NCBI GenBank assembly: GCA_963969365.1
Contig: OZ017751.1
Span: 372,001-436,000 of the forward strand
Origin: Asterochloris sp. CNOR1
Taxonomy: Eukaryota > Chlorophyta > Trebouxiophyceae > Trebouxiales > Trebouxiaceae
DNA: 64,000 nucleotides
Direction: 5' to 3'
Shown: positions 1 through 64,000 of the stretch, piece by piece
Layout of the letters: each line of letters opens with the position of its first letter
Position numbering within the stretch: position 1 is the stretch's first letter
The notes under the pieces: model-generated
Told to the model about the DNA's origin: nothing
Database searches by the model: none
The model's input: the letters and a program-made list of their open reading frames with translations, nothing else
Translations under genes and position numbers: made by a program

Positions 1-114
1 TGCCAACCTCGCCAACCGCAGGTATTCCAGATCAAACAGGGAGCATGCTGTTTGGATCTTGTACTGGTTGCTGGCACTTTGAGGCAATGTTTATCTTGCC
101 AATAATGCCTGCAG

Positions 115-3100
115 TGCACACTGGGCCTAGTCAGCTGGACCAGGCACTGGCAGCAGAGGGCGGCAGGTCACCCAAGGCCTCCCAGGCAGGGCTGTCAGCT
201 GCCAGCACGCCCGGCGCACACCTGGGCCACTCCAAGTATGAGGTTGCACAGGTAATTTCAAACAGTGCCAGTGGTGTGATACTGGATGGAGAGGCTTCTT
301 GCAGGAATCGTCAAGCAGGGATCAGCCCTCCTCTTTGCAGCTCATTGCTCTGGCGCATGCGCTGCCGGAGGGGGCCCCCGCTGCAGCAGGTGTTGATTCC
401 CGAGGGGTCTGTTTCCATGGCAATGCCGTTTGAAATTAGGATGTCAGCGTACATGGATTTACTGTGGTCCCTCACATCAGTCTCCATTCCTCCTTCTGGC
501 ATATTCATCTGTGCTGGCTGCCATGCCAAGTACCCGCCTGGCATAAGCACAATGCAAACTCTCAACCCCAATTGCTGCATTGTTCCCGAGGCAGAGCAGG
601 CAGGGGCAACCACATTCATGGGGGCATAATCAAGCTGCTGCCTCAGCCTCTGGATTTGGTCTCCACAGGTGGAGTGGACCTCTGAAGACTCTGAGAGTGT
701 GGTGGTGGCCCGAGTGCACAGGGCCAGCGTGAACCCAGAGCTCGTCAATGAGTATGTGCATGTCCGCATCAGCTCCATTGGCCTGGACAGCCCTGGGCGG
801 GGCATCATCAAGGCCTCTGCGCCCCTAAACGAGGTGGAGTTGGAGCTGCAGGTGGGCCCTGCTCAGAGCCCTGGTGCTGGGGTTGGTCCCAATCCGCGCC
901 GAGAGCGTACTGGTGTTTGTGTGGGGTATCAACCTCTGTAGCCTGCTACTGTCCGTTCTATGGCCTGTCTTTGGCCTCGCTGTGTAGGAAAGCTGGCTCA
1001 TGGCATCATGGCCTCTGCATCCTTGAGTGAGGCCTCCAGGTGGAGGTGGGCGCTAGCCTGTAAGTGGCTTTCTGTCTGGCCAGTCGCTCAGCCCATGTCA
1101 ATTCAGAAACACAGCGCAAGGCCGGCAGAAGCCCTGTGCCCGTCGCCTGCCACATTGCCGGCATGCCCACTTCACCTGGACAGCGCGGCGCCGCAAATCC
1201 CGCAGGACTCCTGAGAGCAGTTGGCTTTGGGGACCCTGCAGGTGGAGCAGACACCTCCACAGCTGCGCCGCATTGAATTTGCCCGCAAGGCCAGCTCTGG
1301 GGCAGTGGCAGGCAGCTTGCTGGAGAGCCTACTGGATGCCTGTGACCTGGAGGGCGTCACCAGGCTAAGGCAAGTGGGCCTCACATGCGTGCACAGCTCG
1401 CTGAGTGTCCCAGAACTTCCTTGCTGCCAGCTGCCAGAGTGAGACTAAACTTGCAGGCACCTTTGTTCAGCTGCCTGTCTTCAGGGCAGGAGGGAAGCAT
1501 TCAGCATTGAAAGCTGCTGACGGCCTGCTGAAACAAGAGGGGTTGCTGGGCATCAGCCCATCAGCTTGTGCACCGTGTCTGCACGATGCTAGTCTGCTGC
1601 TTGGCATGATGGCAGCGCCTTGAATGATGTGCAGCTCCCTGGAGCAGCTCACTCTGCCCTCTCCATTGTTGGCCTGACCCCTTATACTGCCGTGCTATGG
1701 GCTGCAGAAGTGTCTAAAGCTTGCTCCAGTGCATGTGCAGGTGCGATGAGGGGATGACGGCCATCTGGGGTGGATCACTATGCCCTCGCCTGATTGAGCT
1801 GCGGCTGCTCAACCTGGCGCACTGTGCCATCCCCAGCCTTCCTGCAGAGGCGAGTCGCACTGATGAGGGTTTACATGCCTCTTGAGGAGGGTGTGATGCC
1901 TCTGGCCTGCCATAGACAGCAGGTGGCTGGGGGCTGCCTGCGCCTGATTGAGCTGTGGCTGCCCCAAGCTTCCACGCTGCGGCACCTTCAGCCTGCCTGC
2001 AGAGGTGAGCAACATGACACAAGCCCTGATGTGTGATCCTTGGAGTCTCAGGCTGGCACATCAGGCAAGGTGCATGCAGCATGCAGAAAGTGACCTGCCT
2101 GATGCAGGCGGCGACACACATCTGCAGGTGTCAAGGCGGCGTGCTGCACAGCAGCTGCCGGTCCTGCTCTTGCTGCCACTGCAGTCTTCCCGGCTTGCCT
2201 TGAAGGAGCCTAGCAGCAGCACTCAAGTGTCTGCTGGTGCCCCAGGTGCGCCAGAGCTAGCAGGCACTGTCAACTTAACATCCTGTAGCCCGTGGCAGTT
2301 GTGTATGTAGGTGCCTGACAGCCTGATGGCGCAGCTGCAGCTGGCACCGTCAAGCATGCTGCCGTGGAGCTGAACCCAGCACCCCTGATATGCAGGCCTT
2401 GGCAACGCTGACCAACCTTCAGGAGCTGCGGCTGAGCGACAACAGGCTCATTCAGCTGCCCAAGGAGATTGGGCAGCTGGTGGAGCTGAGGCGCCTGGTT
2501 GCTGACAACAACCAGTTGACCTCGCTGCCAGGTGCGCCGCCTCTGTTGAAGGATAGAGGCTGTGCGTGTGTCCCTCTGAATAGCTCTTGCCTGCAGCACA
2601 GCTCCTGTACATGCACCCTCACAAACCTTTGTTTCACCTGGTCTATGCGGAGCTGTGTTTGCGCTTCCTGCAACAGAGCCACATCAGAGTGTCACAATGC
2701 CCTGTGCCTGAGCTGTCCCAATCATGCCCCTTAACGTGACGTGCAGTGAGGATGCCTATGAGCAAAGGGGCCATGCCTGTCAAAGGTCTTGTTGCCGCCC
2801 TGCAGTGGAGCTGCGCCAGTGCACTGCCCTCCGAGAGGTGTCTCTGGAGTCCAACCGCCTGACCACCCCTGTGATGGACCTGCGTGCTCTTTCGCGCCTG
2901 CAGTCCCTGCAGCTGTTTGGCAACCCCCTGGACTTCCTGCCAGAGCTGTCCCCCTGCACAGACCTGCGGCACCTGTCCTTAGCAAATGTGCGCATCTCAG
3001 CAGATGCCTACTTCAGCAGGTGGGTGGGTTTTGGCTTGATCTCAGGGTTGCACAGCACCAGCATGCTCCTCAAGCTTTGGACCTGCTGCTGAAGCGGCTA

Positions 3101-6100
3101 CTTGTTGCCGGCATTGATCTAATCTTCAGCAGGCGCCCATTTCAGCAGGTAGGCGTGCTTTGGCTGTGTGGGTGTACATGAGCATAGATGCACTCTGGAT
3201 AAACCAGAGTGCTGCATGGGCTATGGACCTGCTGCTGAACGTTTCTCTGCTCAAACCTGCACCACCTGCTGCTGACCTCCGTGTCTTGTGGTTTGTGCTC
3301 GTGAAGGCGAGAGCATTGCATGGCAGCTTCTGGCATGCAAGCCAGAAGCAGTAGGCTCTTTAGAGCTCTTCCCCTGCACAAAGCTGTGGCTGGCTAATGT
3401 GACAGCTCGGTATTGTCCTGGCGCAAAATTCAAGTGAGACAATTGCAGCTTGGGCACTGCACGTCTGCAATTGGCAGCGGCTCGTTGCATGGTGCAGGTG
3501 GGAGGTGCAAGTGCTGCCGGCATCCTACATCTCCCGCACCAACAAGCTGGCGCAGCTCTTTGCCCTGATCTTCCGCCGCAGCAGCTGCCAGCAGCCACTG
3601 CTGGCTGGCGCTCTGGGTGGGGCAGCTTGGGCCCTTGCTTGTGTATCCCGCCACGGCAGTAGCAGCCACTGTTGAGACTGCCTGCATGACTGGGTGTGAT
3701 GCCCAAAAAGGGATTTGCCATCCTCACATGCTGCTTTGGGTTGATGGACCAAGGCCGGCTTGACAATGGCACCCTGCTGCTGCAGAAAGCAAAGTACACG
3801 AGCGCATTTTGTCTGTCAGGATGGTTGCATCATTGCTACAGAAAGCTGGTTGTGGTGCAGACCACCACTCACTGCCTGCAGGGCGCATTGCTGAGGATCC
3901 AGCCAACTGCGCTGCCATCGCGCAAGAAGTGGGCGCAATCCAGCAGCTGATCTTGATGGCCCTCAGTGACAATGAGGTCGTTGTTCAACAGGCCTGCAAG
4001 GTCATAGGTGTGCCTGTCTTTACAGTGTCTTGAGTTCAATAATGCTGGCCATTGCCTTCCTTTGAGGCTACCATGCGGCTGAGGACTGCTATGCAGCTGC
4101 TTGGGGTTTGGCACTGATCAACGTGTGGTACTGTGGCTCTCAATGTGTGATTGCACTGTGATGCTGATTGCTTTGACCCCTCACTCATGTCTGCTGTCAA
4201 GTAGGTCTGTTGCCTGCTGCCGCTCTGCCTGTCTCCGTGCCCACTGACATTGACCTCTGCGTTTGTAGGGCTGCTGGGCCGCCACAACTCCATCACAACC
4301 AATGAGATCATTGCGGGGGACGTCGTGTCAGCCATGCTGTCCCTGATCTGTAGCCACAAGCACAAGAGTCAACTGGCGGGGCTGCAGGTGCTGGGCAGCC
4401 TGGCCTTCATGTCAGACAAGGCGGCCGAGAAGCTGCTCACCCCCAGGCTGCAGGCCGCGCTTGAGGTAGGCGCTTGGGTCGCTTGGTCACCTGCTGCTCC
4501 AATGTCGGGCTGCAGTCCTGAGCCGTCGGGATCTGCACTGAAGCTGCCCGTGGTGACTCGATGCGCTGGAGCCCCATCACCTCAGCTGGCCGCCCTGCAG
4601 GGCCAGGAAGGTGCTCACCCCTGCGCTTTGTAGCTGATTGTAACCTAGACCGCCAACGTCAATCGTGCCTGCAGACCCGTCTGCGCAGGGAACATTGTAC
4701 TACACTGAAGCCTGGGAGTGCTGCACGTTTTGACTTTTGCAAGCTGCGCCCAGCCTCATTGGGCCTCACAGAAAGCAATCAAGTGTCCCAGAGATGCTGG
4801 GCCCTTCCAAGCCCGATGTAGTCAAGTGAGTCCTGCCCCTGGATGTATGACCTGAAGCACCCAAGACCCCTCAACAATGCTGGACCCTGCCTGCAGGAGC
4901 TGATCCGCAGCGGGCCAGATGACGTGAAATGCTGCGCCCTGGAGACAGTGGGCAACCTCGCCTTTCCCCCTGACAACCGCTCCAAGTTCCTGGCAGCGCC
5001 TGCCTTCCATGAACTGCTGTGCCGCATGGCTGGCCGCGGCGTGGGCTTGGTGCAGCAGCGTGTGTGCACTGCAGCGATTAGGGCGCTGGCTATTCTAGGT
5101 GAGCTGGCTAGGCTTTGAAGGCACAAGGACACAGAGGATGCACTGCTGGAAGGCACTGCTATGCCAGAGCTGGGTTGAGGAGAGGGGAAGGGGAAGGGAA
5201 AGGGGTGGTATCGTATCATGCCTCACGTTGGGCAGGGCATGGGTTTGCTGCAGCAGCGCGTGTGCACTGTAGCCATTGATGCGTCAGCCACCCTGTTTAC
5301 CACCAGCTGCAGGCCCAGACCTCATACGAGGTGGTTGTTAGGGGGGCATTGAAGGGCAAGGGATGTGTCATTACCCACTCGTAGGTCTTCAAGAAGCTGG
5401 GCCTCCAGGGCTTGAGATAGCAACACACCGCAGCTATATAGCGGGTGCTGGCCGTCCTGAAATGCTGACCGGGTACACTAGGCCAGAGATTTCAGGATCA
5501 CTGAGGGTGCACTGATGGGAGACATCGCTGTGCTGCATGGCTGGCCGTGGCATAGACCTGCTTCAGCGCATGTGCCACTGCAGCACAGCATATAAAGTGA
5601 GTATGTTGGGCGCAGAGAGCTAAAGTATTACTGCTGGGAGGCACTGCAGTGTGTCAGTGCTGGCCACAGCACGTGGTTGGTGCAGCAAAGTGTACGCACT
5701 GCAGCCATCAGACATAGATGTGCAAACCCAGGGTCTGGCGACTCTAACCCCATGCCTGAAGCCACATGTGTGAAAGACTTCTTAGAATGCAAGTTGGTTG
5801 TCAAAGATCCTTCTCCTGTAGATTTGCCATTGACAACTGCAATTGGTATGGGCTTGCGGCTGACAGTCGCTGCTTGTTGCTTCGCAAGGCAACATGGCAC
5901 GCTCAGCGTTGTGAAGAAGGCAGGCAGCTGAGGGTCAACATCTGACTGCTGTCACAAGCCAGAGTGACCTGCGCTGCAGGCAAAAACGATGATGTCAGGG
6001 AGTCGCTCAGCAAGCCGCCAATATCAGGCAGGGGCATTCGCGTTTTGTCAATGGACGGGGGAGGCATGAAGGTAGTTTGATTTCAGCAGCAGCCACACTG

Positions 6101-9100
6101 ACCCACTGACCGACTTGCAAGCTGAGGCTGCTGGGCTTGCAGAGGCATCGCACTTGCAGCCTGTGACTTGGTGCCTTCTTGTGAGCTCGCACTGGGGCCA
6201 TGGCCTTGAGGCACGCCTTTTCTTTCCCCGCCACCTGGCTCCTTCATGCCCATGGTGCTCATGGCCAGCAATCCTGGATGGGTCTTCAATATAGAGGGAT
6301 GCTGGCAACACAAAGGCCCACTTGAAGGTTACGCAGCCACATGTGCACCCTGCTAGGCTCTGCCCTGTAAGGCACTTTCAGCACCAATGTCTGCACAGTC
6401 ACAGCACAGTAGAATAGCTGGGGCAGAGCGCAGCAGAAGAGCTGAAGGAGAGCGCAGTAAAAGAGCTGGGGCAGAGCGCAGCCAAAGCTCAGCCAGCTGA
6501 TGCACCACCCCATTGTATGCAGGGCATTGCCACCATTCGCATGCTGAGGCAGCTGGAGCAGCGCACTGGCAAGCCCATCAGGGAGCTGTTCGACCTGGTG
6601 TGTGGGACGTCCACCGGCGGCATCCTGGCTGTGGCACTCTCCCTGCAGCAACTTACGCTGGACGACTGTGAGGACATCTACAGGTGGCACACCTCTGCTC
6701 TGCATGGCCAATAGGGGAACCTGACAGCCTTGTGCTGAACTCCTCTTCATGTGCAAAAAAACATTTTGGCTAGTGGCACCGTGAGCTTGGGGCATGTCCC
6801 TTTTTTCCAACCTTGTCCCCGGCAGCCACAAAAGCCTGTCGAGATGCTGGTTGAAGCTTTTAGGATTGCTGCCAGTCTTGAGCTGGTCTGTCTGTGCTGA
6901 GGTAGGCACCTTGGGGACTGTGCATCCCTCCAAGGCTTTGACAGCAGGCACCGAGGGCTAGTGCACAAGCTGATTGAGGGCTGTTGAGATGATCCCACCC
7001 TTTGGCAACTCCCTTTGTGATGTGGCATAAACCAGGGTATATGTGTACTCATGCAAGCTTGTGATGGGAGTCGCAGAGGGCTGATAGGAAGGCTGCTTGA
7101 GGGCTGCTGAGAGAATGTCACCCTTTGGCAACACCCTCTGTGCTGAGGGGGAATCTGTATTTTTTAAAGCTTGTGGTGGGAGTCATAGAGGCCTGCTCCG
7201 GGAGCTATCTGAGAAATGATGGGTTACTGCCACCATTTGGCCACTCCCCCTGTGCTGCTGCAGGAACCTTGGGCAGAGGGTGTTCTCCAAACCAGTAACA
7301 GCGGAGACAGAGGGCTGGCGGGAGAGTCTATATCGCGTGTACAAGAGCGGGCAGCAAAGCATGCGGGTGGCGGTCTATGGCTGCAAGCACGACGCAGTGC
7401 TGTTTGAGCTGCTGCTGCAGCAGTACTGCCACTTCATTGACCGGGGGGCGCTGGGGGACACCATGATTGACACAGCCTCACTGGGCTGCCCCAAGGTGAG
7501 CCTTCTCTGGCCAGCCCTGCTGCTGCTTTGATGGGCTGCCCCAAGGTGAGCCTTCTCTGGCCAGCCCTGCTGCTGTTCTGATGGGCTGTCCCAAGGTGAG
7601 CCTTCTCTGGCCAGCCCTGCTGCTGTTCTGATGGGCTGTCCCAAGGTGAGCCTTCTCTGGCCAGCCCTGCTGCTGCTTGGATGCTCATGTCAGTTGGATG
7701 GGTTTGTCAGTGCTGTGGGATGAGCGGGCAGGACATGGGTGCCATCTGCTTGACACAGCTTCCCTCCCGGATGACGCAAAGTGAGTCTTCCTGGCCAGCC
7801 TGCTGCTGAGGTGTCATGTGACTGCCAGATCTGCAAAAGGTGAATTATATGTTGCTAGATGCCATGCCCGACTCAGTCTCCCAGAGAAAGGCACTCGAAG
7901 GTGAGTGATCTCCTGCAGCTCCTCCCCTGCAGCAAGCCCATGTGATGAATGCACAGCGTGACGCGCCAGCGATCATGTAGCTAAGGCAAAAGCTGCTCGC
8001 CCTCTGGGTACTCATATCGCATTGCTGGAGTGCGTCAACCTGATCCAGGTCAATGTCGCACAGCCTGGTACCACCTCAATACCTTTTAGCAGCCATTAAC
8101 GACATGATTGGTGCCCCTGGTGCAGTGCTTTGTGGTGGCAACCTGGGCTAGCATGGCCCCCGCGGAGCCCTTCCTATTCAGAAACTACGAGTACAGCCAT
8201 GAGGCAGCTCAGCCTGCAGACCACCACCCTACCAACGATGAAGCCTACCTGTACCAATGCAAAGGCAGCAGTAAGCACCTGGTATGGCAGGCGGTGCGGG
8301 CTTCCTCTGCGGCCCCATACTACTTGGCAGACTTCACGTGCGGGCCTGACACGTGAGCCTCGTCTGCTACATCCTGGCTTTGCCTTTGATGGCTGCCATC
8401 TGAGCTGGCTCAACATGCTGCACCAACGTGAACCTGTCATGACCAGCAGAAAGGCATTGCGTTGCTCATGAGTGGTGCAAAAAACGACGTCCCAAACGGC
8501 TTTGCAGCCGCCCAAATTAAGCTATGCCTCAACAGTGCCTGCAGGTCTCTGGATGGATGGCACCGCCACGGCACACGACCCCTCTCATTCTCCTACCAGG
8601 CATGGCTGCATCAAGACGGCTCCCACTCAGACTGCCCATTGGCTGGCCTGCAGGTTTCAGGACGGTGCTGCCACCGCCAACAATCCCTCAGGCATCGCCC
8701 TGGCAGAGGCGGCTCGGCTGTGGCCAGACGTCCCAGTGGAGTGTCTCATCTCCCTAGGGTCAGGCTCCGTGCCTGTCAAGCCGCGAGAAAAGTCTATGTC
8801 AGCTTACCTGGACACAGGTGAGCCACATTGGCTGACATATCTCCAACTTGGTGGCCTTTGAAAGAAGTCATCGGGATACTTCCCTGGACACGGCAAGCAT
8901 GTGCCAAGGAAGTCTTTGTGACAATGCAGTCAGCAGCATTCTACGTCTACTGAAAGCAGGCACCGGCAACATCATGTCAGCTCAAATGGGGAGCAGACCT
9001 GCACCCGAGCCCTCGCCCATACACATGAGCTTTAGTAAAGCAAGGTTTCAAATTCTGGTAGAGCTGACTCAGCCCTCTGCGAGGTTGCATATCTGATCAT

Positions 9101-12100
9101 CAGTGTTGAGATGTGGGCCTTGAGCACCTGCATGCGCAACTGGTGATGGCAAGCGTGCTGGCCTGGACAGCGTCAGCCTTTGGTCTTGGAATTCCTCAGG
9201 CTGTTATGGAGCTCTGTCCTGGGGCCTTCATTCCATCTGAATCTCACACGATGCTGCCTATGGTGTGCATGTTCTGCCCTGAACTGCATGTCTCAGGCTA
9301 CCTGAGCTGCAGCAGCATATGGCTCCTGCTTGCGAGTGCCCGTCACGCTGCCACACTACATAACTCTGTGTTTGGTCATGTTGCAGGCAGCGTGCTCATA
9401 GAGTCTGCCTGCAACGTGGAGCGCGTTGCGGCCCTTCTCTGCACGCTGGCCCCCCAGATTCCGGGTTTCAAGTACTTCAGGTAAGCTGTGTGTGCCACTC
9501 ACAGGAGGCACCAGCCTGTGCCTGGGGTGATTCACTCCAGCATCATTGCAGCCACAAATTTACCTGCCAGCTTCACTATCAAGACCATGCGGCTGCAATT
9601 TGCACTCATTTGAAAAGGGTAGAACTTGCAGCTGCCTGTGCTCATGCGCCCCAGCAGCCTCTCAGGTGTCCAGCAAATAGGAAATCAGTTTGTTGTACCA
9701 CCCCAGAACCTACCGTGAGCCCAGCCAACGTGTTTGTAGGCCAGTTATATTGTGCATTCTGCTGCAGGTCCAAGGCTTGACACTTGCCCTGGGGAATGCC
9801 TTAGGACGAGATCAGCCTTATCTGCCTACAGGCTTACGACACCTAGGGGACGCAGCACCCTGGTAAGCAACCAATGACCCACCATCTGCAGATTCAACCC
9901 TCTGGACGTGCGCTGCGGCATTCAGCTGGACGAGATCGACCCGGCGCAGTGGGCCCTGCTCGAGGCGGCCACAGATGACTACATCCTCAGCATTGACGGC
10001 AAATTCCAGGAAGCTGCAGAGGTGCTGCTCAGCGCGGCACCCACAGAAGCAGCGCTGCCTGCTCTGCCATTCAGAACGCCTGGTGAGGACCTGCTGCAGC
10101 TCAGGTTCAGAGAGTATCCCATCGAAAACGGGTCATGGAATGGCTAATCTACTGAACGAGGGTTACCAAGGGCAACAGACCGTGCAGACATGGGCGCCCA
10201 CCAGAGCAGCACCACCTGAAATGCTGCTCAGGTGCCTCATGAGCCCCTGCTGCAGTAGCCTCGCAGGAGAAGCCTGAGCAAGCAAGGTAGATGAAAAAGA
10301 CAACAAGTTGCTCTGCTGCACCAGTGACGTCTCCAGACGAGCAGCGCAGCCTGCAATGCCGCTCAGGGAGGGTTGTCAGCATTTGCAAAGTGCTTACACC
10401 GGCTGAGGGGCTTGGCTGCTGTTGCGTTGGCCTGTCTGCCAGTATCAAGCTCAGCTGAACGTAGCCATCCGCGACAGTCACATGCTGCTGTTGTGCACTG
10501 TTTATCTGGCAGCAGCACATATGCACTGCACTCCGGGCCCCTTGAGGTCTTTGAGTGTGCTTGAGCACTTCATGATGACAGCTGTACGCTCTCTGCGTTG
10601 TGCAGCATGTCCCTGTTGCTCCTGAATCACTTCACCAGTACCCCGTCTGTTTGCCCCCATACAGGCGGCAATCTGGACATGCTGCTGGTCACTTGCTCAG
10701 CCCCCTGGCCGCATGGCCCAGACCCTGTGGCGGCCGCATGCCAGCAGCAGCCGCAGTGCCGGGTGACAGAGCTGCACCAGGCACTAGAAGAAGGGGAGGA
10801 CCCCGTCGAGGTGAGCTACGATCTGGCACAAAAGCAGCTTAGTGTTAAGCTTCTGCACAGCGTCCGGCTGTTCTGTGGCAATGCTTGTTGTCGCGCCAAC
10901 AGTGTTGGTGCCAGGTCACTGCAGCAGGGCAGCTTGAAGGAGAGAGCATCCTGTAGACCATTATGAAGACAATTGGCATGCCCCGCCGACAATTCGTGGC
11001 AAGCTGGAGTTGAGGGGCATCTTGTGCATCAGCCACCCACCGTGCTCCAGAATATGCCAGGAGGGCCTGGTAGCAGTCCACACCTGGCACAGTCTTGCAG
11101 GCAGAAGGCTTGCCGTGGCACCGCCTGCACCTGGGCAGTCCATCATGCTGCTCTTCCTGCTGCCTGCAGGGCCTGGCTCGACTGCTGCAGCCACAGGATG
11201 AGGCAGTGGACTTTGGACTGGTCCATTTTGCACTGCAGCTGTCGGGTGATGGCTTGGTGCTCCGGTGGGAGCAGGAGCTGCAGGCCATCATCGAACCAGG
11301 TGCAGTAAAAGAACCGGCCCAATGAATCGTTCGATGAGGTGTTCTAAGAGTTGGCAGGGACTGGCTGATGCAACAATTACTCTGACCTTTCCAGGATGAG
11401 GATGGCAGCCTCAGTATGGCCAGGTGCAATCATGTGGGGCATGTCTGTCGCTCAATTGCGGAGTGGCGCTGACTGTCAGGTATCAGCCCAGTCGCCAACC
11501 ATGTGGCACTTGGTGCAGGGCCTCAGGCTCTGGAGTGGATGCAGCAGGCAGGGGCTGACCCAGAAAGTCAGCAGGTGGCCAGCCTGTTTTCACAAGGCAG
11601 CCTGCTCCACACAAAGGTCAGCCCTGCTTGACCTGCATTTATCATTAGAGCTGTGGCCTTTGGTGGCTCTGCCTGTGGGCACATTCATGTGCCTTTGTAG
11701 CCTCCCTCGTGCAGAACTTGCGGCCAGGTGACTCTATGCACGCGGGTAGATGCCCTGCTGAACACGGTGCCGGGTATGGTTCTGACCTGCTGGGATTGCT
11801 GCTGGGTGCATTGTCTTGGCAACAGGTCCTCAAGGCGCTCCAGCGGCAGCAGCAGGCTTTTTGCGTGCAGGTTGGGCAGATGCACCTCCTGAGCAGCCAG
11901 ACAAGTGCCCTGAATGGCCAGCTGGTGTCTTCGCATCTTGTGCAGAAGACCACGCCGGCCGCCTTCCTGACTGCCGAGCAGGTGAGACTCTAGATCACGC
12001 AAACCATCCTTGCGCATGGAGGCATGTGACCCACAGCTGAAGGCCTGCTGGTTGAGTAGCCACATGTAACTGTTGGCCCCTGGTACTGAACTCAAAGGGT

Positions 12101-13125
12101 TGAAGCTTAAGGAGCAGAGGGGTGCTGTGCTGTTTCGTCAGAGCAGGAAAGCAGCCAGCTGAAGCAGTCGCTCGAGGCTGCAGGGTGGCATGCTAGTAGC
12201 GCATTTTGCTGCGTTCGCAGGCATGCAGGACTGTTGCGGAGTGCCAGCATGCCCCTGCGTGCGAGCATTGCAGACTGCCTGTACACGATCACACTGAGCC
12301 CTTGGGTGACTGCTGGACCGCTGTCTGTCTTCTGTGGTGGATACTGTCTCCCTGCTTGTGCTAGCTGTGCATCTACCAAGGTATGCTGTGCACAGTACAC
12401 AGGGGCTCAGCTGCGCGTACATCAGCTCGTTTATCCCAAAAGGCTGCCATGCCGCACCTCCCTGTGTCAGAGCTGCACATGCTGATTGACCTGCTGCCGT
12501 TGTTGTCAGCAGGTTCCAAGGCTGGCGGGGGCATGGCAGGGACGGACAGTGGCAACAACAGCCGCTCTCCCACAGCAGCTCACCGCTGCATTCCTGCGCG
12601 CTGGGGCTGAGGCTGTGGTGTGTGCAAGGGATCCGGGCCAGGACGCAGCCGCCCCGGCCGCCTTCTTCAGGCACTTTTACCAAGGTGTTCTGGGAGGGCG
12701 GCTCAGCATCGTGGACGCTCTGTCTGCAGCTGGTGAGGCATCACTGGCTGCGGTCTGCCAGCCACTTGATCTGCCAAAACATGAACTCAGAAGCCCCTGC
12801 CAGAAATGGTCTCGTCACACTGCCTGTGACCGGCTGCTATGCAGTGCACGGCCTGTGATCTCCTGCTTTTCTAATTTGTCAACAGTTTTTGTTGATGCTT
12901 GCTTGCGCTGCAGGGGATGCTGTGCCTGCCCTGAGTGGCAGCTTTGCCTGCTATTACCTGCTGAAGGGCCAGATTTCTGAAGCACAGCTTGGGGTAACAG
13001 CCCAGCCAGAAACACTGCTTGGGAAGACTGCCGTTGGGCTACAGCAGACTGCAGACCTGTTTGTGAGGCGCATGTCTGACAGCCTTGCTCTGATGGATTC
13101 ATTTCTGCCCCAGGACTCTGAGTGA
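115..13125 (+). CDS. LRR-ARM-patatin phospholipase (plant pPLA-I type), 5' partial
   Basis: Predicted lipid acyl hydrolase resembling Arabidopsis PLA-I (At1g61850). Exons I support: 115-251, 669-851, 1242-1369, 1741-1849, 2396-2531, 2806-3019, 3498-3616, 3882-4007, 4269-4465, 4897-5098, 5980-6071, 6523-6683, 7264-7495, 8126-8352, 8654-8817, 9387-9480, 9892-10082, 10665-10810, 11170-11299, 11519-11616, 11826-11981, 12513-12732, 12914-13125. Phases agree across every junction. Order: N-terminal region, leucine-rich repeats (1741-3019), ARM-like helices (3882-5098), patatin domain. Visible catalytic parts are the DGGG oxyanion motif (about 6049-6062), the GTSTGG nucleophile elbow with Ser at 6610-6612, and the DGA aspartate at 8661-8663. 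The motif ASSAAPYYL is also conserved. The C-terminal region after 10665 matches the plant family more weakly. The start lies left of the window. The gene converges on the next one, with stops 160 bp apart. Introns hold several decayed exon-edge copies. Confidence 0.9.
1780..2007 (+). repeat. Duplicated LRR exon end: live copy then decayed copy
   Basis: About 70 bp ending the LRR exon (1780-1849) recurs at about 1937-2007. Both begin CGCCTGATTGAGCTG and end CCTGCAGAG. The first copy keeps the leucine-repeat codons (RLIELRLLNLAHC) and is followed by GCGAGT. The second has lost the repeat pattern but is followed by a normal GTGAGC donor. Reading phase supports the first copy as the exon. Confidence 0.7.
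5236..5715 (+). repeat. Three decayed copies of the preceding ARM exon end, inside an intron
   Basis: The end of exon 4897-5098 (segment about 5023-5085, CGCATGGCTGGCCGCGGCG then GTGCAGCAGCGTGTGTGC) reappears in degraded form near 5236-5285, 5528-5590 and 5640-5715. Each copy keeps the stretch around GTGCAGCA.CGTGT.CACTGCAGCCAT. The copies carry substitutions and stops and are not needed to keep phase into the next exon at 5980, so I treat them as intronic remnants. Confidence 0.65.
6969..7263 (+). repeat. Degenerate repeats of an intron 3' end, about 110-120 bp period
   Basis: Three related blocks at about 6969-7022, 7080-7144 and 7203-7263 share CACCCTTTGGCAAC.CCCT.TGTG. The last runs directly into the real acceptor CTGCTGCAG before exon 7264. 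A fainter fourth copy may lie near 6850-6910. The repeats multiply the branch-point and acceptor side of the intron and contain no supported exon. Confidence 0.6.
7483..7682 (+). repeat. 50-bp tandem array x4 carrying a 5' splice site
   Basis: Four consecutive 50-bp units start at 7483, 7533, 7583 and 7633 and are nearly identical. Each spans GGGCTG(C/T)CCCAAG, the exon end, then GTGAGCCTTCTCTGG. The first unit contains the true exon end and donor (7495/7496). The others repeat the donor at 7546, 7596 and 7646. Using a later donor would read through an in-frame TGA in the first unit (CTTTGA). Confidence 0.95.
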
Positions 13126-13285
13126 TGCACATTGACATTTCATGATTTCGTTGATGCTACAGCCCAGCATTGACTTGGCCCATCCCTTCCTCTGTCATTT
13201 TGATGGCAATACGCTGCAGCATGGTGCATGTGCCACACTTTTACTCACACTGAACTGAAGCTGTGACTGCCTGTGGAGGCGTAGC

Positions 13286-16200
13286 CTATTCTACATATCT
13301 TGGTAGCTTGCCCAAGGTTGTGAGCACTGGCTCATACCCGGCACCCTTGCGGACTAGCAGCTTGCCATCCCCAATCTTGAGCTGCATGAGGCTATCTGAC
13401 ACCTTGTACTTCTCATTGGCCAGTTTCTCAAAGTGCAGCTCTGGCAGGCCATGCTCCTCCAGCAGCTTCTCCAGCGCAGCCACCTGCCTTTCGATGGCCT
13501 GTGAATTCTTAGCATCTGCGTTATGGTTCTTGATGAGGCCCCTCAGCCACCGGTGGGCATTGTCATGCTGCATCACACCCATGAAGGAGGCTCAGTTGTT
13601 CATGCACAGCACTGCCAATCTCAGCAAGAGGTCTCTCCTTTGTGGTCTGTGCAGCAGCAGCGTCCACCTCCACCTCATCATACAGCAGGCAGGGCCTAGG
13701 CCCCTGTGATCAGGCCCTGGCAAAGCTCATCACAGGCGTATGCAGCGAGTGGTGTCACCATTGTCTTGCTACCCAGTCAACAGCAGCAGCCATGTTCTTC
13801 AGAGCACAGCAGGCAGACCCTTGGTGCCCTGCCTACGGCAACTACAACATCGTGTGCCCACAAGCAAAGTGTACTGCACAGTCCATTGCAGCAAAAGCAA
13901 AGCGCACACTGAGATGACAGCACTCACCTCAGCTGGCTCGCTAGCATGGCCCTCCCCTGAGTCATAGGCCTCCTTGGCTGCCTGGAAGGCGCTGACGTCT
14001 GCATAGGTCACGCGCTCTGCACGCGTGGAGCGTGTAGACATCATGCTGATGCCCCGGGCCAGCACTGGGAACGAGGAGATGTTGGAAGCCTGCAGGAGCA
14101 GCAGCCATGTTGCCCACTTGGGATGAGCATAGCAGTTGATCTTCTGCTTGAGAAGTATGGAATGTGGTATGGAATGTGGAGGGTCTGGGGGCCATGCCTG
14201 CTGTGGCAGGTGCAGCGGAGACGCTGAAGACCTGCAAGGGTAGCAGTCACATTACCATTTCAACGAGTACAGGAGTGAGCGGCCTCAGAGCCCAGGCCCA
14301 CTGTAGTCTGTGCATGGGGAGACGCGAGAGGCAGCAGCCATCTGCCTGAAACTGGTGGTACATGATTGTCTGCTTGAGAAGTACGGCATGTGGAAGGCCT
14401 GAGAGCCCATGTCTGGCTGCAGCAAGTACAGGAATGACTGCATGGGCAGCAGGCAGGGACCCCTCAGCGTGCACACCTCATGCTGTCCTCCAGGGGCAGC
14501 AGCCCAGCGAAAGCTATTGAGTTGGCCTGCACATGCTGTTGCTCAGCGTCTCAGCAGCATGCCAACAGCATGCTGGTGGCCCCATCCAGCATCAGCAACG
14601 AGTTGGAGGCCTGCTGAGGCAGCGAGCCTGACGCCCTGTGCTCAAGATGCAGAACAGTTTTGCTTGGCCTAGAGCCAGCACCGCCTGAGGTAGTCTATGT
14701 CAGCTGGCTCGCTGGGCTGTGCATCAGAAGCCAACACATCAAGCATGGAGGGTACAGGCTAGATGCTGCTGTACAGCTGAGCACTTTGCAGCATGCCAAT
14801 GTGACAGTGGCCACTGCGATGTAACGCTCGCCAACTATTTCATTGTCCCTAGGGACCAAGCAGTGCTGAAAGTGACCAGGACAAAGAGACAGAGCGAGAC
14901 AAGGGTGGCACGCTGCCACAGGCAATGTTTTCACAAGAATTGGGCCATTAGTGACCATACAGCTGTGACTGAGGTCCCACAGGTTTGTGGCACCAGCACA
15001 ATGCGATAGCTAGGTCCTCGCAGCGAGTCAGGTGCCTGGACTGACCTTGCGGCTGTTGCTGTGGCCCAACAGGCTCCTAGGGCCGGCCTCCACCTCTGCA
15101 GCGTTGCTGCCTAAGCTGTGTACTGCAGCTATGCGCTCCCCACTGACCTCAGGCCCCAACTCCTCTGCTGCCTTGCTGGCCATTGCCTGCAGGCATGGAC
15201 TAGGTCAAGCCCCAGGCTTTCTGGCATGTTTGTAACGTCCTGCACATGGTGCTTCCATGGAGCTCGAGGTGGCATGCATCTGCCATAAGCAAGGCTGGCA
15301 GTGCATTGTGCCTAGGCGCCACGAGATACAGCACTTGAGGGTGCTGGCTTGGTGCCGCAGCTCTGGCACCAAAGCCATGATTTGCTTGCTGGCCTCACGA
15401 GTGTGTGCCAGCATGCTAGTCAGACAGGTTGCACCAGCTCATGCCTCTGTGTCAGCTCGCGGCACTCCATGGCAGGTGCACCACATGTGCACTCAGCTGC
15501 ACTGCCCCTGTGCTGCCCTACCAGCAACATATCCAGTCATTGCAGCGTTTTTGCATTGCCTTGGTGGAATTGATGCAGCCCACCGCAGGTCTGGGGAGGC
15601 CCCACCCTGACCAGCGATGGCGCTGTACCAGGCACAGTCAAGGCAAATCTGCCTTGCCTTAGTCAAGTCGGCGCAGCCCTGCAGCCTCGGAAAGCCCAGC
15701 CCTGGCCAGCAGTGGCTCTGTACCAGCCGAAATGCAGAGGAAGCTCATGGTGCAGTATCATCCTGACCCACCCGCGTGAAGCTGGCATAGCGCCGCAGCT
15801 CGGGAGCCAGGCCCCGCGCAGGGGAGTCGTGCTGTACCTGCGCCTGCGGCAGGGCCTGCGCCTGCGCCAGTGGCAGCGGCGCCTGCGGCCGCGCCTCCTC
15901 TGGCTGAGGCCCAGAGGCACTGTCTACGATGCTGTCTGGGCTCCACCTGATGCGGGCGACCTCCGGGGACGCCTGCTGATGGGAAGAGAGCCTGGTCTCA
16001 GACCACGAAGGTGAAGGTGGACAGTGGCCCGGGCTTGCACTCGTCACTCATGCCTGGAATGTGGCGTTGGGCAGTGGCTGGCCGTGCACTGTGTGAGGCA
16101 CGCACAGGTGCTGCGCACCTTGGGGGCAGATTGCGGGGCTTGACGCTTCCTCCTGGCTGGGCTGGCCTTCTGACTTGGCTGCACCTGCTTCTGGACCTGC

Positions 16201-19200
16201 TTCTGCTCCCGAGCCTGCAAAGGGCACAAAGGGTGGCCACCTGAGGAGCGTACACATTCAGAACGGTTTGCCTTTATCAACACCTTTGGGGCCCAACCCA
16301 ATCAATAGAGGCGTTGGCTGATACCAGTTGCAGTGAAGCACAGGCAGGCAAACAGCGAGATGACAGACCTCAGCTCCACATTGTCAGGGATCTGGCAGTG
16401 CCATGCAACTAGCCTAGAGCCATGGTGTCGAGACGTTGTGATGCAGCTGGACAAACATCAGCAAACATCAAAGAAGCCCTGCTGACACTGACTGGCGTGC
16501 GCCACACCCTCTCACACTCTGAGACAGCCCCTGTTCAAGCATGCACGCCCACCTTGGCAACCTCTGAGACAGCCCTGTTTGCAAAGGCATGCATGCGCTC
16601 CTTCTCCTCAGGTGTCAACTCAGGTTGCGATGCTCTCAAACCTTCAGCCTGCCTCTGCACCTGCTGCCCCTGCACTTTCTGCAGCAATGGCAGGAGCCGC
16701 AGTGGGAGGTCGCAAGGATAGCTGCACACATTGCTGCACCACTAGCTGGCACGCAGTGCTGCCTGGATCTGCATCACCTGACTAGATTGCCTTACAGGGA
16801 GGGCTGCCAACAGTGCTGCAGCTGTGGCAGGCGCTGTGCAGGCCTTGCGCACGGGAGGTGCTGGGCGCTTGCATCGCCACGGGGATGTGTGTGCTTTGCT
16901 TGTGCTAACCCTTCAGATCAGGCAGGCACTGGAGTACCCACCTGCTGTGCAGTGCCCCATGCAGTGCTCCATGGTCCTGCAGGGCTTGGTGCTCCTGCCT
17001 GGGCCCTGGCAGCAGGACTGCCGCGGGCAGCGCGCGAGCCCCTGTCATGACCGTTAGCGCCAGCATGGTTGGACTCTGGCTGCTGCTGCAGGTGCTGGGC
17101 TGCAAGGCGGTTACTGGAGGGCACCTTTGGGGAGGCAGCGGGCTGAGGCAAGGCTGGCCACGAGCTGTCTGGGCTCTGGTCTGAGTTTGAATTGATGCTG
17201 GGGCTGCTGCTGGGGGCCTGCTGCTGCTGCTGAGCAACTGGCGGCCATGCCTACAGAGCAGTCAGCACTGGGTTGGGAGTATCAAGCGCTCAGACTTGGG
17301 CTGAGAAGGCTACTGCAAGCCTTCTGCTACCAAACAGCCTGCAACCAGGACTGCACGGACATCTGTGTGGGCCATCAAGCGTGTCAACTCTGATTGAAGC
17401 TGCTTTTGAGCGGCTTGCGTCCATGGCGCAGCCACCGCTGCATTCCCTCCCCTGCCGTTTCCGCTAGCCTGGCCTGCAGGACCGCATCGCTAATGCTCTG
17501 CTTGCCTGCTGCGCTCGCGTGCCAGCCGTATCTAGAGCACTACATGCACGCAATGGATTGCTCCCCCTGTCCGCTGCGCCTGTGCCAGCTGTCCCTCTGC
17601 TGCTGTCAGCAGCAAGCAGCCCTCTTGGAAGATTCCAGGCAGCCGCACAGGAGCATGGCCTCACGCGCATGACAGGCGCCACTCCAAAGTAGTGCGCAAC
17701 ATCTGGCTTTGACCCAACGTGCATGCACCCACTGCTGCGCTCTCCTCTCCCACTGTGCCTGTGCCCCACTCCCCTTTCACCCCCTTCCATGTCCCACGCA
17801 GCTGCACAGGACCATGGCATGCCCGCCGCCATCACCGGCAAAGCCATCCCAATGCACCCCTCCAAAGCAGCGCATGAAAGCTGCCTTCCACCCGTAAGTG
17901 TTTGCATCCACTGCTGTGCTGGCCCCTGGCCCATCAAACAGCGACTTGACTGCACCATTGCAAAGCAGCACATGAGTGCTGAAGCAGAGCATGCAGCCAC
18001 CCACCGCGGCGCTTCCCCCCACCCGCCGTGCTCGTGCCAACTCTCCCTCTGCTGCTGTCAGCCGCCGCTGCATGGCTGCCTGTGCGCGGCCGCTAGCCTC
18101 CAAGTCCCCTGCCAGCTCCTCCAGCGTGGCCTCCAGGTTTGCCACTTCCCCCTCCAACCCCTCCAGACGCTGCACCTGCAGACCAGGATGTGAAGATGTT
18201 CTGTGCTGCACTCTTGCCCCCCATTTGAGCAGCAGCCTGCCTCTCCATTCCAATCAGGCGGGGGTACGCGGCATGTGCACACAGGAACAGTCATGTGTAA
18301 GAAATATGACAATTGTGAATGGAGGGTTCAGCTGGACTCCATGTCTGCCGCTTCCCCCTCCACCTCCTCCGGGCTGTGCACCTGCAGACCATATTGTGTC
18401 ATGCTGTAAGGTTGCTGCATCAACTGATCAGCAGCCCGGGTCTCTAACCCCTGCCAGGGGGTAAGGCACCTGCATACATAAACAGCTATATCTGTAAGAC
18501 CACAGCTTGTCACTGGAGGGCTTGATGCGACCTCCATTGTGGCATACATATTCCACTCAACCCCCTCATGCATTGCACCGGCAAAATTATCAGCATTGTT
18601 GAACCCATCTGGTTTCTGGCAGCCCTGCGCACAGCAGTACTCATGCACATCTGTCTTGTGGCCGCCTTGCATGCACTGAGCAACGGCCCTGCAAAGAGGC
18701 ACTGTCAGCCCTCCAGGCAGGCTGTGGAAGACGTGAATGCCTGCAAGGCAGTCCATTAACACAGAAAAGTGCCCATGTGTGCACCCAGCAGCACTCTGCA
18801 CGCACACATCAGCACCCTGCACAAAACGAGATGAAGCACACCTGGGTGCCTGTCCTGAAGCGCGCATCCACCAGCCCCTGCAGCTCTGCGGCCAGCAGCT
18901 CCCACCACTCCTGCATGGGCAGCCTCCGATGTCTGGTCAATCTGGTGAGCATTTGCTGGGAGCCTGTGAGCGTCATGGCAGCCCCAAGGCAGTGCAGGCA
19001 TGCCTCAAAGCACAGCCTCTTGCAACAGTCTGGTCCTGCCCAGCATGTATGTATCAGGGCATGCTGCTGCCGTAAGAGCACTGGGCGCCGCTCGTCACTC
19101 CCTGTGAGCTGGACATCAATCTGCGCAAAACCTTGAAAGGCACATGCCTTGCAAAGCGTGCAGGTGTCAGCACATGCAGGGCAGGGTGCTGACCTCTGCC

Positions 19201-22200
19201 GACTGGGCTCCGCTCAGCCGTCCCTGGGCGTGGGGCAACAGTGCGCCCAGGCGCGCCTGAAAGGCTGCAATGTCGCCATGTGCTGGGTCCTCTTCGATGA
19301 TATCTGGCTCAATGAGCTCAGATGGCAATGTGAGCAGCCTTCTGCCTCCAGCAGCAACCGGCGCTCCTGCAGCACAGCAAGAGAAAGCAAGTGATGTTTG
19401 TTCTGCCTCCTGCAGCTGCTGGCGTCTCTGCAGCACAGCATGCAGGACAGGCTCCTTTTGCCTGCTGCAGCAGCAGGTGGCTGTGCACCATCCCGCCTCC
19501 TGCAGCTGCTGGCGCTTCTGCAGGGCAGCAAGATAGGGTTGGTGAAGGCCCTTTGACCAGGGGCTGCATGGGTGACATGAGGTCAGGTTCCCATCTTCAT
19601 GAAGCCCAGGTACGTCAGTGCTGCCAGCCTCAGCACGGGGCATCGGCTTCAGCGCCGACTTGAGCAAAGGCTGGGCAGCTACCCCATGTGCCTCCTGCTT
19701 TGCTTGTCAAAGCTCGTTTGCCTTCCCAAGAGATGATGTGCAACCCACCTTGAAGCACATGTGGCCTGCCAGCCTCAGCGCTCATGAGACGCTGAGCCGC
19801 TGGCTGCTCCCCCTCAGGGGCAGCACCTGACTGCACTGGGACAGCCTCTGGGCCATGGTCTGCCTCAGCCTCGAGGCCCAGGCCAGACCCAGGCTCAGCT
19901 TCTGGCTGCCCTGCCTCAGCCTCAGCTCCAGAGGTTGCTTCGGCATCTGGCGGTGTCAAACCGTTCACGAAGGGCTCTCGGTGCACCGCTGACCCTGCTA
20001 AAGCATCTGCTCCGCTTGTCCCAGACTGCTGTGCCGCCCTGGCAGCTGAGCCATTGCTGGTGTCCACTGCATCCTCCGCAGCCTGCACAACATGTACCAT
20101 TGATGAACTGGACTGCAGTCATGCTTTGAAGTGCAACCCACAGTATGTGCAAACCTCTCGCAGCTTTTGTAAGCCCTCAGCATACAAATGCCTGACATGT
20201 GTATGCAGCTCGTTGGCTAGTCAGTCCTATGAGCACCCAGCAAGCAGCTGCACATGCAGCACCTGGAATGCTGCTGACGCTGGCTCAGTTGTCTCATCCG
20301 CAGCTGATAGCTGGAGTGCTTGACCCCTCTGATGCTCTGGCGATCTCTGGCCAGCAGTCCTTGCTCCTCCAGCAGCCGCCACCTGCACCATGAGGCATTC
20401 TCATTAGGCCAGGCTGTCTTGATTGATGCTAGATGCAGCTCAAGCGGCCCACAGAAACATGTGAAATTGCCTTGTGTCAGTGCTGCCTGTTAACATGGGT
20501 AGCTGTCTGCAGCATGGCTTGGAGCAAGGGTGCTAAGCGAAACTAAACAGCTTACAGCTGCAGCAGACCACTGGCACCACCGCATCATCCACAGTGGACT
20601 TGCACCCATCACGAGACTGATGGCTTCCCAGCAGACACGATGAGCTGCAGTATTGCTGCTGGCAGCCACAGCCACAGGTGCAGCACAAAGCCATTAGCAT
20701 GCCACCACAGCTTGCCAGCCTGTTACTTGCAGAGCGAGCGGCAGATGGGCCACTTCCTGGGCAAGCACCAATGCTGCCTGACAGTCAGGTCGCATAATGT
20801 CACTCAAGGGTTGCTTGCTGACCAGACCCCCAGTCACCTGCGCCAACTGCTGCCGTGCGCCCTGGGGCTGCTCAAAGAGCGACCGCGCCTGCTGCACATG
20901 CCCGGGCGAGGGCATCCCGGACCCTGGGGACCACTCCTGCAGCTCTGCAACCCTGCCGGGGGTTCCCGGCTCCCCTGGCGTCTGCTCCACACTGCGCATG
21001 GACAGGGCAGGACTTCTCGACTGGGCCAGGTGCATATGCAGCACCTGATGAATGCAACACACATTGCTGGGCAGGCGCGATGCGAGGGCTGAGAGCGGTG
21101 CCTGTTGTGTCCAGGATGCAGCTACCCCTCAAGGTCCTGACATGAGTTGCACAAAATCTATGTGAACTCAGCCCTGTTGGATGCCCTGCTGAGCATACCA
21201 GCCAGTGCAGGGCTTTGTACTCAGCATTGTGGGACGCCCTGCTTGACGTGCCAGCCAGGGCAGGGCTTCATTGCTCACCTCACCGAGGCGGGAGCTGCTG
21301 CTCCTGCACGGGGTGCCCGCAGTGAGGGGCTGCGTGTGGTGCGCCGTACAGGGGACCATGCCTGAAAGCAGTGTGGGCAGCATTGCGCAACTGGATGCTG
21401 GAGTAACAGGCTGTGCAGCAGCTCCCCGATGCAGCCCCGTAGGCCACGGGAGCAGTCCCGCTGGACCACAGAGCTACATCAGTGCACCAGGCGGCTTTGC
21501 GATGGTGTAGCGCTTTGCAGGGAGCAACTTCATGCAGAGGCACTCTCTGCTTGCTGAGGGCAGACCCTGGTGTTCTAATGTGCCACTTCCAGCAGCACAG
21601 GGCTGTAAAGCAACTCAGCAGCAAATCCCTCATAAGGCAGCCCAGCAGCATTGCGAAGGCAGGCAATTCAAGTTGAGAACAAGTCGGCTGCCCTGCATGT
21701 GTGACGTGGAAGCAGCCCCCTGTGGCATGTAGAGCAAGAAGGTGCCACTGCAAGAGCAGAGAAGGAGGCTCTCACTTCTGATGTCCGTCTTGGGGCTGCA
21801 GAGCCAACCTCTGCGCTGCGCCGAGGGGCTGGCAGCTGCTGCTGCTGCAGTGCCTGAGCTGGAGCAGGCGCCTGCACCGCAATCTCCTGCGTGGTCCTGC
21901 TCTCCCTTCCCCTGGGGGCTAGCAACTGCTGCTGCTGGTGCGGTGGTGCAGCTGCATGCGCAGCAACCTCCTGTGTTGATCGTCCCTCCCTTCCGCTGGC
22001 CACCGACGCAGCAGCCGCTGGCGCAGCACCCTGCTGTGGGGCCTGCCCTGCAGCTGTGCTGATGGAGGGCGGGGGCATGCCTGAGGCACTTTCGTCCAGG
22101 CCTGTGGCTTTGTTTGTGCCTGATTCACCAGCGCTTGGACCTGACGAGATGCCCGCCTCATCGCCTGCCGGGGCTGGACCTGCCTTGGCTGGCGCTTGCA

Positions 22201-23472
22201 CAGCAGCAGCAGCACTGCTAGGGCCAGAGGCAGTATGCTGGTGCTTAGCCTGTGGCTCTGCAGCTGAGTGTGCAGCTTGTCCAGCCTGGGCCAGCTCTGT
22301 CCCCTCTCCAGCCCTAGAGAATGTTCCAGAGGCAGCATGGCTCATGCCAGCTGTTGCTGGCTGCTGCTCCGCCTGGCTGTTCTCAGCACCTTCAGCATTA
22401 GCTGCTGCAGGCGCAGCCTGGCTCAAGCCTGCCGTTGCCGGCTGCTGCTCCGCTCGGCTGCCCTCAGTACCTGCAAGATCCCCTGCTGGAGGTAAAGCCT
22501 GGCTTTGTGACGCTGTTTCAGCAGCAGCTGCCAGCTCCCTCTGCTGCCCCGGGTGGCCAGCAGTGCTGCCACCGAGCCTACCTGTAACCACAAGGCCACT
22601 GCTGCTGGCCTCTGCACCCACACCGGCAGGCGCCTGCAGGCTCTGAGCCTGAGATGCCCTCTGTGACTGTGCCGGGTCGGCAGCAGCAAAGGGGGCCTGC
22701 GCTGCGGCTGCAGGCAGATCAGCAGCAGCGTCCCTCCTCGAGCCCAGGCCTGGCACTGAAGTCAGCGCCTCTTGCTGCCCAGCAAAGCGAGCAGCCATGT
22801 CAGGTGGATCTGGCTCCACAGACTGCTCTGCAATGCTCTTCAGCGCAGTGGGTTGCTCTGCAGAGCAGTAAGTCAGGACCTCATCAGGAAGGAGTGCAGG
22901 TTGTTGATGTTGTGAGAAGGGATCGAGGCGAGTTGCCAGGCGCACAACAGGTCACTTGTCCCTCTGTGACACGTTCACATGCTACATGTGCTCCTAGACA
23001 GCAATCAGCCGAGCAGGACATGGCCGCCAATGCTACAGGCTGCACCGAGACCAGCGCCGCCGCAAACCTGTCACTGAATGCATCACACAATGGGGATACC
23101 TTTCACTCCGGCAGCTGCAGCTTCCGCATATAGGAAGAGGCTGTCTGCAGAAGGCAGACGCGAGGACACTACGGAGCGTAGTCTCCTTGGCCGCTCTGCT
23201 GCATCGCTTGCGTCTGGACTGGGGTCTCGTGCACGCTCTCCACTGCCAAAGAGTGCATGCTCAATGGGGTTGAGGGGCCTGCAGAAGATGCTGACACCTT
23301 GCGTTGCGGCCTGGCAGCATGTCAATGGACCTCACGTCAATGCAGCAAATGGCTTGCCCTCTGGCTACCTTTTCGAGAATGCTTCAGTGCTGGGTGAGTC
23401 TCTGATGATGCTGATGAGCAGGGCAGCACCAGCTCCCTCAGGAGTAATGGTCACTCGTACAACATCGTCCAT
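13286..23472 (-). CDS. Large Ala/Gln-rich coiled-coil protein, function unknown
   Basis: Not recognised. ATG at 23472 is the first plausible start. Supported exons: 23472-23369, 23278-23100, 22857-21776, 21361-21284, 21020-20838, 20382-20263, 20082-19749, 19366-19194, 18955-18842, 18175-18023, 17250-16942, 16678-16553, 16214-16119, 15972-15772, 15186-15148, 14089-13928, 13567-13286. After the first few, nearly all introns are phase 0. At least one exon is probably missing around 17.3-18.0 kb and others around 14.1-15.4 kb. A folded-looking N-terminus is followed by about 360 disordered residues rich in Ala, Gln, Ser and Glu (exon 3). Heptad-like coiled-coil segments lie at 18175-18023, 16678-16553 and in the last exon. 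The final residues (KIGDGKLLVRKGAGYEP) faintly recall the GAS2/GAR microtubule-binding fold, which is only a hint. Two neighbouring genes are possible, but compatible phases favour one. Confidence 0.6.
14139..14416 (-). repeat. Imperfect intronic duplication about 215 bp apart
   Basis: Blocks at about 14139-14201 and 14362-14416 share TCTGCTTGAGAAGTA.GG.ATGTGG followed by a GGCC/CCATG-rich tail. Near 14545-14615 lies a further decayed copy of the acceptor side of exon 14089-13928. On the minus strand it reads GCCTCCAACTCGTTGCTG, against GCTTCCAACATCTCCTCG in the exon. No coding phase is supported for the copies. Confidence 0.5.
17640..17960 (-). repeat. Diverged tandem blocks in an intron of the coiled-coil gene
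   Basis: Three related stretches, near 17645-17700, 17805-17880 and 17930-17985, resemble each other around CTGCACAGGACCATGG / GCCGCACAGGAGCATGG and the following 'TCCAAA GCAGCGCATGA' region. The spacing is about 125-160 bp. They lie between the coiled-coil exon at 18175-18023 and the exon at 17250-16942 and may include one true exon that I could not resolve. Confidence 0.4.
18138..18397 (-). repeat. Acceptor-side echo of the coiled-coil exon
   Basis: The first part of exon 18175-18023 with its acceptor (plus-strand block 18138-18192) recurs at 18339-18397. The shared plus-strand text is CTTCCCCCTCCA.C.CCTCC followed by GCACCTGCAGACCA. Both copies keep the TGCAG acceptor. Only the first opens into a long heptad-patterned exon. 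Confidence 0.65.
19341..19530 (-). repeat. Exon-start plus acceptor present three times
   Basis: Plus-strand blocks 19341-19380, 19401-19440 and 19490-19530 each read as CTGCCTCC.GCAG...GGCG.(T/C)(T/C)CTGCAG.(A/G)CAGCA. On the minus strand this is a TGCAG acceptor followed by the first codons of exon 19366-19194. Only the copy at 19366 leads into the full open exon in the phase required by the upstream exon. Confidence 0.7.
21180..21290 (-). repeat. Two-copy echo at an exon donor
   Basis: Plus-strand segments about 21180-21230 and 21235-21278 both read GA(T/C)GCCCTGCT(G/T)(A/G).. then CCAGCCAG.GCAGGGCTT. The second abuts the donor of exon 21361-21284, where two overlapping GTGAG donors occur (exon ending 21284 or 21279). 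Phase favours 21284. Confidence 0.5.
22347..22500 (-). repeat. In-frame 81-bp repeat inside the disordered exon
   Basis: Two adjacent units about 81 bp (27 codons) apart encode variants of SxAEQQPATAG(M/L)S(H/Q)AA. A second in-frame repeat family in the same exon (about 21780-22010) encodes GRExRxTQE(V/I)A followed by an Ala/Pro spacer and QQQQL.APR. These expand the disordered region without breaking the frame, unlike the intronic copies elsewhere in this gene. Confidence 0.65.
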
Positions 23473-23995
23473 TAGAGTGCAACACACTCGAATACCAGAC
23501 CGTGATGATTGCAACCCTAGGTCATATAATGAATACTTTGAATATAACATCACTCAAGAAGTCCAGGTGGGCCATGAGCGCCATGACTGAGTGCTGCCGC
23601 GAAGCAGGCCTTTGAATTTCACGCCTTGTCGCAGGGTGTTACATGGCGTACTTCAGTAGCTTAGAGCTGAGTACTGCCTTCATCATGAACTGAAATGGTC
23701 AGTCCCATGTCCATTGTTTGCGGCTTCTGGACTTTACACTTTAAATCAACCAACACTTACACAGTCCTCATCTAACTCTCTCATAGGCAGCTGCCTAATG
23801 GGCTGAGGCACTTGGAACAGGAAGAAGGATGCTGGACTGCGCTAGCAAGTGATGGCGTGCAGCGGGCAAGTGGGCAGATCCAACGCTTGAGCTGCACAGT
23901 TTGAGGATGTGAATGAAATCTTTGGAGGACTTGACTGTGACAACATGGGGTACGGACCCTTATGTCTGGACCACTGTCCCTTGACCGCAGTGCGG
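23473..23995. other. Intergenic: coilin 3' end and coiled-coil gene 5' end
   Basis: This 520-bp AT-richer gap separates two minus-strand genes. Minus-strand UGUAA signals (TTACA on plus) occur at 23757-23761, 23734-23738 and 23639-23643, suitable for ending the coilin transcript. No open frame here is supported. The promoter of the coiled-coil gene should lie in the lower half, but I see no recognisable box. Confidence 0.5.
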
Positions 23996-26900
23996 TCAAT
24001 CAAATTGGCCATCCCTCAGGCGCTTTAGAAAGGGGCCCAAGGCCCCCCCTCGGGTCCCTGAGCGGTGGTGGGGCGCACTGTCAGTCTTGCTGCCGTTCTG
24101 CTGAGGAGTGCCCCTCTGGCTGGGCTGACTGGCATCGCCCTTCTGCTGTGGGTTCCCACTTTTCTGCTGGGGAGCAGCGCCCTGGCTGGTGCTCGGCTGA
24201 CTGGTGCCAGCCTTGTGCGCAAGCTCCTGCTTGCGCTGCTCAACCTGCTTGGCAAGCTCCGCCCAGGCCCCCGTCGCAGGCAGCGGGGAGCGGCCTGCAG
24301 CGGGAGAAGAGCTTGGGCCATGGGAGAAGGCTGTAATTGAGGCCGTGCTCAGCTTAGCACAAGCCCAGTGCTGTGGCTTTGCAGAAAATCTGACAGACAT
24401 CGCACACCCAGAAAAAAGTCAACACAGCCATGTGCTTGGGGTCTGCAAAGCACACATGCCAGCAATGGAGGCTCTTGCATGCCACATTCTCTAGATGCTG
24501 CACGTGGCAGGGCCCACCTGCAGGCACTGGCGGCCCCAGATTCCTGGCAGGTGGGGTGGTTTGCAACCCCTGCGGGCTGCCATTTTGTGCCGCCTTGCCT
24601 CCCCTCTGCTGCTGCTGCTGCTGTGAGTTGCCACTGCCATCCTGCTGCGGAGAGCCAGCTGCCGGCGCCTGGCCCTGCTCCTGCTGTCGCTGGGGCGGTC
24701 CAGGCTGGGCATGGCCCTCATTGCTCCCCTCACCCTGGCCCCCGAGCGGCCAGTGCATCTCTGCCAGGCCATTGGCGTCAGGCCCAGGCCGGCCCCCCTG
24801 CTGCGGCCTGGACACCGCCGTCGACTCCTCCTTGGCATGCTCCTCAGCGGAGGCCTCCTTGCGGTGGTGCTTGCCCTCAGAGCGGTGGTGCTCGGACCCC
24901 GCCCCAGTGCTCTCCTCCTTGTGCTCCACCACGGTTTCTTTGGTCTCCTTTGTCTTCTTGGAGGTCTTCTTCACCTTGCTCTCCTCCTGCACCACCGCCT
25001 GGCTCCCCTGTTTGGCTGTTGCCTGCCCATCTGCAGTGCCAGAGCCTGGCTGTGGGGTACCTGCTTGCCCCTGCCCCGCTGGGGAAACCAGGTGCATGGC
25101 GGACTGGGAGCGCTGCTCGTGTTGGGAGCTGCTGGGGCCATCCGCCCCCTGTGGCGTCTGGCTGTCAGTCAGCTGCTGGGAGGCAGTCGCGTCCAGCACC
25201 TGGCGGGGCTGCCGACCCGCTGTGCCTCCCTGTGTGTGCTGCAGCTGCTGGGAGCGGGAGCGCGTGTGCGGCCCTACAGACTGCTTCTCCGTCAGAGTGG
25301 TGGCGGTAGCCGGGGTGGAGCTCGTTGTGACCCGGGTTTGGGGTGCGGACGAGGCATTCTCGGTGACCTGCGTGCCCCCCCCTGGAGCGGGGCTCTTGAG
25401 GGCTGAGGTGCCTGCTGCTGCGCGGCGCAGCACCCTCACATCGTGCAGCTGGTCTAGCTGAACTGTGAGGACGCCATCCTCGTCATAGGCACTGGGAGGG
25501 CCTGCAGTCAACATTATAACATGTAGGTCTTGCTGCCGAATGAGAGTGCAGCCTCCCAAGGTGAGCTCTCCCTCCTAGCCATGGCTGCGGGTGGGCCACC
25601 ATCATCCTAGTGACATCATGTGGGTTTGCAGCAAGCAGCTGAGTTGTGATAAGTTTGCCCTCGTCACAGGCACTGAACGGGCCTCTGTCAACAAAAGGCT
25701 GATACTCCACAAACAACCCCCGAGCATGGGCACCAGGCGGACTTGCAGCCGTGGTGGTCAGCCAGGCCAGCGAGGGACTGAAATGGCATGTTGACTCCTA
25801 TCCAGCTTGTTGCCAGCAAGAGCAGGGGCTGCACCCCAGATCAGCAAGCTAACCACAGCCTGCAGTAGCTGAGTACAAGCCAAGTCTGCTTTGCCCACTC
25901 CTGACATGACTGGTTCAAACAGCTGCGCAGCATCATGAGTGCTGACATGGCCCACAGGGGCAGAGCAATGCCTGCAGCAGCTGCCGTCATGCCCCTCTGA
26001 TCCACATATGGGGCCTCATCCCCTCAAGTGGTTTGTGTCTCGGTGGTGCTTCCTGGCTTACCCCACAAGGTGAGCGCATCAACTGTAGATGCACTACACT
26101 AGGGGAGGGCCCACCTGCATCTTCCTCCTCCTCTCCTTTTGACAGTAATGAAGCTGCTGTCCCTGCCTTGACAGGAAGGCCACCACTTGCACAATTCGCA
26201 GAAAGCACCTGCCAGCTGGCTACCCAGACATCCTTTTCAGAAATCCATGTTTGTTCCGCACCTTCCTCCTCTTCCTCCTCCCCTTCTGCCCCTGCAGGTC
26301 CTCCACCAGCAGCGTCCGGACGGCTTGACTCTGCTGGCCTAATCACAATCTCGTGGCTATCGGCGTTCAGGCTGCCCACAATGCCCAGGCGATGCTCTGA
26401 GACCTGAAGCAGGCGTGACCACAAGCTGAGCAGGACTCACCATTCGGTCTTGAATCATTGCCAAAAGCAAGGTGCCAGGGCTGTGCTCTGAGGCATGTGG
26501 CAGGCATTGCTGCAAGCTGTGTCAGCATACATCACCCAGCGGGCATGGTGCAATGCCAAGGTCAGGCTGCCAGGGCCATGTTCTGGCAGACAGTGCTGCA
26601 AGCTGAACAGGCAACAGTGACAGTGAGAAGGTTTGGAGTTTCAAGCTTGAAGGTGCAGGAATTGCCATGCCCAGGAAGAGACTCTTGAGTCATTCACACA
26701 GCAGTGAGGACTTCTTGTGCTCACAGGGACCAGCTAAGTCAGCCGGGCTGTGTGACATCGGCGGTGCGCGGATGCACCTAGTCTGCTTTGCAGCGCTGGA
26801 AAGGTGAGTGTGCTCAGCAGCCCTGAGACAACCGCGCCTGACCTGGTAAAGTGAGCAGCCGCAGGCATGAAAGTGGAGCACCTGGAGCACCCCCTGGCGG

Positions 26901-29900
26901 CTGCTGTGGGGCACAGTGGACATGCTGACACAGTGTTGCTCAAACTGGCTTAGACCTCCGCAGACTGTGCATCTCATGTGGGCTGCTACCTACAACATGG
27001 ATCATGTTGGAAAACAAAGCGGTGCAACAAATGCTCACCTCTGGTGCCCAGTCCAAATTGATCAGCTAGTCTGCCTTGCCTGGCAGCTTGAGCATCATGT
27101 CTAAGTGTTGCTGTCCCCTTGTATTGGGTTAATCTGCACCACCACATAGGCCCTGAGCCCAGGCGCCCGCACCACCATTACCATGCAACAACATGTTGGG
27201 CGCCCACCTCTGGCCAAGTCCCCAGCAGCGCATACATTGCTAGGTACCTGTCGTCAGCACCAGCTGTATCTGCAGCCATGCAGGAATCTGACCTGCGGCG
27301 CCCAGTCCGGCCCAATCTCCAGCAGCTTGTACACCACTGCATCCCCTGAATTAGGCTTCCCATCCACTGGCGGCAACTGAGCAATCTCCGTGGCTGACGG
27401 CAGCTGCAGCTCTGATGATGATCTGCCGTTCTTCGGCTGATGCACCCTGCTTGCTGTGCTGGGGAGCCCCGGAGCTGGCCCTTGCCGGGCGCCCCTTCCG
27501 GCTGCAGCCGCGGCAGGTACAGGGGGTGCCCGCTGAGGGGTGTCGGGCTTGGCACGTTTGTGTTTGTGGAACTCCTCCTCCTGGGTGCTCATGCGGCGCT
27601 TGAGCGAAGGCCCTGGCGCTACAGAATCGTCCTTTGGCACCTGCAGTCATCACCAGGTCCATCAGCAAGGCACAGCCTGCTAAGAGGCGGCTTCAATGAA
27701 GCTGGGTTCCCACACAGGCGTGATGGCCCGCGCGCCACAGCATCACCTCATGGCACCCTGCAGCCGGCAAAGGGTGCTTTCAGCCTGAACCTCAAAGAGA
27801 CAGGCAGTCTGCATGGTGCTGGTGCTCACGCTGCTGCTGAGCTGACACCCATCACCAAGCCTTCGGGCCCACTGCAGATGTGAGCATCCAGACACCAGCC
27901 CTCCCCTTGTGCCTGCACCAGTTGCTGCAGTTGCCAGTATCTGAGATGAACAAAGGCTTGCCTGGCGCGAATTGTAGTCAGCACTGTGCCCGCAAGGTGG
28001 CGCCGCTGCAGCTGGACCTGCATTGGCTGCCTGCCTGGCTCGAGGCTCTTGCGATGCCTGCCTGACGGCAGGCTCCCCTCCACCGTCCTCATCAGAGTCA
28101 AAGTAGATATGCCCAGTCTGCTCAAAGGTGTCAGCCCTGCTGGCCAGCCCTGGACTGAGGCCTTGTCGCAGCATGCCTGGCGGCTGGTGCCCCTGCTGAG
28201 CAGCAAGCGGCGGCCCCTGGTGCTGGTTAGGGTTCAGGGGGAACGCGGCTGCTGCAGTGGCCTGCCTGCTGGGGGCAGTGCTGGGCTTGGGCGGTGTCGC
28301 CCTGCAGTGGCGCAGACAATGATGTTGGCTATCAACATAGGCTGGCACATGTGATCTGCAGCTTCCCAGACAGCAAGCGCCAGCTTCTTTGCAGGAGGGG
28401 CTGCTGTGCCTCTCACCAATTGACTGGCATTGCATGAGCCCAGAGCTGCGCTCCTTGACGCTTCCTTACCTCTGCGCCTGCAGGCTGCCTGGGCCCACAT
28501 GGTGGCAGCAAAACCCCCAGCAGCAATCCCACTCACTAGCCACCTGCTGTTCATGCCCGCCGTCTTCTGCTGTGCACACAGCACATGGCACTCAAGGCCA
28601 CATGCAGAATGGCAAGATGAAGTGGTGGGGGGCCTATGCCTCACCTGTCCCCGTTGGGCAAGTCACTGTCCTGTCGCTTGCGATCCCGCTTGATTTTCTG
28701 GCGCCGTGCCGTCCTGCTGATCTTCTTCTCAGATGAGGGGGCACCTTCACCAACACAAGGTGACTTATGGAACACCCTATCAGCGAAGTTGCGCAGCCAT
28801 GCTCATGCTCAGACTGATCAGGGAATCTGTGGCCTGCTGCAGGACTACACTAAGCATTGCTACAGAGCATGATTAGCCCGGCCTTTATGAGCAGCATGCT
28901 TGAAAAGACTCGGCTTGAACGAGAGCTGCTGATACCAGCATCAGGGAGCTCTTCTGTCTGCACTGGCCACAAACACGCTGCCACCCTCAGTTTCAGCTCT
29001 GTTAGGTGCCAGCCTGATGACAGGCACACAGCACTCTACAGGCCTGCTTTCTCACCCTCACCTGCTCCTACATCCCCTGTGGCCGCGGAGGCTGGCTGCT
29101 CGGCAGCCGGTTGGGCTGCCTCTGTGCTGCCTGCCTCATGCTTCCGCTTGCTGCCTGTCAGCCGCTGGGGCTGCGGCGGCTGCTCGCCGGCTGCCCCTGC
29201 TGCTGCTGCTGCCGCCGCCAGGTCGACCTCGCCCTGCACAAGCATGAAGCTGACAGGCAAGGGAAGGACAAGATGGACAGCAAGGCTAGTTCAGCCAGCA
29301 CACTGCCAAATTTCAATCAGAGCCTGCGATCTCAGCAGGTTCCTGTGGGTATGTTATGGTGGCGGACTGCAGCATGCTGTCACAGAGGCAGAGCATGGTA
29401 CAGTCCCATGGCACAGGCTATCAGGGCTTGAAAGAACGCCAAGCTGCAGGTGTACCCACCTTAATTCTGTTCTTCTTTGGAGGCGCCTCCAGCTGCAGCT
29501 GCCCCTCTATGGGCCCCTGTTGAAGCTCCACCTGCTCAACAGACCCTGCAGAGGAACAAGCATGACTAAGCACACCAGCCAAGACCCCTCCTGCAGTGGC
29601 GCCTGATGCCTGCTCCAAGGAAGGCAGGCACAGTGACTGTCACAGTTTGACTGGTCATACCAAGACACGAGGGGAATGGTTCTACCTGAGTGCAAAGCTG
29701 TGGCTCCCTCGCCGCGCTGGATCTCCAGCTGCTCACCATCCCGCAGCAGGCTGATGCTGTGGGTGCGCAGCAGAGCAAAGCCGTCCAAGAAGAGCTGCAG
29801 CTCTTGGGGGCTACCTTCCAGTTGAAAATCATACCAGATCTGCACATGCACCCAGAACGAATGTGATAGACATATCAGGTGGCTTGAGCATGGGTAAGAT

Positions 29901-30973
29901 CAAGCATGCGGCCTCACCGCGCTGCTCAGGTCTGCAATGTCCTTGATCCGCCTGTCAATTAAGAACCTGCAGGCCAGGGGAAAGTTGAAAATCCATGAAT
30001 TGTGGGCATCGGGGGGCTAGTGAGTATGCCATTGCTGCTCCCACCAGCTTCTTTGAAGGGAGTGTGCCTTGACATTCTCGCTCAGGGCACTCTCCCTGAA
30101 ATGCAGGCGGAGCCTGGCAGGCCTAGCATCCGCCATGCGGTGCAATGCTTGCTGATGACCTACCACCTATGTCACATGCAGTGGATGAGCAATAAGCAAT
30201 TACAACAGGCCTGAGGCCCACCTGTGATGATTCTCAGTACTGTGATGTGAAGAGTACATCAGCCAGGTTACCAGTGTGAACGGGTACAACCCAGAACGAC
30301 CTGAAACTTAAGCGTACCAAGCATTTGGCTTGACTCTGCCCAAGGCGCACAGTCCGTGCTCGCATGTCTGGCAATCCTTTGCCTGGTGGAGTCAGGTATC
30401 ACCACCTTGCACAGTGTGACTTCAATTGCCTGGCTTGCTTGATGTCTTGACAAATTTGACAGTGGCAAGTGCAACTGTGAAAGGTAATCATGAGTACAAA
30501 GGAATGTGTCGTTCCTCAGACCAGTGCATGAGAATCCCCTAAGCTGGTCTTGCTAACAGACATTGACCATCAATGTTGCACCAGTGTCACTTGGCTGCCA
30601 CCTCACATCTACGGCCAGGTAGTGTCACTGCTGCAACTGATGATGCCACAAAAACATGCTGAAAGATGATGATACACATATGTGTGCTTGACCAGCATTC
30701 TGGAGCACATCTTCCTACTGAAAGCCATGCACTGTAGAAGCAGCTCTCAATGAGACATTGCTAATTGCATATGCAACATTGTTTGACTCCATATTGCCTT
30801 GCTGAGAATTCATGCCAAGCGATGCAAACTTTCATCATGAAATGACAGATGCACACCGAAAGTTTCGGTAACCCTCAATGTGACAGGTCTGGAGGCAGAC
30901 TGCAATCATGCACCTTTGCTGCCGTTTGACGACAACCCAGGACTTGACCTCCGGAAGATGCGGCGTCGCAGTG
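23996..30973 (-). CDS. Coilin (Cajal-body scaffold protein), first exon unresolved
   Basis: Coilin nucleates Cajal bodies, where spliceosomal and other small nuclear RNPs mature. Exons: 30973-30914, 29966-29918, 29839-29686, 29545-29460, 29233-29062, 28744-28645, 28301-27962, 27640-27293, 26403-26115, 25501-24518, 24294-23996. All eleven join in phase. The N-terminal self-association domain is seen as PEVKSWVVVKRQQRFLIDRR and FLDGFALLRTHSISLLRDGE. A basic motif SRTARRQKIKRDRK and a GHIYFDSDED motif match plant coilin landmarks. The C-terminal Tudor-like domain is seen as GDAVVYKLLEIG, HRLGIVG and YDEDGVLTVQLDQLHDVRVL. Beyond it is a Gln/Ser/Lys-rich tail of about 400 residues, longer than usual. 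Intron 7 has a GC donor at 27961. The upstream ATG exon, beyond 30973, was not identified. Confidence 0.82.
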
Positions 30974-31585
30974 CTGCAAAACGGTGATGTTGTGGCAAGC
31001 ACACCACCAGTGCCAGCAGCACGGCACACCAGAAGTAGAAGCCTGCAGTGGCGCACCCATACTGTCAATGCCGCTGCACCTGGTGACAGTGTTGGACAAG
31101 GAAGGCAGCATGCATGTCAAAGGGGACAACAGGGGGCACACTTAGCACGCAGCACTGCCGGATGTGCAAGCTGTGCATGGGCCTTCATGCACAGTGTGCA
31201 TCAGCAGACCCAACCATGTTCCTGCATCAACAAATTGCATGCGTCCAAGTTGTGCAGCAGCGCCCTGTGCCGGCACACGAGGCATCATCTGCAGCCAGCT
31301 CCAACAGAGCGCAATGGCTCGGCATGCAGCGTACCTCGCCAGCGGCCTCAGCGAGGGCACAAATGCACAGTCGGCCGCAGGGCAACCAGAGCAGTCAAAA
31401 CGCTTGGCAGTGCTCTGATGCACAGCCAGTTTTGCAATCACACAGGTGTGCATGCAGCAGCGCCCTCCGCTGCGCATGCAGAGCTGCTCGCTGCCCAGTC
31501 AAGTTGTGCAAGAGAGTTCAGCAGCCAGCAAACCCCACCAGCCAATCCAGCAAGGGCACAACTCTGCACCTCGCAGGGCAGCCAG
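30974..31585. other. Coilin 5' region / galactosyltransferase 3' region
   Basis: This 610-bp stretch should hold the missing first coding exon and promoter of coilin and the 3' UTR of the gene to its right. A plus-strand open frame crosses it (30908-31672), but its composition is an antisense shadow with no family resemblance. I found no UGUAA on the minus strand and no clear ATG exon in the required phase. Confidence 0.35.
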
Positions 31586-34500
31586 CTAGTCCCAGCAGTG
31601 CATTGCAGGATGCGCAACATGCAGCAGCTCACTCAGCCAGCCCAGGGAGTGCACAAACCGCCGGAGGCCTGAGCGCCCGCCCATCACAGGCTTCTGCGGC
31701 TTCACGATGTGCAGCGGCATCCTGCCCAGCTCCAGCTTCTGACTGGTCCCCTGGCGCAGCCCTGGGGCCGTGATCTGGTCGCCTCGAAGCTGAAGGTCCT
31801 GGGGGAAGTCCTGCACAGCAGGATCGTCTGCTATGCAAGAGTCAGCGGAGCCGACAGCCCTGCTCTCAAGTCTACAGGTGTCTGACAGACTCCAGCCAGC
31901 CACAGGCAGCTAAGCGCAATGGGAATAGGTCTGCATGCATCTGGCAGCAGGCAGTCAGCGGCGCCAGCCGGCACGGGACAGCCAGTGGCAGGCCCAAAGC
32001 TGCTCAGGTGTTGAGTGTTTGCAGCAGTAGGATGGACAGGACTCCAGCTGAAAGGAAAAGCAACAGGACAGATCCAAAAAGCTGCTTGGGCAGCTTCAGG
32101 CAGCCTGTGCAGATATCTATAACAGCTGGCATACAAAAGACCTGGGAGCTGCTTGTCATTTAGCAGCATGAGCAGCTGTGCCAGCAGATCCATGCGCTCA
32201 CGGTCCAGCTCGGCTTCTCAGCAATGCTGCTGTTACCATGGTGCTGCTGAGTGCTCCAGATGGCTGTCATGCTGCATCAAGGAACAATTACTACAGCAAA
32301 GGCCAGCAGATGGACAATGTTGCGTAGCACATGCAAGGCCGACTCGGGCCATGTTATCCTTATGCTGGCAGGCACTTTTGCCAGCAGACTCACATGCTCA
32401 GGGTCCAGCTCAGCATCTGAACGCTGCTGCTGCTGCTGAAGCTGGGCTGCATCATGGTTGCCACCCCGCAGCCTCGCTGCCTGATGTGCATCTGCCAGCC
32501 TGCCTGGATCACGATTGCTGCTGGCAGACCTTGCCTCCGAGAGCACGCCTTCTCTCTCAGGCCGCTGTCTGAAACCTGTGGAGCTGTTCCCTGTCTTGCT
32601 TGGGCTGGAAATCGCGCTGGGTTTATTGAGTGGGGCGTCCTTGTCCAAGGCCGAGGTTGGGGAGCTCTGCCTCTGAGCTTGCAGGGTGCCAGCAGGGCTC
32701 TGGGGTTGCGTGCCAGCACTGCTCTGAGAGGCAGCGATGTCGACGCCAGCAGTTGCATTGCTGCCTGCTGAGTCTGTGCCTTGCACTGCGGTGGGAGAGT
32801 CTGGCTGCTGCTGGGCAGAAGGCAGCTCTTCGAGCTTATCTTCTGTGGTAGCCTCCTCTGCAGTAGCCAGCTCCTCAGAATCCTGCAGCCACACTGTGGT
32901 CTCAGGTCCTGATTCCGGGGCAGGTGCTGGCTAAACGGCTGCTTTTCGGCCCCAGCATCTGCAGTGGCCTGCTTTGCAGTGGCCAGCTCCCAGACCACTG
33001 CAGCCACACTGGGCCTCATTTCCTCAACCAAGGGCAGATGGTGGCCGAATGGCAGCTGTCCCACTTTGCGGCAGGCAGCTCCTGGAAGCCCCTCCTGGCA
33101 CAGTGCGGCCTTAAGTTGCATGAATTGGCAAAACCTGAGCAGGGCAAGTGCTGACCAGATTGGCAGCTCTCTGGCCCCAGCTTCAGCTGAGCTAGCTTCT
33201 GCTGAGCCAGCTTCTGCTTGACCAGCTTGTACTAAGGCCTGCTTGGCAGCCCTTCAAAGCCCTACAGTCACACCTGGCCTCGACTCTTGGCATGCAGCCC
33301 ACATGATTGTGCTGGGGGTTTGAGCGATCGCTGGCAGACAGACGCAGCTGCAGATGCAGCCCAGTCAAGGTTTGCTGAGCACATGCCAAGCAATAGGTCA
33401 CGGCGTGCACAGGTGTGCATGGAGCAGTGTGTGGCTGTGTCACACCAAGTTCTTGACAGCTTGCTGAGCAGAACCAAGATTGCGACTGCCAGCTCACCAC
33501 CGAAGAATTACATCAGGCTGTTTTCTGAAGCCGCGTTCAAGTTGTTGAGATTGGTCAACCTGGTCTGAATCTGGTTCTTAAGGGCGCAAATAAGGCTTCT
33601 GAATCTTCTGGTGCCCAAGCAAGTGAAGGCAGCCGCAGCTGTGAGACTCATCACTCAAACCTGATGTGCTGCCTGACAGCAGACTTGCTCCTGCTTGCTC
33701 ACCAATACACATCTGATTCAAGGCAGCCGCAGTGTTTGGCTTCTCACCGCATCCTGCTCTGCCTCCTCAAGAAGGTCATCAGCAGCGTCCCCTTCTTCAG
33801 ACATTGATGCTGCAGACAGGTCGGTGTCCGGCTGAGACTTGCCGCAGTTGCCGCATGCCCGGCCACATGTGGACATCATGTAGCCTGGGTTGCTCTCGCA
33901 CTCGCCAGCCTGGGCCCACTTCTCACAGCGAGGCTGCAGACAGACAGCAGGGTGAGGCTCATATGTCTGCAGAGCTAACAAGGGGGTGTTGCCTGCTGCT
34001 CACAGTGAGGCTGCAGACAAACAGTAGTATGAGGCTCATGTGTATGCAGAGCTAACAGCGGCATCTTGCCTGCTGCTCACATGGAGGCTGCAGCTAGACA
34101 GCACGCTGACATCACACGCTTGCAGAGCGGTCGTCAGCACATGGCCTTGGGCAGTGCTGAAAACAGCAACGGAAGACCCACATTGAGCAGCACGTCTCCC
34201 ATACAACCTGGACTCTGCTGCTTGCTGCACTTGGCAGCTGCTCCAGTCGGCAGACCCCGACGGGGGATATTGCACAGGCGCAATTTGGAGTGAGTCAGCG
34301 GCACACACACTACTCAGCAGGCATCACATTGCATGCAGGGCTCTCCTGGTATGTGGCATGTATAGCAGCTGTGTGCATGTTTGAGTTGCATCCAGCTCAA
34401 GCTTGAGCACAGCACCAGCAGCAGCCATGGTCCCAGCGCCTAGACCTGACAGCTGGGTACCTCTGTGCAGCCAATTCCTGCCTGAGCACCAGCACCTCAC

Positions 34501-37500
34501 CTCGTGGTCCTTGCACCTGACTGTGGCCAACTCCTTGAGCAGAGCGGCCATGGTGGCAGTGTGCTCCTCCTCCAAAAGAGCAGCCTGAAGGACATCTTTC
34601 CTCGTCAGAGCACATGCTGCAGGCCGATTGCACAAAGCTCTGAGGCAGCCTGCAAATAGTGGTTGCGATCCAGCAGCTGCTGCTGCGACGGTGCAAGAAG
34701 ACAAAGCTTGCAAGCTGGATGCCACTGGCGCACCATGCTGGTGTAGCCCACAGCAGCGACAGTCAGCTGTGCAGCAGATGTCTGCTCTGGACCGCAGGTC
34801 AAATCAAAGGTTCAGACATGTGCGGCAGAGGCTGAGCACCAACAGCTTTGAAACTGTCCACAGCAGCCTCAGTGGCCACCAAAGGCACATCCACCGGAAC
34901 AGGCAAGGGAAAGCTCACGCGGGGAAAGGGGCAAACGGGGGCACAAAGGCTGCCGCAGAGGCACACCAGCTCAGATGTGGCAAGCTGAGTACCTGCGCAC
35001 CGCCGGTCTAGAGCAAGTGCATGTTGCACTGCCAGTTTTGTGATTGAGCGCTAGCAGCACAGGGACTATATATCACAGCAGCCCACCTTGGCGCACTCTG
35101 TCTTCAGCTGCTCTGAAAGTGGGCAAACCGCCAGGTGGCGCTCGCAGAAGGCTGCATTCAGTGCTACATTGACCTCAATGGCCAGCAGGTCTCTCAGCAG
35201 CTCCTCTCCCTGCAGGCACCAGATCACAAGCAACAAGGTGGGGGTCCCAGAACAGTCTTCAGTCCATGCAGAGGCCAACCGCTGGCAGCAGATATTTCAA
35301 CAGGACCCCCATCTGCACAGGGCCACAGCAATGATTGTACTAGCACCATGGTGGCTGAGTTGGGTATCCCCGCAGGTCCCTCAGCACATTGTGTTTCTGC
35401 AGCTGCACGCTCTGATCCATGCCGCATCTGTGAAAGACGATCTGAACATTAGCAGGCCGGCAGTTGATGACACTTGCATGTAGGCAACCGGGCATGGGCT
35501 GCCAGTGCTGGCAAGGATTCAGAGGAATCTTTCTGGTGCTACTGTGCGCTCCAACTTTCTGCTCAAAGAACACACAGTATACAGTAGCCCGCAGCTGGAG
35601 ATGTTCAGCTCACAGCAGCAGTGAGAAAAAATTGCGCCAAAGCTGGTTGAGATGCTGACCTTGTGCCATGCCTTGCATGTATACATCAATTGCACTCCTT
35701 CTTGCTGGACTGCTCACCTTTGTGAAGGAGCTGAAGTGCATGGTCAGCTCAGCCTTTTGCATTGGAAACAGCTGGCAGAGCAGTGGCAATGCCCCTGCTG
35801 GACTGCTTACCTCTTAGAGGTGAGTGTAGAGGGGGCTGGAATCAAGCCGCCCGCCCATGCACGTCATCTGGCAAGCCTCAAGCGGTGGTGACGTCCCTTC
35901 TGGACTGCTTACCTCTGTTGTGAGTGTGGAGGGGGCAGGGGGGTGCATGAAGAGCCCGCCCTTAGGCATTTCAGTGTCCATGTCCCAGGGCGGGCACAGG
36001 GTGGCATCAAAGTGATAGTGCCAGTGCTTGTCAAAGGCGTACTCTGTCTCGGCAACCTCGTACTTGAGGCCATAGTGCAGCACCTTGGGAGGCACTGCAC
36101 GCATGAATGCTCCCTGTCAAAGGCACTGTACTTGGCCAGATTGGTACGTGAAGCTCTGATTCATCCTGCAGAGCCACTCCCTCAAACTGAGATATAGAGG
36201 CTCATCCTTTGATATGCCAACTAGAGGTAGATGGAGGCAGCAGAGCAGTAGAGCACAGGGTGATTCAATTGCGGTGATGACCTGCAGAAGATGGCAGCAA
36301 GGGGAATGGAAGGATTTGTGGGGCAGCAGATTCTGTGCTGACGCACCGATCCCATGACCGATGCAGACTGGCTTTCCCACCAGGGGTGCCAGGACACAGC
36401 ACTGGATAGCAGTGATGCCCCAGACTACCTGCCAGACAGCCAGAGTCAGAGGAGCACAATCCAGGGGAGGCAATGCTGCACCAGGCTTGGTCAAGTCATT
36501 TGACGCTGGTGCAATGGCCCTGAAACATGCAAAATGGCCGTGTATGTGTCCTCAACCCTGCATGGAGCGCAGTGGCGCCCAGGCTGCATGCTAGGCATCA
36601 AGAGGCACAGAGCATGGTCCAACAACGCAGTCAGTGCTGCACCAAGCTCTGTGACGTGTACAAATTGGTCTGCAGCTGACCTGTCGTAAAGTAGCCTGGG
36701 TACAGCATGGCAGAGTAGTCCACTTTGTGCCACACATCAGCCATTGCACAGCCAAAGGAGTAACCATACATCTCAGAGATCCAAGGCTTGTCCCCTGGGT
36801 GGATGGCATAGGAGTCGCCTGTCAGGTTCCAAGCCTGCATTGCAGTGAACAAGACCAGAAAGATCGGGCCACAGCGGCACAAAACATACCAGCTTGGACA
36901 ACACAGGATTCCAGAACTGCAGTCCTGATCACAACACCAGAGACTGTGGACTGCAGCAGTTTGAAAGCAACTTGGCCAAGAGAGAGTCCCTGTCGGACAC
37001 AACGCCTCCTCTAGTCGCTGCTACGCTGCAACAACGAAGAGGGACCTCATGCACACCAAGAGCTTGGCTGCTGCAATGCATGCAAGCACACGGAGCAAGG
37101 CTGTGTGGCTGCCTCAGGCAGGATGCAAGGGCTGGGTGGCCTCCACAGAACCTCACGTCGGGGTCGTTCCTGACTTCGCGTGTGACCTTAAGCCATAGAG
37201 GGGCCACAGCCTCCAGGTCTGTGCGCTTCATGAGGGTGAAGCCGCCAACCTGCACAGCGCCAGTGCTGCAGGGTCATCACACAGGAGCTGCCCCCGGTAT
37301 CGCTGAAAGCTGCAGGTGAAACACAGCCATGAGGTCTGCGACCTCTGCAAAGCATCCAGATGTTTGGGGCTGCAGCAGCAGTGCTGCAGGCTGCCCCACA
37401 CTTTGAAAAATGCCCTTCCAGGACTCGACATAAGCAGCTCATTTGACACTGTCGTATGTCTAGCAATGAGCAAACGGTCACCCAAGCCAACCCTCCAGTC

Positions 37501-39739
37501 TGCTCAGCAGCCAGCAGCCAGCAGCCACAGCAGAGGTGCAGACGCTGACGTCTGGCTGCAGCTCATGTCTGACAAGGTACAGCCTGAACCCACCTGATCA
37601 GCCCGCCGCCCCTTTGGACCAGCGAAGGTGTCGTCGCGCGGCTCCGTGGTAGGGATGTACTTCAGCGCTAGCTCATTGTTGACACCCTGCAGGATTCCGC
37701 GTACAGGGTCTTGCATGAGAGGCTGAGCTATGACTACCTGCTGTACGTGAGGTGGTACTGAACCACATCGAAGACCTCTGCCACAACCTTTTGAGGTGCT
37801 ACAGCTTCTCTGTGTGGGCAGCCAAGGAGCTCATGCGAGAGGCCGCCCCTGGCAGTGCAGACAGGCAGCAACAGCATGTTGTTGCTTGGACAGGAGAAGA
37901 ACACAGGCCGCCCACTGCTGCATAGTGTCACCTGCTCTGGCAAAGGCAGCCACATCTGTTGTGAAGTCTCACCTTCATGTAGGAAAAAAAGGCTGACACA
38001 GCCCAGCCACGGCCCACGCCCAAGGCCAGAGGGTCAAACGCCTTCCGCATAATCATATCAGCATCAATGACCAGCACAAAGTCTTCTGTTGGCTGGACCT
38101 CCTGCACAATGCATGCATACAGTTCACTGGTGAGCCAAAATGGGTTGGGCATCGATACCAGTACATGGTTCTCTGTCAAGGTGCATGTGGCTCTGCTGTC
38201 TGCATGCCGCTGGGGCAGCTTGTGAAGCTATCTTCTTCAGACAGGGCAGCCGCACTTGCACCAGAATTGCCACATCCAGTCTAAGATCGAGAAGCCGCTC
38301 AGTATGCCGTGGTGAGGCACGACGCACACCTGACTGGATGTCTGCTGTCTGCTGGGCTGGTCTGACCAGCACCAGAGGCCTGAGACTGGCCAGCCTGCCA
38401 CACCAGTCCAGTCAAGCACAATCAAAACTCAGGGCTTTGGCACAATTTCAACGTATTTGCATCAGCCTGCAAGCTGCTCAGGCTGGCCAAGCAGGCAAAA
38501 GGCGCTGTTGCCACTGGCCTGCCCGAAGCTGGAACAGCACAGCTCCAGACCATCATACAGCCAAACAGGCAGTGCTGCAGCCACTGGCTGACCCAGGGGC
38601 AGCACTTCACAGCTCCAAGCAAGGTGAAGCACACAGACAAGCATGATGGCAGCCAACGACTGACACAAGCCCGGCACAGCGCAGCTGCAGGCAGGGTGAG
38701 GCAGTCCAGGCAGGCAAGAGGCACTTGGTGACTGACCCGAAGCCAGAACACAACGGCTCCAGGCTTGTTGTATGCGCTGTAAATATCATTGTGCTCTGGA
38801 TCCTCAGTCAAGGACTCGACTCTGATGGATGGGACTATCTGCATCTCCTGCAGGCAGGCCAGCAGCGAAGCGTGAGGATTAGAGCCTACAATCTGCGGCA
38901 TCTGTGTCGGCTGCAGATGCAGAATGCCTATCTCTGACAGCTGAAGTGCCTGACTGCATGCAGAGGCAGAGAGCAGCAGCTGCAGCCAGCAGCAAAGCAA
39001 GGTGAGCTGATCCAGGGCCTGCTCATTAGTGCATGAAGCGATACATCTGTGGCCGCTGCAGCCAATGGGTGCAGGGCAGTCGCAGATGCAGAATGCCTGT
39101 GCCTGACAGCAGAGGTGCCTGCCTGACTGCAGAGCCTGCAGAAGTACAAAGAACAGCAGCAGGAAGGCGAGAGCAGTACACACTGACCTTGGCATACCAA
39201 GAGGACTGCTCATCTGTGCATGAAACAATGCGAGTAAAGGCTCCAGGCTGCTGGGTCTTCCTCCAGGTGTAGTAGATTCCCAGGCTCTGCAAGGAGACAT
39301 GACCACAAGCTGTGAGATGCAACGTTGACTGCACATCTATCAGGAATTACCACTATACCTGCCATGCACATTTGTGGAGGATCCTGAGGGAGACAACCCG
39401 CATCAGTCTCCAGTGCTGGCAACCAGCTGCCAGCACGCAGCAGCCCATGCCAGGACTGCTACCATATTACAGGCAATGCTCTGTAGGCGGAGGGGCCTGT
39501 GGGTACCAGGCCACATGGGGTCGGAGGGCCCACAAACAGCTGACAGCATGCTTGATTCCCCTCGTGAAAGGCATTACCTGCCAGGTGAAGTATGTGGAGC
39601 ACTCTGTCGGCACCACTGTGTGGATGGTGGGCGCCTGTCGTGCGAGCACTTGCTCCACTGCGTCCACTGCCCTGCAGGCCAGCAGGCAGAGCACAGCTGC
39701 CTGGCAGCCCAGCCTGCTGGGCTGGGCGGGAGCGCCCAT
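31586..39739 (-). CDS. Peptidyl-serine alpha-galactosyltransferase-like protein with ShKT domain
   Basis: Resembles the plant/Chlamydomonas SERGT/SGT family, which adds galactose to serine of hydroxyproline-rich glycoproteins in the secretory pathway. ATG at 39739 begins a probable signal peptide or anchor (AAVLCLLACRAV). Exons: 39739-39578, 39286-39188, 38847-38737, 38101-37973, 37686-37594, 37249-37157, 36834-36681, 36094-35913, 35209-35087, 34615-34501, 33933-33748, 32882-32394, then tentative 32216-32142 and 31830-31586. Landmarks are IHTVVPTECSTYFTWQ, the metal-binding DADM (38057-38065), INKP-like YNKPGAVVFWL, GVNNELALKYIP, KPWISEMYGYSFG and VPPKVLHYGLKYEV. Exons 34615-34501 and 33933-33748 together build a ShKT domain with six cysteines (CKDHEPRCEKWAQAGEC then GYMMSTCGRACGNC). 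Phase breaks before 34615 and before 32216 mean an exon or splice site is missing there. Confidence 0.75.
32150..32450 (-). repeat. Duplicated exon edge in the tail of the galactosyltransferase-like gene
   Basis: Plus-strand blocks about 32165-32235 and 32385-32450 are alike (CAGCAGA.(C/T)CA(C/T)..GCTCA.GGTCCAGCTC(A/G)GC). On the minus strand both encode AELD(R/P)E(R/H). One copy carries a strong GTGAGT donor (32393). The other follows an AG acceptor (32217). The intron between them therefore begins and ends inside the two halves of a duplication. Confidence 0.6.
33930..34105 (-). repeat. Three copies of the acceptor before the ShKT exon
   Basis: The plus-strand motif (CTCACA.(C/T)GAGGCTGCAGACA or its decayed form, followed by ATGAGGCTCATRTGT.TGCAGAGCTAACA) occurs at about 33922-33980, 33997-34055 and 34072-34105. 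The first copy contains the real exon edge at 33933. The others repeat the acceptor and upstream intron sequence. Confidence 0.6.
35690..35945 (-). repeat. Echoes of a donor site (exon 36094-35913)
   Basis: The plus-strand text TCTGGACTGCTTACCTCTG(T/A)..GTGAGTGT(G/A)GAGGGGGC around the true donor at 35912 recurs at about 35797-35835. A weaker copy at 35700-35740 reads GCTGGACTGCTCACCTTTGTG. The repeats lie downstream of the exon, inside its intron. Confidence 0.6.
38470..38800 (-). repeat. Four related blocks repeating the end of exon 38847-38737 and its donor
   Basis: The exon end plus donor (plus-strand CTTGGTGACTGACCCGAAGC..GAACACAACGGCTCCAGGC) is followed by blocks near 38650-38715, 38575-38640 and 38480-38560. 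These keep the GGCTGACCC / CCTGCCCGAAGCTGGAACA and CAGCTCCA.GC sections. Spacing is about 75-100 bp and the copies are increasingly diverged. Confidence 0.6.
38905..39240 (-). repeat. About 160-bp direct duplication spanning an exon donor
   Basis: Plus-strand blocks about 38905-39045 and 39070-39235 align over most of their length. Shared segments are GCAGATGCAGAATGCCT(A/G)T..CTGACAGC, CAGAGG / GGTGCCTG..TGACTGCA, and the tail ...GG.CTGCTCAT(T/C)(A/T)GTGCATGAA.C.AT. The right copy contains the end of exon 39286-39188 and its donor. The left copy is intronic. Confidence 0.6.
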
Positions 39740-40373
39740 CACGCGGCCAGATGCGCCTGACTCATAGTTTGTGGACGGCTTGTGAGGAGCTGCAGATTAC
39801 TTTTGTCCCAGGCGCTTGTGCCTGGAGCAGCATTTGCAGCCAGCTTGGTTCAACATTGCAGCTGGCAGCCCTGCTGTGTTGTACAAGGTTGAGAGGCATG
39901 TCTGGGCCAGGCCCATAAACGGCCTCATGCTGTGTCTCACTGTGGAGGGTTGAATGTTTAGCCGGATGCCTGTATGATGCTCTTGTGGGTTGAAGGTTTC
40001 AACACCTCTGCAATAACTGCAGATCCTGAACCAAACTTGTGGATCGGTGCCATCCTAGACGTGGGGCAGCCTTGCGACCCAGCAGCTGGTGCAATGCCGG
40101 GCACATGTCTAGCGGGAAAGGTGATGACCTAGAGCAAACTATGTCACACACACAACCCTGCAACACAGGCGTGTCAGACGATCTGGTAGATTGCGGCAGT
40201 TTTGTGGGTAAGCCGCACACCTGTGTACTGAGCACCTGCAACCAAGCTATGCGGGCGTGAAGGACAGCTGTCTCAAGCACATGATTGCCTGTGTGGTTCA
40301 TTGTGCTTTTTCATGTCGCCAGTAGCTGATGACAGCCTGACCACTGTGCGTGCTGCCTGCAGCCCCTGTCAAT
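39740..40373. other. Divergent intergenic region
   Basis: This 634-bp gap lies between the start of the galactosyltransferase-like gene (minus) and the start of the small coiled-coil gene (plus), so both promoters should be here. I see no TATA box, tRNA or supported open frame. Short plus-strand frames at 39592-39918 and 40039-40260 look like chance. Confidence 0.4.
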
Positions 40374-42305
40374 ATGGCGGGGCTATCTTTGTCAACATTG
40401 GATGAGCTCCAAGAGCAGCTGCGGGAGTTGGACAGGCTGGCTTTGGAAGAGTTCCGCACAGGACCTCACCGCGACATGGACCTCGTGGCAGAGCTCCAGA
40501 AAGAGAGAGAAATCCTGATTGCGCAGATTGACAGGCTGCCATCGGCTGAATCTCTGTACCACGCGGTCTGTGCTGTGCTGTACAGCATCACTTGCTTCAG
40601 GCTGCACACCTTCACCAGCATGGATGCCCATGTGATCGTGACCTGCGCTGATCATGCCAGCCTTGAGCTACAGGTAAGGTCTGCAGTTGCTGTCGTCCAC
40701 CCGCCCAGGCATGGCTGTTTGTAGTATCTTGTGAGTGCAGGCACTTGCAATGGCTGGGCTGCGTGTCAAGGTCAAGGCCACAGTGGCAGTGATGTGCTGG
40801 ACGAGACATGGGGTCTGGGTGAGGCAAGGGCTGACAATGGTCCCAGACCACGGGTCAGATTTTGCACAGGTGCCCCCAACCAGCAGACAGGGTAATGGGA
40901 GCCCCTCCCAGGCCCCCGCTCAGCTGTCCTGCATTGTATGCGCCAGAAGACAGTGCACTGCCTTGTGCAGCCGCTACTCCCAAAGCATGGCCAAGCACAT
41001 ACGGGATAGAGATGGGTCCTCGCACAAGAGGCCTCAGTGCCTGGCAGCAGTCCTTCACTCCTCAGTGGGAGCCTAACCTCCTGCAAACGGCAACGCAGCA
41101 GGCCTGCAGGGTGCAGAGAGCAGGTCAACCGATGAGGAGCTGCAGCATACGAACATCCTGGTCCTGATCTGGACAGGCTACAGCATTGTGCAGTTGTACA
41201 CTCAGAGTGCATGTGCAGCACCACTTACGCCTGTTGGCACCCTGTTTGGCACTCAGTGTACATACTTGTGAAGCCTGTAAGTTTGTGAGACGGTTGGTGG
41301 CATTGAGGGGCTGGGCCACATTGGCTTGCTTGACCAAACAGAGCGCTGGATCCAGAGCTGTGCAGCAATGGCATGCCCCTGTCCTGGCATTTCCATGCCT
41401 TACAGGGTAGCAGGGAGCCTGGTGACATGCCTCGACACTCCCTGACGGCGCACGCTTCTATCTACAGGTTGGCTTCCATGGTCATCAACTGCCATGCCTT
41501 GCAGGAATAAAGGACAAGCATGCATGCATGGAGTACAAGCGCTGGAGCGCCCTGTGGTCCAGCTGCCGCCAGATGCCCAACAAGCTTTGCAATCCACCTC
41601 CAGCTGGTGGACCCATCAAGTGGGTGCTGTCCTCAGCACCTATATGCTGCTCGAGCAGGGGCAGCTGGAGGCGGACCTTGCTAGTCATGGCAGCAATCAT
41701 CTCCGATGAAAGGCTGGCTCAGTCAGCTGATCAAAGCAGCAGCTTGCCCTGGCCCGTCTGCACTTTGCTGGTCACTACTGCGTGAGGCCAGCTGTCTGCA
41801 TGCCTGGCAGGCTTCAGAATCCAGATGGCTTCACCATTGTCAGAGAGATCATGGACAGCTCCACCATTGCCAAGAAAGTGGAGCACGGCCCCAGCCTGCA
41901 GATGCAACTCCCCTCTGGATTTCAGGGATGATGCACGTCTGGTGAGCTCATGTTGGCGGATCAGCTGCTGCCTGACGGTGGCGATGGTATGACAGCAAGC
42001 TGTCAGCAAGATGCCCTGGAGCCACCGGTCTCTGTGGCAGTATGCTTGCGGCTGTGCTTGCAAGGAGGGGGATGCATGCACCAGCCAGTCTGCAGGCTGT
42101 GGGGTATGGCTCAACTGCCAGCAGTGTCCAGATGCACTCTGATTCAGTGGCTGATGAATCTCACGCTTGTGGGGGCATGCCACTCAATCCTCTCCTCCTG
42201 GCCCTGCAGATGGTCTTGAAGTGCATGCCAGACACTGCCAAGGAGAAACTGGCAGCCAAGCTGGGCAGGACGCTGTCCAAATTGTCTGACAATTCTGGAG
42301 GCTGA
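40374..42305 (+). CDS. Small coiled-coil protein, unrecognised; exon structure uncertain
   Basis: ATG at 40374 opens 100 codons ending in a textbook donor (CAG|GTAAGG at 40673). The first 60 residues are Leu/Glu/Arg-rich and heptad-like (LDELQEQLRELDRLALEEF, DLVAELQKEREILIAQIDRL). Probable later exons are around 41513-41705 (PVVQLPPDAQQALQ), about 41811-41928 (GFTIVREIMDSSTIAKK) and the terminal exon 42210-42305 (KCMPDTAKEKLAAKLGRTL, stop TGA at 42303-42305). The joins between them were not proved by phase. Two UGUAA signals follow at 42758 and 42767, consistent with a transcript ending there. No family match comes to mind. Confidence 0.45.
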
Positions 42306-43217
42306 GCGACATTGAGGACGAATGCAAGCAGGTGGAGCTCAAGCAGCTGAGGGAGGTGGCGATGAGGCCGTGCCACATCCTGCCTGGAAGCATACTGACG
42401 TGACTGAAGGTTCAGACAGCTGCTAGTGGGCGCTGAGTCCTGTTTTGGTCATTCTTCAGCAGGATCCAGACACTGTGCAGCACAGGCTTACGCGGTGTGG
42501 AGTCGGCCTCTGTGGAACCATGGGTCAGCCCAGCTCTCTGGCGGCCAATTTTTGTACCAGGGGGCTTGTGGATTTTGGCAGCCGTGGGCCCTATGTCGCC
42601 CAAACCAGGCGCTGTCCACGCAACCATCCACCCGTCCTGCCACAATCCCTTGCAAAATTTGCAAGGCAGCTTGACTTCAGTGATGGGATGACTCAGTGAA
42701 AGCATTTGTGAGGGAGTCTGGCTGGGCGCCAGTATGCTGCATGTCCACGAGCTTGGCTGTAATGTCTGTAAACCCCCTGTTGTGTGTCAGTCATGCGCCC
42801 ATCTGCGCTGGCAGAGGCTGCTCCTCTGGACTTGGCTGCCAGACAGCACATAGACAAAATGTTCTTCAAGCTGTACACTGTCCAGTATCATAACGGCCAG
42901 GGTGCATGGCGGTGGCGTTGAAACAATGGAAGTTGCTTGGTAGCAGCTCAAAGGGAGCGCTGCAGGCTATTTGTGTTTGTTCCGCTATGTGATACTCCCC
43001 GGCAGAAGTAAGGCTTCTGCTGCACACGCCACCTAGTGAGTCCATCTGGGCACTGATCTCTGGCCCTGCTCACACAGTGTGCCGAGAGTCAGCAGTGGGC
43101 TTAGCAGTGGGCCCATCAAACAGTTTTGGGACGAGATCCTCTCCTGCTGCCAACAACACTGCTGCCTGCGTCCCTTGTACTCGCATTAAGACAGGCAGCC
43201 AGCCCACCCGTGGAATC
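42306..43217. other. 3' UTR of the coiled-coil gene and 5' region of ALY
   Basis: This 900-bp region has no supported coding exon. Open frames on both strands at 42412-42705 lack splice logic and family resemblance. UGUAA polyadenylation signals at 42758-42762 and 42767-42771 mark the likely end of the upstream transcript. The ALY promoter should lie in the remaining 400-450 bp. Confidence 0.45.
42758..42771 (+). terminator. Two UGUAA polyadenylation signals
   Basis: TGTAA occurs twice, nine bases apart (42758 and 42767), about 450 bp after the TGA at 42303. UGUAA is the established poly(A) signal of chlorophyte algae. The link to the upstream gene is inferred from position. Confidence 0.5.
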
Positions 43218-46200
43218 ATGGCAGACAAGGGCAGTGACCTGCTCAACATGAGCCTGGGTGAGCCTGCTATGCACACAGGCATTGTCCATGTTGCATGCAG
43301 GGTTCAAAAGTTCCGCTACGGGCGGGGCTGTGCACTCGTCCCAGCCAGCCATTTGCCCAATGCTGCAGACGACATCATCAAGGCCAAGCTGGAGAAGAAG
43401 CCTACAGGCCGCGGGCGTGGCAGGGGCTCGAGGCAGGGAGGCGAGGAGCGGACCGACAAGAGGCTGAGGGTGACAGTGCAGGACGGTGGCATGAAGCGGA
43501 AGCAGCCCCGCAGGGTGAGTGATCTCTGGCTGCAAAACAGCCAGTAGATGGGAGGAGCAACCCACCTGTTTCCGCATTGCAAGCTCCACCATCCTGCATA
43601 ATGGAATGTGAGCCATCCAGCCTGGCTCCTTGAGCACAGGAGGGGCCGCCTGCAGCACATCGGGCTTTGTGTTGCACATTTGGCCTTACCCAGGCGGGCA
43701 TCCTGCACCCTGCAGCTGTGCTCCCAGCTAGTAAGTCGATCAGCCCTGTACTGCTCTCTGGCCTGGCCTTTCCCCTCTGCAATTGTTGACGCCCTGCCTT
43801 GGCAGCTTGCGCACACACACTGCAGCTCCTCATGTCCTCCTACAGCAGTAGCGGCCCCTTGGCTTAGCCCTCCTTCCATGTACCCTCTGCAGCAATCACT
43901 CCCCACCTCGCCTCCTGTATGCACTGCTGAGCTACAGTGCTCCTCTGCAGGATCGGCCATCTGGCCTGGCCTTCCCAGAGGACGTTCGCGTGGAGCCCCC
44001 GCGGCGCACAGAAGCCCTTGAGGGCGATGCTCCCTGGGACCACGACGCCTACGACGAGGGGCCACGCCCCAAGCGGCGCCTCGCACTCGGCTTAGGGTCC
44101 CAGCGCCCCGCCACCAACCTGGACGACCGCCTGGACCGCAGCAGCGTGGTCTCCGAGCCTGGCAGATTGTGAGCACACCGCACTGCCGCGCACCCTGGCG
44201 AACCTTCCTGACCTGCTCCACGCTTACAGCACCGCCCCACGCTTGGCAAACAGACAGAGCCAGGCACCAGGCACTGCACCACAGTCCATGAGCCGCCCGT
44301 TGGAGCCATGCCTGGGAGCCACAGGCGCATTCAGACCCTCAGATGTAGCAGAGGCAGCAGCAGCCCAGCAAGCGAGACCCTAAGCCTGAGCCTGGGGTCA
44401 ATGCAGCAGCCCTGCCAGGGAGCAGCTGCATCCTGCATTGGCGCGGGGCCCCCGCGTCCGACCTTGCTCTCAACATCCCTCTGGCACTCCGTTTTGGCCC
44501 TGTTGGGCACCGGACAGGCTCGCAGGCTTGCTTCTCTCTCACACACCCACCCAAACACACACACACTCCTCGCCCACTGGCTCATACCTCCTAGGGGCAG
44601 ACACTAGCCGGGTCCAGTCAACCAACAGCTGTGCACCAAGCGAGCAGATTCCACACTCAGCCAGGCACGCCCACGCAGCCAAGGACTGCCACTTCTGGGC
44701 TGGAGCTGTGGGCAGTGGTGGCTGGCTGCTGTCGGCGCCCATCACAACCCCTGGGGACGACTTCCTCAGCTGCTTTCTTTCTGCAGGGAGATTGCAAACC
44801 TTGATCCAAATGTCACGGAGCAGGACATCAAGGTAAGCTGCGGCCTGCCTGCGAGTGGACCTACTCAAGTCCTGCCCCACTGGGTGCTGCAAACTGCATT
44901 CAAGCAGCACCGTAGCTGCATTGTGCTCAAGTGCTGCCTCCCTGAGACAGCTGCTCTGGGGCATACAGTTGTGCTTCAGGCCAGATTTCATCAAACCTGT
45001 GCCGTCCTTTGGCTTCCATCATTGAACTGCCTCACCAGCCACATCAGAGGCCGCCTCGCATAACAACCGGGATGTGGTGGGGCACTGCTGCCACAGAACA
45101 CATGATTGGTTTTTTTCTGTGCTTCAGGAACTCTTCATGACTGTGGGGACCCTCAAGTACTCCAAGCTCATGACCGACAGCAGGTCAGCACGCTGGCAGC
45201 GCCACACCAGGTTTTGCTTGCCGAGTGTGATTCTCATTGACCCTGTCCTGCCGCTGCTGGTTCCTGAGCTGTTCGTCTGGCAGTTACAGACAGCTGTAAC
45301 AGCTGCTGTAAGGGGTGGCTTGATGGGCTGGGCAGCCAGCATGCGGCCCTGCTGCTTTTGGTGCCTTGACTGCTCATAAGGCCCCATGACCAGCCGCATG
45401 TTGCATCAATGGCCTGCCCTACACAGCATGGAACACAAATGGCTGACTTAGACCTGTCATTACAATTGAGTGCACTCCCGATACCCAGGGCAACACATCT
45501 GGGAGGACCCTGCTGCCCTTCATGGGGATTGTGCTTGGTCTGTCACAGCTTAGCAGGTGCTGCAGGGAAGGCACTGCTGTCAGTGGCTGGGCTTCATGGC
45601 GTTGTGCCATGCAGGACCGGGTCACTGACCAGTTCTGCCTGCAGCAGGGCCTGGCCTTGCATTGTGCAAAGCGCCTGGGATGTTCCCTTGAGGTGCTGTC
45701 CTCTCGCATGGACGCTCCTGCCTGCAGCGGAGCCTCGCTGTGCAAGGCGCATGTGGTCTTCCACTCGGCGGCAGATGCGCAGACAGCCATGAGCAAGTAC
45801 AACGCCATGACGCTGGATGGGAAACCCATGCGCATCAGGCAGGCAGAGCAGATGCAGCGGGAGCCCGGCAGTGTGTTGGGCAGGTGAGCTGCTGTACCCA
45901 TGAACCGCTTTCTTCAGTGTGCCACAGGTTGGTCCAGCTGTTGACTTTCAAGTCGTGTCTTCATTGTGCCTTGGTGCCGTGCTGAGCCCCGCCTGCAGTT
46001 TGAACGTGTCATGTGGCAAGCAGCTGAAGGGTCATGCCCTGCCGATCAGGTGGCTTAAAGCGGGTGGCCCTGTCACACTGCTGTAATCCGGCAGGCTCAC
46101 TGTGGTGTGGCAGCCTGCAACCTGCTCAGAGGGCGCCCGCTGATGTGCTGGCAATTCGCTGAGTGCGGCTGTGCTGCAATTGGGCAACACTGCTCAGCTG

Positions 46201-46997
46201 CATGTGCTGCAGGGTGGGGCGTCCCAGGGATGACACAGGCGGTGCCTCCAGGATCTGGGGCCAGGCGGCAGCAAGCATTGGCATTGCCAAGTGAGCCCCT
46301 GGCTGCTCTTGTGGGTGCAGCAGATGCTGCAGGGTGGTTGTTTCCATGCTGCAGCTCTCGCTGTTAATGCGTGATCTTGGCCTAGCTAACCCCCTTTTAT
46401 CTGGAAGACCTCTCTGCATGACCCTCCTTCGCGCCACTGCCCTATGCCGCGTCTCTGCTGCAGCGGCGGTGCCGACAGAGCCCCTCGTGGTAGCCGTGCC
46501 GGTGGCCTGCGCAGCAGCAGGCCTGCAAGGGGTGGCAGCCGCCCCGCACGTGAGACAGGTCGCGGTGCAGGTCGCAAGGACGCCGCACAGCTTGACAGAG
46601 AGCTGGATGACTACTATGGCAACCAGGTACGTATCATGCGACCAGCTCAACTCAAGAACTCAGGAATGACACCCATGTTCTTACTGGCTGCTTTGACTGA
46701 GGCCCTCTCCTGCCACCTGCTGCGTCACGGCAATCATGCCTGACCACCAGTTCTGCTTTTGGCAAAGCTGGCGCTTGCTGCCTGCCACCTGCTTGCTTCT
46801 GACTGCAATGCAGACATCAACAGAACCCGGCCAGCATGGCAGACTGGCCTTCTGCTGGCTGCTGCATGTGGTGGTATCCAGTCTCCTCAAAATTCATAGC
46901 AGCTAGATTGCAGCTGCCTGCACTGTTAAGTATCACAGCTGGTTTTACCTGCTGTGTAATTCATGGGTGTCCCTCGTTTGTGCAGATGCAGGAGTAA
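43218..46997 (+). CDS. ALY: ALY/REF mRNA-export adaptor (THO complex subunit 4 type)
   Basis: Nuclear RNA-binding adaptor that links spliced mRNA and the TREX complex to the export receptor. Exons: 43218-43257, 43369-43514, 43951-44168, 44787-44832, 45128-45183, 45728-45883, 46464-46626, 46986-46997. They total 837 nt (278 aa plus stop) and every phase agrees. The N-terminal UAP56-binding motif MSLDDIIK is split by intron 1. It is followed by an RGRGRG patch. One RRM spans about residues 134-215 (LEIANLDPNVTEQDIKELF, then KAHVVFHSAADAQTAMSKY and LDGKPMRIR). A second Arg/Gly-rich region and the conserved C-terminal motif LDRELDDYYGNQ complete the protein. The last exon encodes only three residues and the stop. 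The linker between the N-motif and RRM (exon 3, acidic then basic) is longer than in most plants. Confidence 0.93.
46986..46997 (+). other. ALY: Terminal microexon of ALY (three codons plus stop)
   Basis: Exon 7 ends in phase 0 at 46626 (CAG|GTACGT). After TTTGTGCAG the next bases are ATG CAG GAG TAA, giving the ending GNQMQE, where plant ALY proteins end in similar short tails. Intron 7 contains a TGTAA at 46955-46959, so premature polyadenylation there would remove the real stop codon. Confidence 0.6.
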
Positions 46998-47149
46998 ATA
47001 CTCAGACATCACAGGTGTACAGTCACACTCAGCTTTTTGGATAGACACATTGATTTGCAAGAAGCTTCACACATTCAAATCAAAATTTTCATCAAACACT
47101 GGGGATGATTGACTCTGAGGCCTGAATTTTCTGCTGATCAAGAGCTGCT

Positions 47150-48154
47150 TTACAGATCTCTCTCAAAGTCCTTCAGTATGTCTTGCATGTCGCGAATCCC
47201 GGCTTTTGGGATGACGTCAAAAAGGGACAGCGTCTCCTTGCCACCGCCAAGTGAAACAGGCACCTACATGAGGAGGCAATGTTATGAGAAGTGTGCCGCC
47301 AAGCCAGGGCTTCGGTGCATGTTGCTGATGCGCTGCCATAGGATTGCATACCTCTGGCTTGTCCCCACCTTTGCAGCAAGGGATCCCCTCACCTTTTTCA
47401 GAATGCCTTCCAAGTCCTGTGGCTGGAATTTGCCCTGTGACATCTCTGAGCCCAGCTGCTGGGCCAGTGCCTGTGCAATCTTCAGGCCCTTGCCAGCTGA
47501 GGCGTCTTTTAAGTACAGATGCCAGCCCTGTACGTCCATGTACACCTCCTTGCCTGCGCAGCAGGCCGGCACTACTTGAGGCAGCCATCTAGGGGGTGCA
47601 ATCTTGAAGAGCAGGGGAGCCTTGGCAAGCACCCAGGCTGCTGCAGGTCCGCACAGCGCAGTGCATGGGTGTCATTGACAATATGCTCGCCTGCATGGCA
47701 GCCAAGCAGCACTTGGGGACAGGAGATCCAAGGAGATCTTGCTCGCAAAATGATGGCCTCCTGCCGCAGCAAGCAGACTCAGCCAGGCTGCCGCAGGCCT
47801 AGACAAAGCACATGCACACCAGTTGAGGCTGCATCCCCTAGCGTGATGTCCTTGCAAACTGGCTGATCTTTCTGCCACAAATTCCACATAGGCTGCTGCT
47901 GGCAGGCAGACGGCAGTGCAGACTGACACAGACAAGGGGCTGCTGCAGGCAAACCAAGTTTGACCCAGGACATCCTGCTGGCACCATCTTGCATCTGAAG
48001 GGCGTACCAATCTTGTTGGCCAGCTTCTCATAGGCGCCCTTGACACCGCCTGCTGAGCTGACCAGCTGGGCCAGGTCTATCCAACCTTGCACAGCGTCCT
48101 CGCCTGCTCCATGGACAAGAACAGAGCGTCCTGGCAGCTGATGCTGGGATGGTC
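47150..48154 (-). CDS. DUF3181-like cyanobacterial/plastid protein, first exon unresolved
   Basis: Three exons are supported: 48154-48008, 47553-47393 and 47263-47150, all in phase, with stop TAA at 47152-47150. The last two encode a domain of about 90 residues with KEVYMDVQGWHLYLKDA, a helical middle, then VSLGGGKETLSLFDVIP and a LKDFERDL end. This pattern fits the DUF3181 family of cyanobacteria and plastid-bearing eukaryotes as I recall it; its function is unknown. The upstream exon reads like a linker or transit region (AYEKLANKIG). A first exon with the ATG should lie within about 48160-48340, close to or overlapping the 5' UTR of chlP. The stop codon itself completes a UGUAA. The gene converges on ALY, stops 152 bp apart. 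Confidence 0.7.
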
Positions 48155-48424
48155 CTGCAACACAGCAGATGTGATGATGCAAAGCAGTTGCACAAGGCAC
48201 ATCATTGCAGATATATTTAGCTGAATCACCGGAAAGCTGAGTGAATCTTGAAGATTTAGGGGATGGTCTACCATAGCACTGGCCCTTGTGAAAGGTTGCC
48301 TGACACTGTACTTGCAGTGAGTGTGACAGCATGCTGCTCTGGAACCTACAGAGTGATATTGATTGGAGATTTAGGTCTAATCCTCAGAACTGCAGCAGAA
48401 ATCCACAGCGTGCAGTCCTCAAGA
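48155..48424. promoter_or_regulatory. Compact bidirectional promoter: DUF3181-like gene / chlP
   Basis: Only 270 bp separate the most upstream supported exon of the minus-strand gene (48154) from the chlP ATG (48425), and part of this must hold the missing minus-strand first exon. The region is AT-richer than its surroundings, with ATATATTTAGC near 48211-48222 and GTGATATTGATTGGAG near 48354-48370 (containing a GATTGG, inverted CCAAT-like). Box assignments are inference. Confidence 0.5.
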
Positions 48425-51400
48425 ATGGCGGCCAACATGATGCACAGCCAGCAGTGCAAGAGCCTGCCCATTGCAGGCCTGCACATCCGCCAATTCTCGG
48501 GGATGAGGGCAAGCACCTCAGCCCCTGCCGCACCTCACGCCCAGAGGCTGGTGCAGCGCTCTCAGAGCCGCAAGGGTCGGAGCTGCAGGCGATCTGCAGT
48601 CCTGGTGCAGGCCCTCAAAGATGGAGCAATGCTGGACAGGAAGCTGCGTGTGGGGGTCATTGGGGGAGGCCCTGCTGGCGCCTGCACAGCAGACACCCTG
48701 GCCAAGGCTGGCATTGAGACCTACCTCATCGAGCGCAAGCTGGACAACTGTAAGGTGTGAACAAAATATCTACAGGCGCGCTGTGGCAGCTAGATTGCAT
48801 GAGACACATGCAGCACTGCCCTGCTCTGCATGGGAATCATTGTGCACATCCTGGCAGCTCTTTTGTGGGGTTTGCTCCTGCAGCACGTGTGTCACCATCT
48901 GTCAAGCACTGCCCCTCCTCACCCTTTGAGCAAAAGGCTGGAGCGGTCTGCACTGCCATCAATCAGATCTCTGCAGACTCTTGGGTCCCTGCTGTGCAGC
49001 CATGCGGTGGCGCCATCCCCCTGTGCATGATTGACGAGTTTGATCTGCCAGCAGACATCATTGATAGGAAGGTCACCAAGATGAAGATGATCTCCCCCTC
49101 CAACAGGTGAGCTGCAAAGCTCCATTCGTCTGCGCTGCAGCTGCATGCCTGCAGAATGAGTGCTGTTGGATGTCTGCCTCATCTGCAAGCATTGCAGACT
49201 GTTATGTCCTGTATGCTCATCGGTTTGTGTAGCTTGTTTGCACCTCTCTTACTTGTCTCAGCACAATCTGGTCCCTGAGCACAGTTCAGCTGATGAGCTT
49301 GGTCTCTGTGCAAGCCTCCAGCAAGTGCGGCGCTGGGCCCTGTGCAGAACGGTCAACTCTGCTCGGGCTGCGGCCCAGCCCTATTTGCCTGCTAGCGCAC
49401 CTGTGTAGGCAGCTGCTCAGGGGCTTCTGTGTGCCTTGACTGCTTCTCACGACCCAGCAGCTCTCATCAAAGCTTGGCAAACAGGTGGACGTTGAGGGCA
49501 ACAGGACTCTGCATCAGCTGTCTCTTACGGGCTCTGCCCAGTCCTCTTGTCCAGAGCCTGACCAGACTTTTGTGAGTCTCCTGCAGATGTAGACGTTGGC
49601 ACTGCATCCACCTGTTTGCAGACCTAGCAGACTTTTGGGAACCTGCTGCAGGGAGGTGGACGTCGGCAGGACGCTGAGCGAGACAGAGTACATTGGCATG
49701 TGCCGGCGGGAGGTGCTGGACAACTATCTGAGGCAGCGCGCTGAAAAGAACGGGGCTACCGTCATCAACGGCCTCCTCATGCGCATGCAGCAGCCAGAAG
49801 TGAGCACTCCTGCTGTTTGGGGGTGGACAGAGACTGTGGCCCCTTGATGCAGCCGCCAGATGTGGCATTTCGCATCCCAGAGACGTCCCTGCCTTGATGT
49901 CAGGGCCAGGGCTGACAAGACTGCGAGTCAGATGCAGCTGCCAGACTTGAACACTGATGTCACAGGCTGTGCCCCTTTTTGGGGCGGACCTGTTTTTCTG
50001 CCGCCGAGCTGTGTGGGGCTGCCTGGGGGCCGGCCTGTTTGTAGCTGACGCTGCTCTACTCTCCTGCCTGCAGGGCTCAGAGGGCCACTATGTCCTGGAG
50101 TTCAACAACTACACCGAGGGCGGCAAGGTCGGCAAGCCTGACAAGCTTGAGGTGAGCCGGCGCAGCAGCAGTTCAAGTGGGCAGGCAAGGGACGCTGCCT
50201 GACTGGTCCCCGTTCTTTCTTCACTGGCGGCCGCACCAGCCAGTTGTTGAGCTGCGTGCTCCACTGCAACTGGCAGTCCAGGGCTGAGACCTCCACCCAT
50301 GGTGGAGCTGTGGCACATGGCCACTGACAGCTGCATCCCTGGTATGAGATTCTGCAAATCATGCCCAATATTCTGGCAGGGCCTGTGTTCCTCTGGCATC
50401 TGGGACACCACACAGCTGCTGCCCTGTGATGCTGCAATGCTGCATAGCGTCCTGGCTGTTAAGACAGTTCCAAATGCAGTCTCATGCGGCGCCTGCAGGT
50501 GGACATTGTAATTGGCGCCGATGGTGCCAACAGCCGCGTCGCCAAGGAGATTGACGCCGGCGACTATGACTATGCCATCGCCTTCCAGGTGCAGCAGAGG
50601 GATGTTTTGACAGTCATGCCTGCCTGGCGGCTCTGGCATGCTGCAGCAGACATCCTGGTGCTGACGTGCCGGCGTCCGATGTTGAGGAACTGGCAGGCCT
50701 GCTCCAGGAGCTCTGCCAGCGCTTGCTTTGCCTTGGCCTCCAGGCCCGCTGCTGCCTCTTCAGTTGCTTTGTCATTGAGCAAGGTGCACATGCAATGGCA
50801 CAGAAATGAGCGAGCACTGGCTGCCCGTCACCCCTGCCCGTCACCACTGCAGAAGCGCATCCATACCCCAGGAGTGGAGCAGGACACTTGCCCAACTCCC
50901 TGCATGAGCCCAGCGCATCCCGACCGGCCTCACACCTGTGTCATAACCCTCTCTGGACCCCATCCTGTGCCCCTGCAGGAGCGCATCCGCATCCCCGACG
51001 ACAAGATGGACTACTACAAGGACCTCGCAGAGATGTATGTGGGCGACGATGTGTCCCCTGACTTCTATGGCTGGGTGTTCCCCAAGTACGACCATGTGGC
51101 TGTGGGCACTGGGACTGTGGTCAACAAAAGCCAGATCAAGCAGTACCAGCAGGCTACCCGCGACCGCAGCAAGGTGGGCCCCGGTGTCGCAGCCCTTTCT
51201 GTTCTGAGAGCAGTCTGTGCTGTCTGATGCTGAGCACACTGTGTCAGATCGCCTCCTGAGAAGGTGGTTGGGCGACCTGTGCACACAACAGGAACATGCC
51301 TGTCTACTCAGCCCTCTGCTGATGCCAGCCTGAGCTGGGCTGGAGGCCTGTCGGCCCCAAGATGCAGTGGCAGACACTTTTCACGGCTACGCTTGCTAAC

Positions 51401-52913
51401 CCTGTGCACAAATTGTGCTGTCGCACTGCCAGCAGAGCCTCTCTTGATTGCCCTGGACTGACTGCACTCCTTTGCATGACCGCCTGTGGCCAGCGCCTAC
51501 ATGACCGAAACACATCTTTGACCTTTCATGCCTCACACTGCAGGTCAAAACTGAGGGTGGCAAGATCATTCGCGTGGAGGCCCACCCCATCCCCGAGCAC
51601 CCCCGTCCCCGCCGTGTCAAGGGCCGCGCAGCCTTGGTGGGCGACGCCGCCGGCTACGTGACGAAGTGCAGTGGGGAGGGCATATACTTTGCTGCCAAGT
51701 CAGGGCGCATGGCGGCTGAGGCTATTGCTGAGGCCTCCCAGCAGGTGGGGTCAGAGGCATGCTGTGGCATGGCTTTGGCATTGCTGCAGCCCCTCCCTGA
51801 ACAGGTTTGTGGCAATGGCGGCAGTACTGCAGACCTACCTGTGCAGCCTGTGTGATCGGTTTGGAATTAGAATAGTTGCCGTTGCCCCTCCCTGCACATA
51901 GCTTGCGTGATTTTGTTGCCACAGATGTGTAAGCCGCTGGCCAACTTTGCACACAGTCTGTGCAATTGAGGTGTTTGCTGGTGCTGCGGCTGGTGCTTCA
52001 CGAAAGGAGTGCTCTCTGCAGCCTCCTGGCCAGATCCTGCAGCTGCGGTGGTCGCTGTACGGCACTGCTCGGCCGTCTAGCAGTGAGCAGGGCGCCTATG
52101 TCGCTCGTCCAGCATGCTTTGCGCCTCTCTGCCTGGAAGCTCAGAAGCAGTCAGCTCAGGGGTCTCCCTGCTCCTGCTGCAGGGGCAGCGCATGGTGGGC
52201 GAGAAGGACCTGAGGGTGTACCTGGACAAGTTTGACCGCAAGTACTGGGCCACGTACAAGGTGCTGGACATCCTGCAGAAGGTCTTCTACAGGTGAGGCA
52301 AAGCAGAGTGCAGGCGCACAAGGTGCTGTGGGGCAGGACGATGCTAATTGAGCAGAGCAGCCAGCCTGCAGCTCACGTGTTGTGGGATGTGATGTGCATG
52401 AGTGAGGTAATAGTGTCCCTGCACAGTGAGCAGGAACAACTGTGTGGGGCAGCCTGGGCAGCGTGCACAGGGCAGGAAGCTGTATGGGCAGGTCTGAGGG
52501 CAGTGTGGCCCGGCATGCCAAGCAGCAGTCTGAAGACCTTCCATCTTGTTGGGCCCTGTCAAAAGCTGTGCTCGCAACTGGTGATCTGCCATCCAGCACT
52601 GAAGCGCGGTCTCAAGCTGCGGCACATGTCCAGCAGCACACAAAAAAGCTGGACCTGATCAACAGTTGCTGCTTGCAGGTCCAACCCTGCTCGGGAAGCC
52701 TTTGTGGAGATGTGCAAGTCAGACTATGTGCAGAAGATGACCTTCGACTCCTACCTGTACAAGACTGTGGTGCCTGGCAACCCTCTGGACGATGCCAAGC
52801 TGGCCATTCAGACCATCGGCAGCCTGCTTAGAGGCAACGCGCTCAGGCAAAATGCCAAGGGTGTCTCCTTTGGCAGCCGCCAGGCAGAGCAGAAGGCACC
52901 TGCAGCCGTCTAG
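48425..52913 (+). CDS. chlP: Geranylgeranyl diphosphate / geranylgeranyl-chlorophyll reductase, plastid
   Basis: Flavoprotein that reduces the geranylgeranyl chain to phytyl for chlorophyll, tocopherol and phylloquinone. Exons: 48425-48754, 49000-49106, 49652-49799, 50074-50151, 50499-50588, 50979-51173, 51544-51744, 52183-52292, 52679-52913. They total 1494 nt (497 aa) with all phases consistent. Residues 1 to about 70 form a basic Ser/Ala-rich chloroplast transit peptide. The FAD dinucleotide fold follows, with GGGPAG at residues 80-85. Further landmarks are NCKPCGGAIPLCMIDEFDLP (split by intron 1), IGADGANSRVAKEIDAGDYD, DDVSPDFYGWVFPK, EAHPIPEHPRPRR, ALVGDAAGYVTKCSGEGIY and VQKMTFDSYLYK. 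Length and order match the plant enzyme. It is head-to-head with another probable plastid gene and convergent with the MCPH1-like gene. Confidence 0.97.
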
Positions 52914-53220
52914 GCTAGAGATCTGCAGGTGTTATACATGGGCCCTTGTCCATTTGGTCACCCAGTTTGGCTTGCAAGGGCCGTCCAGGGAGCTTTTCCT
53001 GTCTTTGCAGTTGTGCCTCACTGAGACAGATGCCGGTGACCCTCATGCTTTCTTCAGTTAGCGTATGGGTGCTTCTGATTCAACTGCTGGCCACACCACC
53101 AGATTGCTGGTGTCCCCCATGAGCATTGCCATAAGCATTTATGGCGCCCTGTTGCACCTCCCCTGTAGCCACGTGTTCCTTCCTCAAATATCGAGACAGC
53201 AGCTCTTTAAACGCTCCTGA

Positions 53221-53225
53221 TGTAA
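53221..53225 (+). terminator. chlP: UGUAA polyadenylation signal of chlP
   Basis: TGTAA lies 308 bp after the chlP stop codon and only about 30 bp before the stop codon of the convergent MCPH1-like gene (53254). The two 3' UTRs therefore probably overlap. Confidence 0.6.
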
Positions 53226-53253
53226 ATGAAGTGACATACGACAGTTGGACATC

Positions 53254-56200
53254 TTAGGTCTCCAAGCTTGAGGGCAGCTTGTACTTCTCAGCCGCTTGCA
53301 GCAGCCAGTCTTCTCTCACGATCTTAGCAGATGATGCCGCCACAGGTGGGTCATCCTTCCCACATACCACACAGATGGTGCACTGCCGTGCACCAACTAC
53401 CTGCACCAGAACAGCACTTCATGACCAGATAGAGCTGCTGCCAGGCAGCCCCTGGCTGCCAGCTATGGACTTGCAGCCCACTGTGCATGTATCACAGTGC
53501 AGGGCCCTGGGCAACATATCCCAGTCAGCATAACAGCACAGCACACCTTGCCGCCAAAGGCTGCCACCAGCCGCCGCAGGTCAGCTGCAGACGGGCCGTC
53601 CTTCTGGGTGCCAGCCTGGTGCACATGAATCTTGTGCCCGGCCAGAAGCGGCGGCTGTTTGCGCTGCTGGCTGCACCTAGCTGCCTTGGCGGCAGCAGTG
53701 AAATGCATCTGCAAGCATGGGCAGAAGTCTTGCCGGCACAGTAAAAACGTGACATTGAGTCTCACCAGCGTTGCCTTGTAATGCAGCCAAAGCACCAGAG
53801 TGCAGCCATGGCTCAGCATCAGCAGGGACACAAGGCAGCCTGCCAAGCTAAACAACCGAGCAGGCCCCCACTTTGGGCACAAGACAATGCGATGCCAGGA
53901 GAACAGCCCTGCAGCATTCTCAGATAACAGCCAGCAGCACCCCTGGCAGTCAGGCCAGCAGCCTGCAGCTCGACAACTGGGAAAGGGGGGCACCGGCGGT
54001 GCAATACCTTGGCCCAGAAGGGCTGCTCCGGCAGCCAGGCCCCCGCCTGCAGCGAGGCCGCCAGCCACTCTGGCTGCAGCAGGAAGGCCCCGGCAGCGAT
54101 GGCCAGAAGGACCTTCAGAGTTCGGCGCTCCTGCCCCACCACGAGGTGCGTAATGCGGCCCTCTTCTGCCCCGGGGGGCACCAGCCTCAGCCCGCGCAGC
54201 TGCTTGGCAGCCTTCTGCGCCAAACGCAGCACAGCTGGGTCCGCTGCAGGCAGCACAGGCACAATCTGGCAGCTGACCAGCTGTGCATGGTCTTGGCCGC
54301 ACAAGCAGCGCCAGCAACGCCTGTGCAGCAGTGGCTTGCAGCACAGCACGCTCCGCTGTTCACATGGTCGTGGAACGCGCCGCGGGCGGCAGCAAAGCCT
54401 GCGCAGCGTAAAGTTGAAGCAAAGCAGGCTCTGCTGCAGTCAGTGTAGACGCACTCAGATAGCCAGGCGGAAAAGGCTCTGCCACCAGGTGCTCCAGACA
54501 TTGCAGCCTAGCAGAAAGTGCTGAGGATGCTTCAAGGTTGGCGGCAGCTTGCAGACAGGCCCCCACAAAGTGAGGTGCATGCTGGCAGTGTGGAATAGCA
54601 GACGGGCACCTTGAGGCGCGCCTGTTTCAAAGCCTGACAGGGGTACAACACGAAGTGACATGCTGCAGCCGGCTTGTGCATGCTGCTGTTGCACCTGAAG
54701 TCACCGCCAGTCCGCCAGAGGTGGGCCCTGTCTGAGCTGAGGCAGAAGGCGGCAGCCCAGCATCTGCCAGTGCAGCTGCTGCCGGCTCATCAGGCTCAAC
54801 TGCTGCATCACCCGCATCTGCTGCTTCGGGCTCATCTGCAGGCCCCTCCGCCTCTCTCCCCTCTGCCTCTGAGCAGGACTTGTTCCGGCTGACAGCTGGT
54901 GCCAACTCCTGTTGGGGCTGCACATTCTGGCGTGTCCCTTGCCGCCTGAGGGCCCCTGCCTGCATCTGCTGCTGCCCTGCACGCTCCTGCTCAGAGCTGC
55001 CCGGCTGCTGCACAGCTGGTGGTAGTGGCCCCTTTCTCGTCTGCTGCTGCACATCAGGTGCAGCCCTCTCCCTTGCCTGCTGCTGCACTGGCACAGGCCC
55101 TGAGGCTGCCTGCGGGCGGCCCTGGGCTGCGAGGTATGCTGCCCTGTCAGCTACATGCCCCGCTGTGGCACGAGTTGCACGAGCATCCCAAGTCCGAGGC
55201 TGCAAACACACAAACGACTGTTGCTGAGCCTGATGGCACCAGGAATCGGGCCTGAGGACTCTCAGGCTTAGTGCAGGAGAAAGACAATTTGACTGTCACT
55301 TCATGCAGCAGCAAAGGGGCTGCAAACTTTCAAGCTCTCCTCTGGTGCGTGCTGCATGCTGCGTTTGTTCTGCCTGCCTCGCCTCAAGGCCTGCAGGGTG
55401 GCACACCTGGGACCACACATCTGGCTGGGAGGGCTCCCGGGCGGGCGGAGAGTTGGCTGCCCCGGGAGCACTGTCGTCAGCGCCTTGGGGGCCACGCCTC
55501 ACAGGCCCTAGAGACGACCTTGCTCTCTGCAGTGACCAGGAGTTGGCATCGGATGGCAGGACGTGGCAAATCCCAGGGAGACAAAGCACAGCATGCGGGA
55601 CCACAGGGACCGGCCACCGCCAAGCTGATGTGAGCTGGGCAGCACAATGTCAAGGTGCCCCCGGCCTGTGGCATGTGGGCAGGACTTGCAAGCGCCACCC
55701 TGGCAGGGATCAGTCATGACACGCGAGGTGCAAGCCGGCAGGTGCCCACTCTGGCAAGGAATGCAGACATGCGGCCGCCTGCAGCCTCACCGGAGCCGTG
55801 CCCCGCCTGTCCCCTGCAGCGGCACTGGCGGGGGTGCCCACAGACAGGCGCTGGAGTCCCCTGCCAGAGCCCAACTCGGCAGCTGCTGGTGTGAGGGCAG
55901 CCCAGAGGGATGGCACCCTCGTGAATCCGGGCACTGGCACAACGGCAGCGCCCCTGCAGGACAGACTGCTTATCTGAGCGCGAAACCCCTTGTGGGGGGC
56001 ACAGAGCTGGTCAACCTTTCTGGAAAGGTCAAAGCAAATTGCTGCATCTACAGCTCATGAAGTGTTGGGGCACGTGGCCCAAAGGCAATGGCTTCCCTTG
56101 CTGTGCAGATGCATCACGTCACGTGCAGAGGGTAGCACAACTGACATGGCCCATGACCCTAAAGTTCCCAGCCCCTCCTGGAAGTCAAGTCCTGACCCCA

Positions 56201-59200
56201 GTCATGTGCGGCCCCCTGCCAGACAGCTGCCTCAGGTGGCACCAGTGCAGCCCCCGCGCTCAGCCAAAAAGGGACCCTGCACCAGATGCGTGGCAGCCCC
56301 CACACGGGGCTAGCATGCACAGTGCTCGCCTGCCTGACAGGCCTGCACCCCAACCCTGCCTCCCGCAGTCACTCCTGTCGGGCAGCCACGAGCGGCGTGA
56401 GGTGCCAGGACTGCCGAACAGCTGATGCAACACAGCACCACCTGCTTGGCAGGCGACACAGCTGTCTGCCAGGCAGGCCCTCAGTCCTTGCATGTTGGCC
56501 CTGCCATGCTCCCCTGACTCAACGCTGTCAGGCACATGCCTCAGAGCGGCGAGCATGCTGGTCCCGCATGCAGCCATTTGAGCCACCTGCTTGGCAGTCC
56601 CCATACCCTAAGCACGCACAATGTAGAAGGAAATTATCACCCTACAGTTGAATTGGTATGGTGTGCGTTTCTCATGTCCATACACCAGCTGCCTGGAGAT
56701 CCTCGATCACCAAATCTGAGCGCCTGGTGCTGACTGTGGTCACACTCATGCACTCACCCCTGCAAGGCAGGAGCTGCCTCCGGCGGTGTGGGTGCCAGCC
56801 CCTCTGGGGTTGCTTTCTCCAGGGGCAGCTTCTCCTCGACGTGCTGCTTCAGGTTGCGCACAGAGAAGCGGGCGCTGGCCCCAGGCAAGGCAGGCGGCGC
56901 CCTCACACGCGCCATCCGGACCTGCAGGCACCGGGCCTTCTTGGCACGACGTGGCGCTGATGCGTATGGCTGAGCACTGCCAAGCCCAAGCCTCTAAATG
57001 CTGCATCTGGGCCTGCAAGCACTGATCTTCCAAGAGCTTGCTTTAGACATGAAGCACGTGGCTGAGTACTGCCAAGCCCAACTCCGTACATGTGCGTCTG
57101 CACCTGCAGGTGCTGGGTCCTTACAGCATGACTTGCACAGTTGCACAGGGTCATGTGCATGTCTGAGAGGCCCATGCCCTTGGGACGCTGCGTCCTCATC
57201 TGCAGGCACCCCAAAACATCCATCATGTGGATAGCTGCAGGCAGAGGCGGCTAAATCCTCAGAGCCTGACTTGGACAGCTGCTGCCCTGGGCTGCGCTCA
57301 TTGGACTGGTGGGGCTGCAGAGCACGATGTTGGCAGCTGAGCTGGGTGCTGGGCATGGCTGAGTGCTGCAAGGCATAAGCGGTGCAGGCATGTGCAACTG
57401 GGCTTCCCTTTTTGAAAATGCAGCTTTGACCTGTGGCCAGACAGCCACTACGCCGCTGGCTGCACTAAATCAGTGCAGGGATGGCTGACTACCTGCAGGA
57501 CAGCCCCGCTCCCATCCAGTTTTGCCTGCTGGTCACTTGGCCCTTGAACGCCCGCTGGATCAGCAGCCCCTGAGTTTGTGCCCTCCCCTGCTGCCTGCTG
57601 TGCAGCCGGCCCCCTGCCAGCGGCAGCAGCCGTGCCACTGCGCGGCTGCACTGCGCCTGGCTGCTCTTGCAGTGCTTCCTCCTCGCCCACATCTGCAGCT
57701 GGCGCTGTCAGCCCAGCTGCTGCCGCTTTGCCTGGCTTGGCGCGGCTTCTCGTGGCTCTTGCTGGGCCATCACCGCTTGCCCCTGCCTCACCGCTGTTGA
57801 TGCTAGCAGCGAGTGCCTGCTGCCCAGTCTGGGCCCCTGAGGCAGCTGCATCTGCAGCGGCATGCCCTGCGCTGCCCCTACCCTGAGGAGCAGCACTAGC
57901 ACTGCTGCTGCTCATGCCGCTGCCCTCTGGCTCAGCACTGCCGCCTGCCGGTGCCATCCTGCTGCGTTTGGCAGGCCGCGGCCGCACAGCCAAGGCTTCT
58001 GACTTTGGCGTCTCAGCCTCAGCCCAGGAGCCTGCTGCTGCATGCTTTCCTGTTGTCTGGACCTGTCTACGTCCTGTGGATGCTGTCATCGCAGTTGAGT
58101 CTGCACAGGAGGTGCCACCAGGCTGCCGGCTGCGGCTGCGCATGCGTGTGCGCCCTGCAAGAGGACGCAGTAGGCCTCATGATCGCAGGCCATCCTGCAG
58201 ACTTAGGCGAGGCATAGTGTTGAGCCTTGCTGCGAGTCAGTCAGACAGTGTGCACTCAGCCCTCGTCAACCTTAGGATGAGGCATGGTGTTGCCCATAGC
58301 CTTGCCACAGGTCGATACAAGAGAGAGCGCTCTGCTCAGCTGTGCAGCTGCTGTGGAGCCGAACAGCATGTCCCCTGTCTACAGCCAAGCAGCACCTGCA
58401 GAGCTCTGACACCAGGTGTGCTGAAAGCCTCCCACAACCCTGAATATCAAGTGCTTCTGAACCACAGAACTCTTGGCAATTCTAGATGTATCATCTGTAC
58501 AACAGCTAATTGAAGTGCCGAAAAGCCTTCCTCATCCCTGAGCAAACTTGCCTGGTGCAATGACGACCCGCTTCAAGTCCATCAGCAGCTCAGCTGCTGC
58601 CTCTGGGGAGTCCGCAGGCAGCTCATCTATATCCACCTGCCCGCTGCCAGCCTTAGAGGCAGCCCCTGCAATGACACAGGAGATGTAAACATGCCGCTCT
58701 TGGCAGAAGCAGTAAGAGGCTCTGTGCCCCTGCAGCAGCACAGGTGGCTGAAAGAACCTGCTCAGAGTGGGCTCTGGGGGCAGCCTGTGCCATTGACTGG
58801 AAGAATGTGCTCCCTGCAGCCCCTGACCGCAGGCACTTGCCCCTGGGGCTGCGTTGCAGCCCTGAGAGGAGTTTGCATGGCACTGGTCCTCATGTCAAAG
58901 CCACACAGTCTGGCCCCTTGAGTGCCAGCTCCAGTAGCTGGTGAGCGGCATCCATGAAGACATGTCAAGCAGCACCTGGGCACAGCACAATGCCCTGTCA
59001 CTGAGCGCCTCAGATGCGATGCCAAGTGTCAGTGTGCAGCCCAGTTGTTGCTCCCCATCTGTCAGACATTGCGAAGGCCCAACATTTGATGGTCATGCCA
59101 TGTGTCTTAGGCAGGGGCCACCCTCAAGGCTCACCGCCCTTGCTTGCCCTCGCGGCAGCAGGGGCCTGCAGGCGCTGCCGAGCAATCGCAGCTGCAGCCC

Positions 59201-62200
59201 GCGAGCTGCAACGGGCAGGGGCTGTGCCGACGTGAGGGCTCTTGCATGCCTCTGCAGCAGCCTCTGCAGCAGCTGCTGGTGGCCCCAAAAGAACGACAGC
59301 ACCTCCTCCTGCTGGTGCTGCAGGCGCTCCGGAGCGCCTGCTGGCCTGCCGCGAGAAGGCTGCGGCGATCCCCTGCTGCTGCTTGGGGGCTGCTGCTGCC
59401 TGCAGGGTAGAATTTTGAGAGCTGGGCAGGCAACTTTCTGTTGCCAGGTTTGTGCACTGAGGGGTGTGTACAACCAGGCTTGGCCCCAATACAGGGGCAG
59501 TGCTAGGCTCACATGACACTGCTGGCTTTCCAGCGCACTGCACTGGCATCCTCGTCCAGCTAGAGGGGCCTCTTAGAGCCCCCATCACCAGCAGACTGAG
59601 TGCCCTCTCAGCTGTGCTGCTCACATGAGGGCCACAAAGGCTGGGTTGCCCTGACATGCACAGCAGCATGAGCAAACTGCCCTAAGTCAAAGGGTATTGG
59701 CATGTGTAATTGCAGTCTTGCTGTACCAGTGGCGCAAAGCAGACTGCCTGGGCTCGCACAGTGCCTTGAAGGCTGACACCCCATATGACCATCACACAGC
59801 AGCAAACTTCAGCCTGTTTGATGGCCCACCTTGGCCTGTAGAGGGCCCACTGCAACAGCCTTCTTCCGGACAGCTGCAGCAGCAGCTGGTGCTGGGGCGC
59901 GCCGCACGTAGTGTGTCACTGCCTGCTGCCCTGCTCGCCGTGGCTGCTTGGTAGGGCGGGGGCTGTCCACCTCTTGCCCTGCAGCACAGCAGGTGCTTCT
60001 CTCCTGTGGCTTCAGCCTTACTGAGGATGGACACCTTGTTGCCTGCAGCCGGCTTAGTGCCCAGTGCAGCGTCACTGTAATGAGCGGTCCTGTGGACACC
60101 TCTTCCCGTATGTCATGTGAAAGGCATCCAGTGAAGTCAATCGCAATGGAGTCACGATTGCTTTCAGTGCAGCTGCATCTGCAGCAGGCACACGCGGCCA
60201 GCAGCGGCACTGCAGCCACACACTACAGTGGAGCAGGCCCATGGCCTCTGCAACACTGCAAACATCACTGCTGCCGCATGCCCACCAGGCGCTCAGACTT
60301 TACAGCGTATGAGCAGCAGTCTCCTGCTGGACTCATTGCTCAGCTTTACATGCGGTGATTGGCAACAGTTCTGAAAACAGCTGCTCAGGCAGTGGCAGGG
60401 TACCAGATGTCCACCAAACCATACTAACAGGTTGGGTCCCCACCCAACAGACGCCCCTGTGTCAGAGGGCCATCTGCCCCATGGCTGCAAGTGGCTACAC
60501 AAGAAAGGACGTGCGTTCCTGTGTCCATTTGCTTTGACTAGCGCTGCACGCACCAGCGCCCTGCGCCTGGTCCTGCTCCTGAAGCAGCTGGGAGCTGCTG
60601 AACATGGCATCCGTGGTGTCCACCTCAAAGAGCTCGGGGGGCTTGGGCTGCATGGCTCTGTGGCTCCGCTTGCGCCCTGCACGACAGGGTGCAAGCAGGG
60701 CATGCGGGATGGCAATAGGATGCCTTCAGGAGGCGAGATGGATGTTACAGCGCCAAGGCCACTGCTGCAGATGAGCAGTCAAGGGCACGCCAACCCTGCA
60801 GATGCTGGGAGGGCTTCCTGACAATGCTTAAGGTACATGACAGAGCCCAAGTGTGGCCACGGATGTGCAGATGCTCTTGGGCTGTCCCACTTGGGGCAGC
60901 CAGAGCACAATGCAAGCAGGACTGCAGCAGTTTAACACCTTGCTTGACCCAGACAGAGGTCTAAGGTCTGCAACAGGTCTCACCAGAGGACCCTGGGGTG
61001 CCCGACTTGCGCCCACTGCCCAGTAGGCTGGCCTCCGATGGCTTGCTCAGCACAAATGTCTTCTCCTGCACGCAGGTAGCAGCTAATTTACTGTCTGAGT
61101 GTAGTTGGTTCAGATGTTGCACAACCCCTGACCAGTTGACTGCGGCAGCTGCACGCTGCGTGCTCACTCCCACAGGGCAGCCAGCAGGCAACGGGTTTTT
61201 ATGACCTGCAGCCAGGGCACGTGTTGCTTGACGTGGCTAGGAGCTGGGCTGGGGGACAATTGGGGGAGGCAGTGACTGCAGAGGCAGGCAGGGGCTGGGC
61301 TGCCACAGCGTCACCAGCTGTAGGTCCCTTGGCAGGGCAGCCAGCTGACAGGTTCCTGAAAGGCCTTGATGCCTTGAGGGCAGAAGGAAGTGAAGAGGCA
61401 GGCAGCAGCTGGGCTGCCGCAGCCTCACCATGGCTCTGCGCTGCTCAGCCGCCGAGCGCTCCACCCACAGGGGGCTCACCACCCAGATGTGAACTCCAGC
61501 CTGCGGCAGACAATCACTTTGGCGGGGAGTTGACGTGAGACCTAGCCAGGTTGGCATGGTCTGAAGGGCCTGCAAGCCTTCCAAGGCGGTCTGCACTGTA
61601 ATCGCTGCCAAAACCCTGCTGCACCATACCTTTAGATTCGCGGCTCCAGTGCTGGAGCCCTGCTGGGCGAAGGTCTAAGTGCTGGCAGCCAGCGCCGGCA
61701 AATTGCAGCTGTGCCTACATCTCGCCAGACATTAGGCGAGACCAGGCCGGGCCAACAGCATGTCCAGCTGCTTGTGCACCAGTTCCTGTCTCCCTCCCAG
61801 CTGGAAGTTGCGAGATGTTGCTTTTGTCACACGCAATGCCCGCAGCTGCACCTTATCAATGCTGTCACACAGCCCCCTCAGGCAAGCAGGCAACCCCTGC
61901 TGTGGCCCAGCAAGAAGCTGCAGACCTGGCCAGTGCGGGCGTGCCAGTCCTGGCCAAGCAGCAGACAGGCTACCAGGTCTCACAGCTGGCAGCTGCACCT
62001 TTCCAATCTTGTCGTACAATGCTCGCAGCTCAGCAGCCTCTGCCTCCCTCTGCTCTGCACCGGCAGTCTTGGCGTGCTTCTGGAAAATGATATGAGTCAC
62101 GTCTTTGCTGAAACGAGTGACCACTCTAGCTCCCAAAGCCTCCATCTTTGTGATCACTGCAGGAGGGTGACACAGACTTCAACAGTGCAATTGTGTTTGC

Positions 62201-62320
62201 CGGAGGCGTGCATGACAGCAATGCAGTGACATTATGTCCAGTCACTCTACCTGCACTCTTTAAATTGAGGACTGCATGGCTGCAGAAGACCAGAGCAACG
62301 ACATCATGGAGGATGGCCAT
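53254..62320 (-). CDS. Microcephalin (MCPH1)-like protein with three BRCT domains
   Basis: Exons: 62320-62251, 62156-61999, 61500-61429, 61065-60984, 60676-60554, 59978-59830, 59399-59135, 58665-58552, 58154-57493, 56921-56758, 55953-55791, 55526-55407, 55199-54695, 54243-54008, 53708-53547, 53400-53254. They total 3192 nt (1063 aa) with every junction in phase. BRCT1 opens the protein (ITKMEALGARVVTRFSKDV then VVSPLWVERS), as in microcephalin. A long Ala/Gln/Ser-rich linker of about 750 residues follows. A tandem BRCT pair ends it: GGLAVTS, ITHLVVGQERRTLKVLLAIA and LLQPEWLAASLQAGAWLPEQ, then HKIHVHQAG, LRRLVAAFGGKVVG and KIVREDWLLQAAEKY. In animals MCPH1 acts in the DNA-damage response and chromosome condensation through phospho-peptide binding by the C-terminal pair. 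A TopBP1-like relative is the main alternative. Intron 8 has a GC donor at 58551. Confidence 0.78.
56930..57390 (-). repeat. Intronic tandem copies with about 100-bp period
   Basis: Plus-strand GTGGC(G/T)(C/G)(T/A)G..(T/G)(A/G)TGGCTGAG.ACTGCCAAGCCCAA occurs at about 56950-56990 and 57058-57090. A weaker version (GGGCATGGCTGAGTGCTGCAAGGC) lies near 57348-57380. All lie between exons 58154-57493 and 56921-56758. No coding phase is supported. Confidence 0.55.
61200..61440 (-). repeat. Second exon-edge duplication in the MCPH1-like gene
   Basis: The donor region of exon 61500-61429 reads, on the minus strand, GTGAGGCTGCGGCAGCCCAG then CTGCTGCCTGCCTCTTCACTTCC. A copy near 61255-61315 reads GTGACGCTGTGGCAGCCCAG then CCCCTGCCTGCCTCTGCAGTCACTGCC. 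Both lie in one intron. Confidence 0.6.
61840..62045 (-). repeat. Echo of the BRCT1 exon donor
   Basis: The end of exon 62156-61999 with its donor reads, on the minus strand, TGTACGACAAGATTGGAAAG followed by GTGCAGCTGCCAG. A decayed copy about 145 bp downstream (plus 61845-61885) reads TGTGTGACAGCATTGATAAG followed by GTGCAGCTGCGGG. The copy lies inside the intron before exon 61500 and is not needed for phase. Confidence 0.7.
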
Positions 62321-63918
62321 GCTGCGCTGCTGCGAGGCTGAGGGCTGACAACAATGCCAATCTATGACAGCTTCATGCCATGGCACTTCTGGCAGATTGC
62401 CAGCTTGCCAAGTCAGGACCGGTCAATGTCCGAGACCGTGACCCTTCCCGCAAGACTCAGCTCTGAATAATATGAGGGACCATGGATGTAATGCAGATCT
62501 GGCGACAGGCACGGTCAAAACCTGCATGGGTCAAACGTGTTGCATGCCCCACTCAAAGCATGCGCAACTCCCGCACAACAACCCCATTGACTGACAGAGC
62601 AGCTGGTTCGCAATACAAAGTTTTTGATGGGTCTGAGAGGAGAATCTTGTGAGTTGTCATCTCTGTTTGTTTTCTGTTGCATATGGCTGTATGGACATGT
62701 CCAGAGGAGATGTCGTCTGCAGCAGAGGTGCGATGGCTGCTGTTCACATGGCCATTTCATCACTGCAACATCCTTGAAGGGAGCACCAGCATGGCCTGGA
62801 GACCAGCCGAATACAGTTTTGCACCACACCAGCAGAAGATGGCCATCTGGCATTGCTCCAATCACTTTGTTTTGAGCTGCAAAGGTGCAGGTCATGACCT
62901 CCTCACGTCACAAGAGGTCACCTGGGTGCTCTGTGGTTGGCCTGCCAGCATGGCTGCGGCTGGAGCATACACGCCCGCTACCAGATAGCTGACAGTAGGC
63001 ATGTGGCCTGCTGCATTGGACCCACCAGCATGACTTTGACTGGTGCCTAGGAAGCTGTTCAGTTGGTCGTGAGAGGCGACCTCGACTTGCTGCGAGGGGC
63101 TCGTCAGCATCCAGCACCCTACTCCTGGTGGAAGCTCTGAGAGTTGACAAGGAACTGCCTGTACGAGGTGGTGGATGTGCTGTTTCCGCAGGTGTCTGGT
63201 ACAACCATGTGCGCCACTGCCTCAGAAAGTCTACGCCAGACCTTGCACCCTTGCTACCAGGCTGATGTACACTTACCTTGTGCTGCAGCGTCCTGCCGAT
63301 GAGACTGTTTTGCAGACCTTGGCATGCAGAGGGGTGACCCTGGATTGCTGGTTTGCCCCTTGTCCATCTACCCCTGGACAAACCTGAACTGGTTACATAG
63401 ATCCTGTCCTTGAGCATACATGTGCAGACAATTGATCTCCAGGAACCTTCATGGCTCTACAATGTTGAGGATCATCATGTAGGTTTCTATTTCATGACTG
63501 TTGCAAATACCTTCAGGTCCCAGCCTTTGCTGTTGGGGGGGGGGGGGCGGGGGGGGGGGGGGCCTGCAGAGGCAGGGAAGCTTGCTGCTGACCGGCGAGC
63601 TGCAAATGTCGGGCTGATTGATGAAAGAGGCCACTGTGTTTTAACAGAAAGGAACTTGAGAAAGAGGCCTGGTTACGGCACTGTCGCGAAATAGGCTGCG
63701 CCTCGGACTGGCTAGGGAACTGGCTGCTGCAGAGGATCTGCATGCAGCAGGTGCCTGTCAGCAGTGTGGCATGGCAAATGCCACCCATCACTGTCAATCA
63801 AACAGTGCACCCACCCTGTGAATGGCCACACAGCGAATGTGATCAGTTCTCATGAGGCACTGCAGGGATTTTGGCCAGCACTTGATTCACGTCTCACCAC
63901 AGAAAGACAGGGGCTCTC
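62321..63918. other. Unassigned region: MCPH1-like promoter and 3' region of the next gene
   Basis: 1.6 kb without a gene I can support. A minus-strand open frame (63417-62908) includes an attractive donor (AAG|GTAAGT near 63281) but no family signal and no proven partner exon. The plus-strand frames at 62624-62988 also look random. The region includes a near-pure G tract at 63535-63562. Confidence 0.35.
63535..63562. repeat. G13-C-G14 homopolymer tract
   Basis: Thirteen G, one C, then fourteen G, followed by CCTGCAG. It could form G-quadruplexes, or be a polypyrimidine tract if read from the minus strand. It is also a typical place for length miscalls in sequencing. Confidence 0.9.
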
Positions 63919-64000
63919 TCAGCTGTCAACAGCACTCAAGTCGACGTCAGACAGCTCTGCATCTGATGAGATGGTGTCAGCCGGACGCTTGCGCCTGGCC
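63919..64000 (-). CDS. C-terminal end of a minus-strand gene entering from the right (partial)
   Basis: The last 82 bases read, on the minus strand, as a short basic-then-acidic tail (RRKRPADTISSDAELSDVDL) ending in AVDS and TGA at 63921-63919. The RRKRP cluster suggests a nuclear localisation signal and the Ser/Asp run suggests a phosphorylated tail. Too little is present to identify the protein, and whether this is the real frame depends on sequence outside the window. Confidence 0.45.
   Translation of the reverse strand, partial: ARRKRPADTISSDAELSDVDLSAVDS

Follow-up and report, generated by a model that had tools for sequence, protein, structure and literature searches.

What has placed copies of exon edges inside the neighboring introns of several unrelated genes of Asterochloris sp. 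CNOR1, and what has this done to the introns themselves? Change in intron length is usually put down to transposons and small indels. In the window studied here (the whole 64-kb stretch of DNA), the original prediction described decayed tandem copies of flanking exon edges within the introns of at least four genes. Gene models came from a gene finder trained on the window plus 250 kb drawn from 15 contigs, and are supported by Pfam domains in 5/7 predicted proteins or part-proteins. Probes comprised the 50 exon bases at each edge, with the last 50 compared to the exon's own downstream intron and the first 50 to its own upstream intron. Nulls drew on introns of other blocks, reverse-complement probes, the intron on the exon's opposite side, and shifts of 2 kb, and exon-interior control probes were taken from exons of at least 120 bp only.

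Echoes of exon edges are present in several unrelated genes of the window, as predicted. Exon-only probes find strong echoes in their own introns at 8/74 donors and 4/74 acceptors, vs. none in all controls (reverse complement 0/74 and 0/74; exon interior 0/49 and 0/51). The clearest case is an array of four copies (Table 1) whose 50-bp unit comprises 14 exon bases followed by GTGAGC, every copy carrying CCAAG/GTGAGC; neighboring copies are 96% identical, and Tandem Repeats Finder (TRF), proposed as a check, also recovers the array (period 50, 97% matches). Read directly, echoes at 33914–34147, 32803–33057, 35779–35939, 38504–38764, and 61260–61430 are in register with the splice site. For the MCPH1-like gene the prediction stands in part: the strict exon-only test finds echoes in 0/16 introns, but alignments at score ≥20 recover them at 56913–57115, 61260–61430, and 61842–62036. 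The gene labeled galactosyltransferase-like instead belongs to the hydroxyproline O-arabinosyltransferase family (HPAT and ShK domains). Between 39135 and 54285 there is no pair at score ≥20, and two acceptor echoes lie above z > 4.

Table 1. Exon-edge echoes and related duplications in the window
Feature	Positions	Strand	Basis	Details
LRR-encoding segment 1781–1854 and 77% copy 1935–2009	1781–2009	+	alignment; exon model uncertain	gene model unreliable; first copy ends CTGCAGAG/GCGAGT, second CTGCAGAG/GTGAGC
Donor echo, exon 2806–3019	3126–3165	+	alignment	80%, period 129
LRR-patatin gene, decayed copies of last part of exon 4897–5098	5229–5708	+	alignment	5229–5277 and 5527–5584; 5661–5708 matches 5229–5276
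Period ~122 duplications within intron 6684–7263	6822–7257	+	alignment	acceptor edge at 7264 echoed: 6863–6959 vs. 7221–7316, 6913–7083 vs. 7148–7317; z 4.3
Four head-to-tail 50-bp donor-edge copies, exon 7264–7495	7482–7683	+	TRF, alignment	
Older donor-edge copy	7747–7808	+	alignment	80% to 7464–7525, with GCAAAGTGAGTC
Donor echo, exon 9892–10082	10193–10255	+	alignment	69%, period 157
Coiled-coil gene, edge echoes	17676–19533	-	alignment	17676–17748/17854–17927, 18127–18192/18333–18398, 19055–19127/19177–19249, 19331–19382/19482–19533
Acceptor-edge echo, exon 26262–26403	26473–26585	-	alignment	66%, period 91
Donor echo, exon 32394–32882	32172–32232	-	alignment	75%, period 200
Acceptor echo, exon 32394–32882	32919–33057	-	echo test, alignment	72%, period 116, CTGCAG kept
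Two successive acceptor echoes, exon 33748–33933	33991–34147	-	alignment	period 77
Donor echo, exon 35913–36094	35779–35839	-	alignment	80%, period 102, GTAAGC kept
Donor-echo array, exon 38737–38847	38504–38692	-	alignment	period 70
BRCT/MCPH1-like gene, repeat over both junctions	56913–57115	-		period 91; third copy weak
Acceptor echo, exon 61206–61275	61374–61430	-	alignment	79%, period 114
Donor echo, exon 61999–62079	61842–61889	-	alignment	71%, period 147

The whole sample confirms that the echoes are real and genome-wide. Strong copies of the donor edge occur in the exon's own downstream intron in 36/345 tested introns and of the acceptor edge in its own upstream intron in 25/345, with at least one strong echo in 59/345; the corresponding reverse-complement probes yield 1/345 and 1/345, and exon interiors 0/229 and 1/219. 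Copies are specific to their own edge (37/318 and 27/318 in the same-edge intron vs. 2/318 and 1/318 in the opposite-side intron). This is the strong enrichment over controls that was called for, and, in line with the prediction of tandem duplication over exon edges in unrelated genes, echoes occur in 22/38 gene models having a tested intron and in 12/15 sampled contigs (counted from the per-block list).

Orientation and locality indicate duplication in place. In this GC-rich sequence, where CTGCAG acceptor motifs abound, CAG/CTG-rich stretches or repeated splice motifs might create similarity by chance or composition; this reading, to which we give almost no credence, is refuted by all four nulls and by direction, since local copies at score ≥23 comprise 188 direct and 0 inverted pairs (258 and 8 at score ≥20, whole sample). 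Insertion of an Introner or other transposon is rejected because the excess is local and not one sequence at many unrelated loci (other-block-intron null and opposite-intron control), and the array at 7482–7677 is found at one genome location only. Direct, adjacent copies with none inverted at score ≥23 are what small tandem duplication entails. With periods searched up to 600 bp, copies lie mostly 50–350 bp apart, most commonly 60–150. Edge-pair periods span 50 to about 350 bp (5th–95th percentile 66–352), beyond the 50–215 bp first proposed. Among the 16 pairs at least 85% identical (score ≥26), several have a length close to the period, that is, the copies stand head to tail, and others do not.

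Tandem exon duplication and alternative exons also leave exon-derived copies in introns, and the echoes could be such exons, still expressed or recently lost. Fourteen pairs do have predicted edges in both copies, and at 17352–18020 of L008 a whole exon–intron unit is repeated. However, only edges are copied here, interiors of exons of at least 120 bp almost never, and the reading frame is not preserved by the spacing: 28/93 edge pairs, as chance would give, and 19/53 intron pairs have a period divisible by 3, vs. 27/33 exon–exon pairs, so that in-frame periods prevail within exons and not at their edges. We consider this explanation very improbable, and the copies do not look like expressed exons judging by their sequence. 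Divergence on the exon side is codon-periodic (mismatch 0.224/0.224/0.304 by codon position in exon–intron columns; chi-square P = 3e-9, columns not being independent). We rejected this, taken alone, as proof of a free intronic copy: exon–exon pairs are similarly periodic (0.264/0.259/0.372), and what the periodicity establishes is that the exon side codes.

Alternatively, echoes might have been left behind when introns arose from tandemly duplicated exonic DNA that contained AGGT (the Rogers model), an event of the same class. There is one weak candidate for intron gain, intron 56922–57103 of the BRCT/MCPH1-like gene, which is exactly two 91-bp periods long with CTGCAGGT at both junctions. 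Across 520 introns, however, donor and acceptor junctions are not in-register copies: junction-aligned similarity shows no clear excess (0 vs. 0.16 expected at ≥28, 3 vs. 1.96 at ≥24, and 11 vs. 8.06 at ≥20), and strong echoes sit nearer to the edge that they copy. We therefore reject intron gain for the bulk of echoes, from which the original prediction had also set the process apart, and judge it highly improbable as a general account. Because its signature is absent, existing introns have been lengthened, again as predicted, and extra splice-like sites left in them: echo introns have a median of 508 bp vs. 305 bp for other introns, and their greater length holds in 12/13 comparable blocks.

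The best explanation, which we regard as very probable, is that short tandem duplications occur throughout genes and that those at splice edges survive since splicing uses the outer site. Short tandem duplications would be frequent in this genome, affecting intergenic DNA as well as exons and introns. After duplication of a unit straddling a splice junction, the cell would keep the outer site (the first donor or last acceptor), as gene models with Pfam support suggest, so the extra exon edge and splice site would become intron and the protein would be unaltered. The intron would thereby gain one unit in length, in some cases repeatedly. The intronic copy would then drift, freely if the out-of-frame periods are a guide, and selection would hold the exon copy, so that an echo should stay recognizable longer than a purely intronic duplication.

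Uniformity of duplication may nevertheless be wrong, since a uniform simulation gives too few edge echoes. In the neutral one that best matches the observed identities, the ratio of edge to intron-internal clusters is 1.74, vs. 4.74 in the real data (1.45 vs. 3.85 for exons ≥60 bp; 1.16 vs. 3.00 for exons ≥90 bp), leaving a 2.6–2.7-fold edge excess. Tandem duplications could instead form or be kept preferentially at exon–intron junctions, either through a mutational hot spot or because spare splice sites are selected for, in which case edge duplication would be a specific motor of intron growth and not a by-product. The introns of a lineage would then lengthen mostly from their splice sites outward and acquire spare donors and acceptors on the way. 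The shift test at score ≥20 favors such a preference (93 edge–intron pairs vs. 48.9 expected and 53 intron-internal pairs vs. 93.9 expected, each with 0/300 shifts as extreme), as do simulations, in which edge boosts of 4 and 8 yield ratios of 2.92 and 5.43 and all but one of those with no boost yield 0.66–2.63 (score ≥20). The exception, an untargeted old burst with many indels and constrained splice flanks, reaches 5.40/5.10/2.34 under the same exon filters, although it fits the identity distribution less well. Earlier simulations had seemed to require targeting; splice-flank constraint and an old burst removed most of that need in 1/8 simulation settings. Furthermore, the gap in probe coverage is small (edges 12.2%, intron interiors 8.6%; respective controls 1.0% and 0.2%), and the position of the junction within the aligned unit is broad and not fixed. 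Preference for junctions is therefore, in our view, possible and rather unlikely. Intron-internal pairs do not gather toward the ends of introns beyond the chance level (86.7 vs. 91.7 nt, n = 44).

Splice sites are often retained in the copies. Among junction-spanning copies (one per edge), GT is kept in 23/38 and AG in 28/37, so many copies carry a splice site, not each one as had been claimed. The overall count (51/75 vs. 44.3 expected, P = 0.06), like the AG figure, leans toward edge preference. A hint of selection against decoy sites (GT 12/36, AG 12/25) came from positions extrapolated past alignments, and was rejected once the signal disappeared in the junction-spanning alignments. Within 20 nt of the junction, intron-side columns are more alike (0.77–0.83) than exon-side ones (0.72–0.77), the reverse of the simulated pattern; splice-flank constraint fits this higher intron-side likeness, though such constraint had not been predicted. 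The process was originally thought continuous, a view not borne out by pair identities: only 5% of real pairs are at least 90% identical vs. 23–38% in steady-state simulations, so young copies are scarce, which may mean that duplication peaked in the past, that young repeats are lost, or that the assembly has collapsed them.

Known systems share parts of this pattern. Intron gain by local tandem duplication of AGGT-type segments (Gao & Lynch 2009; Hellsten 2011; as described in PMC4974935 and PMC3443670) similarly has local duplication supplying splice sites and a protein unchanged by splicing, but yields a new intron, whereas here existing introns are lengthened and the junction-aligned signature is absent. 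In the potato RdRp gene, the tandemly duplicated intron–exon unit likewise spans a junction, but as reported in PMC4974935 the copy became both a new intron and an insertion of exonic sequence, whereas here it usually stays inside the old intron. Staggered breaks processed by CST-Pol alpha-primase fill-in and end-joining give small tandem duplications in human and mouse cells that are also short, direct, and head to tail (PMC8355091). By analogy, the duplications here may arise in this way, although our evidence consists of decayed footprints with copies mostly 50–350 bp apart. Among the literature matches listed, no title or opening abstract described introns being lengthened by way of exon-edge echoes. 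In viral contigs, a beta-tubulin search intended as a cross-species test yielded three pattern matches, and no tubulin relative was among them.

Roughly one in six tested introns would thus record growth by edge duplication. The conserved exon edge is a built-in reference for echo decay, so a single genome suffices to measure how spare splice sites arise and decay and how fast small tandem duplications accrue in genes. For gene finders, the echoes call for caution, as in-register decoys adjoin true splice sites.

Local copies are predominantly direct. In the 314 kb sampled (the window, positions 372,001–436,000 of its contig, plus 250 kb chosen by location on 15 of the 21 contigs that make up a 56.4-Mb genome), pairs of nearby copies number 258 direct vs. 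8 inverted at score 20 and 188 vs. 0 at score 23. Their period, or start-to-start distance, is most often 60–150, with minima of 50–68 bp in each pair class and class medians of 123–170 bp. Among pairs at least 85% identical, several lie head to tail, with length close to period, while others do not. Alignments cross exon–intron junctions at similar numbers of donors (44) and acceptors (42), and strong echoes, i.e., decayed intronic copies of an exon edge, lie close to the copied edge (medians 128 and 131 nt, from sorted lists with some positions extrapolated). Recognizable local duplicates account for 8.3% of intronic sequence and 9.4% of exonic sequence. Because the excess of copies is local, mobile insertion is an unlikely source of echoes; an exon-interior probe test ruled out whole-exon duplication as the main one.

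Gene models are predictions of a gene-finding HMM written for this analysis and trained on the same sample, with GC donors left out; adjacent genes are at times fused (in the window, the coiled-coil gene and the HPAT gene share a single model). It predicts 598 complete introns (median 285 bp), and its self-trained splice models are CTGCAG/G for acceptors and MAG/GTGAG for donors (slash, junction). Pfam domains were found in 5/7 searched window proteins or part-proteins (LRR plus patatin, HPAT plus ShK, RRM, GGR, and BRCT) and not in the other two; by these matches, predicted window genes include a geranylgeranyl reductase and an HPAT-family gene. Such genes, along with the splice models, suggest a chlorophyte alga. 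Intronic copies mismatch their exon counterparts at 22.4% of first, 22.4% of second, and 30.4% of third codon positions (P = 3e-9 by chi-square, with columns not independent), independently supporting the models in that the exon side is truly coding. Exon–exon pairs show similar periodicity (26.4%, 25.9%, and 37.2%), so this alone is no proof of a free intronic copy. Periods are multiples of 3 in 27/33 pairs within exons, and in about one-third at edges (28/93) and in introns (19/53). It is the out-of-frame spacing at edges that argues for intronic copies evolving freely.

A test that shifted the annotation against the pairs predicted 48.9 edge–intron pairs, and 93 were observed; for intron-internal pairs it predicted 93.9, and 53 were observed, with 0/300 shifts as extreme in either case. 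Counted as clusters, echoes occur at 109/1218 edges vs. 23 stand-alone internal clusters (ratio 4.74, falling to 3.85 under a 60-bp minimum for exon length and to 3.00 under a 90-bp minimum). In simulations, duplications arose uniformly and were purged in exons, which were themselves under constraint, and indels were included. Run without an edge boost, these gave ratios of 0.86–1.86 at score 20 and at most 2.38 at score 23 in a first set, and 0.66–2.40 in a second. Constraining 20-nt splice flanks gave 0.79–2.63 in seven of eight settings; the eighth (old burst, many indels) reached 5.40, 5.10, and 2.34 (all, at least 60 bp, at least 90 bp). The setting best matched on identity distribution gave 1.74, 1.45, and 1.16, leaving the observed ratios 2.6–2.7-fold higher, and coverage shows a modest surplus (edges 12.2% vs. 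intron interiors 8.6%). Together, simulations and coverage suggest that survivorship of exon-anchored pairs accounts for much of the edge surplus; a residual edge preference is possible, depending on the simulation model.

Introns with an echo have a median length of 508 bp, against 305 bp for the rest (P = 9e-9), and are the longer group in 12/13 sampled blocks where comparison was possible. Judged from sequence, spare splice-like sites are present in introns: junction-spanning echoes, taken one per edge, retain GT in 23/38 and AG in 28/37 cases, much as neighboring dinucleotides do (51/75 sites in all, where 44.3 would be expected; P = 0.06 for an excess), and these 75 copies show no sign of purging of spare sites. 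On the intron side, likeness between copies is 0.77–0.83 in the 20 nt next to the junction and 0.68–0.74 deeper in, compared with 0.72–0.77 on the exon side; the higher junction-near values run opposite to the simulated pattern and fit constraint on splice flanks. In one LRR-encoding stretch, the better splice site may lie in the copy (Table).

Intron gain through tandem duplication of AGGT-containing exonic DNA would leave an intron's two ends alike in register at the junctions. Across 520 introns tested, such likeness shows no clear excess, and we set this explanation aside. One BRCT-gene intron is a weak candidate for such a birth (donor–acceptor copy similarity, P = 0.024 only). According to PMC8355091, no kind of short insertion is commoner in the human genome than small tandem duplications, which form through fill-in of staggered ends; PMC4974935 and PMC3443670 present tandem duplication as an established route of intron gain. 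A limited literature search found no study that reads exon-edge echoes across a genome as a record of how introns lengthened.

Identity within local pairs ranges from about 60% to 97%. Young copies are scarce, with only 5% of pairs at least 90% identical vs. 23–38% in steady-state simulations. The duplication process, which the original prediction took to be continuous, is old and spread out and not evidently constant. Echo density is unequal between blocks (P = 0.00015). The window's RRM and geranylgeranyl reductase genes lack local duplicate pairs of score at least 20 (Table), although their tested introns are of ordinary length (median 378).

Table. Coordinates of individual features (window positions unless a block is named)
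Position	Strand	Feature
1739-1854	+	LRR-encoding stretch ending AG/GCGAGT, possible GC donor (read by eye)
1935-2009	+	Echo of the LRR-encoding stretch, apparently frameshifted, with AG/GTGAGC (read by eye)
39135-54285		RRM and geranylgeranyl reductase genes; no local duplicate pair of score at least 20
56922-57103	-	BRCT-gene intron, length exactly twice the local period of 91 bp; CTGCAGGT at both junctions
63535-63563		Tract of about 28 G, interrupted once or twice, close to the window end
L008:17352-18020 (joined coordinates of sampled blocks L008 and L009)		Duplicated exon–intron unit of about 270 bp, predicted exons in both copies; additional decayed copies besides
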